From positions 81,814,948 to 81,878,947 of the forward strand of contig OY754464.1 in the NCBI GenBank assembly GCA_963575645.1: a DNA stretch of 64,000 nucleotides, in the 5' to 3' direction. This document shows, one piece after another, positions 1-64,000 of this stretch. The notes under the pieces were generated by a model. It had not been told where the DNA came from and made no database searches. It worked only from the letters and a program-made list of their open reading frames with translations. This DNA comes from Xanthostigma xanthostigma (taxonomy: Eukaryota; Arthropoda; Insecta; Raphidioptera; Raphidiidae). Position numbers and translations under genes: made by a program. The stretch's first letter is position 1. Every line of letters begins with the position of its first letter.

Positions 1-53
1 CTCACAAGATAGCTGATTTTCACTTTATAATAAGTAGGTACCTATACACATCA

Positions 54-508
54 TAAATAAAATTATCGACTAATTTTTTCAGACTGTATATTGACAAAAA
101 ATTATAAAATTATAATTCAATAGATGACGTTTCGGGCCGGATTTCAAGCTTCTTCAGAAATAATCTAAAAAATATAAAAATGAATTAGTATCTACTTATT
201 TTCAAATAGAATTATCATTGAATTTTTTATTTTTGAAATATTAATGAAAAATTAACAAACAATTTTTAATAATAATAAGTTATTAAAAATTGGTTGTTGT
301 TAATGTATCATTAATATTTCAAAAATAAAAAATTCAATGATAATTCTATTTGAAAATAAGTAGATACTAATTCATTTTTATATTATTTCTGAAGAAGATC
401 CTGAATTATTAAATTATAATTTTTTGTCAATATACAGTCTGAAAAAAATGGTCGATAATTTTATTTATTTGAAGGGTTCTATTCAGACGTTAATCAAAGA
501 TTTGTTTA
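54..508. repeat. Palindromic hammerhead-type repeat, copy A
   Basis: The arms at 54-270 and about 295-475 are near-perfect inverted copies around an A+T-rich centre. The right arm continues through a tail (476-508) seen at one end of the copies at 5891-6784 and 50798-51216. The left arm carries, on the minus strand, CTGAAGA (151-157) and GAAACGTC (126-133). Here helix II and helix I are degraded, and the right arm has lost the GAAACGT half. No clear target duplication was found. Confidence 0.75.
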
Positions 509-837
509 ACATTTTTCGTATACTCGTATGCTTTAACAAAATAATTTTGTTGGCGTTGTTTTTGTGGGCGTTTAAATTTCAGAGGTATTATAAAACAATT
601 CGTCTTATAACGAGAAAAGTTAATATAAACTTTAGTTTACAAATACTTTGTAACCAAACTTGAAAGATTTGAAATTCTAATAAATTTGCTTGCTTCTGAA
701 CACATAATATTATACAAGGTGCCGAAATTGATATTACCAAATTTTGAAACAAACTGTTAACACTTTTAATGAAAAATTCGTACAAGATTCTAAAATTGGA
801 CACGTTCACTATACGACAAAACGTTTCACAATGTTAA

Positions 838-1820
838 TGTAACGAGACGTCACTGGAGGCGGCGGCAGATATTGTTGTCGAATGGACAACAATGCGCGCG
901 TTGTTACACTCATTGTTATCGGAAGAAGTTCTACGATGTGGCTCAAGAATTTATATAAACAGCGCTAGCGTGGAAGGCAACGCAGTCAGTGTCAGTGGCA
1001 ATAAACAGTGCGCGATATAAAATAAATAAGTGTTCTAAATAAATATAGAGATAAATAGACACATCTGTGATATAAATATTCTGTGTACATAGTAGTTTAG
1101 TGTTACTATTAGTGTATTAGCCATAAGATTCTTACACTATTGGCGTCGGTCGGATGGCGAGACCTAGGACTCGGACCAAAATTTTAAAGTTTCATAGCTT
1201 TCTGAACATTTTGGCGCTAATTTTGAAAATAGCACAATAACTCTTGATAGACTTAATCGATTTAAACGAAATTTGGTTCACATGTTGAAATCCACCACCG
1301 CACAAAGCCTATTTGAAATGGACTTAATCGGGCCACTTAAAGGGTGGGTTTTAGGGGTTGAAAAATTGGTTTGAGCCCAAAATTGAAATTTAACGCGTTA
1401 GTAAAGATAAAAATGTACTGCCAAAATTTTGTTAAAATGGCCCAACAGAACCTAACTTTAAAATTTTATGAAAATGCTATTATTTTAGTCTATACACTGA
1501 AAAGTGTATTTAATTGGATGCAAACGTTGGATTGATAATAATATTGAAATTAAGAAAAATAAAATTATTTAAGGGTTGTATTAAGGGGAGTTTTTTTAAT
1601 TTTGTCCAAAAAAAACACTTAAGTACACGTAATAAAGCCACACTGCCTGTATTGTCGGCAGGGTTTGGCACTTCAGCGCGAGTTTTTCTTGTTTTAGAAT
1701 TCGTTTGTTTTTCGTTATTTATTTTATTATCTCATTTTTCACTATTATTAGAGAAGTACTTTTTAGTTTGTTTTTGTAAACGTTTTTTTTTAACCATCAA
1801 CAAAGAACAGTTTTGTTACA
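838..1820 (+). mobile_element. Solo LTR (interrupted)
   Basis: Starts TGTAACGAGACG and ends TTTTGTTACA. Both ends and the flanking parts match a 443-bp LTR on the opposite strand at 49168-49610, including a TATA-like run near 950 and the stretch around 1066-1100. The middle (about 1123-1690) is absent from the other copy and looks like a later insertion or rearrangement; I do not recognise it. Flanking 4-mers (TTAA, ATAA) are only similar. No gag or pol is nearby, so this is read as a solo LTR. Confidence 0.65.
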
Positions 1821-1972
1821 ATAATATAGGTAATAGCCACATGCGACCAGCTGCAGACCGCGGTTTGTAGTGCTATGTTTTTTATTACGTCTTTTATGAT
1901 GAGAATAAAACAAGTAATAATATTTCATCCTTTTGTTTTATTTCACACTGCTGACATCTGTACTTGAAACAG

Positions 1973-2106
1973 GACCAACAGGAATGATGGTCCCACTCAC
2001 AGGAATAAAGTTTATGCTCGACTTCAGTTCTTATAACGTGTGGTCATATGCTGTGGTTTGTGAGACGACGTACCCAGTAACATCTTGTAACGAATTTTTC
2101 GGATAG
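1973..2106 (+). other. Weak candidate terminal exon
   Basis: An acceptor-like CAG at 1970-1972 precedes a 43-codon open frame ending in TAG at 2104-2106. The peptide has ordinary amino-acid composition (for example LDFSSYNVWSYAVV), unlike the low-complexity A+T frames around it. I see no donor, partner exon or family match, and a second frame here is also partly open. Chance is quite possible. Confidence 0.2.
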
Positions 2107-2521
2107 ATACTAGATTTTTTTATGAGACACAATACAGGGGTTTCAATAGTTCATCTTTCTGATTTTAACAATTCGGAACGAGTTATTTCATAAAAACGAT
2201 AGGTAACCATTTTTGATAATAATCTCGATTTGTTAAAAAATCATTTTTTATCAAAAACTAGCGACCCGTCTCCAAGGACGTAGATAGGGGGTAAAGGGGG
2301 TACTTACCCCCCCAGGATCATAATAATAAAAAAATAAAACTGAACATAATACGAATACTTGACTAAAAAATAATATCTAGAAAAACTCCTCGACAAAAAA
2401 AAATGTGAAATTGGTTTGAGAATTAATATTTTACTTGACACCTTCCTTCGTGAGTATTCTTGTGTGATATTAATATTATTAAAACTTAAAAAAAAATATT
2501 GATTTGCTTTTGCTCGGTATA
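2107..2521. repeat. Interspersed repeat shared with 38060-38310
   Basis: From about 2283 the sequence (runs of C, then an AATAATAATA stretch, then CTTGACACCTTCCTT) matches 38060-38310 in the same orientation. It is interrupted at 2522 by a Tc1/mariner-like element. The family is unclassified. Nothing is recognised in 2107-2282. Confidence 0.5.
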
Positions 2522-3098
2522 CAGTATGTAAACACGTAAGGTGCACATAGGGAAATTAACATTGGGAAAAAATGACTGGCTCAGAGTGAGCCTTGAAATT
2601 TTGTTTTTCAATTTGACACATAATATTCTTTTGCAAAATTAATGTGCATACTACCGAAAAAAATATTCAAATGATTACAACATAATCGGACTTTTTTTAT
2701 TAATGGGACATTAAATTCCCAAAAATACTTAAATATGGTGCGAGATCAAATATCTCCGCCTATTATTCGTGTTGAACCTAAAGACATTGGGTCACTGATT
2801 TACCAACGCGCATACGTCATACCAGTCAGACAATTTTTGAATGAAATGTTTCCAAACAGATGGAGTTGTTTTTTTGTTTTATTTTTGTACAAAAAAATTA
2901 AAATAATGATTTATAAGAGCTTTTTATTATTAAAAAAGCCAAGTAAAAAAAAAATAAAATCAAAATAAAATAGAAATCCTCAAGATTACCACGATAATTC
3001 AATAGAGATAACAATTAATGCAGTCATGGCTAACTCTGATCCAAGTATTTTTTCCCAATGCTAATTTCCCTATGTGCACCTTACGCGTTTACATACTG
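2522..3098. mobile_element. Tc1/mariner-like element, non-autonomous, with transposase remnant
   Basis: The terminal inverted repeats are about 55 bp, starting CAGTATGTAAAC, and match at both ends with few mismatches. TA dinucleotides flank the element (2520-2521, 3099-3100). A plus-strand frame at 2735-2968 contains QFLNEMFPNRW, similar to the end of the DDE domain in insect mariner-type transposases; the frame then degenerates into lysine-rich, A-rich sequence. Too short to be active (577 bp). Superfamily call rests on the TA duplication and the short protein match. Confidence 0.65.
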
Positions 3099-3160
3099 TA
3101 TAATAAAAGTGTATATGGAAGTAGACAACGATTTAAATGACATTATCTTTTAATTTAATC

Positions 3161-3166
3161 TTTATT
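3161..3166 (-). promoter_or_regulatory. Polyadenylation signal AATAAA
   Basis: AATAAA on the minus strand lies 34 nt past the stop codon at 3200-3202. Its position supports reading 3200-3439 as the terminal coding exon. Confidence 0.5.
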
Positions 3167-3199
3167 CGCTCTAAATTTGAACAGGTTATTCCTAAAAGT

Positions 3200-3439
3200 T
3201 TACCTTCTAAAATGTGAATAACGGTTTGTGTAGGTATCTATATTATTTTTTGTCACCTGATTGAATATGTTTCTTCTGATGTCCTGCATATGGGGGCCGT
3301 TGTCTTTGACTTTCCTCTGATCGTAGCCACCCGGCCTCGTGTAAGCGAAGTAGTGATCGTATTCGGCGAACGGCGCTGTTTCCCGTTGGTAGTCAAAATA
3401 TGTTATCTTTTTCTCGACGACGTCGACGTCGGCGTACGG
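3200..3439 (-). CDS. Terminal exon of an unidentified minus-strand gene
   Basis: An open stretch of 79 codons plus TAA follows a strong splice acceptor: a pyrimidine-rich tract at about 3441-3470 ending CAG. It is more G+C-rich than its surroundings, and the peptide is rich in Tyr, Asp and Arg (segments include EKKITYFDYQRE and AEYDHYFAYTRPGGYDQRK). An alternative reading ends it at an internal donor, CAG|GTGACA, at 3256, giving an exact 61-codon phase-0 exon. The AATAAA at 3161-3166 favours the terminal reading. No domain or membrane segment is visible. It does not overlap any repeat. Upstream candidates are at 5293-5367 and 6879-6992. I do not recognise the family. Confidence 0.65.
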   Translation of the reverse strand, partial: PYADVDVVEKKITYFDYQRETAPFAEYDHYFAYTRPGGYDQRKVKDNGPHMQDIRRNIFNQVTKNNIDTYTNRYSHFRR

Positions 3440-3474
3440 CTGAACAAATGAAACAACGAGAACAAAAACTTAAC

Positions 3475-3965
3475 TCATGGCCATATTCCCCGAACGTAAG
3501 TAGTTATTTATTCGGTCTATTTATTCTTCAGGTAATTATTCCTCCGAATAAATAACGATAATTCAATTCACCAAACATAATTATGTTTACTGCAGGTATA
3601 AATCTATTCTGTCTTACTTCTTAGGTATAAGTATTTATTCGCCTGATAAAATAATAATGGCCGCCACATAGATCATAATTTCTAACCTATAAACGTGGAG
3701 ATTATATCTACAGTTTACTCTTACGTGTTGTTTATTAGCCTTTTGTGAAGTGTATAGTTGTAAAACAGTAAAGTCAGTGTGCAATTGGGTTAGGATAAAA
3801 CATTATTATTTTAATGGAACTTTTTTTGACGTTTACACTAACGCCATCGGTCGGATTTTTGGGTGAACGTCAAAATATTCAACAAAAAGAGCAAGTAGTT
3901 TAGTGCAGTGTATATTTGTTCTTTAACTAACTTTTCTACTCATGATATTTTGCTTGGTGAATTGA
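3475..3965 (+). repeat. Interspersed repeat R2, copy 1
   Basis: About 490 bp matching a second copy split into 44990-45110 and 46015-46390, where a LINE-like tail and a Harbinger element are inserted. The match runs from the GAATAAATAACGATAATTC segment to ATATTTTGCTTGGTGAATTG. No long open frame and no obvious inverted termini. It lies in the intron just upstream of the terminal exon on the minus strand. Confidence 0.65.
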
Positions 3966-5292
3966 AAGTAAATTTTGTTCTAACGAATAAATTTGTTCCA
4001 AGATTAGTAACTTCTATCTTTAGTAGTGTTCGGTGATTATGGGCATGAGACGTCGAATGTGGATCGAATAAAATAGTTGGACGGTGGAAGTAAAGGAATT
4101 ATATGTTGGAAGTACGGGTGAACTTTTGTTTTCTACAAAAAATATTGGAATTTGACATGAAACGATACTACATCTGGTGACGGAAATTTAACCCATAAAA
4201 ATAGTACATTTTACATTCTGTTAGTTTTACTAGTATTACTATGTATAATGTGTATGAAAAATGGCGGATTCGACATTACATTTGGTCTAAACAACATGGC
4301 TGAAAGATTATATAATAATCATTTCGCAGGCGACAAACCATTTGTTTAAATTTTAGTATTAAAATTACGTAACTGACACAAAACTCGTTAAATAGTAAAT
4401 AGTAAATCAATGTAGAAACTTTAATGCTTTCAAACTTTGGCAAAAGTAAGTGAAATTCTTGTTTTTACATACAAATTGTTTTTTAAATTTTATCGGTATA
4501 AAGGGGCAAAATTTATATATATTTAATACTTTTATTCTCTTCAGATATTAGTTTTATGTTGTTGACAAACTTTTTATAAGTACAAAAAAGTTAACTTTTA
4601 TTAAAAATCTTTGAAAGTCGCTGAAAGGCGTTCAGTTATCTTGGCGACATCCTGAATTCCAGTGAATCCTTATCAACGTTTACATTTTCTATGAACTATT
4701 CCTAAGGAGAATGCCTACATTTTACGGGTGTAGTGGTTTGAGATTTTAAAAATCTTAAATATTCCCGCCACTAAAGTTTTGTTCATAATACCGTAGTAAC
4801 CTTCTGTTCTCTCAATATTAAATTATTAAAATTGAGTCATATGGGCGGAGCTTTAAAACATGGCGACGATGGGGTATAATTTCCCATAGTGTGAATATGT
4901 GATTGGGGTGATACAAATCATCGAAAAAGGAATTTTCTTGAAGGGGAACATGTATTTAATGCCGGTGATATCATAAAATCAGGAAAAAATTTATGTGAAA
5001 CAGAACCTTCACGTAAGATGAATTTTAATGCTTTCTGTTTACAAACGTCCGATTTAAAGAGTAATCCACATGAAATAAAATTAGTAAATAGAGATATTAT
5101 ATCAATGCAGTGTTGATGAACGTTGCAAACATATTATTGAAACATTGTATTTTAAAAAATTTAATCTTAGCTTGGGTGCCTTTAGAACGTCGTGTTGTCA
5201 AAGGATTTGCATTCACAATAGAGTTAGTCCATAGATTCGTCGTCAAAGATTACTATTGTTTTTAATTGCTACAGCCTACAGTACGTACTTAC
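3966..5292. other. Intronic sequence, nothing recognised
   Basis: Between the repeat copy at 3475-3965 and the candidate exon at 5293-5367 I find no long frame, RNA gene, or repeat shared with other parts of the window. Confidence 0.4.
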
Positions 5293-5367
5293 GAGCGTTA
5301 AGTTACGGTTATGTGACCTAGCCAGAAAGTTCTCCAGATGCTTGCGACATTCTTCATAGCATTCCAT
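5293..5367 (-). CDS. Candidate coding exon of the minus-strand gene
   Basis: Minus-strand ATG at 5365-5367 in a good context (CGTCATGG) opens 25 codons that run exactly into a consensus donor, CTC|GTAAGT, at 5292. It therefore ends in phase 0, compatible with the phase-0 terminal exon at 3439. The peptide begins MECYEECRKHLENF. An acceptor-like TAG at 5378-5380 could instead make it an internal exon from 5377, but that would need an upstream exon ending in phase 2, which the candidate at 6879-6992 does not offer. It may be an alternative first coding exon. Function unknown. Confidence 0.4.
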
Positions 5368-5377
5368 GACGATGGAG

Positions 5378-5890
5378 CTATTGTTTGCATAACATTATAC
5401 GAGACGATGTGCGTACATTCGTACGTATCTCGGCATAAGCTTACCTACCCAACATTTCTATAACGATCTTGTGTCCAAACCGCAAACATCCGGAATGCTA
5501 TTATTACACCCAGAAGTTTTTACAATAACGCTAATTTATGAATAGAAATTTTAGCTACGTCTGCAATTTGATTTTCTGTTTTAAACTCGAACGTGTAACA
5601 TACCGCGTTCTCCGTTTTAAGTCATCTAATCATCTAATGCTCTCACTCGAACACTATTGCGTACGTAGGTAAGCACGTGTTTTATGTACCTTAATAACCT
5701 GCTATCTCTAAAAAGGTCTCGCTTTCAAGCTAGCAATTTTGGCATACGTTTTTAACTAAATATTGCACATTTATTGATGAAATCCTAGCAGTACTGAAAT
5801 GGCGGGTCTAGGATCTTTGTCTACAAGGATTATCTACTCCGTTCAAAAGCTCATAAATGAAAATAAATCTTAACAATCGTCTGTAATAAT
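5378..5890. other. Intronic sequence, nothing recognised
   Basis: No convincing exon or repeat found. GTCTGTAATAAT at 5879-5890 is the left target duplication of the palindromic element that follows. Confidence 0.35.
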
Positions 5891-5984
5891 CAAATCTTTG
5901 ATTAACGTCTGATTAGAACTCTTCAATAAATAAAATTATCGACCAATTTTTCAGACAATATATTAACAAAAAATATAATTAATA

Positions 5985-6024
5985 CATTAACGTTTCGATC
6001 CGGATTTGGATCTTCTTCAGAACG
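5985..6024 (-). ncRNA. Hammerhead-ribozyme-like motif
   Basis: Read on the minus strand: CTGAAGA (6014-6020), one extra A, helix II GATCC/GGATC (6008-6012 with 5997-6001, 6-nt loop), then GAAA (5993-5996) and CGTT. Helix I is CGTT/AATG (6021-6024 with 5985-5988) with one G-T wobble. The ACGT after GAA is self-complementary, so helix III would need a dimer. The extra base before helix II departs from the usual core, although an extra nucleotide there is documented in a natural viroid hammerhead. Confidence 0.6.
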
Positions 6025-6031
6025 GATCTAA

Positions 6032-6565
6032 AATTGGTTGTCTGTAAAGTCGGTTTACGGACGATAGTTTTACGTGATAACGTATTCCGTAATACATAAC
6101 CTAAACCTCCCAAAATTTGGTTTCAATCCGCTTATCCTTGGTGTCGGAATGATAAGAAATGTCAAAAGTGACGTTTGCAACTGTCAAAGTATTATGTTCT
6201 AATAATAATTAGTTATTCCAATAGTTAACTTAGAAGGCGTTGCATTTCACAAAATACTAATGTCAAAAAATTGAATTAAACATTAGAAATGCAGCCGTTT
6301 TCATGTTAAGACAAGACATACGTTATATTCTAATTTCCATGTACGGCAAACAAAGACGACCGACCGCGTCGCGCCATGCATTAGACAACATTGCATTTAT
6401 ACAGCTATTTTTCTATATAAATTTGTATAAAAAAACTGTTTAGGCAAATTCTGTTATACGAAATCTATGTAAAATGTTCTCCTCTTTCGTTTAAGACTGG
6501 TTTCAAACCGATCTTATTTAAATTGAGCGAGAAATTAGCAAAAAGCACGCACAGGGTCAGGCGGA
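6032..6565 (+). mobile_element. R1 repeat, copy a (inserted in palindrome)
   Basis: Begins AATTGGTTGTCTG like the other R1 copies, follows the family through GATAACGTATTCCG, then has a diverged interior and ends near GCACGCACAGGGTCAGGCG, a segment also present in the copy at 32374-32578. It interrupts the left arm of the palindrome. Confidence 0.6.
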
Positions 6566-6878
6566 ACGTTCGCGTTAATTTCTAATTCGCTTTATATAAA
6601 ATTCTTTCAAAATAATTAATTAGTATCAAAATATTGAAAAAATTAATTATTTTGAAAGAATTTTATATAAAGCGAATTAGAAATTAAATATTAATTATTT
6701 TTTATATTTCTTAGATCCGTTCTGAAGAAGATCCAAATTTCGTATTGTCTGAAAAATTGGTCGATAATTTTATTTATTAAAAAAGTCTGTAATAATATAA
6801 TGCCGATAATGGACATTTAAATGTATTATCATTATTATTAATTGATAAAAAAATTAAAAAAAAAAAACTATGACATAC

Positions 6879-6992
6879 TTTTCCATCAAACTTGCCCCAC
6901 ATGTAATCTCTGTATCGTACTACTTGCGTTGGGTTATACCATTGCTTATTGCTTTCCACACACTTCCGTCTATCTTTTGGAACCTTCGCCAT
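6879..6992 (-). CDS. Candidate 5' coding exon of the minus-strand gene
   Basis: ATG at 6990-6992 on the minus strand opens 38 codons ending at a donor-like AAA|GTATGT (6878), in phase 0. The peptide starts MAKVPKDRRKCVESNK and ends RYRDYMWGKFDGK, basic and hydrophilic, with no signal peptide. An acceptor-like TTAG lies four bases upstream of the ATG region, so it could follow a non-coding exon. Phase 0 allows joining to the terminal exon at 3439; whether the piece at 5293-5367 is included is unclear. Function not recognised. Confidence 0.5.
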
Positions 6993-7292
6993 TGCCTAAG
7001 TACCTGATAATCTCTTAATTTGCAATTAATACCTATCAAAATTTGTAACTTAAAAAATTTGTTAAAAATCTGTAATTTTTTTAAATACTTTGACGTTTTA
7101 AAACAAATACTCCTAGGAAACAAGCTGCGGTAACCTTAGGTGCAAAATTTTCTGTAAACTCAACGTTAACTAACATATTATTCCAAATGGTATAAATCCC
7201 AAAACAGCTAAACTTGTGTAAAAAATGGCTAGAATTGTGCAGTATCATTATAATATTTTGTTATGTATATTTTAATAATTTGTGATTTACCG
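6993..7292. other. A+T-rich spacer
   Basis: No supported gene, RNA or repeat seen. It could hold the promoter or an upstream exon of the minus-strand gene, but no specific signal was recognised. Confidence 0.3.
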
Positions 7293-7547
7293 TTTTTTTC
7301 GGACTATAAGACACACCTTTTTACATAGGAAAATGGACTCAAAATTTGGGTGCGTTTTATGGTCCGAAGGTAACATTTTAGAGATGATTTATTAAAAAAA
7401 CAAATTAACGTAAATTAAAATATTTTTTTCAATAAATCGTCTCTAAATTTATATTAACAATAAATAAAAATTATGATCGGAAACATTAATATAGGTATAT
7501 TATTTTTCTAAAAATCTTATAATTTTGAGGTGCGTCTTTAGAGTTAA
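7293..7547. repeat. MITE-like element with GACTATAAGACACACC-type ends
   Basis: The left end (CGGACTATAAGACACACCT) and right end (GGTGCGTCTTTAGAG) are roughly inverted, and the interior is A+T-rich with inverted symmetry around the ATTTTTTTCAATAAATCGTC segment. Only one copy is in the window, so the boundaries are approximate. Confidence 0.45.
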
Positions 7548-7550
7548 AAA

Positions 7551-7747
7551 AATTGGTTGTCTGTAAAGTCGGTTTACGGACGATAGTTTTACGTGATAAC
7601 GTATTCCGCTCGAATATCATATTTAATAATACATAACGTAAATTTTAGTAGCTTGTCAGGCGGAACGTGACACATTTCGGAACGTGACACTTTTTCGTGC
7701 ATGCAGCCAGTGTTTCATCAATTTATAAGACGTTATCACGTCAAAAA
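7551..7747 (+). mobile_element. R1 repeat, copy b (short form)
   Basis: Has both family ends (AATTGGTTGTCTG at the left, CGTTATCACGTCAAAAA at the right) but lacks most of the interior: about 200 bp instead of about 650. Closest in layout to the copy at 32374-32578. Confidence 0.8.
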
Positions 7748-7797
7748 TACGGTATTTAAACTATAAGTAACTGTTTGATTTTATGTGTCATATACCA

Positions 7798-8212
7798 AGC
7801 GGGGTGGCGTAGTTGTGAGAGCACTAGACTCGCATTCGAATCCCGGCAAGGGCAGATATGGCTGGGACTTTTTCCTTCTGCCTCTCGCCGAGAAACGGTA
7901 ATTCCTGTACCGGCCCTCTTGTTGAGGTTATCCATGGTTTCCCTCAATAATTTCAGGAAAAACATGTCGAGATGGTTCCTTATTCAAGGCCATGGCCGAT
8001 TACCTGTCAAACTCCTATGCTCAAAATTTGTCAACCTTATCCTAATGTCCTAAAATTCCTTCATTCGCCCATGGCTATTAATTAAGTGGAAGTTGAAAAA
8101 ATTTAGAAAATAACGAAGTGTAACAGATGGAAAATAGTAATGGTGCGAATGGCGTTTGTTATGACATAAAGTCGAGAAACGGACGTTAAACGCATTATGT
8201 ATTATTATTTGA
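7798..8212 (+). mobile_element. tRNA-derived SINE, copy 1
   Basis: Starts AGCGGGGTGGCGTAGTTGTG with a Pol III A-box-like segment, followed by TTCGAATCCCGGC (B box). Compared with the copies at 11076-11506 and 43661-44090 it lacks 16 bp between two TTCG motifs just before the B box. The body ends AAACGGACGTTAAACGCATT and a short TTATTA tail. No clear target duplication. Confidence 0.75.
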
Positions 8213-8378
8213 TAATAAATAGACGTTTTTTGACATTTTAAATTTTCAGACGTTTTTAATATTCTAAAATTTTAAAATTATTTTGTGAAAAAAAAATAAA
8301 AAACCATGGATTTTCCAAAAATAAATAACAGTGACTGGTTACAGAGAAAGATGAATGTGCAATAATCTACAATTTTGA

Positions 8379-8415
8379 GCCCTGAGGAAGTCTTAAGTTA
8401 AGACGAAACGTTGGC
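8379..8415 (+). ncRNA. Hammerhead-ribozyme-like motif
   Basis: CTGAGGA (8382-8388), one extra A, helix II GTCTTAA/TTAAGAC (8390-8396 with 8398-8404), GAAA (8405-8408), CGTT, and helix I GCC/GGC (8379-8381 with 8413-8415). Helix II is long and perfect but has a one-base nominal loop, so the innermost pairs would open. Surroundings are A+T-rich and not clearly palindromic. Confidence 0.55.
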
Positions 8416-8930
8416 AATAAAAATAAAAATATTGTACAGAATAAAGTTCCATTTCCAGTTATTATTTATTATCAAATTCACATAAGAGGAACGATAACAA
8501 CATAAAATATGAATTATTATTATTTTATTTGCAATAGGTATATGTAGTTTGAAGGTATGTAAAACAATAATTTGAAAGGCTCTCGTATATTTGATAGGCG
8601 ATATCGATTAAAGAATGACGTCGAGTTCTTCAATGTGGTATAAAATCTGCTCTTTTCCTGTCTCTCGTCGTATATACAATAAACCGTGACACGTCACTAG
8701 AAAATGACAGGTCATACACAAACGCAAAAGCTCGTATACGTATAACAGAATGTGAACAGATGTTGTCATATAGATTATAGAAGACCACAGTTTTGTTATA
8801 GGTATAAAGCCTATATGCACAGAAAGTAAATCTCTCTTCAGCACAACGTATTGTTGCTGCTATACGCTCATTTTATACACGTTTACACATAATATACCCT
8901 CCTTGAAAGAAAAATTTGCTGATTGGTATT
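8416..8930. other. Spacer, nothing recognised
   Basis: No supported gene or shared repeat. The short open frames here look like ordinary chance frames. Confidence 0.3.
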
Positions 8931-9575
8931 GTTTTTGACGTCATAACGTCTTATAAACTGATGAAACACCGCCAGCACACACGAAAAAGAGTAACGTTCC
9001 GCAAGCGAGAGCGCGATATAAGCGATAGAGATGCACGATCGGCCCAAGCGCGTCGGCTTGTGCGCATTTCTCCCTCTTCTCGCGTGACGTCAGAGAGTAG
9101 TGTGCGTTCAACATTTTTTTTGGCTGTTTCAGCGAAAGCTACATCTGACAGATGGCCTTTGTTTTATAAATCGTGGAAATTAAGACTTAAAATCTAATAA
9201 AAATGTCATAAATTATCGAATTTTTAAAGCAATTTTTCAGATAATACATCGTTATTAAATTGTCAATTGATAGTTTGTACACAAACGCAGCTACATTTTG
9301 TATCAAAAACAAATCTTGGGAGATATCTGCATTTCATAACAGCAGATAAATTATACGGTTTGTTAACAAATATATAATATATATATATTCTTTTAAATGT
9401 CTTTTATAATTGCTTAAAAATAGTATTTTGCTTTGGTTGATCAAATTATTAGTCGATAAAAATATAGTTTGACAGCTACTAAAATTTAGGTTATGTATTA
9501 TTAAATATGATATTCGAGCCGAATACGTTATTACGTAAAACTATCGTCCGTAAACCGACTTTACAGACAACCAAT
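8931..9575 (-). mobile_element. R1 repeat, copy c (full length)
   Basis: Minus-strand full-length copy: the CGTTATCACGTC-type end is at the left (8931, one base changed) and AATTGGTTGTCTG at 9575. The interior includes the GACGTCA segment, the GCGCGATATAAGCGATAG segment and the TTGATCAACCAAAGC segment found in other long copies. No coding capacity. Confidence 0.85.
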
Positions 9576-9686
9576 TTTTTTATATCTTCATACAGATTTT
9601 GGAGTTTACTCCTTAAGATTTTGAGTTATAAGGCCCGGTACGGGAAGTAGTAAAATCATATATTTAATTATTTACTATATAAATCA

Positions 9687-9931
9687 CTAGCCGCTATCCG
9701 CGGCTACGCCCGCGATTGAGATGGAAATCGACTTTTGACATGCATATCAGGGGAAACAATTTTCTTATTTTTCGTAAAAATTTTTTATTTTTTTTTAATA
9801 AAAAGTATCCTATGTTACTTCTAATACCTTCAAGAGTGTATGTGCAAAGTTTCATGATGATCGGTTGAGTAGTTTTTGCGTGAAAGCGTAACAAACAAAC
9901 TTACATTCGCATTTATAATATTAATATATGA
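9687..9931 (-). mobile_element. Non-autonomous Helitron-like element
   Basis: On the minus strand it begins TCATATATTAATATTATAAA and ends with a G+C-rich stem (GTAGCCGCGGATAGCGG) followed by CTAG. It sits between A and T as expected for Helitron insertion. 245 bp, no coding sequence. Confidence 0.7.
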
Positions 9932-10769
9932 TTGTCTATCTACTCAATGTGCGGAGAGTGAAGGCAGCAAAGCGTATCGAAAATATATCTGCGTCTCTTT
10001 CTTCGATGTAATTCCCTGATTTCTCCGGTGATAGGATTGGTTGATGTACTAGCATTCAATCTGAATAAAGTATCTCTGTTTCAAAAACTTTGTCTTTTTC
10101 TATGACGTTAACATGGGCTTTTGGCCCAGGAGGGGGCACATTAGAAATTTCTTAAGCCGGGTTCCCGTTCTTGTTTTGCCCTCCTGGATACGCCAGTGCT
10201 TATGGCGTAAAAAAAGACAGAAGTATATTATGTTTGCACCCTAATGGTTCGATTGCAATTTTATTCCTATGCTCAGTATAGAATAAAAGTAATGCGTGGT
10301 CGATTCTGTATGCTTTAATATAGGCGGCACGAAAACGCTGTTCTGAATGAGGGTTAAGAGAGATGGAGACGTTGTTCCACAACCCAAGATAGCAGGCCCT
10401 CGAATTTCTATTTACATTTTGTAATACCGGGTGGTTTGTTTCGACCCAGCCGTGGACAGTCTTTTGTTTGTGAATTTTTTCAGGTAAATATCGACTCTGA
10501 CCGAATTCATTTCAGTTTTGTTGGGGACCTGACGTAACCGAAGTGTAACTAAATAAAATACTGAATAGTTTAACTTTGGATACCAGAAAAGCCAGCTTGT
10601 GAAGGCATTATTTAACGGATTAGCACACAGTAGACCGGCACCTGCACGTACGGTCACCCGTAACGGCCGACAGAGCAAATCAGGCCGGCCGGGGTATATT
10701 TTTGACCAGCAATTTATGTCTGGCCGTGCTGGATCGACAAATTTTTGTGTTTTGATATTGTTTTGATAC
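9932..10769. other. Mixed sequence, nothing recognised
   Basis: Moderately G+C-rich patches at 10090-10200 and 10410-10700, but no frame with convincing coding character, no splice-flanked exon and no repeat copy elsewhere in the window that I could match. Confidence 0.3.
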
Positions 10770-11060
10770 GCAAAAAATCATAAATTTACGTTGCGACATT
10801 CGAAAATATTGAAAGAAATTTTGTTGATATCTCTCTTTAATTTAGAAAATAAATTATGACATTCATCATATTGCACTCTCTTTTTTTTTCGTCGACTTAC
10901 GTTGCAAAATTGGTCTCCACGAAAAACGCTTTTATTTTGACGCGATAATATACAACCTATGTCCATCCTGAAGGTACATTCTAAATAATGGTGAAAGAAT
11001 TTTTTAAAGAGATGCGGTAGTTCCGGAGATTACCCAACTCACAAAATTTGCACTCTTTAT
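10770..11060 (-). mobile_element. Helitron-like fragment (family H2)
   Basis: Minus-strand similarity to 40741-40958: the CGTCGACTTACGTTGCAAAAT region, the TTTATTTTGACGCGATAAT-type region and the GGAGATTACC segment near a TATAAAGAG-type 5' end at about 11055. The 3' CTAG end is missing. Confidence 0.5.
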
Positions 11061-11075
11061 ATTTGTAATATTAAT

Positions 11076-11506
11076 AATAATAATAATGCGTTTAACATCC
11101 GTTTCTCGACTTTATATATAACAGACGCCATTCGCACCATTACTATTTTCCATCTATCAATACTTTCCGTTATTTTCTACATTTTTTCAACTTCAACTGA
11201 TTGATAGCAATGGGCGAATGAAGGAATTTTAAGACATGAGGATAAGGTTGGCAAGTTTTGAGCATAGGAGTTTGACAGGTAGTCGGCCATGGCCTTGAAT
11301 AAGGAACAATCTCGATATTCACCTGGAATTATTGAGGGAAACCGTAGAAAACCTCAACAAGATGGCCGGTATAAGAATTACCGTTTCTCGGCGAGAGGCA
11401 GCAGGAAAAAGTTCCAGCTACATCTGCCCTCGCCGGGATTCGAATCCGGCACCTCTCGAATGCGAGTCTAATGCTCTCACCTCTACGCCACCCAGCTCGC
11501 TGTCTC
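11076..11506 (-). mobile_element. tRNA-derived SINE, copy 2
   Basis: Minus-strand copy with an intact B box (GGATTCGAATCCCGGC) and an A-box-like GGTGGCGTAGAGGTGAGAGC head. It ends at the left in a TTATTA tail. A 14-bp target duplication flanks it: TTTGTAATATTAAT (11062-11075) and TTTGTAATCTTAAT (11507-11520), one mismatch. The duplication length indicates target-primed retrotransposition. Confidence 0.85.
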
Positions 11507-11542
11507 TTTGTAATCTTAATAGGTCGATATAAAATAATTTAT

Positions 11543-11708
11543 AGGCTCGTTCCAATTAGCAGCCAGCAAACGGTTCCGAAACCGTCACCCGCATGCCTAG
11601 TAGGTAAAACGTGTTCTAAAATCGCCACTAACAGCTTCGTTTTACCTAGTGCGCATGCGGGTCGCGGCTTCGGAGCCGTTTGCTGGCTGCTTGGAACGAA
11701 CTTTATAT
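11543..11708. repeat. Short palindromic MITE
   Basis: Two G+C-rich arms sharing CAGCCAGCAAACGG and CCCGCATGC in inverted orientation, around a centre near 11620. TTTATA occurs just outside both ends and may be the target duplication. About 160 bp. Confidence 0.6.
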
Positions 11709-12022
11709 GATTTGGTAGAAAATTGTTCACCCGGTATGTATACCTAACTTCAAAGCTCTTTCATTCATTTCCTTCTTCAAGAGCGCATCTTACTGTCATT
11801 TCTTTACTAGCTATGTTTTTCTAATCTATTTTCTTTTGTCGTTTGATTTGCATTACATTGCACGTTAAGAATACTTTGTAACTGTACTGCGAGTACACAA
11901 TATTATTATTATTATTTAAAACTTGCATAAACTCTGTGAGTGCATATTTTTATTAAAAGTAGTTCTTTCTTTTTACTGACAAATATTTACTATGCATTTT
12001 TGTATTATTTGTTGTTAATAAA
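11709..12022. other. A+T-rich spacer
   Basis: Nothing recognised apart from short ATT runs near 11910. Confidence 0.3.
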
Positions 12023-12281
12023 AATATAGTTTAAAAAAAACTAAAAAACACGCTTTATATCGAACTAAAAAGTAAAAAATATTTTTTTTAAAATAAGTTT
12101 AAAACAACGAATAAAAAATACAAGTAATATTGTGAAAAAAGCGTGGGGCGCTTTGTTCCACTTTTTTCACAATAATACTTGTATTTTTTGTTCATTATTG
12201 TTTTAAACTCATTTTAAAAACATATTTTTTACTTTTTAGTTCGATATAAAGCGTGTTGTTTAGTTTTTTTAAACTATATTT
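12023..12281. repeat. Palindromic element P, copy 1
   Basis: Arms of about 110 bp run inward from AATATAGTTTAAAAAAAACT on both sides to a centre near GTGGGGCGCTTTGTTCCAC. A second copy with the same arms and centre is at 39161-39374, so this is a transposed family, not a local foldback. Confidence 0.75.
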
Positions 12282-12349
12282 ATTTTCCACTTTTTAGTTC
12301 GATTTATTGTCAAAAATTTGCCGAAAAATAACATTTTTTTTTATTTCGG

Positions 12350-12435
12350 CGTGAACGGGATTAGAATCCACGACCGGTGAATCCGAGAGTTGACGTCAGC
12401 GAAGACCCGCGCCTTAGACCGCTCGGTCAACGATT
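12350..12435 (-). pseudogene. tRNA-Leu-like degenerate sequence or SINE head
   Basis: The minus strand reads TGACCGAGCGGTCTAAGGCG, matching the D-arm/A-box of eukaryotic tRNA-Leu, and about 50 nt later GGATTCTAATCC, a degraded B box. The long interval is compatible with a class II variable arm. The T-loop TTCTAAT and lack of a clear acceptor pairing argue against a working tRNA. Confidence 0.5.
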
Positions 12436-12519
12436 GCTCTTACAGTAGTGGCATAACATACTAACAGTAATAAACCACTTGCTGTAGTCTAAAGGAAGGT
12501 TACAAACGAACATACATAC

Positions 12520-12598
12520 ATACATACAAACTTACAAGTGAAGTTAATATAAATGATATTTATTTGAATATAAATGCAAAGCCGCGGGTAACGGCTAG
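12520..12598 (+). mobile_element. Helitron-like 3' end fragment
   Basis: Ends GCCGCGGGTAACGGCTAG followed by T, the Helitron 3' signature. A TACA run lies upstream at 12508-12530. Confidence 0.4.
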
Positions 12599-12635
12599 TA
12601 TCGTTATAAATAGGTTATTTAACACTTAGTTTTAA

Positions 12636-13075
12636 CTAGCGGCCCGGTTCGGCTTCGCTCGAATTTGTAGATTGCCACCGTTTTTTCGTCGACTTATGTT
12701 GCAAAATTGACATCCACGAAAAGCGCTTAACATATAGTAAGCTATCCTTAAAAGATAGACATATGCTATTGCGGACTTTTCTGTAGACCTATAAAAGAGG
12801 AACATTTCCACTGTACATTGTTTTGTTATATTTCAAAGGGATTAGGCAGCGTTTTTGATGAAAGCTCCCAGTCGACTTGGTTTTTTCTGACATCTTCAAC
12901 AATCGTCATATTTCAGCTAATTTACACAAAACATTAATGAATTACACACATAAACCTTTCTCTTGAATCACTCCATCCATTGGTGAAAAACGCATGAAAA
13001 TCCGTTCGGCAGTTTTTGAGTTTATCGCGTTCAGACAGACACAGGGCGGGGGTCGTTTTATGATTATGTAGTATC
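12636..13075 (-). mobile_element. Helitron-like element, 3' part
   Basis: CTAG at 12636-12639 is the minus-strand 3' terminus. The adjoining GGGCCGCTAG-type stem and the CGTCGACTTATGTTGCAAAATTG region match 40741-40958. The rest, including a segment similar to the elements at 37795-38062, is less certain. Confidence 0.5.
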
Positions 13076-13162
13076 GTATTATTATTCGACTGGTTTTTTT
13101 ATTTCTCATAAATGTAATCGTTTAGTAGATTAAAATAGCACTCGACATTTTAAATATACGAG

Positions 13163-13380
13163 TAGAGTACGCGCCACGGATCTAAAAGGTTCAGAAGTTA
13201 GTCACAAACAGCGTTGCAAAGGCACATTTTAGAGCCGTTGAGGCTCCCACCATCTCCAGCAACCTGCACGGAACGTGCGCTCGTCGGTGATTAGCCGTGA
13301 TCGCTCGTTGCCTTTGTCACTTGTCGCTTTAAAGCCTTCATTCGCATCTAACTTCCGAGCCTTTTAGATTCGTGGCACTT
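13163..13380. repeat. MITE with inverted ends
   Basis: The left end GCGCCACGGATCTAAAAGG and right end CCTTTTAGATTCGTGGCAC are inverted relatives, about 40 bp each side. About 218 bp; one copy here; duplication not resolved. Confidence 0.55.
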
Positions 13381-13721
13381 ACTATACCTATATGTTTAGT
13401 TTCGTATTTTTTAAAAAATTCCTTGGCCGTAATATTATGTAACAACATTTACTTATCACAATTTATATCTAAGTATAGATTGAAAAATATAATGGTATTA
13501 GTGCAAACACTTCTTCCTCTCCGAGTCCGTCTAAGGTTGTTCCAGATTATATCTAGTATAAAGGTCAACCCAAAGTTCAAAACTAGCATTCCTTTGGAAT
13601 GAGGCAGAATAGGTATTAGGTACATATTAAGGTGGATGCAGAAAACATGTATCGTATGTCATACAATTTTTTTTATTATTTCCGTCTAAAACAAGTTTCG
13701 AATTACTACATTTTATAATGA
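13381..13721. other. Spacer before LTR element
   Basis: Nothing recognised. GCAA at 13722-13725 is the left target duplication of the LTR element. Confidence 0.3.
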
Positions 13722-13725
13722 GCAA

Positions 13726-14266
13726 TGTAACAACTTAGTTGTTACTTGGTTAATTTAATAAAAATTAAATTATTTCTTTATTCGCCGCCTCTGTCCTACA
13801 TTATAATTATTCTTTATTTATTACCAAATCATCATTATATAACTTGTCATTGTGTCGACTTTATCTCTACCAAATTCACTTGAAAAATGTTTAAAATATT
13901 GAATTCTAAATTATTAAATAGTCAGTCAAATTTGATACATTATTCGCTAAACTAGCAATCCTAATTGTGGCGAGATTATTAATCCGACATTTACCACAGT
14001 TATATTGGATCCTGCTACGCAAGTGAGCGCTAATTATTTCTCGAACTAAATCTAATACCACCAGCTAAAGCCGACACAAGACAATAATTTCTGTGCTACC
14101 AGTTGCTTTATTATTTATTATTTTTTTACAATTAAAGTTTGAACTTATATTGAGTTGTGCTTCATTTTTTTTAATATCATCGATGTTTAACAATTGATCG
14201 TCTTACCCTAACAATCTTCCACAACCTTCCACCGTCGATATCTAATCTGTGCGAAGCTTCGTCACA
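13726..14266 (+). repeat. 5' LTR
   Basis: Starts TGTAACAACTT and ends TTCGTCACA. By eye it is identical to the 3' LTR over 541 bp. A TATATAA at about 13835 is a possible core promoter element for the genomic transcript. Confidence 0.95.
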
Positions 14267-14270
14267 GAAT

Positions 14271-14284
14271 TGGTAAGCAGAGCG
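14271..14284 (+). promoter_or_regulatory. Primer-binding site (putative)
   Basis: TGGTAAGCAGAGCG begins four bases past the LTR. TGG pairs with a tRNA CCA end. The rest resembles the initiator-Met complement except for one extra A; the actual primer tRNA is uncertain. Confidence 0.55.
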
Positions 14285-14323
14285 TAGTTATTGATCAAGT
14301 TCTACATCGAATACATCACAAAT

Positions 14324-15367
14324 ATGAAGCAAACACGAAGTCAGAATAAGAAGAAGGAAGAAACGCAACCAATTTCACCACCATTTTTGGATGCGAGCGA
14401 TCAAGTTGATCAAGCCAATAACGTTCCTACAGCTTCAACGACAATGACAACTACAGCCGATCAACTATTTAATCTTCTGTCTTATACAACCAGTCAAACT
14501 TCGCAACTACCGACTCAACAAGACCTCGATCCTGCAAATATTGGAGCTACTGCCTTATCATTTTCGTCACCTCAGACAACAGTGGCAATTACGTATACGA
14601 CGTCTGTATGTGGTACATCCGTATCTTCAGTCCGACCGGAACCGACTCATAATTCAGACCAACCATCCCCGTTAGCTAAAGCGGCGGCAACGCAAATGCG
14701 CATGACAGCGACGCTTATGGATCAGGTTGAGATGTTAAACAGAAATACTAACCGTCTTGTGTTAGCGCAAAATGATTGTGATTTTAAAATCGACGCCAAA
14801 GAAATCACATCTTCGATATCACACTGTTCAGGCGACAATTCACGAAAATTAATTGATTTTGTACAGGAAGTTCAATCTGTTATTGATTTACAGTTGGCTT
14901 CCGAGAACACACTGTTAAAATCTTTATTAAATAAAGTCCACGCCGAATTAAGAATATGGTGGGCACATGCTGTTCGACGTTTCGACGACTGGAGTTCACT
15001 AAAACCGGCACTGTTACGTGAATTTATTTCACCAGTGTCGCACAATCAACTAGTGAATGATCTAGTTCGCCGAACACAACGACCCGAAGAATCGTTTAGA
15101 AGCTTTATCAGCGATATTCTGTCCAAATTTAAAGCTCTCGATATGAATTGCTCCAAACAGGAATTAATTCTTCAAATCTGGACGAATTTAAACTACGATA
15201 CTCTCATTGGTTTGAAAGATATGCCAATGCCGCAAACGATAGACGAACTTCATGTTGTTGCTCGACGCTTAGAAGACTACCATCATCGTCTCGAATCAGC
15301 GAAAGCTCGTGAAGAATCTTCTAAATCGGCTTCTGCACCTGTGAAAAGAAATTTTCCAAAAAACTAA
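14324..15367 (+). CDS. gag: Gag polyprotein
   Basis: 347 codons from the ATG at 14324 (MKQTRSQNKKKEE), the first ATG after the primer-binding site. The N-terminal third is Ser/Thr/Gln-rich and low in structure. The region from about residue 150 to 315 has the pattern of the retrotransposon Gag capsid-like domain (LIDFVQEVQSVIDL, W-WA, LREFISPVS, RPEESFRSFISDIL). The C-terminus is basic. No CCHC or CHCC zinc knuckle occurs, either here or in the start of the pol frame. The frame ends in TAA directly after a slippery heptamer. Role: assembles the virus-like particle in the cytoplasm. The zero-frame product is Gag alone. Confidence 0.9.
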   Translation: MKQTRSQNKKKEETQPISPPFLDASDQVDQANNVPTASTTMTTTADQLFNLLSYTTSQTSQLPTQQDLDPANIGATALSFSSPQTTVAITYTTSVCGTSVSSVRPEPTHNSDQPSPLAKAAATQMRMTATLMDQVEMLNRNTNRLVLAQNDCDFKIDAKEITSSISHCSGDNSRKLIDFVQEVQSVIDLQLASENTLLKSLLNKVHAELRIWWAHAVRRFDDWSSLKPALLREFISPVSHNQLVNDLVRRTQRPEESFRSFISDILSKFKALDMNCSKQELILQIWTNLNYDTLIGLKDMPMPQTIDELHVVARRLEDYHHRLESAKAREESSKSASAPVKRNFPKN

Positions 15368-18300
15368 ATCACTCCAGAAGGAATCGCATACTTTGTTCCA
15401 TTCATAAACCATTCCTTCTGAAGAAAAATAGTTCCAATAAACCATACTTACCTTTCATTAAACTCTCCATTGACAATAAATCCTTTCAATGCATCGTTGA
15501 TACTGGTGCTTCAGCCAATTTTCTCCATCCAAAAATCGTCGACCAATTAAAAACCTGCAAGAAAATAAAAATTACCAAATTTAAATCTCAAGTCAAGATA
15601 GCTGATGGACGTCTTGTACCAATTCGGAAGTCAGCGAGTTGCATAATCAAGATCGAAAACTTCACTTGGAGACTTACCTTCCTGATTGTTCCAGACCTAT
15701 CATTTCCGATGATTCTTGGAAACCATAGCCTCCGACACATGCGAGCTATTCTCGATTTCAATGCGAATTCTTTAGAATTTGCCATCGATGGAACAAAAGT
15801 TTCTTTGGGATACATGCCGATTGATGACAAAGCTATCTCGCTTCTTCTTGAACAGCCGTACAATCTTTCTGACGCTCAAGAAAATGGTATTAAACGACTA
15901 ATAAGCGATTATAACGACGTTTTGACCGATGATATTGGTCACACTGATCGTTACACCTTAAATATTCGCTTAAAGGATAAGAAGCCGGTTCGAAAAACAC
16001 CGTACACCTTAACACCACCAAAAGCTTTAGTGATGCAAGAGCATGTCAACAAATTAATCGACAAAGGCATCGTTGAAAAATGTATAAGTCCATACGCATC
16101 TCCAGCATTTTTAATAACAAAAAGAGACGGTTCTCCAAGACTGTGTGTCGACTACAGGCAGCTAAACAAAAACATTGTGTTCGATGCCTTTCCGTCACCT
16201 AAATTAGAAGATGTGTTTATGACACTGCATGGATCTTCGGTGTTTTCATCTATCGATCTCACTAGCGCTTTTTACCAAATACCATTGACTGAGAAATCGA
16301 AAAATATAACTGCATTTGTGACTCCACAAGGCCAATACCGTTTTACACACGTACCGTTTGGATTAGCAGTGTCTCCGAGTGCACTGAATCGCATCATCAC
16401 CGACATTTTTGGAGATTTACGCTTCAAGTTTGTCCTGCCATATTTTGATGATCTTCTGGTGTACAGCGCGAACATCAATGACCATCTTGAACATCTCAGA
16501 ATTGTTCTTGATCGATTACGTCAAGAAGGTCTTACCGCTAATCCAATTAAATCCGTCTTCTGCATGGCTCGTCTTCGTTTCCTGGGGAATATTATCAGCG
16601 GCGATGGTATCCAGGTAGATCCTGAAAAGGTCCAGGTTATCCAGAAACTCGAACCGCCAAAGAATATGAAACAGCTTCGTTCCTTCCTCGGCATGACGTC
16701 ATTCTTCGCCAAGTTCATTCCTGAATATGCCCGTATTGCAGCTCCATTGAATCGTCTGAAACAAAAGAATGTAAAATTTGACATACAAGATGAACAACTG
16801 TCAGCATTTAATATTTTAAAAGAAAAACTTACCACAGCTCCGGTTTTAAAATATCCCGACTTCAACCGACAGTTCATATTGCGAACTGACGCATCTGACG
16901 TGGCTGTTGGAGCTGTATTATTGCAAGATTCTGCTGACGGACTTCACCCGATTCAATACGCTAGCCGCAAATTACTTCCAGCGGAGCAGCGGTATACTAC
17001 TTACGAAAAGGAGGCTCTCGGTATGATTTTTGGCTTGAGAAAGTTCGAAGACTATCTACTTGGGCGAAAATTTACACTTCAAGTCGACAATGGCGCGCTC
17101 TCCTGGCTTGCCAGCCATAAACGACAACTCGGTCGAGTCGGCCGTTGGGTACTTGAAGTTTCTAAATTCGAGTTCGACATTATCCACATTGGTGGAAAAG
17201 TGAACACCGTCGCGGACGCCTTATCTCGCCTATATGACCAGCATGATGACGACCTACAGCAAGAGACGATTCCAGTTGCCTTAAATGTATTGACGAATAT
17301 ACCACAATCTTTTATCAGCATCAAAAATTATCAAATAACCGATCCGTTCTGTGAAGGCATCCGCCAGCGACTTCAAGCAGGAGAGGATGTGAAAGACTTC
17401 AAGATGAGATCCGGCGTATTGATGAAACGTGTTGGTAAAAATAAATTGTGGAGAATTTATGTTCCTGTGTCAATACGCAACATGATTATTTACTACTACC
17501 ATGACACTAGTATGAGTTCGCATCCTGGTATGACCAAATCTTATAGGGACATTGCCCGTAGATTTTGGTGGAGCGGCTTATACCAAGACGTACGAACATA
17601 TGTCAGATCGTGCGAGCTGTGCCAACGCTGCAAGGCCTCCAACGAACATTCAGGTGCGCCTATGCATGCAGAACTTCCGACGGCTGTGTGGCAAAGGGTC
17701 TATATAGACTATATTGGCCCAATGAACATCACTACTAGAAGAAACTGCTACGCACTTGTATTAGTTGACGCCTTTTCCAAGTGGGTTGAGATAATGCCTA
17801 CTGTTCGCTCAACAACTGACTCTACACTGAGACGGCTTGAAGATTTGTGGTGCCGTTATGGACCTCCTCAGATGTTGGTAAGTGACAATGCCAAATGTTT
17901 CACTAGTCAATCCTTCCGAGAGCATTGCCTACGCTTCGGTATAAAAAGAATTACCACTACGCCTTACCATCCGGCCGCCAACGCATCTGAGCGTGTGAAC
18001 AGGAACATCGTCGCCGGCATGACAATTCTCTTGAAGCAGTGCTCAGATCGACACAAGCATTGGGATGAACAGCTGAAGTGGCTATGCTATTCTTTTAACA
18101 ACACCGTGCACGAGGCCACCGGAACATCGCCAGCATCACTGTTTTTAGGTCGCCAGCTAAATCGACCATTAGACAATCTCTGGGATGTAGCCAAGCTGGT
18201 ATCTCCAGACCGCGTTCCAGACGAACAAGAAGTCGCCCGTGTTCTTGACGCCAGCATGCTTCGACGAAAGAGATATTATGATCGTCATCGGCCGGCTGCA

Positions 18301-18513
18301 CACCAATTTCAACCTGGTGAGCTTGTTCTACAGCGTGTGTTCGTTTCTCCAACTCCTGGAGATCGCAGCAAGAAATTCGTTCCCAAGTGGTCGACCCCCA
18401 GGAGAATACTTAGATTTACCACACCTGTATCAGTCGAACTCCATGACGATCTCACCAACAGGACTTATCGTACACATGTTCAGCACCTGCGGAAATTCCA
18501 CACCAGACGTTGA
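15325..18513 (+). CDS. pol: Pol: protease, reverse transcriptase, RNase H, integrase
   Basis: This frame is open from 15325 and overlaps gag by 43 bp; about 1050 codons are read after slippage near 15364. Protease: VDTGASANF (15499 on) and the ILGNHSL motif (15712 on). RT: SIDLTSAFYQIPL, FGLAVSPSALNR, catalytic YFDD (16441 on; Tyr-Phe-Asp-Asp rather than the commoner YIDD/YVDD). RNase H: RTDASD, YEKEALG, QVDNGALSWL, VADALSRL. Integrase: H-x6-H and CELC zinc domain, then IDYIGP, SDNAKCF and ANASERVNR as D, D, E with 34 residues between the second D and E. The C-terminal GPY/F-like segment is WSTPRRILRF; there is no chromodomain. No stop or frameshift. Copies RNA into cDNA and integrates it. 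Confidence 0.95.
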   Translation: MGFCTCEKKFSKKLNHSRRNRILCSIHKPFLLKKNSSNKPYLPFIKLSIDNKSFQCIVDTGASANFLHPKIVDQLKTCKKIKITKFKSQVKIADGRLVPIRKSASCIIKIENFTWRLTFLIVPDLSFPMILGNHSLRHMRAILDFNANSLEFAIDGTKVSLGYMPIDDKAISLLLEQPYNLSDAQENGIKRLISDYNDVLTDDIGHTDRYTLNIRLKDKKPVRKTPYTLTPPKALVMQEHVNKLIDKGIVEKCISPYASPAFLITKRDGSPRLCVDYRQLNKNIVFDAFPSPKLEDVFMTLHGSSVFSSIDLTSAFYQIPLTEKSKNITAFVTPQGQYRFTHVPFGLAVSPSALNRIITDIFGDLRFKFVLPYFDDLLVYSANINDHLEHLRIVLDRLRQEGLTANPIKSVFCMARLRFLGNIISGDGIQVDPEKVQVIQKLEPPKNMKQLRSFLGMTSFFAKFIPEYARIAAPLNRLKQKNVKFDIQDEQLSAFNILKEKLTTAPVLKYPDFNRQFILRTDASDVAVGAVLLQDSADGLHPIQYASRKLLPAEQRYTTYEKEALGMIFGLRKFEDYLLGRKFTLQVDNGALSWLASHKRQLGRVGRWVLEVSKFEFDIIHIGGKVNTVADALSRLYDQHDDDLQQETIPVALNVLTNIPQSFISIKNYQITDPFCEGIRQRLQAGEDVKDFKMRSGVLMKRVGKNKLWRIYVPVSIRNMIIYYYHDTSMSSHPGMTKSYRDIARRFWWSGLYQDVRTYVRSCELCQRCKASNEHSGAPMHAELPTAVWQRVYIDYIGPMNITTRRNCYALVLVDAFSKWVEIMPTVRSTTDSTLRRLEDLWCRYGPPQMLVSDNAKCFTSQSFREHCLRFGIKRITTTPYHPAANASERVNRNIVAGMTILLKQCSDRHKHWDEQLKWLCYSFNNTVHEATGTSPASLFLGRQLNRPLDNLWDVAKLVSPDRVPDEQEVARVLDASMLRRKRYYDRHRPAAHQFQPGELVLQRVFVSPTPGDRSKKFVPKWSTPRRILRFTTPVSVELHDDLTNRTYRTHVQHLRKFHTRR
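15358..15420 (+). promoter_or_regulatory. -1 ribosomal frameshift signal
   Basis: A AAA AAC (15358-15364) is a canonical X XXY YYZ heptamer in the gag frame and is followed at once by the gag TAA. After a 10-nt spacer, a perfect 10-bp stem forms between 15375-15384 (CAGAAGGAAT) and 15411-15420 (ATTCCTTCTG) with a 26-nt loop. The pol frame is -1 to gag and is open from 15325, so slippage here yields Gag-Pol. Three features agree: heptamer phase, frame relation and stem. Confidence 0.85.
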
Positions 18514-18650
18514 CGACGCTCATCTACCTACATTGATATTTATTTTTATATCTATTCTTAACTTATTATTTACAATTATTTTTTTATTTCAGTAGTTGTG
18601 CAAATTCACGATTATTGTTTGTTTGTTTTTTTTTTTTGGTCCTTTTTAAG

Positions 18651-18663
18651 TAGCAGGGGTGGC
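18651..18663 (+). promoter_or_regulatory. Polypurine tract (putative)
   Basis: AGCAGGGGTGGC lies immediately before the 3' LTR, the expected place for plus-strand priming. It is short and interrupted by T and C. Confidence 0.5.
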
Positions 18664-19204
18664 TGTAACAACTTAGTTGTTACTTGGTTAATTTAATAAA
18701 AATTAAATTATTTCTTTATTCGCCGCCTCTGTCCTACATTATAATTATTCTTTATTTATTACCAAATCATCATTATATAACTTGTCATTGTGTCGACTTT
18801 ATCTCTACCAAATTCACTTGAAAAATGTTTAAAATATTGAATTCTAAATTATTAAATAGTCAGTCAAATTTGATACATTATTCGCTAAACTAGCAATCCT
18901 AATTGTGGCGAGATTATTAATCCGACATTTACCACAGTTATATTGGATCCTGCTACGCAAGTGAGCGCTAATTATTTCTCGAACTAAATCTAATACCACC
19001 AGCTAAAGCCGACACAAGACAATAATTTCTGTGCTACCAGTTGCTTTATTATTTATTATTTTTTTACAATTAAAGTTTGAACTTATATTGAGTTGTGCTT
19101 CATTTTTTTTAATATCATCGATGTTTAACAATTGATCGTCTTACCCTAACAATCTTCCACAACCTTCCACCGTCGATATCTAATCTGTGCGAAGCTTCGT
19201 CACA
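18664..19204 (+). repeat. 3' LTR
   Basis: 541 bp, by eye identical to the 5' LTR, same TGT...ACA ends, followed by the GCAA duplication (19205-19208). Confidence 0.95.
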
Positions 19205-19208
19205 GCAA

Positions 19209-20429
19209 CACAACAGAAATTTGATATTTAACGCTATGTCTATTGTCTTCCGGTGGCAAAACACAAAACTGCTAGACGCCTGTGGTTTTTTGTTAGCTTT
19301 TGTTCAACCTTGACTTCTTTTTTCTATTCCCAAATTTTTTTTAGTGACGTGCGTGTGAGAAAATTTATTTGAAAGAATAGTTTTCGCAATAGGGTGTATG
19401 CACAATTTTTGAAAATATTTAAAAACAATTATTTTCATATTAAAAGTTATTAAACACATGAAATCATTCATTAAAACATTCTTATTGAATTAAAAAATAA
19501 ATATTCTTTTTGGGCAAGCTATTTTGATTATTTAAACGCAACATTTTTTTGCGGGAGATATGTGACGTCATATAACATGACACATAATATGTTCACGTGT
19601 TTTTTGACGTCACACTACGGTCGAATCAATAGCATTGCGTTTCGATATTTTATATTTCGCGCGTATTTATTACATTTTTGTTTAATTCATATTTATTATT
19701 TAGCAAAAATTTAAAAAGAAAAAACTATTTAGAGTTTAATCAATTGCAATAAAGAGTACAAAAAATAACATTTAAATTAAATATAAGTTACATGCATACC
19801 CAATTTCATAAACCTTAAAAAATAATTGTTATTGTTTTAAACGGTCTGACAAACCTTGATGTGTGATTCTAAAACAACAGATGGCGTTGTTTGTTAAGCG
19901 GTCGGAAGTTGCGTATTGCTCCGCCTTAATGTAACATAATTATAATGACGCAAAACGCGTCACATTGCGTTTGGACTATAACTTGTTTTTCTAAGAACTT
20001 TTTGCATCATCTTTTTCCATGATACGACAGAAATGTTTTGTTGTCTGAACCTTAATTACAGTCGTTTAGTGCAGACTGTTTACAGAATTTATTTCGACAT
20101 ATATTTTTTCTCTTTTTTTTGTATGTTATTTTTTGATCTAGAAAAAATGGCCTATATAATTTTTTGTTGAAGTAATTTCAACGCATCCCATTAAAAAACT
20201 CTGAAGATATATCAATTTTTTTGTATATGAAACTTTATTACAAAACACATTATTCGAAATTCATAAATTTAGTGCGTCTATCAAATATTTTTTTATTTTG
20301 TGATAGAATTTAATTAATACTTGCCTTTTTTATTTTCTCACTTTGAAAAAATTACGCTGAAATAAATGAGCGTAAGCAACGTCAGTAACTCTATAAGTTT
20401 GAAAACTACGGCCATTCTAGGGTTTTATA
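19209..20429. other. A+T-rich spacer
   Basis: No supported gene. TGACGTCA-like motifs near 19563 and 19607 are isolated. Nothing else recognised. Confidence 0.3.
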
Positions 20430-20545
20430 TGATTTTCTGAAAATTATAAACGCAAATAACTTTGAAACCAAAAGACATACAGACGTTTGTTTGTGCTCAT
20501 TGGATTCAGCGTGTGTTTTTCTATAAGCATGATGATTTTAATATG
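20430..20545 (+). repeat. Diverged single unit of the 315-bp-type repeat
   Basis: TATGATTTTCTGAAAATTATAAACGC and the following ACATACAGACGTTTGTTTGTGC match units in the arrays at 48651-49125 and 59745-60815. Confidence 0.65.
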
Positions 20546-20625
20546 AACCATTTAAAACGTCTGACATCTCGAATATGTTCGACATATTCGAGGTGTCAGA
20601 CATTTTAAATGGTTCATGTTATTTG
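20546..20625. repeat. Near-perfect palindrome
   Basis: Arms of about 37 bp (ATGAACCATTTAAAACGTCT and its inverse) meet at ATATGTTCGACATAT near 20582. A single copy attached to the preceding repeat unit; no known function. Confidence 0.7.
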
Positions 20626-20628
20626 TCA

Positions 20629-21232
20629 GAAGAACATTATTTTAGCGTTTTGGTTGAAGTTTTTAAGCTATCCAATTAAAAAAACAAACAGTATCTATAA
20701 AACGACATCTTTCGGAAACTTTAGAGGGAAAACGCCCCAAAATCAAGAAAAGTCATAGAGGAAATAGGTGTCAGACTAGGTCTAAGGAAGCCATATACAA
20801 AGTTTGGGGAGAGTATGTATCAATAAAATTTTTGCCGACGGGCACTCTGACTATAAAGGAGTGGATCGTCTTATTTGGAGTCAACCCGTGTTTAATTCTG
20901 GAGAAACAATTAAATTGCTTGTCAGTTGTCTGACATCAAGTTGGATTGATAATATTTGAATAAAATATTGGTAGTACCCCCTAGTTTAATATACCCAACG
21001 TACTATGTAGAGCTATTACATAACATTCTATTATCTATGCATGTGTGTGTTTATGACGTAGTTTGAAAACAGCTGATGCATATGCAAAACTACTTTGGAC
21101 GACAATGTCTTTTGTAAGCAGTATTGTCTGCGTCAGGATATTTAAATTGGCTAACTACTTCTCGCTGACTAATCCTTCGTATTTTTAATTGAGGGTTTTG
21201 AATTTTAATCGATAATAAAGTTGTCATCTATA
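20629..21232. other. Spacer
   Basis: No convincing exon or shared repeat recognised. Confidence 0.3.
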
Positions 21233-21588
21233 TCTATACGAATATATAAAGCTGAAGAGTTTGTTTGTTTGTTTGGTTGAACGCGCTAATCTCAGGAACT
21301 ACTGGTTCGAATTGGACATTTTTTTTTGATGGATAGCCTATTTACCGAGGAAGGCTATAGGCTATATAATATCAAGCTACGACCAATAGGAGCGGATCAT
21401 CAATGAAAAATGTTGCAAAATATAACTCAAAATTTGTCCGTCCGACAAAAACTTTTGAACGGTCACACCGATCATCATGAAATTTAAACACAACATCCAT
21501 CTCGGTAAACTAAGATGAACGTGCGTACTCATGTCCCTCCCCCCTATTCGTTCTTTTGCACCCGGGTAAAACCGGGTGGGACCGCTAG
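21233..21588 (+). mobile_element. Non-autonomous Helitron (family H1), copy a
   Basis: Starts TCTATACGAATATATAAAGC, has the TTTG run, and ends ACCCGGGTAAAACCGGGTGG then CCGCTAG followed by T; preceded by A. The terminal stem and A|T insertion are Helitron hallmarks. 356 bp. Other copies: 33174-33721, 34982-35337, 55981-56324, 63446-63743. Confidence 0.85.
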
Positions 21589-21784
21589 TAATATATAAAA
21601 ATCTCGTCCGCAGTCCGCGCTAATCTCCGACACCACTGAACCGATTGTAATGAAATTTTGTAAATGTGTCTTGCTTGGTCCAACTTACACTATATAGGTG
21701 GTTTTTATAATATTTTGTACAAAAAACCCTTTTTAGTAACATGTAGCGACATCTGGTAGCTATTAGTTTTATTAAATTTTATGC
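21589..21784 (+). repeat. Helitron-like fragment
   Basis: The CGCGCTAATCTCCGACACCACTG region and TGTGTCTTGCTTGGTCCAACTTA also occur inverted at 32595-32690. No clean termini. Confidence 0.45.
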
Positions 21785-22090
21785 ATTTTTGAGGTCGGTC
21801 CTGGCGTTATGAATAGAATAGAATATATTTGTTTAAATACCACCACCACGTGGCATAACATCGTCTAATGTTATGTCACTATGGAAATATGTTATGTCAT
21901 TATCGAGTATTCACAGAAATTGTTTTAAGTTGTCTCCGTTTTGTTGTTGGACACAAAGATGCGTGCGTCGTAGCCATGCTTCTGAACATGCTTGTAGTAG
22001 CGATAAGGGCCTTCCGCGAATTATTTGGGGTCGTTTCCGATTTTTTCGCGCATGTTAACCGGGCTTTTGAATTAATTAAAAAATGTAATT
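21785..22090 (-). mobile_element. LINE-like 3' end (putative)
   Basis: Minus strand: a G+C-richer open stretch at about 21930-22070, then sequence ending CACGTGGTGGTGGTATTTAA and a TATTC-repeat tail at 21810-21835. The tail and a truncated frame resemble a 5'-truncated non-LTR element, but no RT motif is present, so the family is open. Confidence 0.35.
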
Positions 22091-22238
22091 AAACTTTTTT
22101 TTATTATGAGGCTTCGGCAGCAAGGCCATTAGCTCAAGGTATGAAATAGGTTGCTGTAAATAACGAGGATAAATCGATGCATAATTAAACTTTGAAAGGC
22201 TGTTTCTCTCTTATTTTCGAGTTTTAATAAAAAAAAAA

Positions 22239-22867
22239 ATTGGTTGTCTGTAAAGTCGGTTTACGGACGATAGTTTTACGTGATAACGTATTCCGCTCGA
22301 ATATCATATTTAATAATACCTACATAACCTAAATTTTAGTAGCTGTCAAACTATATTTTTACTGACTTATAATTTGATCAACCAAAGCAAAATACATATT
22401 TTTAAGCAATTATAAAAGACATTTAAAAGAATGTATATATATTATATATTTGTTAACAAACCGTATAATTTATCTGCTGTTATGAAATGCAGATATCTCC
22501 CAAGATTTGTTTTTGATACAAAATGTAGCTGCGTTTGTGTACAAACTATCAATTGACAAATAACGATGTATTATCTGAAAAATTGCTTTAAAAATTCGAT
22601 AATTTATGACATTTTTATTAGATATCTTGATTTTAAGTCTTAATTTCCACGGTTTATAAAACAAAGGCCATCTGTCAGATGTAGCTTTCGCTGGAACAGC
22701 CGAAAAAAATGTTGAACGCACACTACTCTCTGACGTCACGCGAGAAGAGGGAGAAATGCGCACAAGCCGACGCTTGGGCCGATCGTGCATCTCTATCGCT
22801 TATATCGCGCTCTCGCTTGCGGAACGTTACTCTTTTTCGTGTGTGCTGGCGGTGTTTCATCAATTTA
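22239..22867 (+). mobile_element. R1 repeat, copy d (3' end lost)
   Basis: Full 5' end and interior, including GACGTCACGCGAGAAGAGGG and TATATCGCGCTCTCGCTTGC. It stops at CATCAATTTAT, lacking the final CGTTATCACGTC segment. Confidence 0.85.
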
Positions 22868-24600
22868 TTGATTTCTACACGCTGTTAAAAAGGAAGAATC
22901 AACTTAAAAATCACTCTGTATATTCCCTATTTTACGAGTAGTTAAAGTGAACCCAACATGTTTCTTTAAGGAGTTCCTTTATTTATTTTCAAAACAAATG
23001 CTGTTGGCAGACAAAAGAGATACGAATTGTGTGTGTTAAGGGGACAATATGAAAGTGAGGACATCTCTAAAAAATAGCAAGGTTCTCCGTATACTTTGTG
23101 CACAAGGCGACATTTTTGTTGGAAAACGGTCGTTATCATTGGATGATAAAGACTTTGGTCTCGCGAATCAAAACATAAATCAAATTGAAAGATGATTAAA
23201 CACAGCGGCGACTGGATGAAATAGAGCGGCAATGTTGTTGGCAACTTGCCAAGATCTCCAATATTACATATACTGCTGTACACCATCTATGTGTGCGGTT
23301 CAATATTAATAAGTCGATTTGTTTGACTTTGAACAATGTCTTGTCCCTTCGAAACATTCACAATTAGCTTTACTCACGCGCATTTTGAACCGTTCTTGAG
23401 TTTAGGTCAACCGTACTAGTTTAGGTCAAAAATCCCTGTTCAAAATTTTACAATATCTTTACGTTTTGAGATCTCCCGAATCCAAAAAACATACCTATAT
23501 TTGGACTGTTAGCTGTGAGGACGATACAGGTTAAACGGATGAACGGATTGACACCAAATTTTGGGAGGATGTTTGGTAAGCAAACATGAAGAGCCCTATT
23601 GTTTTTGGGGAAAATCGACGCATGCGCAGAACAGTATAGATAGATAGATAGATAGATAGATTTTATTTAGCACATAATAGTACAGGTTGTACATGTGACA
23701 TATATGCTATAACGTTGTTTTTTTTTTTTATATAATAATGGTACACTTTTCATAACGGATTATTATCTATTTATTTTTTCAAGAAATTGTTTCGTTAATT
23801 TTTTTTCTAAACTTCAGATTTTCGGAAATATTTTAAAAACAAAATCAGCTGTTCTATTGTTTAGTAGATCTGTCAGAAATAAACTGGTTAAGCATGCTTT
23901 GATTAATTTTTACGTGACGTGGAACATTATGTAGGTAACCATGGCAACGAATAGCAAATATCATATTGAATACTAGTCATTACCCGCGTCACCTCACGCG
24001 ATATCAGAAATTTAAGAATCCTAGTTGATTTCGTTAGTCTTACGTGCGGATATCAATTCTTTTTTTCAATGGAAGGTAGTTCTTTATCATACCAACGGTG
24101 CACCAAAATTTTAGATTGAGAAAAATGAGCAAATTTAAGCGCAGGCCTAAGGTTTTATTGATTGCATAATATTAATTCGGAAAGTTTTCTTTCTGTTGTA
24201 TAGAACATTGAAATGTATTCCAGATACTGCTTGTTATATATATTTTCATGAAACTAATAGCTGATACGTATATAACCTATTTGTTTTTTTTTCTAAACGA
24301 TACCAACCTGCTGTGAGCACTTTTCTATACACTTTACTGTGTTCTATGTACAAATTATACATCGTGTAGTTTGTTTTATCTCTAAAATCTCTGTTATTGC
24401 TGTTGGTTTGTGAAATGTTTAGGGCAAATAGTCCCAGAGCCGACCGTCGGATTACCTATACATCGAATACACAGACAAAGTTACCTGTTTGAGCGTAACA
24501 TTGAGGTAATAGGGAAGAATTAGAGCTGCCAACCAGGTTCCGTCAGGAGGAACTCTGGTATCCCGTCACGATATGAAAGTACTCGTTGAGAGCGACCTTG
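22868..24600. other. Spacer with a GATA microsatellite
   Basis: A TAGA/GATA run of about six units lies at 23637-23661. The rest shows no supported exon or RNA gene. Some long frames, such as 22966-23286 minus, lack any recognisable domain. Confidence 0.35.
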
Positions 24601-24601
24601 T

Positions 24602-24960
24602 GCAGGTAGCGGGCGAAGTGTCCTTCTAGGCTGTTCACAGATAAGTGTGTCGACGACTCTTGTTCTTCCTTCCTTTATGCTCAGTGCGTTAGAATTATCT
24701 GCTCTTCTGTGATTGGTGAAGGAAGAGCAGTAGTCGTTGACACACTGTGAGTAGCTTGGAAGGACACTTCGCCCGCTACCGCATCGCCTTTGATAATGTC
24801 TACCGCAGTTGTAGACGAAACGTCAGGTAGAGGACCACGGCCTACAAGCCCGGAAGCCAAGAAGATTTGGAACAACACCGACCGTGAAAGCCTACACACT
24901 TGGACAAAAAAATAAAACAGAAATATATACAAAACTTCCAAAGTTACAAGATCCCCTATA
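24602..24960. repeat. Palindromic hammerhead-type repeat, copy D
   Basis: Inverted arms 24602-24675 and 24715-24785 share GTAGCGGGCGAAGTGTCCTT. The right side continues into an unpaired tail containing a hammerhead-like core at 24787-24827 and then an A-rich end near 24905. The left arm is truncated before the matching core. Confidence 0.65.
24787..24827 (+). ncRNA. Hammerhead-ribozyme-like motif (core altered)
   Basis: TTGATAA (24790-24796) stands where CTGATGA is expected: two changes. The rest fits: one extra T, helix II GTCTAC/GTAGAC (24798-24803 with 24811-24816), GAAA (24817-24820), CGTC, and helix I CCT/AGG (24787-24789 with 24825-24827). The two core changes should abolish cleavage. 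Confidence 0.5.
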
Positions 24961-25140
24961 AAATTTTAATACCAGTGGATAATTTGGGCGATCACAAGTT
25001 ACCTAAATGAAAGTAATGTTCGTTTGTAGCAATTCACAGCCAGGCAAACGAATTCCGTTGTAATATGGGGAGAGGGGAGATATTTATAACATGTAAAACG
25101 ATCGCAAGTATATAGAGAATTGTTAGAAGGCGGTTTTATG

Positions 25141-25598
25141 TAGAGTTGGGGAATAAATAACTTCACGATGAAAAAATCACTGTGACCAGCCGTCTAAAAT
25201 GATCACTGTGATCTGACAAGAGGAAATTACGTTCCAAAGTAACGTATGTTGTTCCATGTCACTGCAATCACGACGGTCGCTCCAACCGAGTAGCCGACCA
25301 ACGTCGATGTAACGTCCGACCGAGTGTTTTGCTCGGTCGGGCGGTATTCGGCATGATCAGCCGTCTAAAATGATCACTGTGATCTGACAAGAGGAAATTA
25401 TGTTCCAAAGTAACGTATGTTGTTCCCTGTCACAGCAACACGACGGTCGCTCCAACCGAATAGCCGACGTAACGTCCGACCAAGTGTTTGCTCGGTCGGG
25501 ATCGACGGGACAAAGTCACGATGATTTTTCACTGTGATTTTTCTGCTACTGGAATAATAGTCACTGTGATCACATAGTAACGACTTTTCCCATGTCTA
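25141..25598. mobile_element. hAT-like MITE with internal tandem duplication
   Basis: Perfect 8-bp target duplication GTTTTATG (25133-25140, 25599-25606). Inverted ends TAGAGTTGGGG and TAGACATGGGA. The interior carries two copies of about 168 bp starting CAGCCGTCTAAAATGATCAC. A shorter relative without the duplication is at 36678-36930. Confidence 0.85.
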
Positions 25599-25606
25599 GT
25601 TTTATG

Positions 25607-25904
25607 AACGTAGAATATATTTTGTGGTGGTAGGTAGCGGTTGTAACATAAAAATTTTGGTTCATTGATTTACTTACCACATAACGGAATTATATCAGTT
25701 GCTTTTTACATCTGGTTGAGTAATGTGGAATAATAAATTGCCAAAACTGAGAAAGGTCAAAGATAAATTGAAATAATCGTCGCAATTCTATTCAGAATAT
25801 AATATACGTTATATCAGTGACATTTAAACAAAAAAATAGTTTTGAAATGCATTGTTACATTTAAAAGAGTTCGTTTTTAACTGTATCCAACGGACGGAGT
25901 CCTA
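25607..25904. other. Spacer
   Basis: Nothing recognised. Confidence 0.3.
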
Positions 25905-26120
25905 TTATCCTCACTATTATAGTTATATAGTCAAGGTTAGGAGTCAAGATTTTTTAGGGTTTATGATTTTTTTTGCCAGAGCGCCAATCTAGAGTACCCT
26001 CCTCCCGTTTTCGAGGTCGCTGAACACGATGATGAGGGTCCCACAATTTTTTCGTCGGAAACCCCTTCAAATTGCCCCACCCCTCCTGATTTCCACTTCT
26101 TGGAAAAAATTATAAAACAT
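25905..26120 (+). repeat. Interspersed repeat shared with 63055-63215
   Basis: The TTTTCGAGGTCGCTGAACACGAT segment and the adjoining CCCACCCCTCCTGATTTCCAC occur inverted at 63055-63215. A related segment is inside the long palindrome at 29527-31480, so the three may share an origin. Confidence 0.6.
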
Positions 26121-26318
26121 TTTGAATACGACAGTTTAGTAAGAAAATTGATTCTCTACAAAAAATCTTTCTTGTTTTTTTTTTTCCGTAAATGTGATAT
26201 TTAAAGAATTACTAACCTTCAAAGGTTCACAAATTTTTGTATTTTTGAAAGGGATAGAGTTGAAAAACAGCAGTTTTGTGCTGAACTCATTTATCCCATT
26301 GATTTCTGTGATCAATAA

Positions 26319-26355
<37 letters not shown>

Positions 26356-26358
26356 CAT
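26121..26358 (+). mobile_element. LINE-like 3' tail with TTA repeats
   Basis: GTGATCAATAAATTTATT followed by about ten TTA units (26324-26354). The junction resembles, in mirror orientation, the 3' end of the LINE at 26838-28257, suggesting a second, very short LINE fragment. Confidence 0.45.
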
Positions 26359-26377
26359 TTATGGAAATTTTATAATA

Positions 26378-26837
26378 CAGTAGAATCCGAATAGTACGAT
26401 TCCGTTTATAACGGCCAACCGCTTTTAACGACGTAAATGCAACCTCAAGTTTGATTTTCATAAAACATACTGCGAAAGTATATCCGTTTAGTACGACTCC
26501 GGTTAAAGCGATCAACCGCTTTCAGCGACTTAATTTATTAAAAGTTGTTCGGTTAGAACGACGCACATCTCAAAATGATTCATAATTTCAAGGGCAAATA
26601 CTTGCATTATCTCGATGCACCCACTCCCTTCCTTCCCAGATGCACGCTGTTTTATTCCCGAGTAAATTCCATAGTATTTTTTCCCCTTTTGATGAATCAC
26701 TGCGTTAACTTCGTGTCAATGCACGTCAAAATGAGATATTATTATAATATAAAATTTCATGCCGTTTTGTGCGTCGTCCGGTTAGTACGGCGTAATATAG
26801 CCGGTCCCTTAACAGTCGCTTTATCCGGATTCTACTG
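26378..26837. mobile_element. pogo/Tigger-like MITE, copy 1
   Basis: Ends CAGTAGAATCCG and its inverse, with TA duplications at 26376-26377 and 26838-26839. The interior has several GGTTAGTACG-type blocks. 460 bp. The ends resemble the second MITE at 53463-53688 and pogo/Tigger ends generally. Two TTA/AAT-tailed elements abut it. Confidence 0.75.
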
Positions 26838-26880
<43 letters not shown>

Positions 26881-28257
26881 TTATTCGTCACGAGCACAAT
26901 AAATCGCATAGACATTGTCAACATAGATACTAAAATTTACATTAAAAGATTTGATAAACAAAAACACTAATTACAGACACTGATTACATAATATACATTT
27001 TTATAACCAGAAGGTTATTTTAAAAAATCATTTATATGATAAAATGTTTCTTTAATTAACATTTTTTTTAAGTCTGTTTTAAATTTTTTTATAGTTGTAC
27101 TTTGTTTAATGCCGTTTGGTAAATTATTGTAAATTACAATTGGGGAATTTGTGATACCCTTTATAGTTAAATTAAGTCGGTTCCGAGGAACTATTAAATT
27201 TGTGTTGTGACGGGTGTCATGAAAATGTGTCGAACTAACTGGTGAGTATTTATAAAGATTTTGTCTAATATAAATCGCTGCATTAAGTATGTAGATACAA
27301 GGTACGGTCAAAAGGCCGTTTTCTTTAAAGTAGGAACGACACGATGTCATTGGACTTAGTTTAAACATATATCTAATTATGGATTTTTGTTTAATGAAGA
27401 CATTGAGAGAACTGGGTGAGTTTCCCCAACATAAAATACCATATTTTATCAAAGGGTACGCGTAAGCATAATATATAGTTTTCAGTAAATCTATATTATG
27501 ACAAAAAGAGTTGAAACATTTTATCATATAAATGGTTTTTGATAATCTTTTACACAAGTCGTTTGTATGTTCATTCCAACTTAGGGTTGAATCTATGGTG
27601 ACCCCAAGCAATTTAAAGCTTGTAACACAATCAAGAAAATTATTATTTAATGCGAGAATGAAATCAGCCGGATTTTTGTTCTGAATAGTGTGGAAAAACA
27701 TCATTTTAGTTTTAGTGTCGTTTAGCTTTAAACCGTTATTGATACACCAATTATTTATGTCACTGACGGATTTATTCATTTTTTGATTAAGAATTTCAAC
27801 CGATTTTCCTGCACATAGTAAACTCGTGTCGTCTGCGTAAATTACACACTTATCACAGCTCACATGGTCTGGGCAGTCGTTTATGTAGATTAAAAAAAGA
27901 ACCGGGCCTAAAACAGAGCCTTGTGGTACTCCATTTGTTAATCTGCCTTCATCAGATAGAATATTTTTGATAGACACTTGTTGGGTTCTTTGGTCTAAAT
28001 AAGATTTTATCCATTGATTTGCTAATCCTCTAATCCCTATTCGCTCAAGTTTCTGTAATAATAAATCGTGTTTAACCGTATCAAACGCTTTACTCATATC
28101 GCAAAAAGTAGCGCAAACTTTATTGTTATTATCAAGATTGTCTAAAACAAATGTTAAAAAATCATAGATAGTTGTTTCTGTTGATTTATTATTACAAAAA
28201 CCGTGTTGCGAGAGAGACATCAAATTATTTTTGTTAAGAAAGTTCCATAACCTTGCT
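26838..28257 (-). mobile_element. 5'-truncated CR1-superclade LINE
   Basis: The minus-strand 3' end is an AAT/TTA microsatellite (26838-26876). The 3' UTR is about 140 bp. The recognisable protein homology starts at about 28257 and nothing upstream belongs to it. No target duplication is visible, as is usual for CR1-type elements. Confidence 0.85.
27015..28223 (-). CDS. LINE reverse transcriptase, C-terminal two thirds
   Basis: 402 codons from the first ATG; homology continues about 11 codons upstream of it, so that ATG is not the original start. Motifs in order: SQHGFCNNKST, CDMSKAFDTVKHDLLL, NGVPQGSVLGPVLFLIYIND, catalytic YADDTSLL, LNDTKTKMMFF, LLGVTIDSTLSWNEH. The C-terminal region (HDTRHNTNL, IYNNLPNGIK, FKTDLKKMLI, YHINDFLK) is typical of CR1/Daphne/Crack-like elements. 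The endonuclease domain and RT N-terminus are missing, so it cannot move alone. The frame has no stops, suggesting a fairly recent insertion. One departure: SQHGFC where a basic residue is common after F. Confidence 0.9.
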   Translation of the reverse strand: MMSLSQHGFCNNKSTETTIYDFLTFVLDNLDNNNKVCATFCDMSKAFDTVKHDLLLQKLERIGIRGLANQWIKSYLDQRTQQVSIKNILSDEGRLTNGVPQGSVLGPVLFLIYINDCPDHVSCDKCVIYADDTSLLCAGKSVEILNQKMNKSVSDINNWCINNGLKLNDTKTKMMFFHTIQNKNPADFILALNNNFLDCVTSFKLLGVTIDSTLSWNEHTNDLCKRLSKTIYMIKCFNSFCHNIDLLKTIYYAYAYPLIKYGILCWGNSPSSLNVFIKQKSIIRYMFKLSPMTSCRSYFKENGLLTVPCIYILNAAIYIRQNLYKYSPVSSTHFHDTRHNTNLIVPRNRLNLTIKGITNSPIVIYNNLPNGIKQSTTIKKFKTDLKKMLIKETFYHINDFLK

Positions 28258-28902
28258 CATTATTGACCTTGACTATTACTTATTAGTATCAACCGTAAAA
28301 ACTAAATATGATGGTCCTTAGAAAATAGTGAAGTATAATGACTGTCAGTGCGAAATTCTGTGTGTAGAAAAGTAGTTGATACTTGACCTATTAAAAAAGA
28401 TATTTTTCATATTTTATTGGAAAAATTATATATAAACTTTAATATTATTGCGATTCTTTAAACAGTACCATATTATATTAGCCATGTAGTGTGTGCACTA
28501 AATAAGAGCTATTATTTTGACCTATTTATTAACTCTTTTGAAGCTGTGTTTTGTTGTTTAAATAAACTCTATTGCGTTAAATTAAGAAGACAAAGTTACT
28601 TTAGAAACTAACATTAAGGGTGACAGAGAAAGTACTAGAGCATAAATATAGTCTTGGGCCGCTCTGAATTATTATTAGTTGTTTGGAAAGTTTTAGCATA
28701 AACTTTTAGGAGATGTTTGTTACTGGATGGGAATAAAAACAACTGGCTCATACTACTTATTTGTTATTCAACAGACGAACACGGAGTAGGTACTTTGAGG
28801 AGTACCTATACACGAGTATAATATATGTATAGAATAGTTCACGAAATAAAAAGAAAAACTCAGGTCGCTGTGAAAAATCCCACCGACAAAATTATCTTTT
28901 TG
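28258..28902. other. Spacer
   Basis: Nothing recognised. Confidence 0.3.
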
Positions 28903-28906
28903 TTAA

Positions 28907-29384
28907 GGTAGTACGAGCACCAAGGCAATTTTAAATAAAAGGCTTGATTTTTTTTTATATGAAGTTGGACTAAGTCAAAACCAATTCTGAAAATTTTAGG
29001 GGGGTTGACCGATTATTTAAATAAATAAATGACTTCAAAAGTAGGCATATTTAACATTGGCTTTATGGTAAAACGGTAGATGGATGATATGTTTTCATTG
29101 ATTTCTCCAAAACTAGTCGGTGGAAATTAAAAAAAAACTATTTAAATTTAAGTCAAAACCTTAATAAATTATTGAAAACAAAAAAAAAACCGTTGTGCCC
29201 GACTACGGTTTTTTTTTTTGTTTTCAATAATTTATTCAGGTTTTAACTTTAAATAGTTTTTTTTTTTTTTTAATTTCCACCGACTATAGTTTTGGAGAAA
29301 TCAATGAAAACATATCATCCATCTACCGAAATATTAAAAAAAATCAAGCTTTTTATTTATAGATGCCTTGGTGCTCGTACTACC
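28907..29384. mobile_element. Palindromic TTAA-flanked MITE
   Basis: Inverted ends GGTAGTACGAGCACCAAGGC, flanked by TTAA on both sides (28903-28906, 29385-29388). The two halves are largely inverted copies meeting near 29195. TTAA fits piggyBac or Kolobok; the GG start favours Kolobok-like, but no transposase is present. 478 bp. Confidence 0.75.
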
Positions 29385-29526
29385 TTAAAACATTAAATGC
29401 AGCGTTTTGTCAACCAATCAATCGGGCCACAGAACCATTCCAAAAATTGACATTTTGACATATTGAACAAATTTACATTTTGACTATTGTTGAATTCTGT
29501 ATATTATTAATAGGTACATAGTTGAA

Positions 29527-31480
29527 TTATATAGCCCAGTGCATTTAGGAATTGACCCAAAAATTTCAGATACATTTTTTCTTTTGTTGCTCATTCGAAA
29601 GGGTCTTCGATGGAGACCTTAACCCTGAATTTGCGCATTCCTCAAATTGCCCCGTCCGCCGCCATCTTGGATTTTGTTTTTTTTCTTCAATTGCTCATAT
29701 CTCGCGTTCTAATAATCCCACAGCAATCATTCTAGGATCGTTGGACTCGTTAGGATTTACTCTTTAATTGAATGTCTATCAAGTAAAACTCTCCAATGTA
29801 CTGGAAAAAAGTTATTAGCGTCCAAAGTTTAAGTTCTTTTCCAAAAGTTCTTGCGCCCGGTTTTTCCGCGCGCATCTCTTTTCAGTGCATCTGACACCCC
29901 CACTGACAGTTTACTATTTAAAGTAGACTCAATTTCCAGTATTTAAAAAAAAAATTCATCCCAATCGGTTGATCCCTCGCCCACCAATCCACGATCAAAG
30001 TTGCGCTTTTCATTTCGTGCTATTTTGAAGCCTCTAATACTCGCACTTCGCGCTGCATTTCTCGCTTTTGTAACAAATATAATGCAAATTAATTAAGACC
30101 AACGACATTTTTGTTAAATCTGTGCTAAGAACACGCGGTTTACATTAATTTTTTACTTAAATTTATAACTCAGATCAATAGTAGAGTGTGTGAGTCGGAT
30201 AACCATGTAAATATTTTGAGCCGAAACGGGATTACCTCCCCCCCATTTTCGAGGTTGCGAAACACGGTGGTGATATTAAAATTTCAGTTTAGGGTTGAGC
30301 AACCCTCCAAAACGGACAAAAACCACCCTCAAACGGAGTTAAACGCGCATTACGTTATTCCCTTTCCGAAAGAAATGTTTTACTCTTGTTTTTGAGGATG
30401 CTGAGCATGGTGCTGGTGTTGAAAATTGCCGTCGATTCTCACCAACCCCTTCACCTCTGATCCCAAAAACGGGTGATTTTTTTTTCATATCACCAGCATA
30501 ATTGGGTTATCTCCCCGTTTCAGAGGATTCTGAGATTTGGCCGGCGAAGGGGTTGGTGAAAGTCGAATGCAATTTTCAACAACTCCACCGTGCTCATCAT
30601 TCTCAAAAATAGGTAAAAAACATTTTTTCGGAAAGGGAATAACGTAATGCGCGTTTAACTCCGTTCGGGGGTGGTTTTTGGCCGTTTTGGGAAGTTGCTC
30701 AACCCCAAAGAGAAATTTTAATATTACCACCATGTTCCGCATCCTCGAAAAGGGGAGGGGGGTAATCTCGTTCCGGCTCAAAATATTTACATGTTCGTCC
30801 GACTCACACACACCACTATTGATCTGAGTTATAAATTTAAGTAAAAATTTATGTAAAAAACGTTTTCTTAGCACAGATTTAACGAATATGTCATTGGTCT
30901 TAATTAATTTGCATTATATTAGTTACAAAAGCGAGAAATGCAGCGCGAAGCGCATGTATTAGAGGCTTCAAAATAGCACAAAATGAATAGCGCAACTTTG
31001 AGCGTAGATTGGTGGGCGAGGGATCAACCGATCGGGATGAATTTTTTTTTAAAATACTGGAAATTGAGTCTACTTTAAATAGTAAATTGTCAGTGGGGGT
31101 GTCAGATGCACTGGAAAGAGATGCGCGCGGAAAAACCCGGCGCAAGAACTTTTGGAAAAGAACTTAAACTTTGGACGCTAATAACTTTTTTCCAGTAGAT
31201 TGGAGAGTTTTACTTGACAGACATTCAATTAAAGAGTAAATCATGACAAGTCCAACGACCCCAGAATGATTGCTGTGCGATTATTAGAACGCGAGATATG
31301 AGCAATTGAAGAAAAAAAACAATCCAAGATGGCGGTGGACGGGGCAATTTGGAGAATGCGCAAATTCAGGGTTAAGGTCTCCATCGAAGACCCTTGCGAA
31401 TGAGCAACAAAAGAAAAAATGTATCTGAAATTTTTGGGTCACACCTATAAAATATTTCTAAATGCACTGGGCTATATATC
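29527..31480. mobile_element. Long palindromic (foldback-type) element
   Basis: Two arms of about 920 bp, 29527-30450 and about 30540-31480, are inverted copies from the outer ATAGCCCAGTGCATTTAG to the AACCCCTTC segments next to the centre. Divergence between arms is modest, with small indels. No intact frame. Its hairpin-forming layout resembles foldback elements. A subregion (TTTTCGAGG...AACACGGTGG) is related to 25905-26120. Confidence 0.85.
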
Positions 31481-31489
31481 TTTTAAGTA

Positions 31490-31670
31490 CAATTTATTTG
31501 TAATTGCCTATTACTACTAAATTTTCTTTTTTTTTATCTCTTTTTTTGTATATACGCTTATTTAAGGCTTTCTTTATATTTCTTTATTTATATTTGTTAT
31601 TGTGTAATCTGTTATTGGGTTTTTATACCTGTTGATTACTATAATAATAAATAAATAAATAAATATTATA
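31490..31670 (+). mobile_element. Non-LTR 3' tail (putative)
   Basis: A T-rich 3' UTR-like stretch ending ACTATAATAATAAATAAATA. Tail composition suggests a truncated retroposon; nothing coding. Confidence 0.3.
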
Positions 31671-32373
31671 TCTATATACGCTAGGAAAGTATCTCTGACA
31701 TGCGATCTTTGCGTCATCTCGTGTTTGATTTTTTAAAATCTGGTTCACTCAAAACATACAAACCCATGGAAACTAGCGTTATTCTTAATTATAAAAAAAT
31801 ATTTACGCACAGTGTCAGTAAAAAAACGACATAAATAATATAAGTACATTTTTTATTTCAAAATTTTTTTTTGTTACCAAAATAACAATTATGATATTTT
31901 TCATATATTTAATAATGATTACAGACGTAAAATAAAATTTAATTACCCTTGACGACGTACTGCTGCCGTTCATTTTTTTTACTCTTTAATTCCTAAGAAA
32001 ATCGAGGAAAACGGTGGAATTGTAATTCTTGATGTTTAGTTGGTGTAAGTTTACAATCAACAACACAGCACTTCCGATTTGATAGCTTTTTACCCATTTT
32101 ATTCAACAATTAATCCTTATTAAAATGCACGTATAACATATGACACTAAGGTTTTGGCTGAACCAGATTTGAGAAAATTCTACTAGATTTGCTTCTGAAC
32201 TAATAGCTTTGAGCGAATCCATCAGATTGTAGCTACTTGGTACTAAAACAGTTTATTTTTTGTTTGCTTCTGAACTAATAGCTTTGAGTAAGTTGTGCGA
32301 GATGTCGCTACATGTTAATAAAACAGTTTTTCCTGAGAAAACACCGTAATTGTTCACAAAATTTTAAATAAAA
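31671..32373. other. Spacer
   Basis: TTTGCTTCTGAACTAATAGC is repeated at about 32190 and 32265, a short local duplication. Otherwise nothing recognised. Confidence 0.3.
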
Positions 32374-32578
32374 AATTGGTTGTCTGTAAAGTCGGTTTAC
32401 GGACGATAGTTTTACGTGATAACGTATTCCGCTCGAATATCATATTTAATAATACATTACTGCGCTCTCGCTTGCACGCACAGGGTCAGGCGGAACGTGA
32501 CACTTTTCGGAACGTTACACTTTTTCGTGCGTGCGGCTGGTGTTTCATCAATTTATAAGACGTTATCACGTCAAAAAC
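32374..32578 (+). mobile_element. R1 repeat, copy e (short form)
   Basis: Both ends present, with the interior deleted to about 205 bp. Contains the GCACGCACAGGGTCAGGCG segment that ends the copy at 6032-6565. Confidence 0.8.
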
Positions 32579-32594
32579 TATCCTATAGCGTAAG

Positions 32595-32695
32595 TTGGAC
32601 CAAGCAAGACACATTTATAAAATTGCATTAAAATCGGTTCAGTGGTTTTGAAGATTAGCGCGGACGAACATCGTGACACGAGAGTTTTCAAATTT
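32595..32695 (-). repeat. Helitron-like fragment
   Basis: Inverted relative of 21589-21710 (TAAGTTGGACCAAGCAAGACAC). Followed to 33170 by sequence in which I recognise nothing. Confidence 0.45.
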
Positions 32696-33173
32696 TAATA
32701 TGTTTTAAGTTGGAATAGTTCTGTCGCCCAATTGGCTAGATTTTTTCCTACAACTTTCACACGTGAGACCATAATAAACCTAATTATAAACTAATATTAG
32801 ATTGAAGTGGCTTTAGAAACGGTTAGCGATAAGAACAAGACGTACGATTAATCTTTTTGAAGGCGTCAGACTGCAGACATAAGATCGTTAAAACGACTGA
32901 TAGAATAATTGATTAAGCGATGAGCTGAGCACATATTGTAAAAGTCCGTTTTTTCGGGTAAGTTTTTGCGACAGCGTACCTACTCCATACTCATAGTGAG
33001 TATATTGAAAGCAATGGACAGGCAATGGGTTGAATATTTAACACCCAGAATATTCCAGAATCCAGAATACGGCGATTGTGTCATGCAGCATTTGTCTTTT
33101 ATACAGGGATTACACGAAAGTACAATGCAATTCACTTATTGAATACCTAGCAATGTTTTTCCGGTTTCACCCG

Positions 33174-33721
33174 GGTGTAAAAGAACGAATGGGGAAGGGA
33201 GGAACATGAGTACACACATTCATATTAGTTTACCGAGATGAATGTTGTGTCCAAATTTCATGATGATCGGAGTTACCGTTCAAAATTTTTTGTCGATAAA
33301 AAGCAGTATTTATACTTTTATAACTAATAATTTTTTTTTAATTAATTAAATAAAATTAAAATAAATTTTAATGTAAGCCTTAGAAGAAAGCAATGTAAAA
33401 AAATAAAAATGCATTCGCCCAACGTAGGGCTCGAACCCACGACGCTGGTATTGACAGCCTTGTGCTCTACCGATTGCGCTAGCCGGCGTTGTATTCTTAC
33501 ATCGCTGAATAGAAGCTTATTTTTTAGATACATTTGGAACATTTTTCATTACTGCTCCGCTCCTAATGGTCGTAGCCTGATTTTATATAGCCTATAGCCT
33601 TCCTCGATAAATGGGCTATCCAACAAAAAAATTTTTTTTCAATTTGAACCAGTAGTTCCTGAGATTAGCGCGTTCAAACAAACAAACAAACAAACTCTTC
33701 AGCTTTATATATTAGTACAGA
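33174..33721 (-). mobile_element. Helitron H1, copy b, interrupted
   Basis: Minus strand: the 5' end TCTGTACTAATATATAAAGC is at 33721, and the 3' hairpin arm ACCCGGGTGAAACCGG is near 33174 without the final CTAG. About 240 bp (33298-33538) containing a tRNA-like sequence is inserted in the middle. Confidence 0.75.
33416..33487 (-). pseudogene. tRNA-Lys-like pseudogene
   Basis: 72 nt on the minus strand, close to eukaryotic tRNA-Lys in the D and T arms (GCCGGCTAGCGCAATCGG, GTGGGTTCGAGCCCTAC). The anticodon stem is unpaired at four of five positions, the loop CTGTCAA would nominally read GTC (Asp), and the first two acceptor pairs fail. A T run follows about 20 nt downstream. Either a decayed tRNA or the head of a SINE. 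Confidence 0.6.
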
Positions 33722-33825
33722 TATCTACAATAGATGCTGGCAGTTACTATTTTTAGAAAAATAAAAATTAGTGGTTAAGTTCTAAAATATGACATTTAGA
33801 AACCTAAACTTTAGAATTGTCTCTT

Positions 33826-34270
33826 ACACCACAAGGGCCGAAAGTGTGATACCCTTGCCCTTCGCGCCATGATGATGCCCTCGGCTTCGCCTCAGGCATC
33901 ATCATGGCGTGAAGGGCAAGGTATCACACTTTCGGCCAGTGTGGTGTATACTATTTTTCTTCGGTCGTAAGCACGCTTATTAAATACATTAATTAATTAA
34001 ATAAAAACACAGATAAATTCCAAGCAAGCAGCTTTGAAGTTATACGTAAAAATGCGAATGACAGCCGTTCGCGACTATTAGCTAAAATGTAATAGGATTG
34101 CTATGGAAACGAGATCTAAACAACAGTTGATAGGTTGTTTTGTTTTTACTGCTGCCCGAACGTACGTACATCCCGCATCAGTGTGCGTAATTCCACCAAT
34201 GTTAGACTTTCTGCCTTACAATTGATGCCGAAAGTATGTTGTTTCGATCGAGGTATGAAGAAAATTTATT
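33826..34270 (+). repeat. Interspersed repeat T, copy 1, with hairpin end
   Basis: Begins with a 125-bp hairpin (33828-33952) whose arms contain GGCCGAAAGTGTGATACCC and whose loop is near GGCTTCGCC. The following 310 bp, through the ATTGATGCCGAAAGTATG segment, recurs inverted at 54580-55012. Confidence 0.7.
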
Positions 34271-34605
34271 TTTAATCACGCCAGAGAATAACTTCTAACG
34301 ATCAGCGTGCATAAATACACGCCCCCATTTTTTCTATTTTATTGATATACCGTTTATCAGTTTATTACTAACAAATTATTAAAGATAGTTTGTTTTCATA
34401 AAGTAATCACGCGTATTAAATGGCCTTCGCAATTTCCTTTACAGTGTATTATACGCATTAATTACGTAAAATATCTCTCCAGGAATCACTACGCGTTTCC
34501 TTACGTTTATAATTAAAAATAATTGGTACAGCTCAGCGTAGGTAGTGATACAAACAACGTGGGGCTCGACTCGCAGAGAGCGGTACATATTGTTTCGGGG
34601 TTTGA
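34271..34605. other. Spacer
   Basis: Nothing recognised. Confidence 0.3.
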
Positions 34606-34613
34606 CCTGTAAG

Positions 34614-34938
34614 TAGTGTCCGACAGTAGGTCGATTTCTGGCCGAAGCTGATTAATCGGCTATCGCAACAATCTTCAGCCGAAGCCGAAGCCTTAAAAAC
34701 CCTTAAAAATTCAGTTTAAATTGGCTACAATAATTAATAATATAATATAAATGATTTTAAAACTTTTAAATTGCATTGACTAAGTAATAAAAAAGGTAAT
34801 TTTAATAATCTCTAGAAGTCGCCACGTCCATCGCGTTCTCGCTCATTCGTAACAGTTCGTTCAAGTTCGACACTTCGGTCAAAACTTCGGCTCATTTTGG
34901 CCGAAGGTTGCCGAAGCCGAAGATTCGGTCGAATACTA
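34614..34938. mobile_element. hAT-like MITE
   Basis: Perfect 8-bp duplication CCTGTAAG (34606-34613, 34939-34946). Ends TAGTGTCCGAC and TAGTATTCGAC. Several GCCGAAGCCGAAG-type subterminal blocks on both sides. 325 bp. Confidence 0.8.
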
Positions 34939-34981
34939 CCTGTAAGTATTTTTAACGTGCCCATTGATTTTTATACTGTAT

Positions 34982-35337
34982 CAGCGGTCCCGCCCGGTTT
35001 CACCCAGATTCAAAAGAACGAATGGGGGGGGGGGGGCATGAGTATGCACATTCATCTTAATTTACCGAGATGAATGTTATGTCCAACTTTCATGATGATC
35101 GGAGTTACCATTTAAATTTTTTTGTCGGACGGACAAATGAGTTACATTTTGCAACATTTTTTATTGATGCTCCGCTCCTATTGGTTGTAGCGTGATATTA
35201 TATATAGCCTATAGCCTTCCTCGATAAATGGGCTATCCAAGAATAATTTTTTTTTCAATTCGAACCAGTAGTTCTATAGATTAGCACGTTCAACCAAACA
35301 AACAAACAAACTCTTCTGCTTTATATATTAGTATAGA
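34982..35337 (-). mobile_element. Helitron H1, copy c
   Basis: Minus-strand copy from TCTATACTAATATATAAAGC (35337) to GGGACCGCT (34984), where CTAG is degraded to CTGA. A run of ten or more G lies at 35026-35037. Confidence 0.8.
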
Positions 35338-35675
35338 TATAGTATAGTCTGGTGCTAATTCATTCTTTCATTGTATTATTGAGGCAAGATGACATTCCCG
35401 TCAAAATTGACATAAGGTTAGACTAACAATTATTAATAATTGTCTTGATCCGTGGTATAACTTTTACACCCTGTACGCGCTGTACTAGGGTGGTATATCG
35501 GGACCTGTTTCATAGAAGGTACGCGGCAGCGTGACAAATCGATAGTCGAGAGCACAGTTTGTATTCAGGCAAGGTATTACTATCGTGCGGCACACATTGT
35601 GCTCACTATATAAAGTGAAACTTCCAAGATGAGTTGCGTTTATTATTAGCAAAATATACCGACTGGTTCATTTTT
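35338..35675. other. Spacer
   Basis: Nothing recognised. Confidence 0.3.
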
Positions 35676-35922
35676 AGGGTTCCGTACCTCAAAAGGAAGA
35701 AAGAACCCTTATTGTTGTCCGTCCGTCTGTCTGTCAAGACTCTTGCCAATAGGGTACATCCCGTTGACCTAGAATTATGAAATTTGGCAAGCAGCAATGT
35801 CTCATAGCACAAGTAAAGGAAAAAATACGAAAACCGTATATTTGTAGCTACATCTCACAAAAAAATAATATTTTTAAACCGCAACAACATGCTATGCACG
35901 TACACAGTAACAGTTTTAATAA
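35676..35922 (+). repeat. GGTTCCGTACCTC repeat, copy 1
   Basis: GGGTTCCGTACCTCAAAAGG through CCGTCCGTCTGTCTGTC and ATTATGAAATTTGGCAAGC to the AACAACATGCTATGCACGTA segment. Related copies: 48337-48605 and the start at 59632-59705. I recall this as a common lepidopteran dispersed repeat. Class unknown. Confidence 0.65.
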
Positions 35923-35926
35923 AAAA

Positions 35927-36581
35927 AATTGGTTGTCTGTAAAGTCGGTTTACGGACGATAGTTTTACGTGATAACGTATTCCGCTCGAATATCATATTT
36001 CATAACACATAGCCTAAATTTTAGTAGCTGTCAAACTATATTTTTACCGACTAATAATTTGATCAACCAAAGCAAAATAGGTACATATTTTTAAGCAATT
36101 ATAAAAGACATTTAAAAGAATGTATATATATTACATATATTTGTTAACAAACCGTATAATTTATCTGCTGTTATGAAATGCAGATATCTCCCAAGATTTG
36201 TTTTTGATACAAAATGTAGCTGCGTTTGTGTACAAACTATCAATTGACAAATAACGATGTATTATCTGAAAAATTGCTTTAAAAATTCGATAATTTATGA
36301 CATTTTTCTTAGATATCTTGATTTAAGGTCTTAATTTCCACGGTTTATAAAACAAAGGCCATCTGTCAGATGTAGCTTTCGCTGGAACAGCCGAAAAAAA
36401 TGTTGAACGTACACTACTCTCTGACGTCACGCGAGAAGAGGGAGAAATGCGCACAAGCCGACGCTTGGGCCGATCGTGCAACTCTATCGCTTATATCGCG
36501 CTCTCGCTTGCGGAACGTTACTCTTTTTCGTGTGTGCTGGCGGTGTTTCATCAATTTATAAGACGTTATCACGTCAAAAAC
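35927..36581 (+). mobile_element. R1 repeat, copy f (full length)
   Basis: Complete copy of about 655 bp, closest to 22239-22867 but with the 3' CGTTATCACGTCAAAAAC end intact. Best reference copy of the family here. Confidence 0.9.
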
Positions 36582-36677
36582 AAACTTCATTTTTATAAAA
36601 CCTAATCAGCAAACGGTAGAATTTCCAAAATTTCTACTTACTACGATGCCAACGCTACGCTATAGGGCTCTTTTAAC

Positions 36678-36930
36678 TAGACTTGGGAATAAATAACTTC
36701 ACGATGAAAAAAAATCACTGTGACTAGCCGTCTAAAATTATCACTGTGATCTGACAAGAGATAACTAGGTACGTTCCAAAGTAACGTATGTCACCGCAAT
36801 CACGACGGTCGCTCCAACCGTGTAACGTCCGATCAAGTGTTTGCTCGGTCGGGAACAAAGTCACGATGATTTTTCACAGTGATTTTTGTGTAATAACAGT
36901 CACTATATTGTACGACTTTGTCCATGTCTA
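36678..36930. mobile_element. hAT-like MITE, short relative of 25141-25598
   Basis: Ends TAGACTTGGGAA and TAGACATGGAC, flanking 8-mers CTTTTAAC (36670-36677) and CTTTCAAC (36931-36938), one mismatch. Single-copy interior including GCCGTCTAAAATTATCACTG. Confidence 0.8.
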
Positions 36931-36938
36931 CTTTCAAC

Positions 36939-37640
36939 TAAACATCTCTCACCAGATATACTGTGAGACGCGAGACTTGAACTCGTCAGACTGCTGACAG
37001 ATTGCTCTCATTTTGTATTCCGTGCTGTTCATAGTGATTTTTTATGCGCTGTATCCTCGCAGTGCATTACCATAAAAGCCCCAAAATAGCCACACTTTAA
37101 GATAGTGATACTAATAACTCAATGTTAATAGTAAATTGTATCAACATAACATATTTTTCAAACGAAATAATAAAACCAATTTTTAAACTCGGGGAGTCCC
37201 CCATCTTGTTTCCGTAAATGTGCACATACGCTTACGGAAATGACTCGTGCGTTTTCGTATGTAATCGGTTCATATTCAATTAATATCAATATCACTTTTG
37301 CACCCGGGTAAAACCGGCCGTCCTGGTTTCACCCGGGTACAAAACTGTTCTGGAAATATTGTATTCGCATCTACACAGCAGAGCTATTTTTTATGGCTAG
37401 CCTTCAGCCAGAGCGGAACTATTATTATTTTAATAATAATGATATTTTAAATATTTTAATTAAAATTGTTCTGTCCAATATAAAAATAAATATTGTACAA
37501 TATTTATTTTCGTATTGGATGGAACAATTTTATTTAAAAACTGTTTTATGATATTTGTAATTTAAAAACTGTTGAAATTCATTATAAATGATCATGTAAA
37601 TTACAATAATTTGTACAATTTACCATCTCAACTTGCATTA
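36939..37640. other. Spacer with Helitron end fragments
   Basis: GCACCCGGGTAAAACCGG and CCGGTTTCACCCGGG... type hairpin pieces at about 37300-37345 look like Helitron 3' ends. A palindrome at 37470-37538 centres on TTGTACAA. No gene supported. Confidence 0.4.
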
Positions 37641-37641
37641 A

Positions 37642-37680
37642 GGCCCTGATGATGAAAATATATTTTTCGAAACGTTGGCC
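37642..37680 (+). ncRNA. Hammerhead-ribozyme-like motif
   Basis: CTGATGA (37646-37652), one extra T, helix II GAAAA/TTTTC (37654-37658 with 37664-37668), GAAA (37669-37672), CGTT, helix I GGCC/GGCC (37642-37645 with 37677-37680). The only copy with the most common core base T at the variable position. Flanks are not part of a long palindrome, apart from the small one at 37470-37538. Confidence 0.6.
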
Positions 37681-37794
37681 ACAAGCGATACTCTGGTAAA
37701 GCTTATTTTTCAACTGTTCCTCAACCAAATAAATCTCCTTCAATAATAATATTAATAATGTATTTATTGATTCAAAAGGGTTTTGATCAAATAG

Positions 37795-38062
37795 CGAAGT
37801 TGAGCTTAAACGCTGTTTTACAACTGTTTTGATGTATCTCTAAAGATTTGGCTAGCATTAGCCATGTAAGCGTACGAAAATATTTTTTTTTTTTGACAAA
37901 ACGCCGTCATAGTTTAGCCATTTTGTACAAATTATATACAAAAACCTTCCTCGTTTATCGCTCTTTCTATTAGTGAAAACCGTATGAAAATCCGTTCGGT
38001 AGTTTTTGAGATTATCGCGTTCAGACATGATGCGGCGGGGGGACTTTGTTTTATATGTATAG
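37795..38062 (-). repeat. Helitron-like repeat H4, copy 1
   Basis: Shares CCTTCCTCGTTTATCGCTC and AAAATCCGTTCGG... segments with 41599-42077 and 58374-58915. Confidence 0.5.
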
Positions 38063-38326
38063 AGATCAAGACCCCCCCAAAATCATAATAATAATATAAC
38101 TGAAAATAATACGAATACCAGGCTAAAAAATAAAATTTAGAATTAATACTTTCAGAAAAGGAAATTGCAAAATTAGTTTGAAAATTAATATTTTGCTTGA
38201 CACCTTCCTTTGTGAATATTCTTGTGTGATATTAATAAAACTTAAAAAAATGAATTTTTTGCTTTACCCCTCCCCCCAGGAAAAAAATGATCTACGCCCT
38301 TGATAGAGATATACATTTGTTTATAT
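38063..38326 (+). repeat. Copy of the 2283-2519 repeat
   Basis: C-rich start, AATAATACGAATAC, CTTGACACCTTCCTT and C-rich end match the other copy in the same orientation. Confidence 0.55.
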
Positions 38327-38649
38327 CTTCAGACTAGTGATATGCCGGATCGTTAAAAATGCATATCCGCGGATACGGATCTGAATACGGATATTTGGTT
38401 TCAAGATCCGCGGATACGGATACGGATCTTAACTTTCTTAGAGTACGCGGCGGTAAATATTGCACATCGACCTTTGGAAAGAGACTGTTATGGGAAAAAG
38501 TTATTGACTTCTTTAAGGGTTAACTCTCATAACAGATTGTCTCTTTCCAGAGATCGATGTGCAATATCTCATTATAAAGATAGTTTTTAAACGCTTTATA
38601 TTAGCTTGGGTTGTAAGTAACTATGTATGTATGTATGTAACTAACTACC

Positions 38650-39140
38650 GTAACGGAATCTTTGAGCATAATTTTCACCAATTTCCCGAAGTCTGATTAA
38701 TTTGAAACTTTGCATACGTATCAAGGACCGATGACAATGCAATAATTTGATAACAGTTTCCCATTATCCTTATTAGGACCCCCAGGATTAATAAATTCTT
38801 TTATAGATCCTCTGTAGTAAACGCTTTATTTTCACCAATTTCCCGAAGTCTGATTAATTTGAAACTTTGCATACGTATCAAGGACCGATGACAATGCAAT
38901 AATTTGATAACAGTTTCCCATTATCCTTATTATTAAACGCTTTATATTAGTTTGGGTTGTAACTATGTATGTATGTCCGTAACGGAATCTTTGAGCATAA
39001 TTTTCACCAATTTACCGAAGTCTGATTAATTTGAAACTTTGCATACGTATCAAGGACCGATGACAATGCAATAATTTGATAACAGTTTCCCATTATCCTT
39101 ATTAGGACCCCCAGGATTAATAAATTCTTTTATAGATCCT
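38650..39140 (+). repeat. Three direct repeats inside hAT element
   Basis: The TGAAACTTTGCATACGTATC and GGACCGATGACAATGCAATA segments occur three times, at about 38700, 38857 and 39027. Units 1 and 3 are the longest and include CCCCCAGGATTAATAAATTC. Confidence 0.85.
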
Positions 39141-39160
39141 CACTAAAAAGTGAAAAATAA

Positions 39161-39374
39161 AATATAGTTTAAAAAAAACTAAAAAACACGCTTTATATCG
39201 GACTAAAAAGTAAAAAATAATTGTTTTAAAATAAGCTTAAAAAGCGTTGGGCGCTCGATGTACGAAAATGTGGAACAAAGCGCCCCACGCTTTTTAAGCT
39301 TATTTTAAAACAATTATTTTTTACTTTTTAGTCCGATATAAAGCGTGTTTTTTAGTTTTTTTTAAACTATATTT
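39161..39374. repeat. Palindromic element P, copy 2
   Basis: Same arms as 12023-12281; the centre contains GGAACAAAGCGCCCCACGC. Inserted in the hAT-like composite. Confidence 0.75.
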
Positions 39375-39676
39375 TTTTATTAGTACCTTCGAGTTATGTA
39401 CTATTGGTATGGTACTCACTACGATAAATTTTTGCAATATAAAGGTGCCAAATACGATTTTAAGAAATAAAAAATAATCTGAATGGAATTTAACAGTTTT
39501 TCATTATTACCTAATCACGTATATACCTATATAAAATTTCATCTATGAATTGAAAATTAATAAGGTAAAAAATCCGTAAAAGATCCGCCATAAAACTAAC
39601 GGATACGGATCTTTCTTCTCCCTCGGATATCCGCGGATACGGATACGGATATCTGGCACATCACTATACTTCAGAC

Positions 39677-40356
39677 TGAATATTAATTTCATAAAAAAAT
39701 TGCATAGTGTCATAGCGTGCAGTGTGAACGCACACTTAAGCGCTTGAACACTGCTTAAGCGCTTGAACACTGCTTAAGCGTACTGTATACCTACGTTTTT
39801 CGAAATAGAGTGTTTTGACCTTGATTGAAATGTTACATTTATGGGTGCGTGGTGCAATTAATAATCATTTAGAAACATCCTGTATTAAAACAACAAAAAC
39901 GCGTTGTTCGTTTCATTAGCGCGTTTTTAAAACTTTTTAATACCTACCAATTAAATGATACGTAATGCGAATGTGTATAATTCAAATTTAATCGACGACA
40001 TCACAGTAGGCTGTGACATATAACGTGAATTAATTGACAGCAATTAATTAATCTATCAAATAAATAGGATGTGCACCGCTGGAAAATGTTCACGTAACAT
40101 GCATATTTAATATTATTTAGATATTGTGTGTGTGTTTGAAAAAGTGTACAGTTTGACCGGGATTTACAGCGCTTTAATTTGATCGTTTTTTGTTTAATTC
40201 ACGTTAATCCTTTGTTTGATGACATGATTTAAACTGCCCATAAACTCGGCTTGTTTATTTCAATTTAAAGAGAACACATATGTATTTAAATATATTTTGG
40301 AACGTTGAAACATAAAAAAGCAATTGGTTAGTAGGGTGACATTTATTAATCAATAA
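39677..40356. other. Spacer
   Basis: Direct copies of AAGCGCTTGAACACTGCTT at about 39738-39778. Otherwise nothing recognised. Confidence 0.3.
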
Positions 40357-40738
40357 CAGAGAAGAGATACTGTATAGAAGTTTATTTGTAATGGAACAGT
40401 GTGGACGAAAATTTTAGTTTGTCTTGCTTCTGTTAGATGACAGAACGATCGAGGTTTAGTGTCGGTGTACTGCAGAGGTGGGTGACGTATATTTCCATCT
40501 CTCATCTTCAGAAGTTTTGAGCGTTTATCTAAACACCGTAGAAAATAAATATAAGAAATTCATCAATTTCTGTTGATTTTTATTTTAAGTTAATAAAAAA
40601 TTATGAAAAATACAATGATTAAGGTGTGAAGCTGAAATAATTAACTATCGCCACCTGGCGTTGAGGTTCCGAAGCTTGAGTGCTCCGCATCGCCATCTAA
40701 CAATTGGGATGGGAAGTGCGCTTTGGGGTGATCGCCGA
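40357..40738 (-). mobile_element. Inverted-repeat element Q, truncated copy
   Basis: Starts CAGAGAAGAGATACTG. Inverted relative to the complete copy at 46960-47374. The far end is cut where a Helitron-like piece begins. Confidence 0.7.
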
Positions 40739-40740
40739 AT

Positions 40741-40958
40741 ATAACACAGGATGTAGGAGGTAATCTCCGAATCTACTCATTCGATTTTGAAAAATTTGTT
40801 CACCAATATTTAGAATGAATTTTCAGGATGAGCATCTATAATATATTATCTCGTTCAAAATAAAAGCGCTTTCCCTGGAGACCAATTTGGCAACGTAAGT
40901 CGACGAAAAAACTGTGGCAATCTACAAATTCGGGTGAAGCCCCGGACCGGGCTGCTAG
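40741..40958 (+). mobile_element. Helitron H2, 3' part
   Basis: From the GTAATCTCCGAATC segment to GGACCGGGCTGCTAG followed by T. The 5' end was lost at the junction with element Q. The matching 5' end is at 46395-46492. Confidence 0.65.
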
Positions 40959-41598
40959 TTAGATACTATATTCTTTAAACCGATTTTGCTGAAAGACAAT
41001 TGATCGACAATTGGGCTTTTGAATGAAATTTTTTTTTGTCATAAATGGAAAGATCGTATATAAGTTTTATAACAAAACTATTTTTCTTTTTTTTATTTTC
41101 GTTATAATTCAAAAGTTATATCAAATTAAAAATAAATTTTTGTACCCAGTTCCGAGAACGCGCCGACATTTCCCGAACATAATGTGACGTCATAATGTTT
41201 TAGTCAATACACATGTAGAAGCCATTGATAGTATACTGCGTATATACATTTTACCATTATGACGTCACATCTGTCAAAAACAATTTTAGTGCGTTTGCAG
41301 TCACGTGATGTTTTTAAATATTTTATCAATTTTCAATTGCTTATAATTAATTTAAAAAAAGTTTTTTGAAAGTTTTTCGCATCGATTATCAATATTATTT
41401 ATAATAAAGTTTTAAAATACAATAAAAAAATCGATAATTATTTTTTTTTCAATGGCCTAATTCAAAATACTATGTAAGAAATATCGTGTCCATCGGGATA
41501 ACAATATTAAGAAAAAAATGGCAGGTATGTCGACAAAAATATATTAGATTCATTTATTGTACGACGTTTCAAGTACTGAAAAATAAATAAATCATCAT
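40959..41598. other. Spacer
   Basis: Nothing recognised. A GAAACGTC on the minus strand near 41563 lacks a proper hammerhead partner. Confidence 0.3.
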
Positions 41599-42077
41599 CT
41601 ATGAAACACAATCACTGTTTGCCTCTGTCTGTTTCTCCGCTTACTTCTTCTAAACCACGCAGCCGATTTTGAAACGGTTTTCACTATTACAAAGAGCGAT
41701 AAACGAGGAAGGTTTATGTATATTTATTGTTAATATTTTGTACAAATTATGACTGAACTATGACGGTATTTTGTCATCACTATATAGTATAAAAACAAAG
41801 TCGCTGTTTGCCTCTGTCAGCTGTTTCTCCGCTTACTTTTTCTAAACCACGCAACAGATTTGGAAACGGTTCTCACTAATAGAAAGAGCGATAAACGAGG
41901 AAGGTTTGTGCATATAATTTGTACAAAATTGCTGATCTATGACGGTGTTTTGTCAAAAAAAAAAACTTTTTTCGTAAGCTTACATGGCTAACGCTGGCGA
42001 GAGAAAGGCAGGGAGAGAGTGAGAAACCGGGAGGGAGAGAGACTATGTATTAACAAATCTTATAGTTTTGCACCCGG
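41599..42077 (+). repeat. Helitron-like repeat H4, tandem copy
   Basis: CTCTGTCTGTTTCTCCGCTTAC occurs twice (about 41625 and 41812), each followed by GAGCGATAAACGAGGAAGG. The right edge is near GCACCCGGGAAG. Confidence 0.6.
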
Positions 42078-43646
42078 GAAGATACATAATAAATAAATAA
42101 TTGTCAATACCATCTTAGTCGCGATCGTTTACTGTAATAATTATAAATGATTATTATATCATTTTATTCTGTCAAGTAGGTACGTATTTTTTAACAATTG
42201 TATGTGAATAGCCGAGCCTATGTTCCTTTCAAATGCACTGTAGACACTTTTTTATATATTAAAGATTTTTAAATGGAAATTGCGTCTTGGCGCCGTATTG
42301 CGCTTTGTATCTTCTTCCTGAGGATATTTAAATCTGTCAGTTATATTGACATTTTTCTAATTTAATTTTTTATACGATTTCTTCATTCGTGACGAAAATA
42401 GTTGTATAGGAATATTCAACATAAGTATTAGTGAGGGAGCTGACGCGTAAAAAAAACATGTCGTCCCAACCTTCTGCCGCTAGCTATTTAAATCATTAAA
42501 GCATTAGAGCATTTTTTCTTCTATGATATATAGGCGGAATCTGGACCCATTTTAAGATAGGGGGGATAAAAAATTTCAAAGGAGGTAAAAAAGGGTTAGA
42601 ATTAAAAAAAATTCTGCCGCTTCGTTTTTAGGCTCTGTTAGAGACCGGGAAATACCAGCGGCAAAAATTTTTAACAAATTGCACCCTCCCCAAGCCACTC
42701 CTAAGAAAGTGGATTTATGATCATTAAAGAAAACAATTTATAATCATTAAAGAAAACAAAACAGATACCAGAGAACGACAGAAGTTTTTCTGCCTATCGA
42801 ATTGTTGTTAAAGAAGTGTTTTAAAAAGACTAATTTTAAATGTTTCAATTTTTTTAATGTGCTAACACAATTTTTTCAAAGCGAAAAATTACATAAACCT
42901 CCCAAGACATAATTTACCTACTTTAATTTTTTGCAGGAGTTTTGCAGGATTTTTTGGACAGTGATCTCTGTGTTTATCGGGTGTCTGATTTATCGGTATA
43001 ATAGGCATCACGATTACCGACTCTAAACATGCAAATTTCGAGCAAATAATGGCTTGTTTAGTACGTCCATTTCACATTGGTCGAGATTGCAAAGTACAGG
43101 GTTCCGGGCAGATTGGGGATAGTTAACGGGAGGGAAGGCTTCAAAGTGACCGAGGGTTGTTGTTTACCGGCTAACATTGATAATGCTGTAATGTTCACTG
43201 TGTATTTATATTATATACACCACCCCTAAATAAATATTATACCAGTTATTATTATTGTTTGTGTATATATTAACCTATTATGTTTTCGAAATATTTGCGT
43301 TGTTGCTGTAATAATACGATTTTTAAAATTGTAACTAAAAAAATTTAGATACCTACAAATGTTTAATGATTCACGATATTTTTCAGATTATTTTGGTAAT
43401 TAGTGTGGGGGATTGCATTTTTTAAACGTGTTTAAAAAAATGAAAAAAACCATCGTATATAATGTTAAGTTCGTGCTTCAATAAGCTTTTATTTGACACC
43501 CTACACGATACCTTTGATTTTTTTTCATTTTTAAATTAACCCTCTCAAAATGAACCCCAGATTCAAAATTCAACTTTTTATGTTTCACGTTCGTATAAGG
43601 CCAGCGGTGCCTACCTCTGTGCCGAATTTCAATTTTTTGTCACATA
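42078..43646. other. Spacer
   Basis: Longest stretch without a recognised repeat or exon. Some G+C-richer sequence at 43080-43170 shows no coherent frame. Confidence 0.3.
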
Positions 43647-43660
43647 TTGACAGAGAATAA

Positions 43661-44090
43661 CCTAGCGGGGTGGCGTAGCGGTGAGAGCACTAGACTCGCA
43701 TTCGGGAGGTGCCGGGTTCGAATCCCGGCGGAGGCAGATGTGGCTGGGAGTTTTTCCCACTGCCTCTCGCCGAGAAACGGTAATTCCTGTACCGGCCATC
43801 TTGTTGAGGTTTTCCACGATTTCCCTCAACAATTCCAGATAAATATCGAGATGGCTCCTTATTCAAGGCCATGGCCGATTATTTGTCAAACTCCTATGCT
43901 CAAAATTTGCCTACCTTATTCTAATTTTCTAAAAATTCCTTAATTCCCCCGTTAGGTACTATTAAATAAGTTAAAGTTTAAAAATTGTAAAAAATAGCGG
44001 GAAGGTGGTAGAAAAAAATAGTAATGGTGCGAATGGCGTCTGTTATGACATAAAGTCGAGAAACGGACGTTAAATGCATTATTATTATTA
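43661..44090 (+). mobile_element. tRNA-derived SINE, copy 3 (best copy)
   Basis: 430 bp: head AGCGGGGTGGCGTAGCGGTG, B box GGTTCGAATCCCGG, body, TTATTA tail. A 14-bp duplication, TTGACAGAGAATAA (43647-43660) and TTGACTGAGAATAA (44091-44104), one mismatch. The intact A and B boxes could drive Pol III transcription. Confidence 0.9.
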
Positions 44091-44104
44091 TTGACTGAGA
44101 ATAA

Positions 44105-44625
44105 AAAATAAGTTCAAAAACTAAAACTCGACTACTGAAAAGTATAAAATAAGAAAATATTCTAATCTGGGGATAGCCACTACCCTAACAAAACATTTAC
44201 ATTTTAACAGTAGTAAGCGATCATAAGCTCTAGGGCAAAGTGCATCACGCTATACATCTGGAGGGGCTTCATATATATGAGATGGCATACGACCACGGCT
44301 ATCCTCAGATGAGAATATTTTCTTGTTTCATACTTTTCAGTAGTCGGGTTTTAGTTTTTGAACGTATTTTTTATTTAAATTCTTTTTTTTTAACTTATTT
44401 TTTATTTGTTTCAATTTGCTCCCCTCTGGGACCAAAATTCAAAAATAAATGTAGCCTATGTTACCCGGGCCATAATAACGAATCGATTGACACTTTATTT
44501 ATCAAATTCGGATAAATAGTTTAGGCGCTACGCTGGAACGTCCGTAAATACATACATACATAGACTGTTAAACTCATAACTCTTCCTTTTGGCTTCGCCG
44601 CAGTCGGGCAAAAAGACGAACGGAC
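44105..44625 (+). repeat. Repeat J, copy 1
   Basis: An inverted pair (about 44111-44175 against 44295-44362) encloses the TGCATCACGCTATACATCTGG segment, followed by TGTAGCCTATGTTACCCGGG and ending TTTTGGCTTCGCCGCAGTCG. Copies at 52535-53010 and 62274-62770. Confidence 0.7.
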
Positions 44626-44989
44626 ACCGAAGTGATTCGATAAGTGTTCGGTTTTGCACGGAACTCTAAAAATGGTCCGGAAATCATCAGAATGAACTTT
44701 ATAGTTTAACGTCACATGCAAACATTACGCAACAGTATTTACAAATTGGTTTGAATGTAAATATGTCTACCTACATAGTATATTTGTTTATATTATCTAG
44801 ATGGCACGAGATAATATGTCCATTTAAAAGAGATATTATTGTGTATATAACATCCTTTTATATTATATTCTCTCATACACACACATTCAAATGCTTCCTG
44901 CGAGTATTGTTCGTATGTGTGTAATATTTTATTGGACATTATCATATAGACAGAGCGCAAAGCCCGTAATAATAACTATATTGTATTTT
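44626..44989. other. Spacer
   Basis: Nothing recognised. Confidence 0.3.
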
Positions 44990-45187
44990 TTATGGCCATT
45001 TTCACCGAAACCTAAGTAGTTATTTATTCGGTTCATTTGTTCTTCAGATAACTATTCCTCCGAATAAATAGCGATAATTCAATTCACCAACCATAATTAT
45101 GATAATGATTTTGTAAACATAACCTTTTAATTGTACAAATTGTCTTTTATTAACTCATTGTATATTTTGTATATGACAGTCAACCTG

Positions 45188-45978
45188 AAGGCCCCCATAC
45201 ACCTCGTTCTTTTTTGGCAGTTTTAACCGCCGGGTAAAACTGTACGGTTAAACACGAACAACGGCCATCCCCATACACCTCGTTCTTTTATGGCAGTTTT
45301 AACCGCACGGGTAAAACTGTACGATTAATTAAACACGAACAACGGCCATATCCACACAGAGGCGTTGTTTCGTTCAGTTTTTCTGAAGTCGTGGCATCAT
45401 TAATACGATCTGCTTTGATGGATCTTACGACAACGTTAGCAGTTGCAGCCGCAGTGGCTATAAAATTAAAATTTTCAAAAAGAAAACGTTCAAAATGTAC
45501 TAAAGAATGGTTACTTAAACGCAGGCAATTTTCACACGTAAATCTTCTAAATGAATTACGACTAGAACCAGGAGATTGGTTTAATTTTCGATTATTCGAT
45601 ACAATTGTATGAATTGAGCGAGCTGAAACTTGAACCTGGGGATTGGTTCAATTACCTGAGAATGGACGAACATACTTATTTTGAGTTATTATTAAAATAT
45701 AAATCAATACTCAAACTAATTACAATCATTTAATTAATATGACTTATTTGCTGTACGTCGCACCACTGAATAAACACGTCGATTCTTATCGGAAAGCGCC
45801 ACACATTACGATTTGAAACGACAACCAGCAAACACGTCGTGTTTAAAATCAAGATTCGGCAGATATAAAAACTGCCGTGTTTCATCGACAGTTTTTGCCC
45901 ATACACTTCGGTTTTGACCGACGTGTTTTATCGTGACGATGAAAACTGCCAAAAAAGAACGAGGTGTATGGGGGCCTT
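45188..45978. mobile_element. PIF/Harbinger-type non-autonomous element
   Basis: Terminal inverted repeats match over about 37 bp (starting AAGGCCCCCATACACCTC). The left end is tandemly duplicated (unit about 73-90 bp, second copy from 45263). 791 bp. A 3-bp TSD is not clear. The interior keeps part of the transposase N-terminus (45391-45710). Confidence 0.85.
45391..45710 (+). pseudogene. PIF/Harbinger transposase N-terminal remnant
   Basis: A 73-codon frame contains WLLKRRQFSHVNLLNELRLE then PGDWFNF, typical of the segment before the catalytic domain in animal Harbinger transposases. It stops at 45612, but a shifted frame directly after repeats the motif as LKLEPGDWFNYLRMDEHTYF, so there is a short internal duplication plus frameshift. 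The DDE domain is absent. Confidence 0.75.
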
Positions 45979-46394
45979 TACATGTTGAATAATAAATCTA
46001 ATCTAATCTAATCTATGTTAATTACAGGTATAAATCTATTCTGTAATACTTCCAGGGTATAAATATTTATTCGCCTGATAAAATAATAATGGCCGCTGCA
46101 TAGATCATAATACCTAACCTATAAACGTGGAGTATTATATCTACAGTTTGCTCTTGTGTTGTTTATTAACCTTTTGTGAAGTGTATAGTTGTAAAACATT
46201 GAAGTTAGTGGAATTTTTGTATGCAATTTGATTATGACAAAACATTATTTTGTGAAACTTTTTTTTTGACGTTTACACTAACGCCATCGGTCGGATTTTT
46301 AGGTGAACGTAAAAATATTCAACAAAAAGAGCAAGGAGTATATATTTTTTAACTATTTTTATACCTGATATTTTGCTTGGTGAATTGAAAGTTC

Positions 46395-46492
46395 ATTCTA
46401 AATATCGGTGAAAACATTTCTGAAATCGGATAAATAATTTCGGAGATTACCTCCTACATCCAAACTTTACCTCTTTATAATATTAGTATAGA
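46395..46492 (-). mobile_element. Helitron H2, 5' end fragment
   Basis: Minus strand begins TCTATACTAATATTATAAAG at 46492 and follows H2 through the GTAATCTCCGAAAT segment. Confidence 0.6.
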
Positions 46493-46716
46493 AATCATGC
46501 TTCGATAAGTGAAGTATAAATTATCATCACTATTTTTACGCGTAACTATCGAGGATAGGATTCTTGTTTTTTGACAAAATTTGTAAAAAGTAGCTACGAG
46601 TATATTATGTATTGTGTAGATATTTTTGTGAATCATATTTGAGAAAAATCCACGTATAACTTAAAAAATATCCAGAGACTTTATCTGTATAGTGTACGTT
46701 GACAGCGGTCAGTGCT

Positions 46717-47467
46717 ATGGGAATTATACCAACGAAAGCCCTAAAGCCAATTTATAGACCTGATACTTTTGTCTGGAACATATTCTTTTTCACATAGTGC
46801 GCAAGACACTGCTTGAGCGGATAAATAGGCGCAACGATTTTGATAAGTAAATCATGCAAAAAATATCATTTAAAAATGCGATAATCTTGTTTGTTTTGTT
46901 AATACGATTAGCTATGGAAATCACTGATGCATTACAAAAAATCGTTCCATTTAAAATGTCAGAGAAGAGAGACTGTATAGAAGTTCAATCCTGCGTTATA
47001 TTTGTCGATCACCCCAAAGCGCAGCTCCCACCCCAATTGTCAAGATAGCGATGCGACGCACTCAAGCTTCGGAACCGCAACGCCAGGTGGTGATAATTAA
47101 CAATTTCAGCTTCACACCTTAATCATTGTATTTTTAATAATTTTTTATTAATTAAAAAAAAACTCGACAGAAATTGATGAATTTCTTGTATTTATTTTCT
47201 ACGGTGTTTAGATAAACGCTCAAATTTACTTCTGAAGATGAGAGATGGAAATATACCTCTATACACCGACACTAAATCTCGATCGTTCTGACATCTAACA
47301 GAAACAAGACAAACTAAAATTTCCGGCCACACCGTTCCATTAGAAATACACTTCTATACAGTCTCTCTTCTCTGAAAATGTATCCAGAAGTTTGGGCTGC
47401 TATCATTTTTCTTTTGTTAGTGTTTGAATTTTCATACCGTTTCGATTCAGTGGGTGCCCAGATTTAA
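46717..47467 (+). pseudogene. Membrane-protein-like pseudogene split by a MITE
   Basis: A 35-codon frame from the ATG at 46854 contains a hydrophobic segment (AIILFVLLIRLAM) and runs into element Q at 46960. Immediately after the right copy of the 7-bp duplication, the sequence continues in the matching frame for 28 codons with another hydrophobic stretch (WAAIIFLLLVFEFSY) and ends in TAA at 47465-47467. The excised frame would be 63 codons. A short frame upstream (ATG 46717, PTKALKPIYRPDTFVW) is in another frame and may be a further fragment. The pattern recalls multi-span chemoreceptor exons, but I have no motif to prove it. Confidence 0.45.
46960..47374 (+). mobile_element. Inverted-repeat element Q, complete copy
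   Basis: 24-bp perfect inverted ends starting CAGAGAAGAGAGACTG and 7-bp duplications AAAATGT (46953-46959, 47375-47381). 415 bp. The CAG start is hAT-like, though 8 bp would be expected. Inserted in the pseudogene. Confidence 0.8.
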
Positions 47468-47519
47468 TTTTATGTTTTGTAATTATTTATTTTTAACGTT
47501 ACGTATACTGTTAAGTAGG

Positions 47520-48070
47520 TAAAGCTTTCTATATTATACACGCTACCAAAAAAGCACTTGTGAATTTGTCTAATTGCAACGTGAAATTGTCGCAATATGG
47601 TTGTATGTATTATACGCAATGATTGATTTGTTTTTTTAGAGAAATTTTTATAGGTTATGTAGTTAAATAAATCCGCTTACCAATTGGCTTGTCATAACAC
47701 GAATTATATTGTAATTCTTAATACACATATATGTAGAATTTTGTTTTCTGTAAGACATTTGGCAAGGTTTTTTTATGGCTTATCTGTGTGACTCACGCTA
47801 CCGAAGAAAAACACTGGTAAATTGTCTAGTCGTAACGTGAATTGTCATGTAGCGAAAAGATAATAAATATTATGTTCATATACACATCGCCTGTTTTGTT
47901 TGTACCGAGAAATTGGCAGAGATTTTTTATGAGTTGTTTGGTTTTGACACACGCTATCAAAGAAAAGCACTTGTCAATTTTGCCTAGTCGCAACGCGAAA
48001 TGTCCTACGTCGTATGAAACTGCTATAATAGATATGCACATACAGGGTGACGATCGTGGCTGTCAATCAT
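47520..48070 (+). repeat. Degenerate local repeats
   Basis: CACGCTACCAAAAAAGCACT-like blocks followed by an AACGTGAAATTGTC-like block recur at about 47537, 47793 and 47949; AGAAATTGGCAGAG also recurs near 49761. Diverged, irregular spacing. Confidence 0.45.
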
Positions 48071-48336
48071 AGGACAGTCTGCTTCCGTAATTTTTTACTT
48101 CCCGAATTATTTTAGGCAAAAATACGTTAAAATAAAAGTTGAATTCAAGAAATCAAATAACTTTTGCATGCTCCGCCATAGGGTAGAAAACTACCTTAAA
48201 TTAACAACGTTTTATCTGTTTGCAGAATAATTTCAAATCTTTCTGTAAACGACTTTTTACCATTCCAACTCTAAAACTGCTGATTAGTAACATTTTGGGT
48301 CAAATTTCACTTTTCAAAATTTTACAATATTTTTAG

Positions 48337-48605
48337 GGTTATGTACCTTAAAAGAAAAAAAGAACGATTATGGGATCATTGTATTGTCCGTCCGTCTGTC
48401 TGTCCAGACTTTGGGAAGCAAATCCTGTAGGGTACTTCCTGTTGACCTAAAATCATAAAATTTTGCAAGAAACAATGTTTTATAGCACAAGTAAAGGAGA
48501 AAATCCGAAAACCCTAAATTTTTAGTTATACATCACAAAAAAAAGTTTTTTAAAACCCCAACAACGTGCTACGCACGTACACAGTAACAGCTCTTAGTAA
48601 TGCAG
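48337..48605 (+). repeat. GGTTCCGTACCTC-type repeat, copy 2
   Basis: TTATGTACCTTAAAAG, CCGTCCGTCTGTCTGTCC and AACAACGTGCTACGCACGTA match 35676-35922. Directly followed by units of the 315-bp repeat, as at 59632-60815. Confidence 0.65.
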
Positions 48606-48650
48606 TGTAAGCAACAAGTCTTTGCAAGCGACGGTGCTTTAGTGGTAGAA

Positions 48651-49125
48651 GATTTTACATGATTTTCTGAAAACGCAAACAACTTCTAAACCAAAAGACA
48701 TACAGACGTTTGTTTGTGCTCATTGGATTCAGCGTGTTTTTACCATAAGCATTATGATTTTGCGAAAGTTTCGACAGATTTCGGTTTTTGTCAAAAATCT
48801 CATTTTTTAATAGGGTATACCTTGAAAAAACTGCAAAAGTCGAATTCTTTAATATACTTTTGAAATTGAGAATGCTTACAGAAAAAATTACGCTGAATTT
48901 TAACGTCTGTATCTCTTTTAGTTTGGAAACTATACGGCCATTCGAAGGTTTTATATGCTTTTCTGAAAACTATAAACGCAAATAACTTCTAAACCAAAAG
49001 ACATACAGACGTTTGTCTGTGCTCATTGGATTCTGCGTGTTTTTACTATAAGCATTATAATTTTGCAAAAGTTCCGACAGATTTCAATTTTCGTCAAAAA
49101 TCGCATTTTTGGAAAATGTCTGTTC
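48651..49125 (+). repeat. 315-bp-type repeat, about 1.6 units
   Basis: Two ACATACAGACGTTTGT blocks (48698, 49000) with shared AGATTTC, CAAAAATC and GAATTC segments. Same unit as the array at 59745-60815. Confidence 0.75.
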
Positions 49126-49167
49126 GTCTGTTTTTCTTGTATTATCCGTAAATAATTCGTAATATAT

Positions 49168-49610
49168 TGTAACCAAACTGGCAAAACTGTTTTTTTTTGT
49201 GGTTAAAAATATTTATTTACGAAAAGAAACGTTAACAAAAACAAACTAAAAGTACTTCTCTATTAATAATGAAAAATTAAATAATAAATAGGTAACGAAA
49301 CACAAACGAATTCTAAAACAGCAATAATAACACTAAACTACCATGTACACAGAATATTTATATCACAGTTTCTCTGTTTATCTCTATATTTATTTAGAAC
49401 ATTTATTTATGTCGCGCACTGTTCATTGTTACTGACTAACTGCCCTCCACGCTAGTGTTATTTATATCTCCAGTCGCGTTCTGGAACATTCCACGACGTT
49501 CTAAGAGCTTCGGAATGCTTTTATGCGGTTCCGACAACAATGCAAGTATTGTTGTCTACGCGGCACTGGCAACAATGCACTGCCGCCGCCTCCAGCGCCG
49601 TCTCGTCACA
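49168..49610 (-). mobile_element. Solo LTR
   Basis: 443 bp; minus strand TGTGACGAGACGG to GTTTGGTTACA, flanked by ATAT on both sides (49164-49167, 49611-49614). Contains a TATAAATA-like box. Related to 838-1820. No internal region: an LTR-LTR recombination product. Confidence 0.8.
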
Positions 49611-49614
49611 ATAT

Positions 49615-50353
49615 TAAAATGAAATAAACACCATTGTGTTTATGCCAACTTTGATTTAGAAGGTTTCTTGCCTAAAATATGGAGGCATGAAATTACGTAT
49701 GGTTTTATCGCGAGCCTTGATCACCACCCTGTATATACAGTGACCGTTTTGTTTTGATGAGAAATTGGCAGAGCTCTTTATGGAATGCCTGACTGACGCA
49801 CGTTATCAACGACTACCCATCCCTTTTTCATCTTGTTCTCTCTCCAGAACACCCCTATTGTTTGTTACGACAACAAGATTTAATTTGACTACACTGAGAA
49901 GAACGCTTTTGATGACTTAATTTATTAAAGAAATCTATACAATGTGATTAATTAAAGAAGATATTTCCATGCTTAAACGAAATTAGCTCAAAGCAAACTT
50001 TGTGCCAACAGATGTGTCCCTTATAAAATACTTTGCATTTTTAGCACTTGTAAGAAATGAAACACCGCTTTTTGTTTGATTTTTGGCACTTTGCACGCTG
50101 TTTTTTTTAAACAAATTTTTATGTAAAATGTCGGCATAATAATTTATACTTATTTACTATATTTTAAATAGTTAATTTGATGATCACAATTTTAATAGTA
50201 TATTGTGCGACTAGTGAGAGAAGGAGAAGATTCCATGAGCGTGAAATTTGCCGCACGAGCGTAGCGAGTGCGGTAACACGTGAGTGGAATATTCTCCTTC
50301 GATCAATAGTCGCACATAATACTTTGTTCAACTAGCACGAGTAATATGTAATC
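49615..50353. other. Spacer with a short inverted repeat
   Basis: TATTGTGCGACTAGTG (50202) and the inverted ATAGTCGCACATAAT (50306) bracket about 120 bp that may be a small MITE. Otherwise nothing recognised. Confidence 0.35.
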
Positions 50354-50675
50354 AGGGTCCTGATAAAAAAGGGAGAAATAATAAATCACTTCATTGATTG
50401 ACGTACCCACCGCCCTCGATGTACACAAGATGGCCCTGACTTTCGCTGAATTGCGATGCTGTTTTCATATAATATACAAATCGCTACCGCGTTCCTATTG
50501 GTCCAGAAACTATGCAGTAATATACATTACCGTACAGTTTCGGCTCGCTACCGCGTTCCTATTGGTCAAGAAACTATGCAGTAATACATTACCGTACAGT
50601 TTCGGCTCATTATCCGCACTCTACGCGTCAACATGAAGTAATTTTTTATTTCTCCCGATTTTAGCAGGGCCCCGA
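50354..50675. repeat. MITE-like element with internal tandem pair
   Basis: Inverted ends GGTCCTGATAAAAAAGGGAG and CTCCCGATTTTAGCAGGGCC. Two tandem units of about 67 bp start TCGCTACCGCGTTCCTATTG at about 50480 and 50547. Confidence 0.6.
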
Positions 50676-50857
50676 AATTATATATTACTCACGCGTGTTT
50701 TTCAACATTTAGAAGTAGGTTATACGTAGTAATTATGCTACCAAAATATTCTTTATATTGTTGTTTGAAAGATAAACAACCAATTGTTATAAATTGTTCA
50801 ATAAATAAAATTATCGACCAATTTTTCAGACAATATATTAACAAAATATAATTAATA

Positions 50858-50897
50858 CATTAACGTTTCGATCCCGATTTGAATCTTCTTCAGAATG
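50858..50897 (-). ncRNA. Hammerhead-ribozyme-like motif
   Basis: Minus strand: CTGAAGA (50887-50893), extra A, helix II GATTC/GGATC (50881-50885 with 50870-50874; one T-G wobble), GAAA, CGTT, helix I CATT/AATG (50894-50897 with 50858-50861). Confidence 0.6.
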
Positions 50898-51087
50898 GAT
50901 CTAAAAATATAAAAAATAATTAATACTTATTTAGTTTCTATTTATTTGTAACGAAATTCGTTAAAAATAAATAGAAACTAAATAAGTATTAATTATTTTT
51001 TATATATTTAGATCCATTCTGAAGAAGATCCAAATCGGGATCGATAGAAACTAAATAAGTATTAATTATTTTTTATATTTTTAGATC

Positions 51088-51127
51088 CATTCTGAAGAAA
51101 ATCCAAATCGGGATTGAAACGTTAATG
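51088..51127 (+). ncRNA. Hammerhead-ribozyme-like motif
   Basis: CTGAAGA (51092-51098), extra A, helix II AATCC/GGATT (51100-51104 with 51111-51115), GAAA (51116-51119), CGTT, helix I CATT/AATG. Relative to 5985-6024 the first helix II pair changed from G-C to A-T on both sides. Confidence 0.65.
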
Positions 51128-51534
51128 TATTAATTATATTTTGTTAATATATTGTCTGAAAAATTGGTCGATATATTTATTTATTGAAGAGTTCTAATCA
51201 GACGTTAATCAAAGATTTGTTATAAATTGTAATAAATTCTTTACCGTAAATTAAAAAATTTGCTATTTGAGCAACTAATATGATTTGTCTTTCAAATAAC
51301 CACATTTAAGTTTATCAACCGCTAGTAAATTCGTATTTTGTTTAATCAGCATTTTAGGCTAGTTAAATTATTTGATTTAATTCTGGAAAAAACGCTGAAA
51401 ATTCGCCATAAATGGCTTCCTCTTATCATTGCGAAAGGGTGAACCGAAAACCTTCTTTTCTTCTTTCCTCAATTCTTCTCCTTCACAACAACATCGTCAA
51501 AATAAGAACTTGTTCTATTGAACTTAGTGATGGG

Positions 51535-51985
51535 AATAATCGAGACATTAGTAATCGAATGATTGCCATAATCGAAACATTTTACTAATTTAGTAGTACC
51601 CACAAGTACACACAAGTTGTGCTGCAGGGAACCGTGCTAGATAGATACTACTAAATTGGTAGTATCTATCTCACAAGTCACAACATACATTAGTATTATC
51701 TATCTCACTCGGGTCCCTGCAGAAAAACTTGTGTGTAGTGTAGCTGCTAGCTGTTGATCGGCTACTCTGTTTTCTCTCGATTATTAGTAGTGTTTCGTAG
51801 TGTTCCGTTCCGATACATGCATTCATTCGATTAATTTGAGTATAGTAACTCGATTCGGTAGTTAAGTTTTTACTAAAATGATACATAAATATATAATCGA
51901 ATGAATTACTAATTGTATAGTATAATCGAGATACGTTAATAATCCTATGAATCGATTATCATATCTCGATTTATTCCCATCACTA
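51535..51985. mobile_element. hAT-like MITE
   Basis: Ends TAGTGATGGGAATAATCGAG and the inverse of TAGTGATGGGAATAAATCGA. The flanking 8-mers differ, so the duplication has decayed or the ends are off. TAGTATCTATCTCAC-type repeats inside. 451 bp. Confidence 0.65.
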
Positions 51986-52534
51986 ACTGCTCTACATGCG
52001 TCTGTATCACACAATCATTACCTACTGGAAAAATGTAAAATGTCTGCCTCACCAGGAACCGGCATTAAAAGTTACCGGTTCGTGTAGGTATAGTGTGCGC
52101 GGTCGGATACTGTGATCCGAATGACTGTTTCATGTTTCGATTTGGAATTCATCCGAAGTATAAAAGCTTAAATGCATTGCATAGCCAACGGCTGTAATAA
52201 AGTGATATTGTAAGTATTTAATAGTGTTTAGCACACACATACTCCGCGCTGTTTATATTGTAACACTACATAGAAACATTACCTACAGTAAACAGTTTGC
52301 GCACGTGTATGCAAATTTATGCAAATGTTCTACTGTATCATTTAATAAATTGCCAGGATTTCTGTTTCTGACGTTCGTATTTTTGTTGAATTGCGTTGTT
52401 TGTTGTTTATGTATCATTCTGCCAGTCTTCTATAGGCCAGGCAGTCGTCATTGTTCGGGTAGGCAGCTTTACTGTATTTTGACGTTCAACAGACGATTAT
52501 ATGAAACAGTGTTACCATAACCTCACTTTTTACC
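51986..52534. other. Spacer with a promoter-like patch
   Basis: TATAAAAG at about 52159 and GTAAGTAT at 52211 could be a TATA box and a donor for a short non-coding exon, but no coding exon was found to go with them. Weak. Confidence 0.2.
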
Positions 52535-53010
52535 TGACAACGGCGAAGCCAAAAGAAACGGTTATGAGTTTAGCGGTCTATGTATGTAGCGCCTAAACTA
52601 TTCATCCGATTTTGATAAATAAAGTGTCAATCGATTCGTTATCATGGCCCGGGTAACATAGGCTACATTTATTTTTGTATTTTGGTCCCAGAGGGAGCAA
52701 ATTAATAACAAATAAAAAATAATTTAAATAAAAAATAAGTTCAAAAACTAAACCTCGACTACTAAAATGTATGAAACAAGAATATATTCTCATCTGAGGA
52801 TAGCCGTGGTCGTATGCCATCTCATATATATGAGGCCCCTCTAGATGTATAGCGTGATGCACTTTTACCCTAGAGCTTATGATCGCTTCCTACTGTTAAA
52901 ATGTACTGTTTTGTTAGGGTAGGTGGCATATGACCACGGTTATCCTCAAATGAGAATATTTTATTGTTTCATACTTTTCAGTAGTCGGATTTTAGTTTTT
53001 GAACTTATTT
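52535..53010 (-). repeat. Repeat J, copy 2
   Basis: Minus-strand match to 44105-44625 (GCTTCGCCG, CCCGGGTAACATAGGCTACA, TGCCATCTCATATATATGAG); a short plus-strand piece follows at about 52920-53010. Confidence 0.65.
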
Positions 53011-53462
53011 TTTTTTCAACATTTTATTAGAGCTAGTAACTATTTTTTCGTGTTTACAAAATTCTATATTCAGTCCGAATTTGTTTGTAGGCCTACAATG
53101 CTGATTATTCGTATATATTATTGATTCTCAAAATTAGGATTAAACATTTTAATGACATTTGATTGTATTATTATTATTATTTTACGATTTTTATGCATTC
53201 AGTTACTGGATATGCAGGTAAATATAATTACCCTACATTATATCTGCATACATAACAACGCACAAAGCATGAGTGAATATTTTTTTATTTTTGGGTTATC
53301 TGATCTCGCCTCAGGGTTGACAATTTGGGGGTTTTCCCCCTAAACTTGGCGGGATAAAACGTAGAATGGAATTTTTTCAGGGGTAATTTTAGGGACATGA
53401 AAAAACTTACTCATTGTTAAATATCTGTTTACTAAGTCGTAATCTAAGTCCCAATCATAGTA
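53011..53462. other. Spacer
   Basis: Nothing recognised. Confidence 0.3.
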
Positions 53463-53688
53463 CAGAAGAGTCTCACTAATCCGGCTCTTCAGTAGTCCGG
53501 TACGTCCAATAATCCGGCACCCTCCGCTCACGCCTCCCTCACCCCTCCCTACTGTTATCTTTTTATGGAATACTTTATTTTATTTACATACCTATTATTA
53601 ATGTTTCTATACAATCTAATAATCTGAACAATCCAATAATCCGGCATCTTCTAGTTTTTAATAGTGCCGGATTAGTGAGACTCTACTG
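53463..53688. mobile_element. pogo/Tigger-like MITE, copy 2
   Basis: Ends CAGAAGAGTCTCACTAATCC and the inverse of CAGTAGAGTCTCACTAATCC, 22 of 23 matching, with TA duplications (53461-53462, 53689-53690). AATCCGGC blocks recur inside. 226 bp. Confidence 0.85.
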
Positions 53689-53700
53689 TATTATAGTAAC

Positions 53701-53880
53701 ATCATGTGGCGCTCGGTCTCCTTCAATAGCAGAATACCGCCATCAAAGCGGAAAATTTTGTTAAAGATGAGTTAACAATGAATTTTGATTATTGTAACTG
53801 TAGAACAATCATTTTTTATTGTTAACTTATCTTCAACAAAGTTTGCCGCTTTGACGACGGTATTCCCTATTCTGCTCGGT
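53701..53880. repeat. Palindromic repeat
   Basis: GCTCGGTCTCCTT near both outer ends, and AATACCGCCATCAAAGCGG against its inverse, meeting near 53800. Confidence 0.6.
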
Positions 53881-53931
53881 CTCCTTAAATATTCAATTAA
53901 ATTAATACTAAAAAAATAAAGAATAGTTTCT

Positions 53932-54058
53932 TCTTACCACAACAGTTTTATTAGCGGATGTACATCTCTCATCTTCAGCAAACACTAAGGTTTAGTGTTT
54001 GCTGAAGATGAGTGCATATAGCCCCGCTAATAAAACTGTTGTGATAAGAAGTAACTAT
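53932..54058. repeat. Hairpin repeat with CTGAAGATGAG
   Basis: Arms of about 58 bp from CTTCTTACCACAACAGTTTT to AAACACTAA. The arm centre contains CTGAAGATGAG but no following GAAACGT, so it is not counted as a hammerhead. Confidence 0.65.
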
Positions 54059-54579
54059 TCTTAATTTTTTTTTATTTTTGTTTCAACCGCAGTGCTCTTA
54101 ATATTTGTAATTACTTAATACAAAAAAAAAACAATTATTTTTTAGGGGATTTTTAGGGATATTTCAACTTGTGGTTGGGGGGAAAGGTTTTTAGGAGTTG
54201 GCAACCCTGTCTTGCCTATCTGCTTTGTCAGACTCAAGGCCGCTGCACACGAGGCTGGTTTTGCCGCTAAAAACATTTGTGGCGAGATTAGGATTTGAAC
54301 CCGACACTTAAGCCGGCCGTATACGAACTGCTTCAAGCGATCGAAATTGACTGCTTAAAGCGGTCCGTGTACGCCAGGCTTTAGAGTGACATGAATGCAC
54401 TTTACTGTTATTTTTTTACACGAAAATCACCATTTTATTCCTCACAAAAATCCTACACATTTTTTACACAACTTTTAATTCAAGCTTCCACCGTATAAAA
54501 GTCTACTGACCTAATTCTACAATTTTATTAATGAATTTATCGGACAATGAAATGGAAAGCAGTGGCAGACAAATCAATT
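54059..54579. other. Spacer
   Basis: A B-box-like GGGTTCAAATCC on the minus strand at about 54291-54302 has no A-box partner that I can see. Nothing else recognised. Confidence 0.3.
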
Positions 54580-55012
54580 TGTTTCTTCATACCTCGATCG
54601 AAAGTGCATACTTTCGGCATCAATTGCAAGGCAGAAAGTCTAACATTTACGCATTAGTGGGATTGCACGCACTGATGCGGGAAGTACGTACGTTCTGGCG
54701 GCAGTAAAGAAAAATAACAACTGTTGGTTAGATGTCATTTCCGTAGCAACCCTATTACATTCTAGGTAATAGTCGCGAACAGCTGTCATTCGTGTTTTGA
54801 CGTATAACCTCAAAGCTGCTTGCTTGGAATTAATCTGTGTTTTTATGTAATTAATAACTATTTATTTAATTACTGTATTTAATAAGCGTACTTACGACCG
54901 AGGTATGAAGAAAAATAGTATACACCACACTGGCCGAAAGTTTGATATTTATGCAATGCGCGTCATGGTGCCCTCGGCAATCTCAAACTTTCAGGCCTTG
55001 TGGTATATTGTT
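54580..55012 (-). repeat. Repeat T, copy 2
   Basis: Inverted copy of 33826-34270; the hairpin end at about 54920-55010 is shorter (GGCCGAAAGTTTGATA...). Confidence 0.65.
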
Positions 55013-55980
55013 GTTATCTGTATCTCGTTAAGTGCTTAACATTACTTGATGAAATTTATACAGCTTGTAGAGAAATGTCAAGTATTTACAATTAATTATC
55101 ATTGTCTGCCTTGCAAATATTTTTTGCATACCTCCAAATGGATAAATGTTCAATACGAGATCTGCCAGGTATGCAAAAAAAAAATGGGTGGAAGCGTGTA
55201 TACTTATATCTAAGTGCGTTAAAGTTCTTTGGCGTGATTATGAACTAATTTTTTATTTGCACGTAAATAATTTTTTGAAATAAAATAATAAAAGGATTCA
55301 TGTGAGGTGAGCATAAATACAGCGCTTAGGCTCTCTACCATACTCTATCCTCCTCACTAAGCAAACTGAAAAACAACCACAACGATATAATATGACGAAG
55401 GCACGTTCACTAGTATGGTCGCTACGTCTATTTGCTAGGTAGCCTTATGCTTCGAGCAACTTCATTTGTTTATTTTGATGATACAGTGCACGCTCACTTC
55501 TGCGAGCGGTTGTATCCTGTTAATTTTGATGTTACATCGAAAAAAAAATATCATCATTCGTTCATCACGTGCCAAAAAAGTATTACTGATTTTAAAAAAA
55601 TTGAGAGTATAGTGAAAGAGGTGTTTCGACAAAGATATCGGTGGGAACTTTTTAGTGTCTTATTCCTAAAGATCTTGAGAATATTTTTCCAGAATAAAAA
55701 CAATTTTTTATTTATTTCTTGAAAACAGTTTAATTTGCTTGAATATATAATGCACATGCAATTTCAATTTTTATAAATAAGTCTTAAAAACTGTCATGCT
55801 TAAAATAAATAAAAATATAATGTGATTAACCTAGTTCTTTATTTATTATAAATTACATAAACTTAAAATATTCGTTTTGGTTTAAAAAAAATATCGATCG
55901 AATAATAATAGTAGTTTATGTATCCAGTTTATATTTTATGACGAGTTGTGACATTGGGTTAATTACGAGCGATAAGCGAG
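55013..55980. other. Spacer
   Basis: The longest frame (55432-55722 plus) has no recognisable domain and no splice signals at sensible positions. Nothing else recognised. Confidence 0.3.
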
Positions 55981-56324
55981 TTTATATATAAATATATAAA
56001 GCTGACGAGTTTGTTTGTTTGTTTGGTTGAACGCGCTAATCTCAGGAACTAATGGTTCGAATTGATTTTTTTTTGTTGGATAGCCCATTTATCGAGGAAG
56101 GCTATAGACTATATAATATCACGCTACGACCAATAGGAGCGAAGCATCAATGAAAATAGAAAATCAAAATTTGTCCGTCCAACAAAAATTTGTGAACGGT
56201 AACTCCGATCATCATGAAATTTGAACACAACATTCATCTCGGTAAACTAAGATGAATGTGCGTACTCAGGTTCCTCCCCCCATTTGTTCTTTTGCACCCG
56301 GGTGAAATTGGGCGGGGCCGCTAG
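55981..56324 (+). mobile_element. Helitron H1, copy d
   Basis: AATATATAAAGCTGACGAG start, TTTG run, ACCCGGGTGAAATTGGGCGG stem, CTAG at 56321-56324 followed by T. Confidence 0.8.
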
Positions 56325-58373
56325 TATAATATTATATAATATTGCTATTATATATTAAATTTTAAACTTGTTGGAATTGTTTTTTTTTGCTTAAAACGAT
56401 CCCGATTTGGTTCGATCTTCACCCATCGACTTTTCTAATGAAATTTGAATTTTGATAATATAATGTATAAATAAAGAAAAATTGATTTGGTTGCCTTTCG
56501 ATTTCTCGGCACAGCTATTTTTAATAAAAAATTAAAGTTGTTTATTTTATTTCTGAAATGTATAGTTATCGAGTTTTCAGATAAATTTATTACCAATCGA
56601 AAGTAAAATATGTTTTTTGCCAAAGTTTGTTTGACATTTTCATTCCTGGCATAAAATCAGGTAGACAGGCACCTTCGAATTAGTATTTTGCAGTTATAAA
56701 GTTTTCTATATTGTCATATATGAAAATGTAGATAATTTTATTGCGAACACTTGGAACATAATTATATGTACGTAACCATGGCAACGAATAAAATAGTTGT
56801 GCCAGGAAATTGAATGGCAACCATGAACCAAATCAATTTTTCTTTAATTATAAAATTTCATTAGTTTCCGCGATGAGTGAAGATCGAGCAAAATCTTAGA
56901 CAATTAAGAAATACACCGTTTTAGTTTGGCAGATTACTCCCGAAACATTCTGTATTTTTAAACTCTTTCAATGTTTGCTTATCTTTCCGTGTAACCCCGT
57001 GAGTAGGGAGAATAGTTTGGTAGCTTCGCAAATTTCCAACTTAAACTTTCGTTTTAATTCAGTTAGTATTTCTGTCAGTGATATGACATTGTGCGACAGT
57101 TAGACAGTGACAGGGAGATTGTTCCTTTCCTCAGTTTTGATTGTACCAGGTTGTACCTCTGTACCTACGCGGTATTATTACAAGTCAATAACCGTTATTT
57201 AATGTTCTTTATAAAAATGCTTACACAACGTCATTTGAATAATAACAAATTGTTATTTTTAAGCCCAAATATATTTGTTATTTCTGAATAGCTTCCGCTA
57301 TATAAACTATACAAGCTCTCAAATGTTCTTAGGTTCTGATCGGAGAACTACAAAAATAGTACTTTTTATATCGATTGTAAGGGTCAGTACGATGTACCCA
57401 AATTTTGACTTTTTTTAAGTTATAGAAAACGCTAAATTTTGAGGTTCCAAAAAAAAAAAGAACTTTGCGGGTATTCGCAAATTTTCTTAAAAATACGTAA
57501 GAACTTTTTTTATTACTCATGCGGGAAAAGTGGTATGTTTACGCATGCTGCTACGGTTGAAAAGTAGCTATTTTCATTTGCGTGCGGAAACTTTATTTGT
57601 CGCACTGAAATTATTGTTTGCCGCAGAGAAAAAACAAAATAATAACGGTGTTAATGTCAACGAAACAAACTGTCATTTGAAGCAGATTTGAGGTTAAAAT
57701 TTTCGATTATGCTTGACAATTTTAACAATTTTAACTGAATTTTCAACTTTTTAATGATTTAAATTTAATTTTTATTACTTCTAAATTCTTTTTTTAATTC
57801 GTAATAAAAATTTAATTTTAATTTAATTTAATTCGTAATAAAAAATAGTACAATGCCGCACTAGTTGCACAATATACTATTGTCTTTCCCTGTCATTATT
57901 CGAGTCTAACCAATCAAAAGACTGTGAGCTATTGCGCAAGCCTGTGACGATTCTGCTACCGTTCGCAGAGATAATGTTAAAACTCGTCCTAAAATTGTGC
58001 ATTAGAAACTAAATACATAAACGGCTATTCTATGTCTTGACTTCTCAAATAACTGTTATATATTTCAAAGTTATAACTGTTATTTCCGTACAGTTAAACT
58101 ACCCTTTTCGTACAACCACGCGAAGAAAAATAGCACAATATCAAGAACAACAATTTCTCGTTTAACCTCTTTAGCCACATTCATAATTTTAAAGACGATG
58201 TTTTATTATTTTTTTATGGTTATGAGTCTTTAAAAAGTAAAAAACAAAGTAGTATGTTGTTTAAAGTTTTACAGAAAACATAAAAAAAACCACGACGGGT
58301 ATTCCTTGTACCTATATTAAATAATGCTTTCCTCAATTCTGAATTTAGAATTCTAAATTATTTAAAACTAGCG
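56325..58373. other. Spacer
   Basis: No repeat shared with the rest of the window and no convincing exon. Short A+T-rich frames only. Confidence 0.3.
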
Positions 58374-58915
58374 GCCAGTCCCGGTTTCACCCGGGTGCAA
58401 AACTAAGATTGATTAATACATAAATCTCCCTCTCCCTATTTCTCTCTCTGAAAATATTATAGTAGCCTTCCCATCTATTGTTTCTCTAAAGATTTGGCCA
58501 GCGTAAGCGTAAACAGATTTTTTTACAAAACACCGTCATTTTGTACAAAATATTTACAAATTATACACACAAACCTTCCTTGTTTATCGCTCTTTGACTT
58601 TCTATTGGTGAAAACCGTTTCAACATCCATTGTGTGGTGTAGAAGAAGTAAGCGGAGAAACAGACAGAGGCAAACAGCGCCTTTTTTTATTATACTATGT
58701 AATGATGACAAAACACCGTCATAATTTTAGCCATATTTTCTAAAAAATATTTACAATATAATATATACATAAATCTTCCTCGTTTATCGCTCTTTGACTT
58801 TCTATTAGTGGAAATCGTTCCAAAATCCGTTGCGTGATTTAGAAGAAGAAAGCGGAGAAACAGACAGAGGCAAACAGCGACTTTGTCTTCTACTATGTAG
58901 TGATGATACTTCGTT
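58374..58915 (-). repeat. Helitron-like repeat H4, tandem copy
   Basis: CTAG end at the left (58374) next to CGGTTTCACCCGGGTGC. Two inner units with GAGGCAAACAGCG and AAAACACCGTCAT. Inverse of 41599-42077. Confidence 0.6.
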
Positions 58916-59273
58916 ATCCATGTTTGCTCTTCATAGAGTTTTACAAATACTATAAAATAAAATTAAACACAGAAGTCACGTATTTAAAAAAATATATATT
59001 TTTTAAATCAGCACATTTCGCGTTTCTATGTGCCATTGTTTACGCGATGAAGAGCTGTTATGATGTTGTTTCGACATTGAAGTATTTATTTCATTCTTTC
59101 ACAAGATATGCCAAGAATAAACACAGTCTGCTAACTTTACACTTTTTAGATTTTATTGTATTGAAACAGTGTAAACAAACTGTAAGTTTTTATTAATCAT
59201 GATCACTCAATTGTATATTATAGAAAAGAAACGAAACGGTTGATTTATGAGTCAAATTTGTTTATTGTAGGAC

Positions 59274-59313
59274 GACTACGTTTCGACACCTGTTTTGGTG
59301 TCTTCCTCAGGTC
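59274..59313 (-). ncRNA. Hammerhead-ribozyme-like motif
   Basis: Minus strand: CTGAGGA (59304-59310), extra A, helix II GACACC/GGTGTC (59297-59302 with 59285-59290), GAAA (59281-59284), CGTA, helix I GAC/GTC. Mirror image of 59463-59502. Confidence 0.65.
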
Positions 59314-59462
59314 TTTAATTAATTGACATTAATTGACCATAACATCACAAAATCTAATTCATACTTTACTGAAATTTAATACTATTGCGATCGTTGTTAA
59401 ATTTCAGTAAAGTATGAATTAGATTTTGTGATGTTATGGTCAATTAATGTCAATTAATTAAA

Positions 59463-59502
59463 GACCTGAGGAAGACACCAAAACAGGTGTCGAAACGTAG
59501 TC
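59463..59502 (+). ncRNA. Hammerhead-ribozyme-like motif
   Basis: CTGAGGA (59466-59472), extra A, helix II GACACC/GGTGTC (59474-59479 with 59486-59491), GAAA (59492-59495), CGTA, helix I GAC/GTC (59463-59465 with 59500-59502). Predicted cleavage after A59499. Confidence 0.65.
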
Positions 59503-59631
59503 GTCCTACAATAAACAAATTTGACTCATAAATCAACCGTTTCGTTTCTTTTCTGTAAGTTTTTATATTTATTGTTTTCAAAACGTTGAGTCTTACCACT
59601 CTAATATATTATGTTCAGTTAGATTTTAGGT

Positions 59632-60815
59632 TTCCGTACCTCAAACGGAACGCAGGAACCAGTATAGGATCATTTCGTTGTCCATCTGTCTGTCTGTCGA
59701 GATCATGTTTCTCAGAAACGCGTGGAGATATCAAGTTGTAATTAAGTTTGGAAACTATGGGCATTCGAAGATTTTCTGAAAACTGAACGCAAACAACTTC
59801 TAAACCAAAAGACGTTTATTTGTGCGTGTTTTTTTCTATAAGCATCATGATTAGGTATGTCAAAGTTCCGATAGATTTCGGTTTTCGTCAAAAATCGCAA
59901 TTTTTTAAAGGGGTATGCCTTGAAAAAATGCAAAAATCGAATTCTTTGATATAGGTAGGTACTTTAGAAATTGAGAATGCTTATAGAAAAAAAGCGCTGA
60001 ATTCAATGAGCGTAAGCAAACGTCTGTATCTCTTTTAGTTTGGAAACTACGGTCATTCGAAGGTTTTGTATGATTTTCTGAAAATTATAAACGCGAGTAG
60101 CTTCTAAACCAAAAGACATACAGACGTTTGTTTGTGCTCATTGGGTTCAGCGTACTTTTTCCTATAAGATGATGATTTGGTAAAAGTTTCGACAGATTTC
60201 GATTTTCGTCAAAATTCCTAGTTTTTAAAGGGGTATGCCTTGAAAAAATTGCAAAAATCGAATTCTTTAATACACTTTAGAAATTGAGAATGCTTATAGA
60301 AAAAAAAGCGCTGAATTCAACGAGCGTAAGCAAACGTCTGTATCTCTTTTAGTTTGGAAACTACGGCCCTTCGAAGGTTTTATATGATTTTCTAAAAACT
60401 ATAAACGCAAACAACTTCTGAATCAAAAGACATACAGACGTTTGTCTATGCTCATTGGATACAGCGTGTTTTTTTTTCTATAAGCATGATGATTTGGCAA
60501 AAGTTCCGACAGATTTCGGTTTTCGTCAAAAATCGCATTTTTTTAAAGGGGTATCCCTTGAAAAAATTGCAAAAATCGAATTCTTCAATATACTTTTGAA
60601 ATTGAGAATTGTTATAGAAAAAATTACGCTGAATTCAATGAGCGTAAGCAAACGTCTGTATCTCTTTTAGTTTGGAAACTACGGCCATTCGAAAGTTTTA
60701 TATGATTGTCTAAAAACTATAAACGCAAACATCTTCTAAACCAAAATATATATAGACGTTTATCTTTGCTCATTGGATACAGCGTGTTTTTTCTATAAGC
60801 ATGATGATTTGGCAA
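59632..60815 (+). repeat. Tandem array, unit about 315 bp, with GGTTCCGTACCTC head
   Basis: AGTTTGGAAACTA recurs at about 59744, 60037, 60351 and 60669, giving spacings near 293, 314 and 318. Each unit contains ACATACAGACGTTT, CGACAGATTTC and GGGGTATGCCTTG. The array begins after a fragment of the GGTTCCGTACCTC repeat (59632-59705). Short frames here are repeat shadows. Confidence 0.85.
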
Positions 60816-61260
60816 AATAGAAGATAATCCCATGTGCAAGAATGCTCATGTCTGCCGGTTTTTTCTTTGGTAGAATAGGTGGCAGATTTATTTGCTCTGA
60901 TTTCATCAACTTATAGCTTGACATTTTGCATGCTAATAGAATGGGAGGCTTACCTTTTCCCAAAAAAAAATCTGCCGGAAGTCAAGCTTTCTGTACTCCA
61001 TATTTGGCGCATGCGTTAAAAACACTGCCCATTAAAGAGCACAAATCTTGATGTTTTACGCATGTTTTCGAACATTTTTAAACGTATTTACTTTATTTTC
61101 GAGTTTTTATCTCATTTCCGCGATTTTTCGGTATTTTTTCGACAAAATTTGTGTTCAATATTGATTGCTCCAATTAATATATGATTATGTTTTTTAACAA
61201 AATAAAAAAAGACACCTTGATATTGTGATACGATAAAACTATACGGGATACAAAGCTAAA
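60816..61260. other. Spacer
   Basis: Nothing recognised. Confidence 0.3.
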
Positions 61261-61432
61261 ATATTAAAACAATTTTTATTCACTAGAACATTATTAATTA
61301 TTGGTCAACGTTTCTGCAATATTTCTTGTCTTCTTCAGGACCTTAAAAAAGAAGGCAAGAAATATTGCCAAAACGTTGACCAATAAGTAATGTTCTAGTG
61401 AATAAAAATTGTTTTAATATTATGGTATTTCC
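61261..61432. repeat. Palindromic hammerhead-type repeat, copy F
   Basis: Arms of about 80 bp from AATATTAAAACAATTTTTAT inward, meeting near 61345. The left arm has an intact core (61303-61342, minus); the right arm has lost CTGA and has AAAA for GAAA but keeps helix II. Confidence 0.75.
61303..61342 (-). ncRNA. Hammerhead-ribozyme-like motif
   Basis: Minus strand: CTGAAGA (61332-61338), helix II weak (CAA/TTG only; the right arm keeps GGCAA/TTGCC), GAAA (61311-61314), CGTT, helix I GGTC/GACC (61339-61342 with 61303-61306). Confidence 0.5.
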
Positions 61433-61608
61433 ATATATTTAGTTCGGGATATACGAAAAAAAGACTTTCGGTCCTGAGTTCAAGTCTAAAAATATTAGTT
61501 ATGGTTCCTACTTACAGTTAGCGAAGCGGCACCTTTTCATCAAAAAATCCCCGGAATACGATAGCTACTTCATATAAAAAATCGACTTACTATGTTTGTT
61601 TGTTACAG

Positions 61609-61813
61609 CATGGCAACCAGGCTACGTCAAGTGAGACCAGCGTGGGCACACAGCCTGGAGGCAGCGTGACGTCGCGCGCCGCCTCCGAGACGCCGCATAT
61701 GGCCGGTGCGGGAGGGACCCACCACAGTGCAAACAGTGGCGTACACACCGGCGCCAAGTTCAGACACGGACTACTTCAGCTCATGATACACACCATTGAT
61801 CCGTTACACGACG
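61609..61813 (+). CDS. Internal exon of an unidentified gene
   Basis: 205 bp between a good acceptor (TTTGTTTGTTACAG ending at 61608) and donor ACG|GTTAGT (61814). G+C-rich and open in one frame: a Ser/Thr/Gly/His-rich first part (TSSETSVGTQPGGSVTSRAA) and a more ordered C-terminal part (KFRHGLLQLMIHTIDPLHD). It starts on a codon boundary and ends in phase 1. The composition jump against the flanks and both splice sites make a real exon likely. The ordered end looks like a conserved segment of a larger protein, but I cannot name it. No other exon of this gene is evident in the window; the next exon would lie beyond the R1 copy at 61853 or outside. Confidence 0.7.
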
Positions 61814-61852
61814 GTTAGTGTTTATATTTGAATAAAAAATCAGTTCAAAAAA

Positions 61853-62273
61853 AATTGGTTGTCTGTAAAGTCGGTTTACGGACGATAGTTTTACGTGATA
61901 ACGTATTCCGCTCGAATATCATATTTAATAATACATAACCTAAATTTTAGTAGCTGTCAAACTATATTTTTACCGACTAATAATTTGATCAACCAAAGCA
62001 AAATACATATTTTTAAGCAATTATAAAAGACATTTAAAAGAATGAATATATATTATATATTTGTTAACAAACCGTATAATTTATCTGGCCATCTGTCAGA
62101 TGTAGCTTGCGTTGGAACAGCCGAAAAAAATGTTGAACGCACACTACTTTCTGACGTCACGCGAGAAGAGAGAGACTATCGCTTATATAGCGCTCTCGCT
62201 TGCGGAACGTTACTCTTTTTCGTGCGTGCAGCCGGTGTTTCATCAATTTATAAGACGTTATCACGTCAAAAAC
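61853..62273 (+). mobile_element. R1 repeat, copy g
   Basis: Both ends present, with an interior deletion of about 230 bp after the TTAACAAACCGTATAATTTATC segment. Lies just 3' of the exon donor. Confidence 0.85.
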
Positions 62274-62770
62274 TAAAAACCGACTACTGATAAGTATGCA
62301 ACAAGAAAATATTCTCATCTGAGGATAGCCGTGGTCATATCCCACTTATACGCTAACTAAACATTACATTTTAACAGTAGTAAGCGATCATTAGCTCTGG
62401 GACAAAGTGCATCACGCTATACATCTAGAGGGACCTCATATATATATATGAGATGGCATACGACCACGGCTATCCTTAGATGAGAATATTTTCTAGTTTC
62501 ATACTTTTCAGTGGTCGGGTTTTAGTTTTTGAACTTATTTTTTTTGAACTTATTTTTTATTTGTTTTCAATTTGCTCACCCCTGGAACCAAAATTCAAAA
62601 ATAAATGTAGTCTATGTTACCCGGGTCATAATAACGAATCGATTGACACCTTATTTATGAAAATCGGATGAATAGTTTAGGCGCTACAGTGGAACATCCG
62701 TAAATACAAACATACATGGACTGCTAAACTCATAACCCTTCCTTTTGGCTTCGCCGCAGTCGGGTAAAAA
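62274..62770 (+). repeat. Repeat J, copy 3
   Basis: Same layout as 44105-44625, ending TTTTGGCTTCGCCGCAGTCG at about 62764. Confidence 0.7.
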
Positions 62771-63054
62771 AGAAAATCAGATTCGAATAAGAGGCACTAA
62801 TGTTTTTATAGCTTTTACATAGCCGTAAGAAATCAGTTAAATTAGACGTGGAAAGGTAGTTATTTAAAGTTTAAATAACTACCATTCCACGTCTAATGCA
62901 TAATGATTTAGAAGAGTTACAGGCCTTCAAAGATGATTATTTATAGACATTTTACATAAAATTTCCATAAATTATGATCTTTGAAGGTCTATAATTCTTA
63001 TGTATCAAATTAACAGAAAAAAACACGAAGGATTTTTTGTAGAGAATTGCCAGT
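62771..63054. repeat. Short palindromes
   Basis: A nearly perfect hairpin at 62842-62897 (ATTAGACGTGGAAAGGTAGT arms) and a looser inverted pair around ACCTTCAAAGAT (about 62925 and 62985). Confidence 0.55.
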
Positions 63055-63215
63055 AAAATTGTTGTCTTCAAAACTCTTTATATTTTTTTTCCAAGGGGTG
63101 GAAATCAGGGGGGCAATTTAAAGGGGTTGCCGAGGAAACACAATTGTGGGAACCTCACCATCGTGTTCAGCGACATCGAAAACGGGGGTACCCTTTGCGA
63201 CTCCTGACCTCGACT
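63055..63215 (-). repeat. Inverted copy of 25905-26120
   Basis: GTGGAAATCAGGGGGGCAATTT and ATCGTGTTCAGCGACATCGA match the other copy inverted. Confidence 0.6.
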
Positions 63216-63445
63216 AGATGCCCATGCAACGTTATTTAACGAGGAGAATAAAAATTGAATACCACAGCTGTACGCTACTGCATTAGATTTCAGAACGCAC
63301 ATTCTTTGATAACAAATTTGATACCAAATTATAACAAAATATTCAATACTTTGCTAAAAAATCTATTTTGTGAGGCGTGTTTTACATGGTTAAAACATGC
63401 GTACAACTTTGTTAATTTTGTGCACAACATTTTTTATCTGAAATA

Positions 63446-63743
63446 TCTATAGGACTAATATATAAAGCTGAAGAGTTTGTTTGTTTGTTTGGTTGAACGC
63501 GCTAATCTCAGGAACTACTGGTTCGAATTTAATTTTTTTTTAATTGGATAGCCCATTCATCGAGGAAAGCTATAGGCTATATAATATCACGCTATGACCA
63601 ATAGGAACGGAGCATCAATGAAAAATGTTGGAAAATGTAACTCAAAATTTGTCCGTCCGACAAAAACTTTTGAACGGTAACTCCGATCATCATGAAATTT
63701 GGACACAACATTCATCTCGGTAAACTAAGATGAATGTGCGTAC
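63446..63743 (+). mobile_element. Helitron H1, copy e (3' truncated)
   Basis: TCTATAGGACTAATATATAAAG start and the body through AAACTAAGATGAATGTGCG, then unrelated sequence. The 3' stem and CTAG are lost. Confidence 0.75.
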
Positions 63744-64000
63744 CGGATATACAGATTGTATCAAATCAAAACGGTCCATAGGACATTCTGTGTGTAAGAC
63801 AGAGACGATATATAAAGATCTAAAGCAGTAAGTAAGAATGAGATAAATGATCGCTAATATAGTTACTGTGGTTACGTAAATAAATAATTACGTACACTGT
63901 AAATCTTTTTACCAATTTATCAATTAAAACAACTACAAGTAAATTTATTATGTTGGCGTTTGAATTACCACCATAAAACCATTTAATTATTTGGATTTTT
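63744..64000. other. Spacer at window end
   Basis: Nothing recognised. Confidence 0.3.

Follow-up and report, generated by a model that had tools for sequence, protein, structure and literature searches.

Type I hammerhead motifs, very probably of Penelope-like retroelements, often in inverted pairs in the genome of Xanthostigma xanthostigma

Motif copies in the window

We analyzed a 64,000-nt stretch of contig OY754464.1 (positions 81,814,948 to 81,878,947, Xanthostigma xanthostigma assembly GCA_963575645.1), hereafter the window. A preliminary description had listed ten places at which CTGANGA, a hairpin and GAAACGTH follow one another, and all ten read as described, confirming the recurring hammerhead-like motif. 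Seven of the eight copies given as intact were also recovered by a strict scan (CTGANGA, a hairpin of at least 3 pairs, GAAACGTH and at least 3 helix I pairs), whereas the eighth, at 61303-61342, lacks the first two pairs of helix II. The copies at 126(-), 5985(-), 50858(-) and 51088(+) share one flank cluster, the main family, and those at 59274(-) and 59463(+) are the two arms of one palindrome; the ten copies come down to six independent families.

Three elements of the window belong to the main family. Element C (50784..51230), which we read as a palindromic insertion of a Penelope-like element (PLE), carries hammerheads on its left arm (50858..50897, minus strand) and right arm (51088..51127, plus strand), as well as a truncated tandem copy on the right arm (51015..51044, plus strand) that was absent from the earlier list. 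Its left arm has a short tail and its right arm a long one, and it is flanked by a 14-bp target-site duplication, TTGTTATAAATTGT (50784-50797, 51217-51230). Element E (5879..6796) has inverted arms enclosing a nested interior and a 12-bp target-site duplication, GTCTGTAATAAT (5879-5890, 6785-6796). The hammerhead of its left arm (5985..6024, minus strand) has its predicted cleavage site 3' of the base at 5989, and its right arm holds a truncated copy (6718..6738, plus strand), likewise missing from the earlier list. Element D (53..508), also read as a palindromic PLE insertion, was delimited by a self-inverted BLAST match at 53-468 and a tail match reaching 508; the tail is short on its left arm and long on its right arm, and no target-site duplication above chance was found around it. 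Its hammerhead (126..157, minus strand) is one of two copies reported as altered and is in fact decayed, pairing only 1/3 of helix I and 2/5 of helix II.

The other altered copy, that of family H (24787..24827, plus strand), departs from the core at two positions (C3 to T and G8 to A) with both helices intact, and a 176-bp palindrome (24605-24780, 70% identical) adjoins it. Palindrome A (59218..59558) is 97% self-inverted and bears two outward-pointing family A hammerheads, at 59274..59313 (minus strand, left arm) and 59463..59502 (plus strand, right arm); in the latter, cleavage is predicted 3' of base 59499. Palindrome B (61260..61421) holds the family B hammerhead (61303..61342, minus strand) on one arm; the opposite arm keeps the full hairpin and is missing the 5' half of the core. 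No target-site duplication above chance was found around palindrome A or B. Finally, the family F hammerhead (8379..8415, plus strand) lies at a locus where no palindrome was found, and that of family G (37642..37680, plus strand) groups with loci L132, L137, L139, L140 and L145 in a 20-motif flank cluster.

Core, helices and abundance in the genome

The motif is far more frequent than chance would give. The strict scan returned 7 motifs in the window and 0 across 200 Markov-1 simulated 64-kb windows. With a looser score, 8 window motifs reached at least 22 and none exceeded 20 in 60 simulated windows; two additional window matches at score 20 are at chance level. The host genome contains 21,307 matches to CTGANGA-N5-30-GAAACGT compared to 239 matches to the reversed pattern. 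In a sample of 100 genome matches, both helices had at least 3 pairs in 53/100, compared to 2/121 of the motifs listed, from at least 120 stretches, in a chance control on viral_contigs (core plus tail), the patterns of the two scans differing slightly. Two family-specific scans gave no matches. In an Rfam search, proposed in the preliminary description and run on the window and ten loci with no positive control, no hammerhead model matched up to E 10, and the output consisted of sub-threshold matches only, mostly to microRNA models.

Both helices covary between copies, as had been claimed. Across the six window families, strands pair with their own partners at 18/18 positions in helix I and 28/30 in helix II, compared to 56/90 and 72/150 when partners are taken from different families. 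Out of 720 permutations, the true assignment alone reaches the joint total, whereas the total for helix I is also attained by a single further permutation. We repeated the comparison with 18 flank clusters, obtained by a stricter clustering than a looser version that merged 103/108 motifs. Helix I was paired at 45/54 positions (shuffled mean, 25.5) and helix II at 62/72 (shuffled mean, 38.4), and none of 20,000 shuffles reached either total; the largest cluster entered this test with a broken helix I. Pairing in helix I is uneven among the sampled matches: 32/100 have at most one consecutive pair, and about 18/100, as read by eye, fall in a subfamily with one consecutive pair in helix I. At L206-L225, helix I reads TTTAAT/ATTAAA, also by eye.

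The intact copies, as opposed to the decayed ones, contain the core CUGANGA ... GAAA ... UH together with helices I and II. The base after GAAACGT had been reported never to be G; this holds for the ten window copies, and position H17 is G in 1/100 of the genome sample. An extra base before helix II had also been pointed out, and exactly one such base gives the best helix II in all six window families. In this respect all six depart from the type I hammerhead consensus, which has no residue between A9 and helix II. The extra base is A or T in 75/76 well-formed sampled copies. It does not disqualify the motifs, because a natural, active hammerhead carries a base at the same position: that of the chrysanthemum chlorotic mottle viroid plus strand, a replicon unrelated to the present elements, is described with an additional A separating A9 from helix II. 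There, A causes a moderate drop in rate and U an increase, and C and G are harmful (PMC3705267). On these sequence grounds, the hammerhead reading is supported.

Helix III would probably form between molecules. The families use three designs, ACGU, AUGU (L205) and AGCUGCU (L206-L225), all self-complementary, the last two with wobbles or one U-U mismatch. All three are too short for a hairpin, so that a monomer has no helix III. In the genome matches, ACGU is set by the search pattern itself. The motifs are best read as dimeric, with ACGU in place of the helix III hairpin. The intermolecular helix III suggested earlier is supported indirectly by the self-complementary designs, whereas the single L151 motif with both helices carries ACAU, which is not self-complementary, and ViennaRNA cofolding of 8 sequences never returned the expected helix III dimer. 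Two ViennaRNA monomer predictions, for family F and for element C (right arm), give the fold as drawn; neither the monomer nor the dimer predictions are used as evidence.

Inverted pairs, tails and the Penelope link

The main structural fact, absent from the preliminary description, is that the motifs often occur as outward inverted pairs forming the arms of palindromic insertions. In the first 100 genome matches, all 17 neighbours at distances of up to 300 bp point outward; up to 1200 bp, 20/22 are inverted and face outward, the other 2 being direct. Each of the 20 outward pairs examined was a palindrome or an inverted-arm element. A duplication score of at least 12 was found for 10/20 of them, compared to 0/380 mismatched flank pairs, the other 10/20 scoring below 12. 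The target-site duplications are variable in length, about 11-19 bp. The two arms end differently: 12/12 main-family paired elements combine a long tail with a short one, and among 27 main-family arm pairs, 23 are long/short, 4 short/short and 0 long/long. One inward pair within 1 kb was also counted. At L167, the arm reaching 145 nt upstream has the long tail.

Several loci tie these arms to PLE coding sequence. The endonuclease peptide of one family was used for tblastn, and partial endonuclease frames were found at L149, L204, L141 and L166. At L204 and L149, GIY-YIG frames end 188 and 192 nt, respectively, upstream of the main-family motif, with Pfam E values of 6.6e-4 and 4.3e-4 that narrowly miss the curated cut-off. 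L166 has the tandem order motif, endonuclease fragment, motif, and L141 holds a PLE endonuclease fragment between its arms. At L205, of a genomic family outside the window, an 804-codon frame matches both RVT_1 (E 3.1e-11) and GIY-YIG (E 1.2e-5, over the cut-off), and the three repeats bracketing this reverse transcriptase plus GIY-YIG frame all contain the motif. A Pfam search of ten chosen window frames gave no PLE frame. The Penelope link made earlier thus stands, through adjacent frames, for the main family and the L205 family; for window families A, B, F, G and H we only infer it.

The motif is of a known kind, present here in very large numbers and often in inverted pairs. PLE hammerheads, including those that Lunse, Weinberg and Breaker reported in 2017 to "cleave RNA as dimers," are likewise described as having the type I order and no helix III of their own. 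They are also described as lying in PLE pseudo-LTRs (pLTRs) and as dispersed in thousands of copies in animal genomes, and have been proposed to act as dimers. PAc, a Poseidon PLE of Anolis carolinensis, is reported to carry, as do the present elements, a hammerhead at the junction of pLTR and open reading frame (ORF); its copies end in a tail where reverse transcription begins, and both target strands are cut and extended (PMC11167929). Unlike PAc, the present copies are often pLTR-only inverted pairs with tails ending at two fixed sites. The Penelope elements of Adineta vaga are also described with inverted pLTRs, one bearing a 31-bp tail, with junction palindromes and with target-site duplications, these being 8-10 bp rather than about 11-19 bp (PMC3846280); the text of that paper contains 0 occurrences of hammerheads. 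What PLE hammerheads do and how inverted pLTRs arise (PMC3846280) are both described as unsettled in published work.

Origin of the inverted copies

We consider it very probable that these are minimal type I hammerhead motifs of PLEs, lying in the pLTR between the end of one ORF and the start of the next. Our proposal for their action and for the origin of the inverted copies is as follows. Two RNAs, or two pLTR copies within one tandem transcript, would pair through ACGU to form helix III, and each paired ribozyme would cut after the H of GUH. Tandem read-through transcripts would thereby be separated into RNAs of unit length, in which the ORF follows downstream. The paired copies would mostly be short, 5'-truncated insertions, with reverse transcription primed at both ends of the target DNA; its two internal starting points would be fixed, separated by about 33 nt and situated downstream of the ribozyme. 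Such double-ended priming would leave inverted arms with ribozymes facing outward, tails of unequal length (one short, one long) and target duplications, here about 11-19 bp. Because the predicted cleavage site is 5' of both tails, the RNA copied into these insertions would have been uncut at that ribozyme. For the anole PLE, the protein is reported to cut and extend both target strands, starting internally, and the hammerhead not to cleave without this protein (PMC11167929).

A possible but less probable origin is self-priming, the model put forward for the Adineta vaga PLEs, in which the first cDNA folds back and is copied (PMC3846280). Element C turns at ACGAAATTCGT, to which a near-palindrome in the L204 pLTR, ACGAATTTCGT, corresponds; furthermore, in element D both arms have variants in common that C and E lack, in agreement with this model. 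(For element C, the idea that palindrome centres are unrelated captured sequence was rejected, its centre being ordinary pLTR sequence, as in L204.) Against self-priming, the inverted arm at L141 carries about 33 nt, the long tail, that its 3' arm lacks, and at all 4 ORF-reaching loci the 3' ends are short-tailed, indicating that one arm is not a plain copy of the other.

It is improbable, in our view, that the motifs are non-functional look-alikes kept merely because PLE ends are copied together. Decayed copies are common, many copies of the D-type subfamily are without helix I, and the anole ribozyme is reported as dispensable for insertion in vitro (PMC11167929); however, both helices persist in independent families whose paired strands differ at many positions, and A or T almost always fills the extra position in well-formed copies. 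We give very little credence to DNA transposons (MITEs) moving by cut-and-paste with terminal inverted repeats that carry the motif by chance. Palindromes make up 11.3% of the window, most of the 29 listed being without a hammerhead, and the arms of L135 and L141 are 100% identical; the variable duplications already weaken this reading, and so do the unequal tails of the main-family pairs and the endonuclease fragment between the L141 arms. Equally remote are animal non-LTR retrozymes, non-coding tandem repeats with type I hammerheads that spread via small RNA circles, which are described with a similar size, low GC and type I layout (PMC7229834), but neighbouring motifs within 1200 bp in the first 100 genome matches are mostly inverted rather than direct, ORF-bearing copies exist, and a closable helix III is absent.

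Within the proposed PLE insertion mechanism, a more speculative role for the dimeric hammerhead, which we regard as doubtful, would be as part of the insertion machine. Pairing through ACGU, some dozens of nucleotides 5' of the priming sites, might allow two PLE RNAs to be presented as templates to the two ends of one cut target, and both ends would be extended, one from the near site and the other from the far site. If so, inverted copies with mixed tails would have been left by a ribozyme acting as a template clasp rather than a cutter. Overall, with about 21,000 matches to the pattern, spread over many families and often forming inverted pairs with target-site duplications, this genome provides enough events to distinguish self-priming from double-ended priming and to map the base changes that the ribozyme tolerates, the extra A or U included.

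Hammerhead motifs in the window and across the genome

All motifs that the preliminary description had placed in the window were confirmed at the positions given for them. Using a strict definition (core CTGANGA, GAAACGTH and at least three pairs per helix), we detected seven motifs in the window versus none in 200 simulated windows. These were seven of the eight copies described as intact, the remaining one, at 61303(-), being two pairs short in helix II; 24787(+) and 126(-) are altered copies, as had been stated. The ten places collapse to six independent families, across which the claimed covariation of the helices held: own strands paired at 18/18 positions in helix I and 28/30 in helix II, whereas 5' and 3' strands mixed between families paired at only 56/90 and 72/150, respectively. 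Among 720 strand assignments, the true one alone reached the joint pairing total. The single extra base before helix II, also reported earlier, gave the best helix II in all six families.

The host assembly (623,323,696 bases in 28 contigs) was searched with the pattern CTGANGA, 5 to 30 bases, GAAACGT, giving 10,578 forward and 10,729 reverse matches, compared to 113 and 126 for the same pattern read backwards as a control. The sample taken with flanks comprised the first 100 matches, which all lie in the initial 4.74 Mb of contig C1. In 76/100, helix II had a run of four or more consecutive pairs, read best with exactly one extra base (49 A, 26 T and 1 G). The base following GAAACGT (H17) was T in 73 of the sampled matches, C in 22, A in 4 and G in 1. 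At least three consecutive pairs in both helices were present in 53/100, and at most one helix I pair in 32/100; approximately 18 of these 32, counted from the listing, form one subfamily, which window element D (53-508) resembles.

Furthermore, 108 motifs (9 from the window and 99 from host loci L129 to L205, with an 11- to 24-base insert and GAAACGTH or GAAATGTH) were clustered by the flanks outside helix I, yielding 18 clusters with one representative each. The representatives paired at 45/54 positions in helix I (shuffled mean, 25.5) and at 62/72 in helix II (shuffled mean, 38.4), and none of 20,000 shuffles reached either total. The extra base was A in nine clusters, T in seven, and G and C in one each; the latter two are single motifs (helix I pairs, 1 and 0; helix II pairs, 0 and 2) that look like chance matches. 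This restriction to A or T is in agreement with the CChMVd viroid hammerhead, for which A is described as the natural extra base at this position, U as a better one, and C and G as harmful (PMC3705267). As a chance control, both helices were found in 2 of the 121 core-plus-tail matches listed for viral contigs, with a pattern slightly different from that of the host search. One of the two, at ~3010-3041(-) of viral contig L003 (TTA/TAA, GGGC/GCCC), may be chance or a genuine motif.

Link to Penelope-like elements and helix III

The motifs had been attributed to Penelope-like elements (PLEs). For the main family (window elements C, D and E), this was borne out by GIY-YIG frames. At loci L204 and L149, a main-family motif is preceded on its own strand by a frame that encodes the beginning of a GIY-YIG domain (Pfam E = 6.6e-4 at L204 and 4.3e-4 at L149, both slightly under the curated score); the frames end 188 and 192 nt, respectively, upstream of the motif. 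At L141, two inverted arms flank the matching C-terminal endonuclease piece; at L166, motif, endonuclease fragment and motif follow one another in direct order. The GIY-YIG search of the genome gave at least 37 matches on scoring 150 of its 521 candidates, and listed an 804-codon frame at L205. This frame combines RVT_1 and GIY-YIG; the motif CTGAAGA-T-GAGAGC...GCTCTC-GAAATGTA occurs there in each of three repeats. Since these frames adjoin the motifs, we conclude that the motifs of the main family and of L205 reside in PLE pseudo-LTRs (pLTRs), and that those of the other five families of the window (A, B, F, G and H) probably do so too.

The joining sequence A15.1-C-G-U16.1 is too short to hold a hairpin. 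Its counterpart at L205, AUGU, is self-complementary with wobbles. A genome search for GAAAGCT gave 290 matches versus 184 for the reverse, and 20 helical-looking places picked from the first 100 listed (L206 to L225) contained 22 motifs. By eye, 16 of the 22 have a helix I like TTTAAT/ATTAAA, the joining sequence AGCUGCU or a near form, and an extra T before helix II; AGCUGCU self-pairs around a central U-U mismatch. These PLE-like motifs, which include outward pairs at L206 and at L213, appear as a second helix III design in the same genome. Together, the forms ACGU, AUGU and AGCUGCU favor intermolecular pairing, and on these sequences we favor a helix III that would form between two molecules. 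Against this, a motif with both helices at L151 has ACAU, without self-pairing; this copy may have decayed or may have arisen by chance. PLE hammerhead variants reportedly cleave as dimers, as Lunse et al. 2017 state in their title.

Inverted arms, tails and insertion

Among the 100 listed matches, all 17 neighbor pairs within 300 bp were minus-then-plus, pointing outward. Within 1200 bp, 20/22 were outward and 2/22 direct, and widening to 2000 bp added one direct and one inward pair. All 20 outward pairs fetched were palindromes or inverted-arm elements. A target-site duplication score of at least 12 was found for 10/20 of them versus 0/380 mismatched combinations (left flank of one element with right flank of another), and a score of at least 10 for 13/20 versus 9/380. 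In the window, element C (50784-51230) has a perfect 14-bp duplication and element E (5879-6796) a perfect 12-bp one, both exceeding all 300 random placements of same-size windows; by this test, elements A, B, D and H had no duplication above chance.

Beyond the motif, the 3' end of main-family arms has two forms, a short tail and one ~33 nt longer. Exactly one long tail was present in each of the 12 main-family paired elements examined; in two of these elements, only one of the arms yielded the short marker. Including decayed partners, 27 outward arm pairs (from a count taking in 85 of 92 arm rows) comprised 23 long/short, 4 short/short and 0 long/long, compared to 48% mixed pairs expected for independent tails. 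The arm reaching the frame carries the short tail in 4/4 loci (L141, L149, L166 and L204), the inverted arm of L141 being long-tailed; at L167, an arm reaching 145 nt upstream carries the long tail. This architecture matches that of Adineta vaga PLEs, in which a 31-bp tail is described as optional on one inverted pLTR (PMC3846280). In the main family here, the predicted cut lies most often 64 to 66 nt (short) or 97 to 99 nt (long) from the marker end. Because both tails are 3' of this cut, the copied RNA would have been uncut at that motif; it should be noted that an intact motif was required of all these copies.

The anole PLE protein is described as extending both target strands and starting internally on its own RNA, with insertions ending at its start point; the ribozyme cut only with this protein, and cutting was dispensable for in vitro insertion (PMC11167929). 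We infer that the PLEs studied here would likewise extend both target strands from internal starts, with two fixed start sites, one serving each target end. Pure self-priming, as proposed for Adineta, would also make inverted arms but leaves unaccounted for the sequence present on the inverted arm and absent from the 3' arm. Element C turns round at the near-palindrome ACGAAATTCGT, and at such natural near-palindromes self-priming may still occur.

The right arm of element C also holds a ~73-bp partial direct duplication (51003-51127), with its junction inside the hammerhead after GATCGA, which looks like a template jump. Adjoining the element E hammerhead, 60 bp at 6030-6089 match six other window places (five at 100%, one at 98%), ends of another repeat family, and are probably a nested insertion. 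Hammerhead F is enclosed by a 15-nt perfect inverted repeat (8207-8221 and 8463-8477), which may be chance or short insertion arms.

Other repeats and standing of the motifs

The window also harbors a Ty3/gypsy-type LTR retrotransposon (13726-19205) that looks very young; its 542-bp LTRs (13726-14267 and 18664-19205) are 100% identical and enclose a gag frame (14288-15364) and a pol frame (15325-18510). A 413-codon reverse transcriptase fragment at 27018-28256(-) (RVT_1, E = 1.1e-30) probably derives from a non-LTR element. A 2-kb palindrome (29528-31478) has arms 88% identical, without a hammerhead. The repeat family at 7794-8219, 11073-11497 and 43660-44105, two copies of which have weak tRNA matches at one end, is probably a SINE.

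Overall, the reading of these sequences as PLE hammerhead motifs was right as an observation and right in kind as an interpretation. Judged by sequence, the motifs are a very abundant new set within the known PLE hammerhead kind, and their mixed-tail inverted pairs are the feature most worth following.
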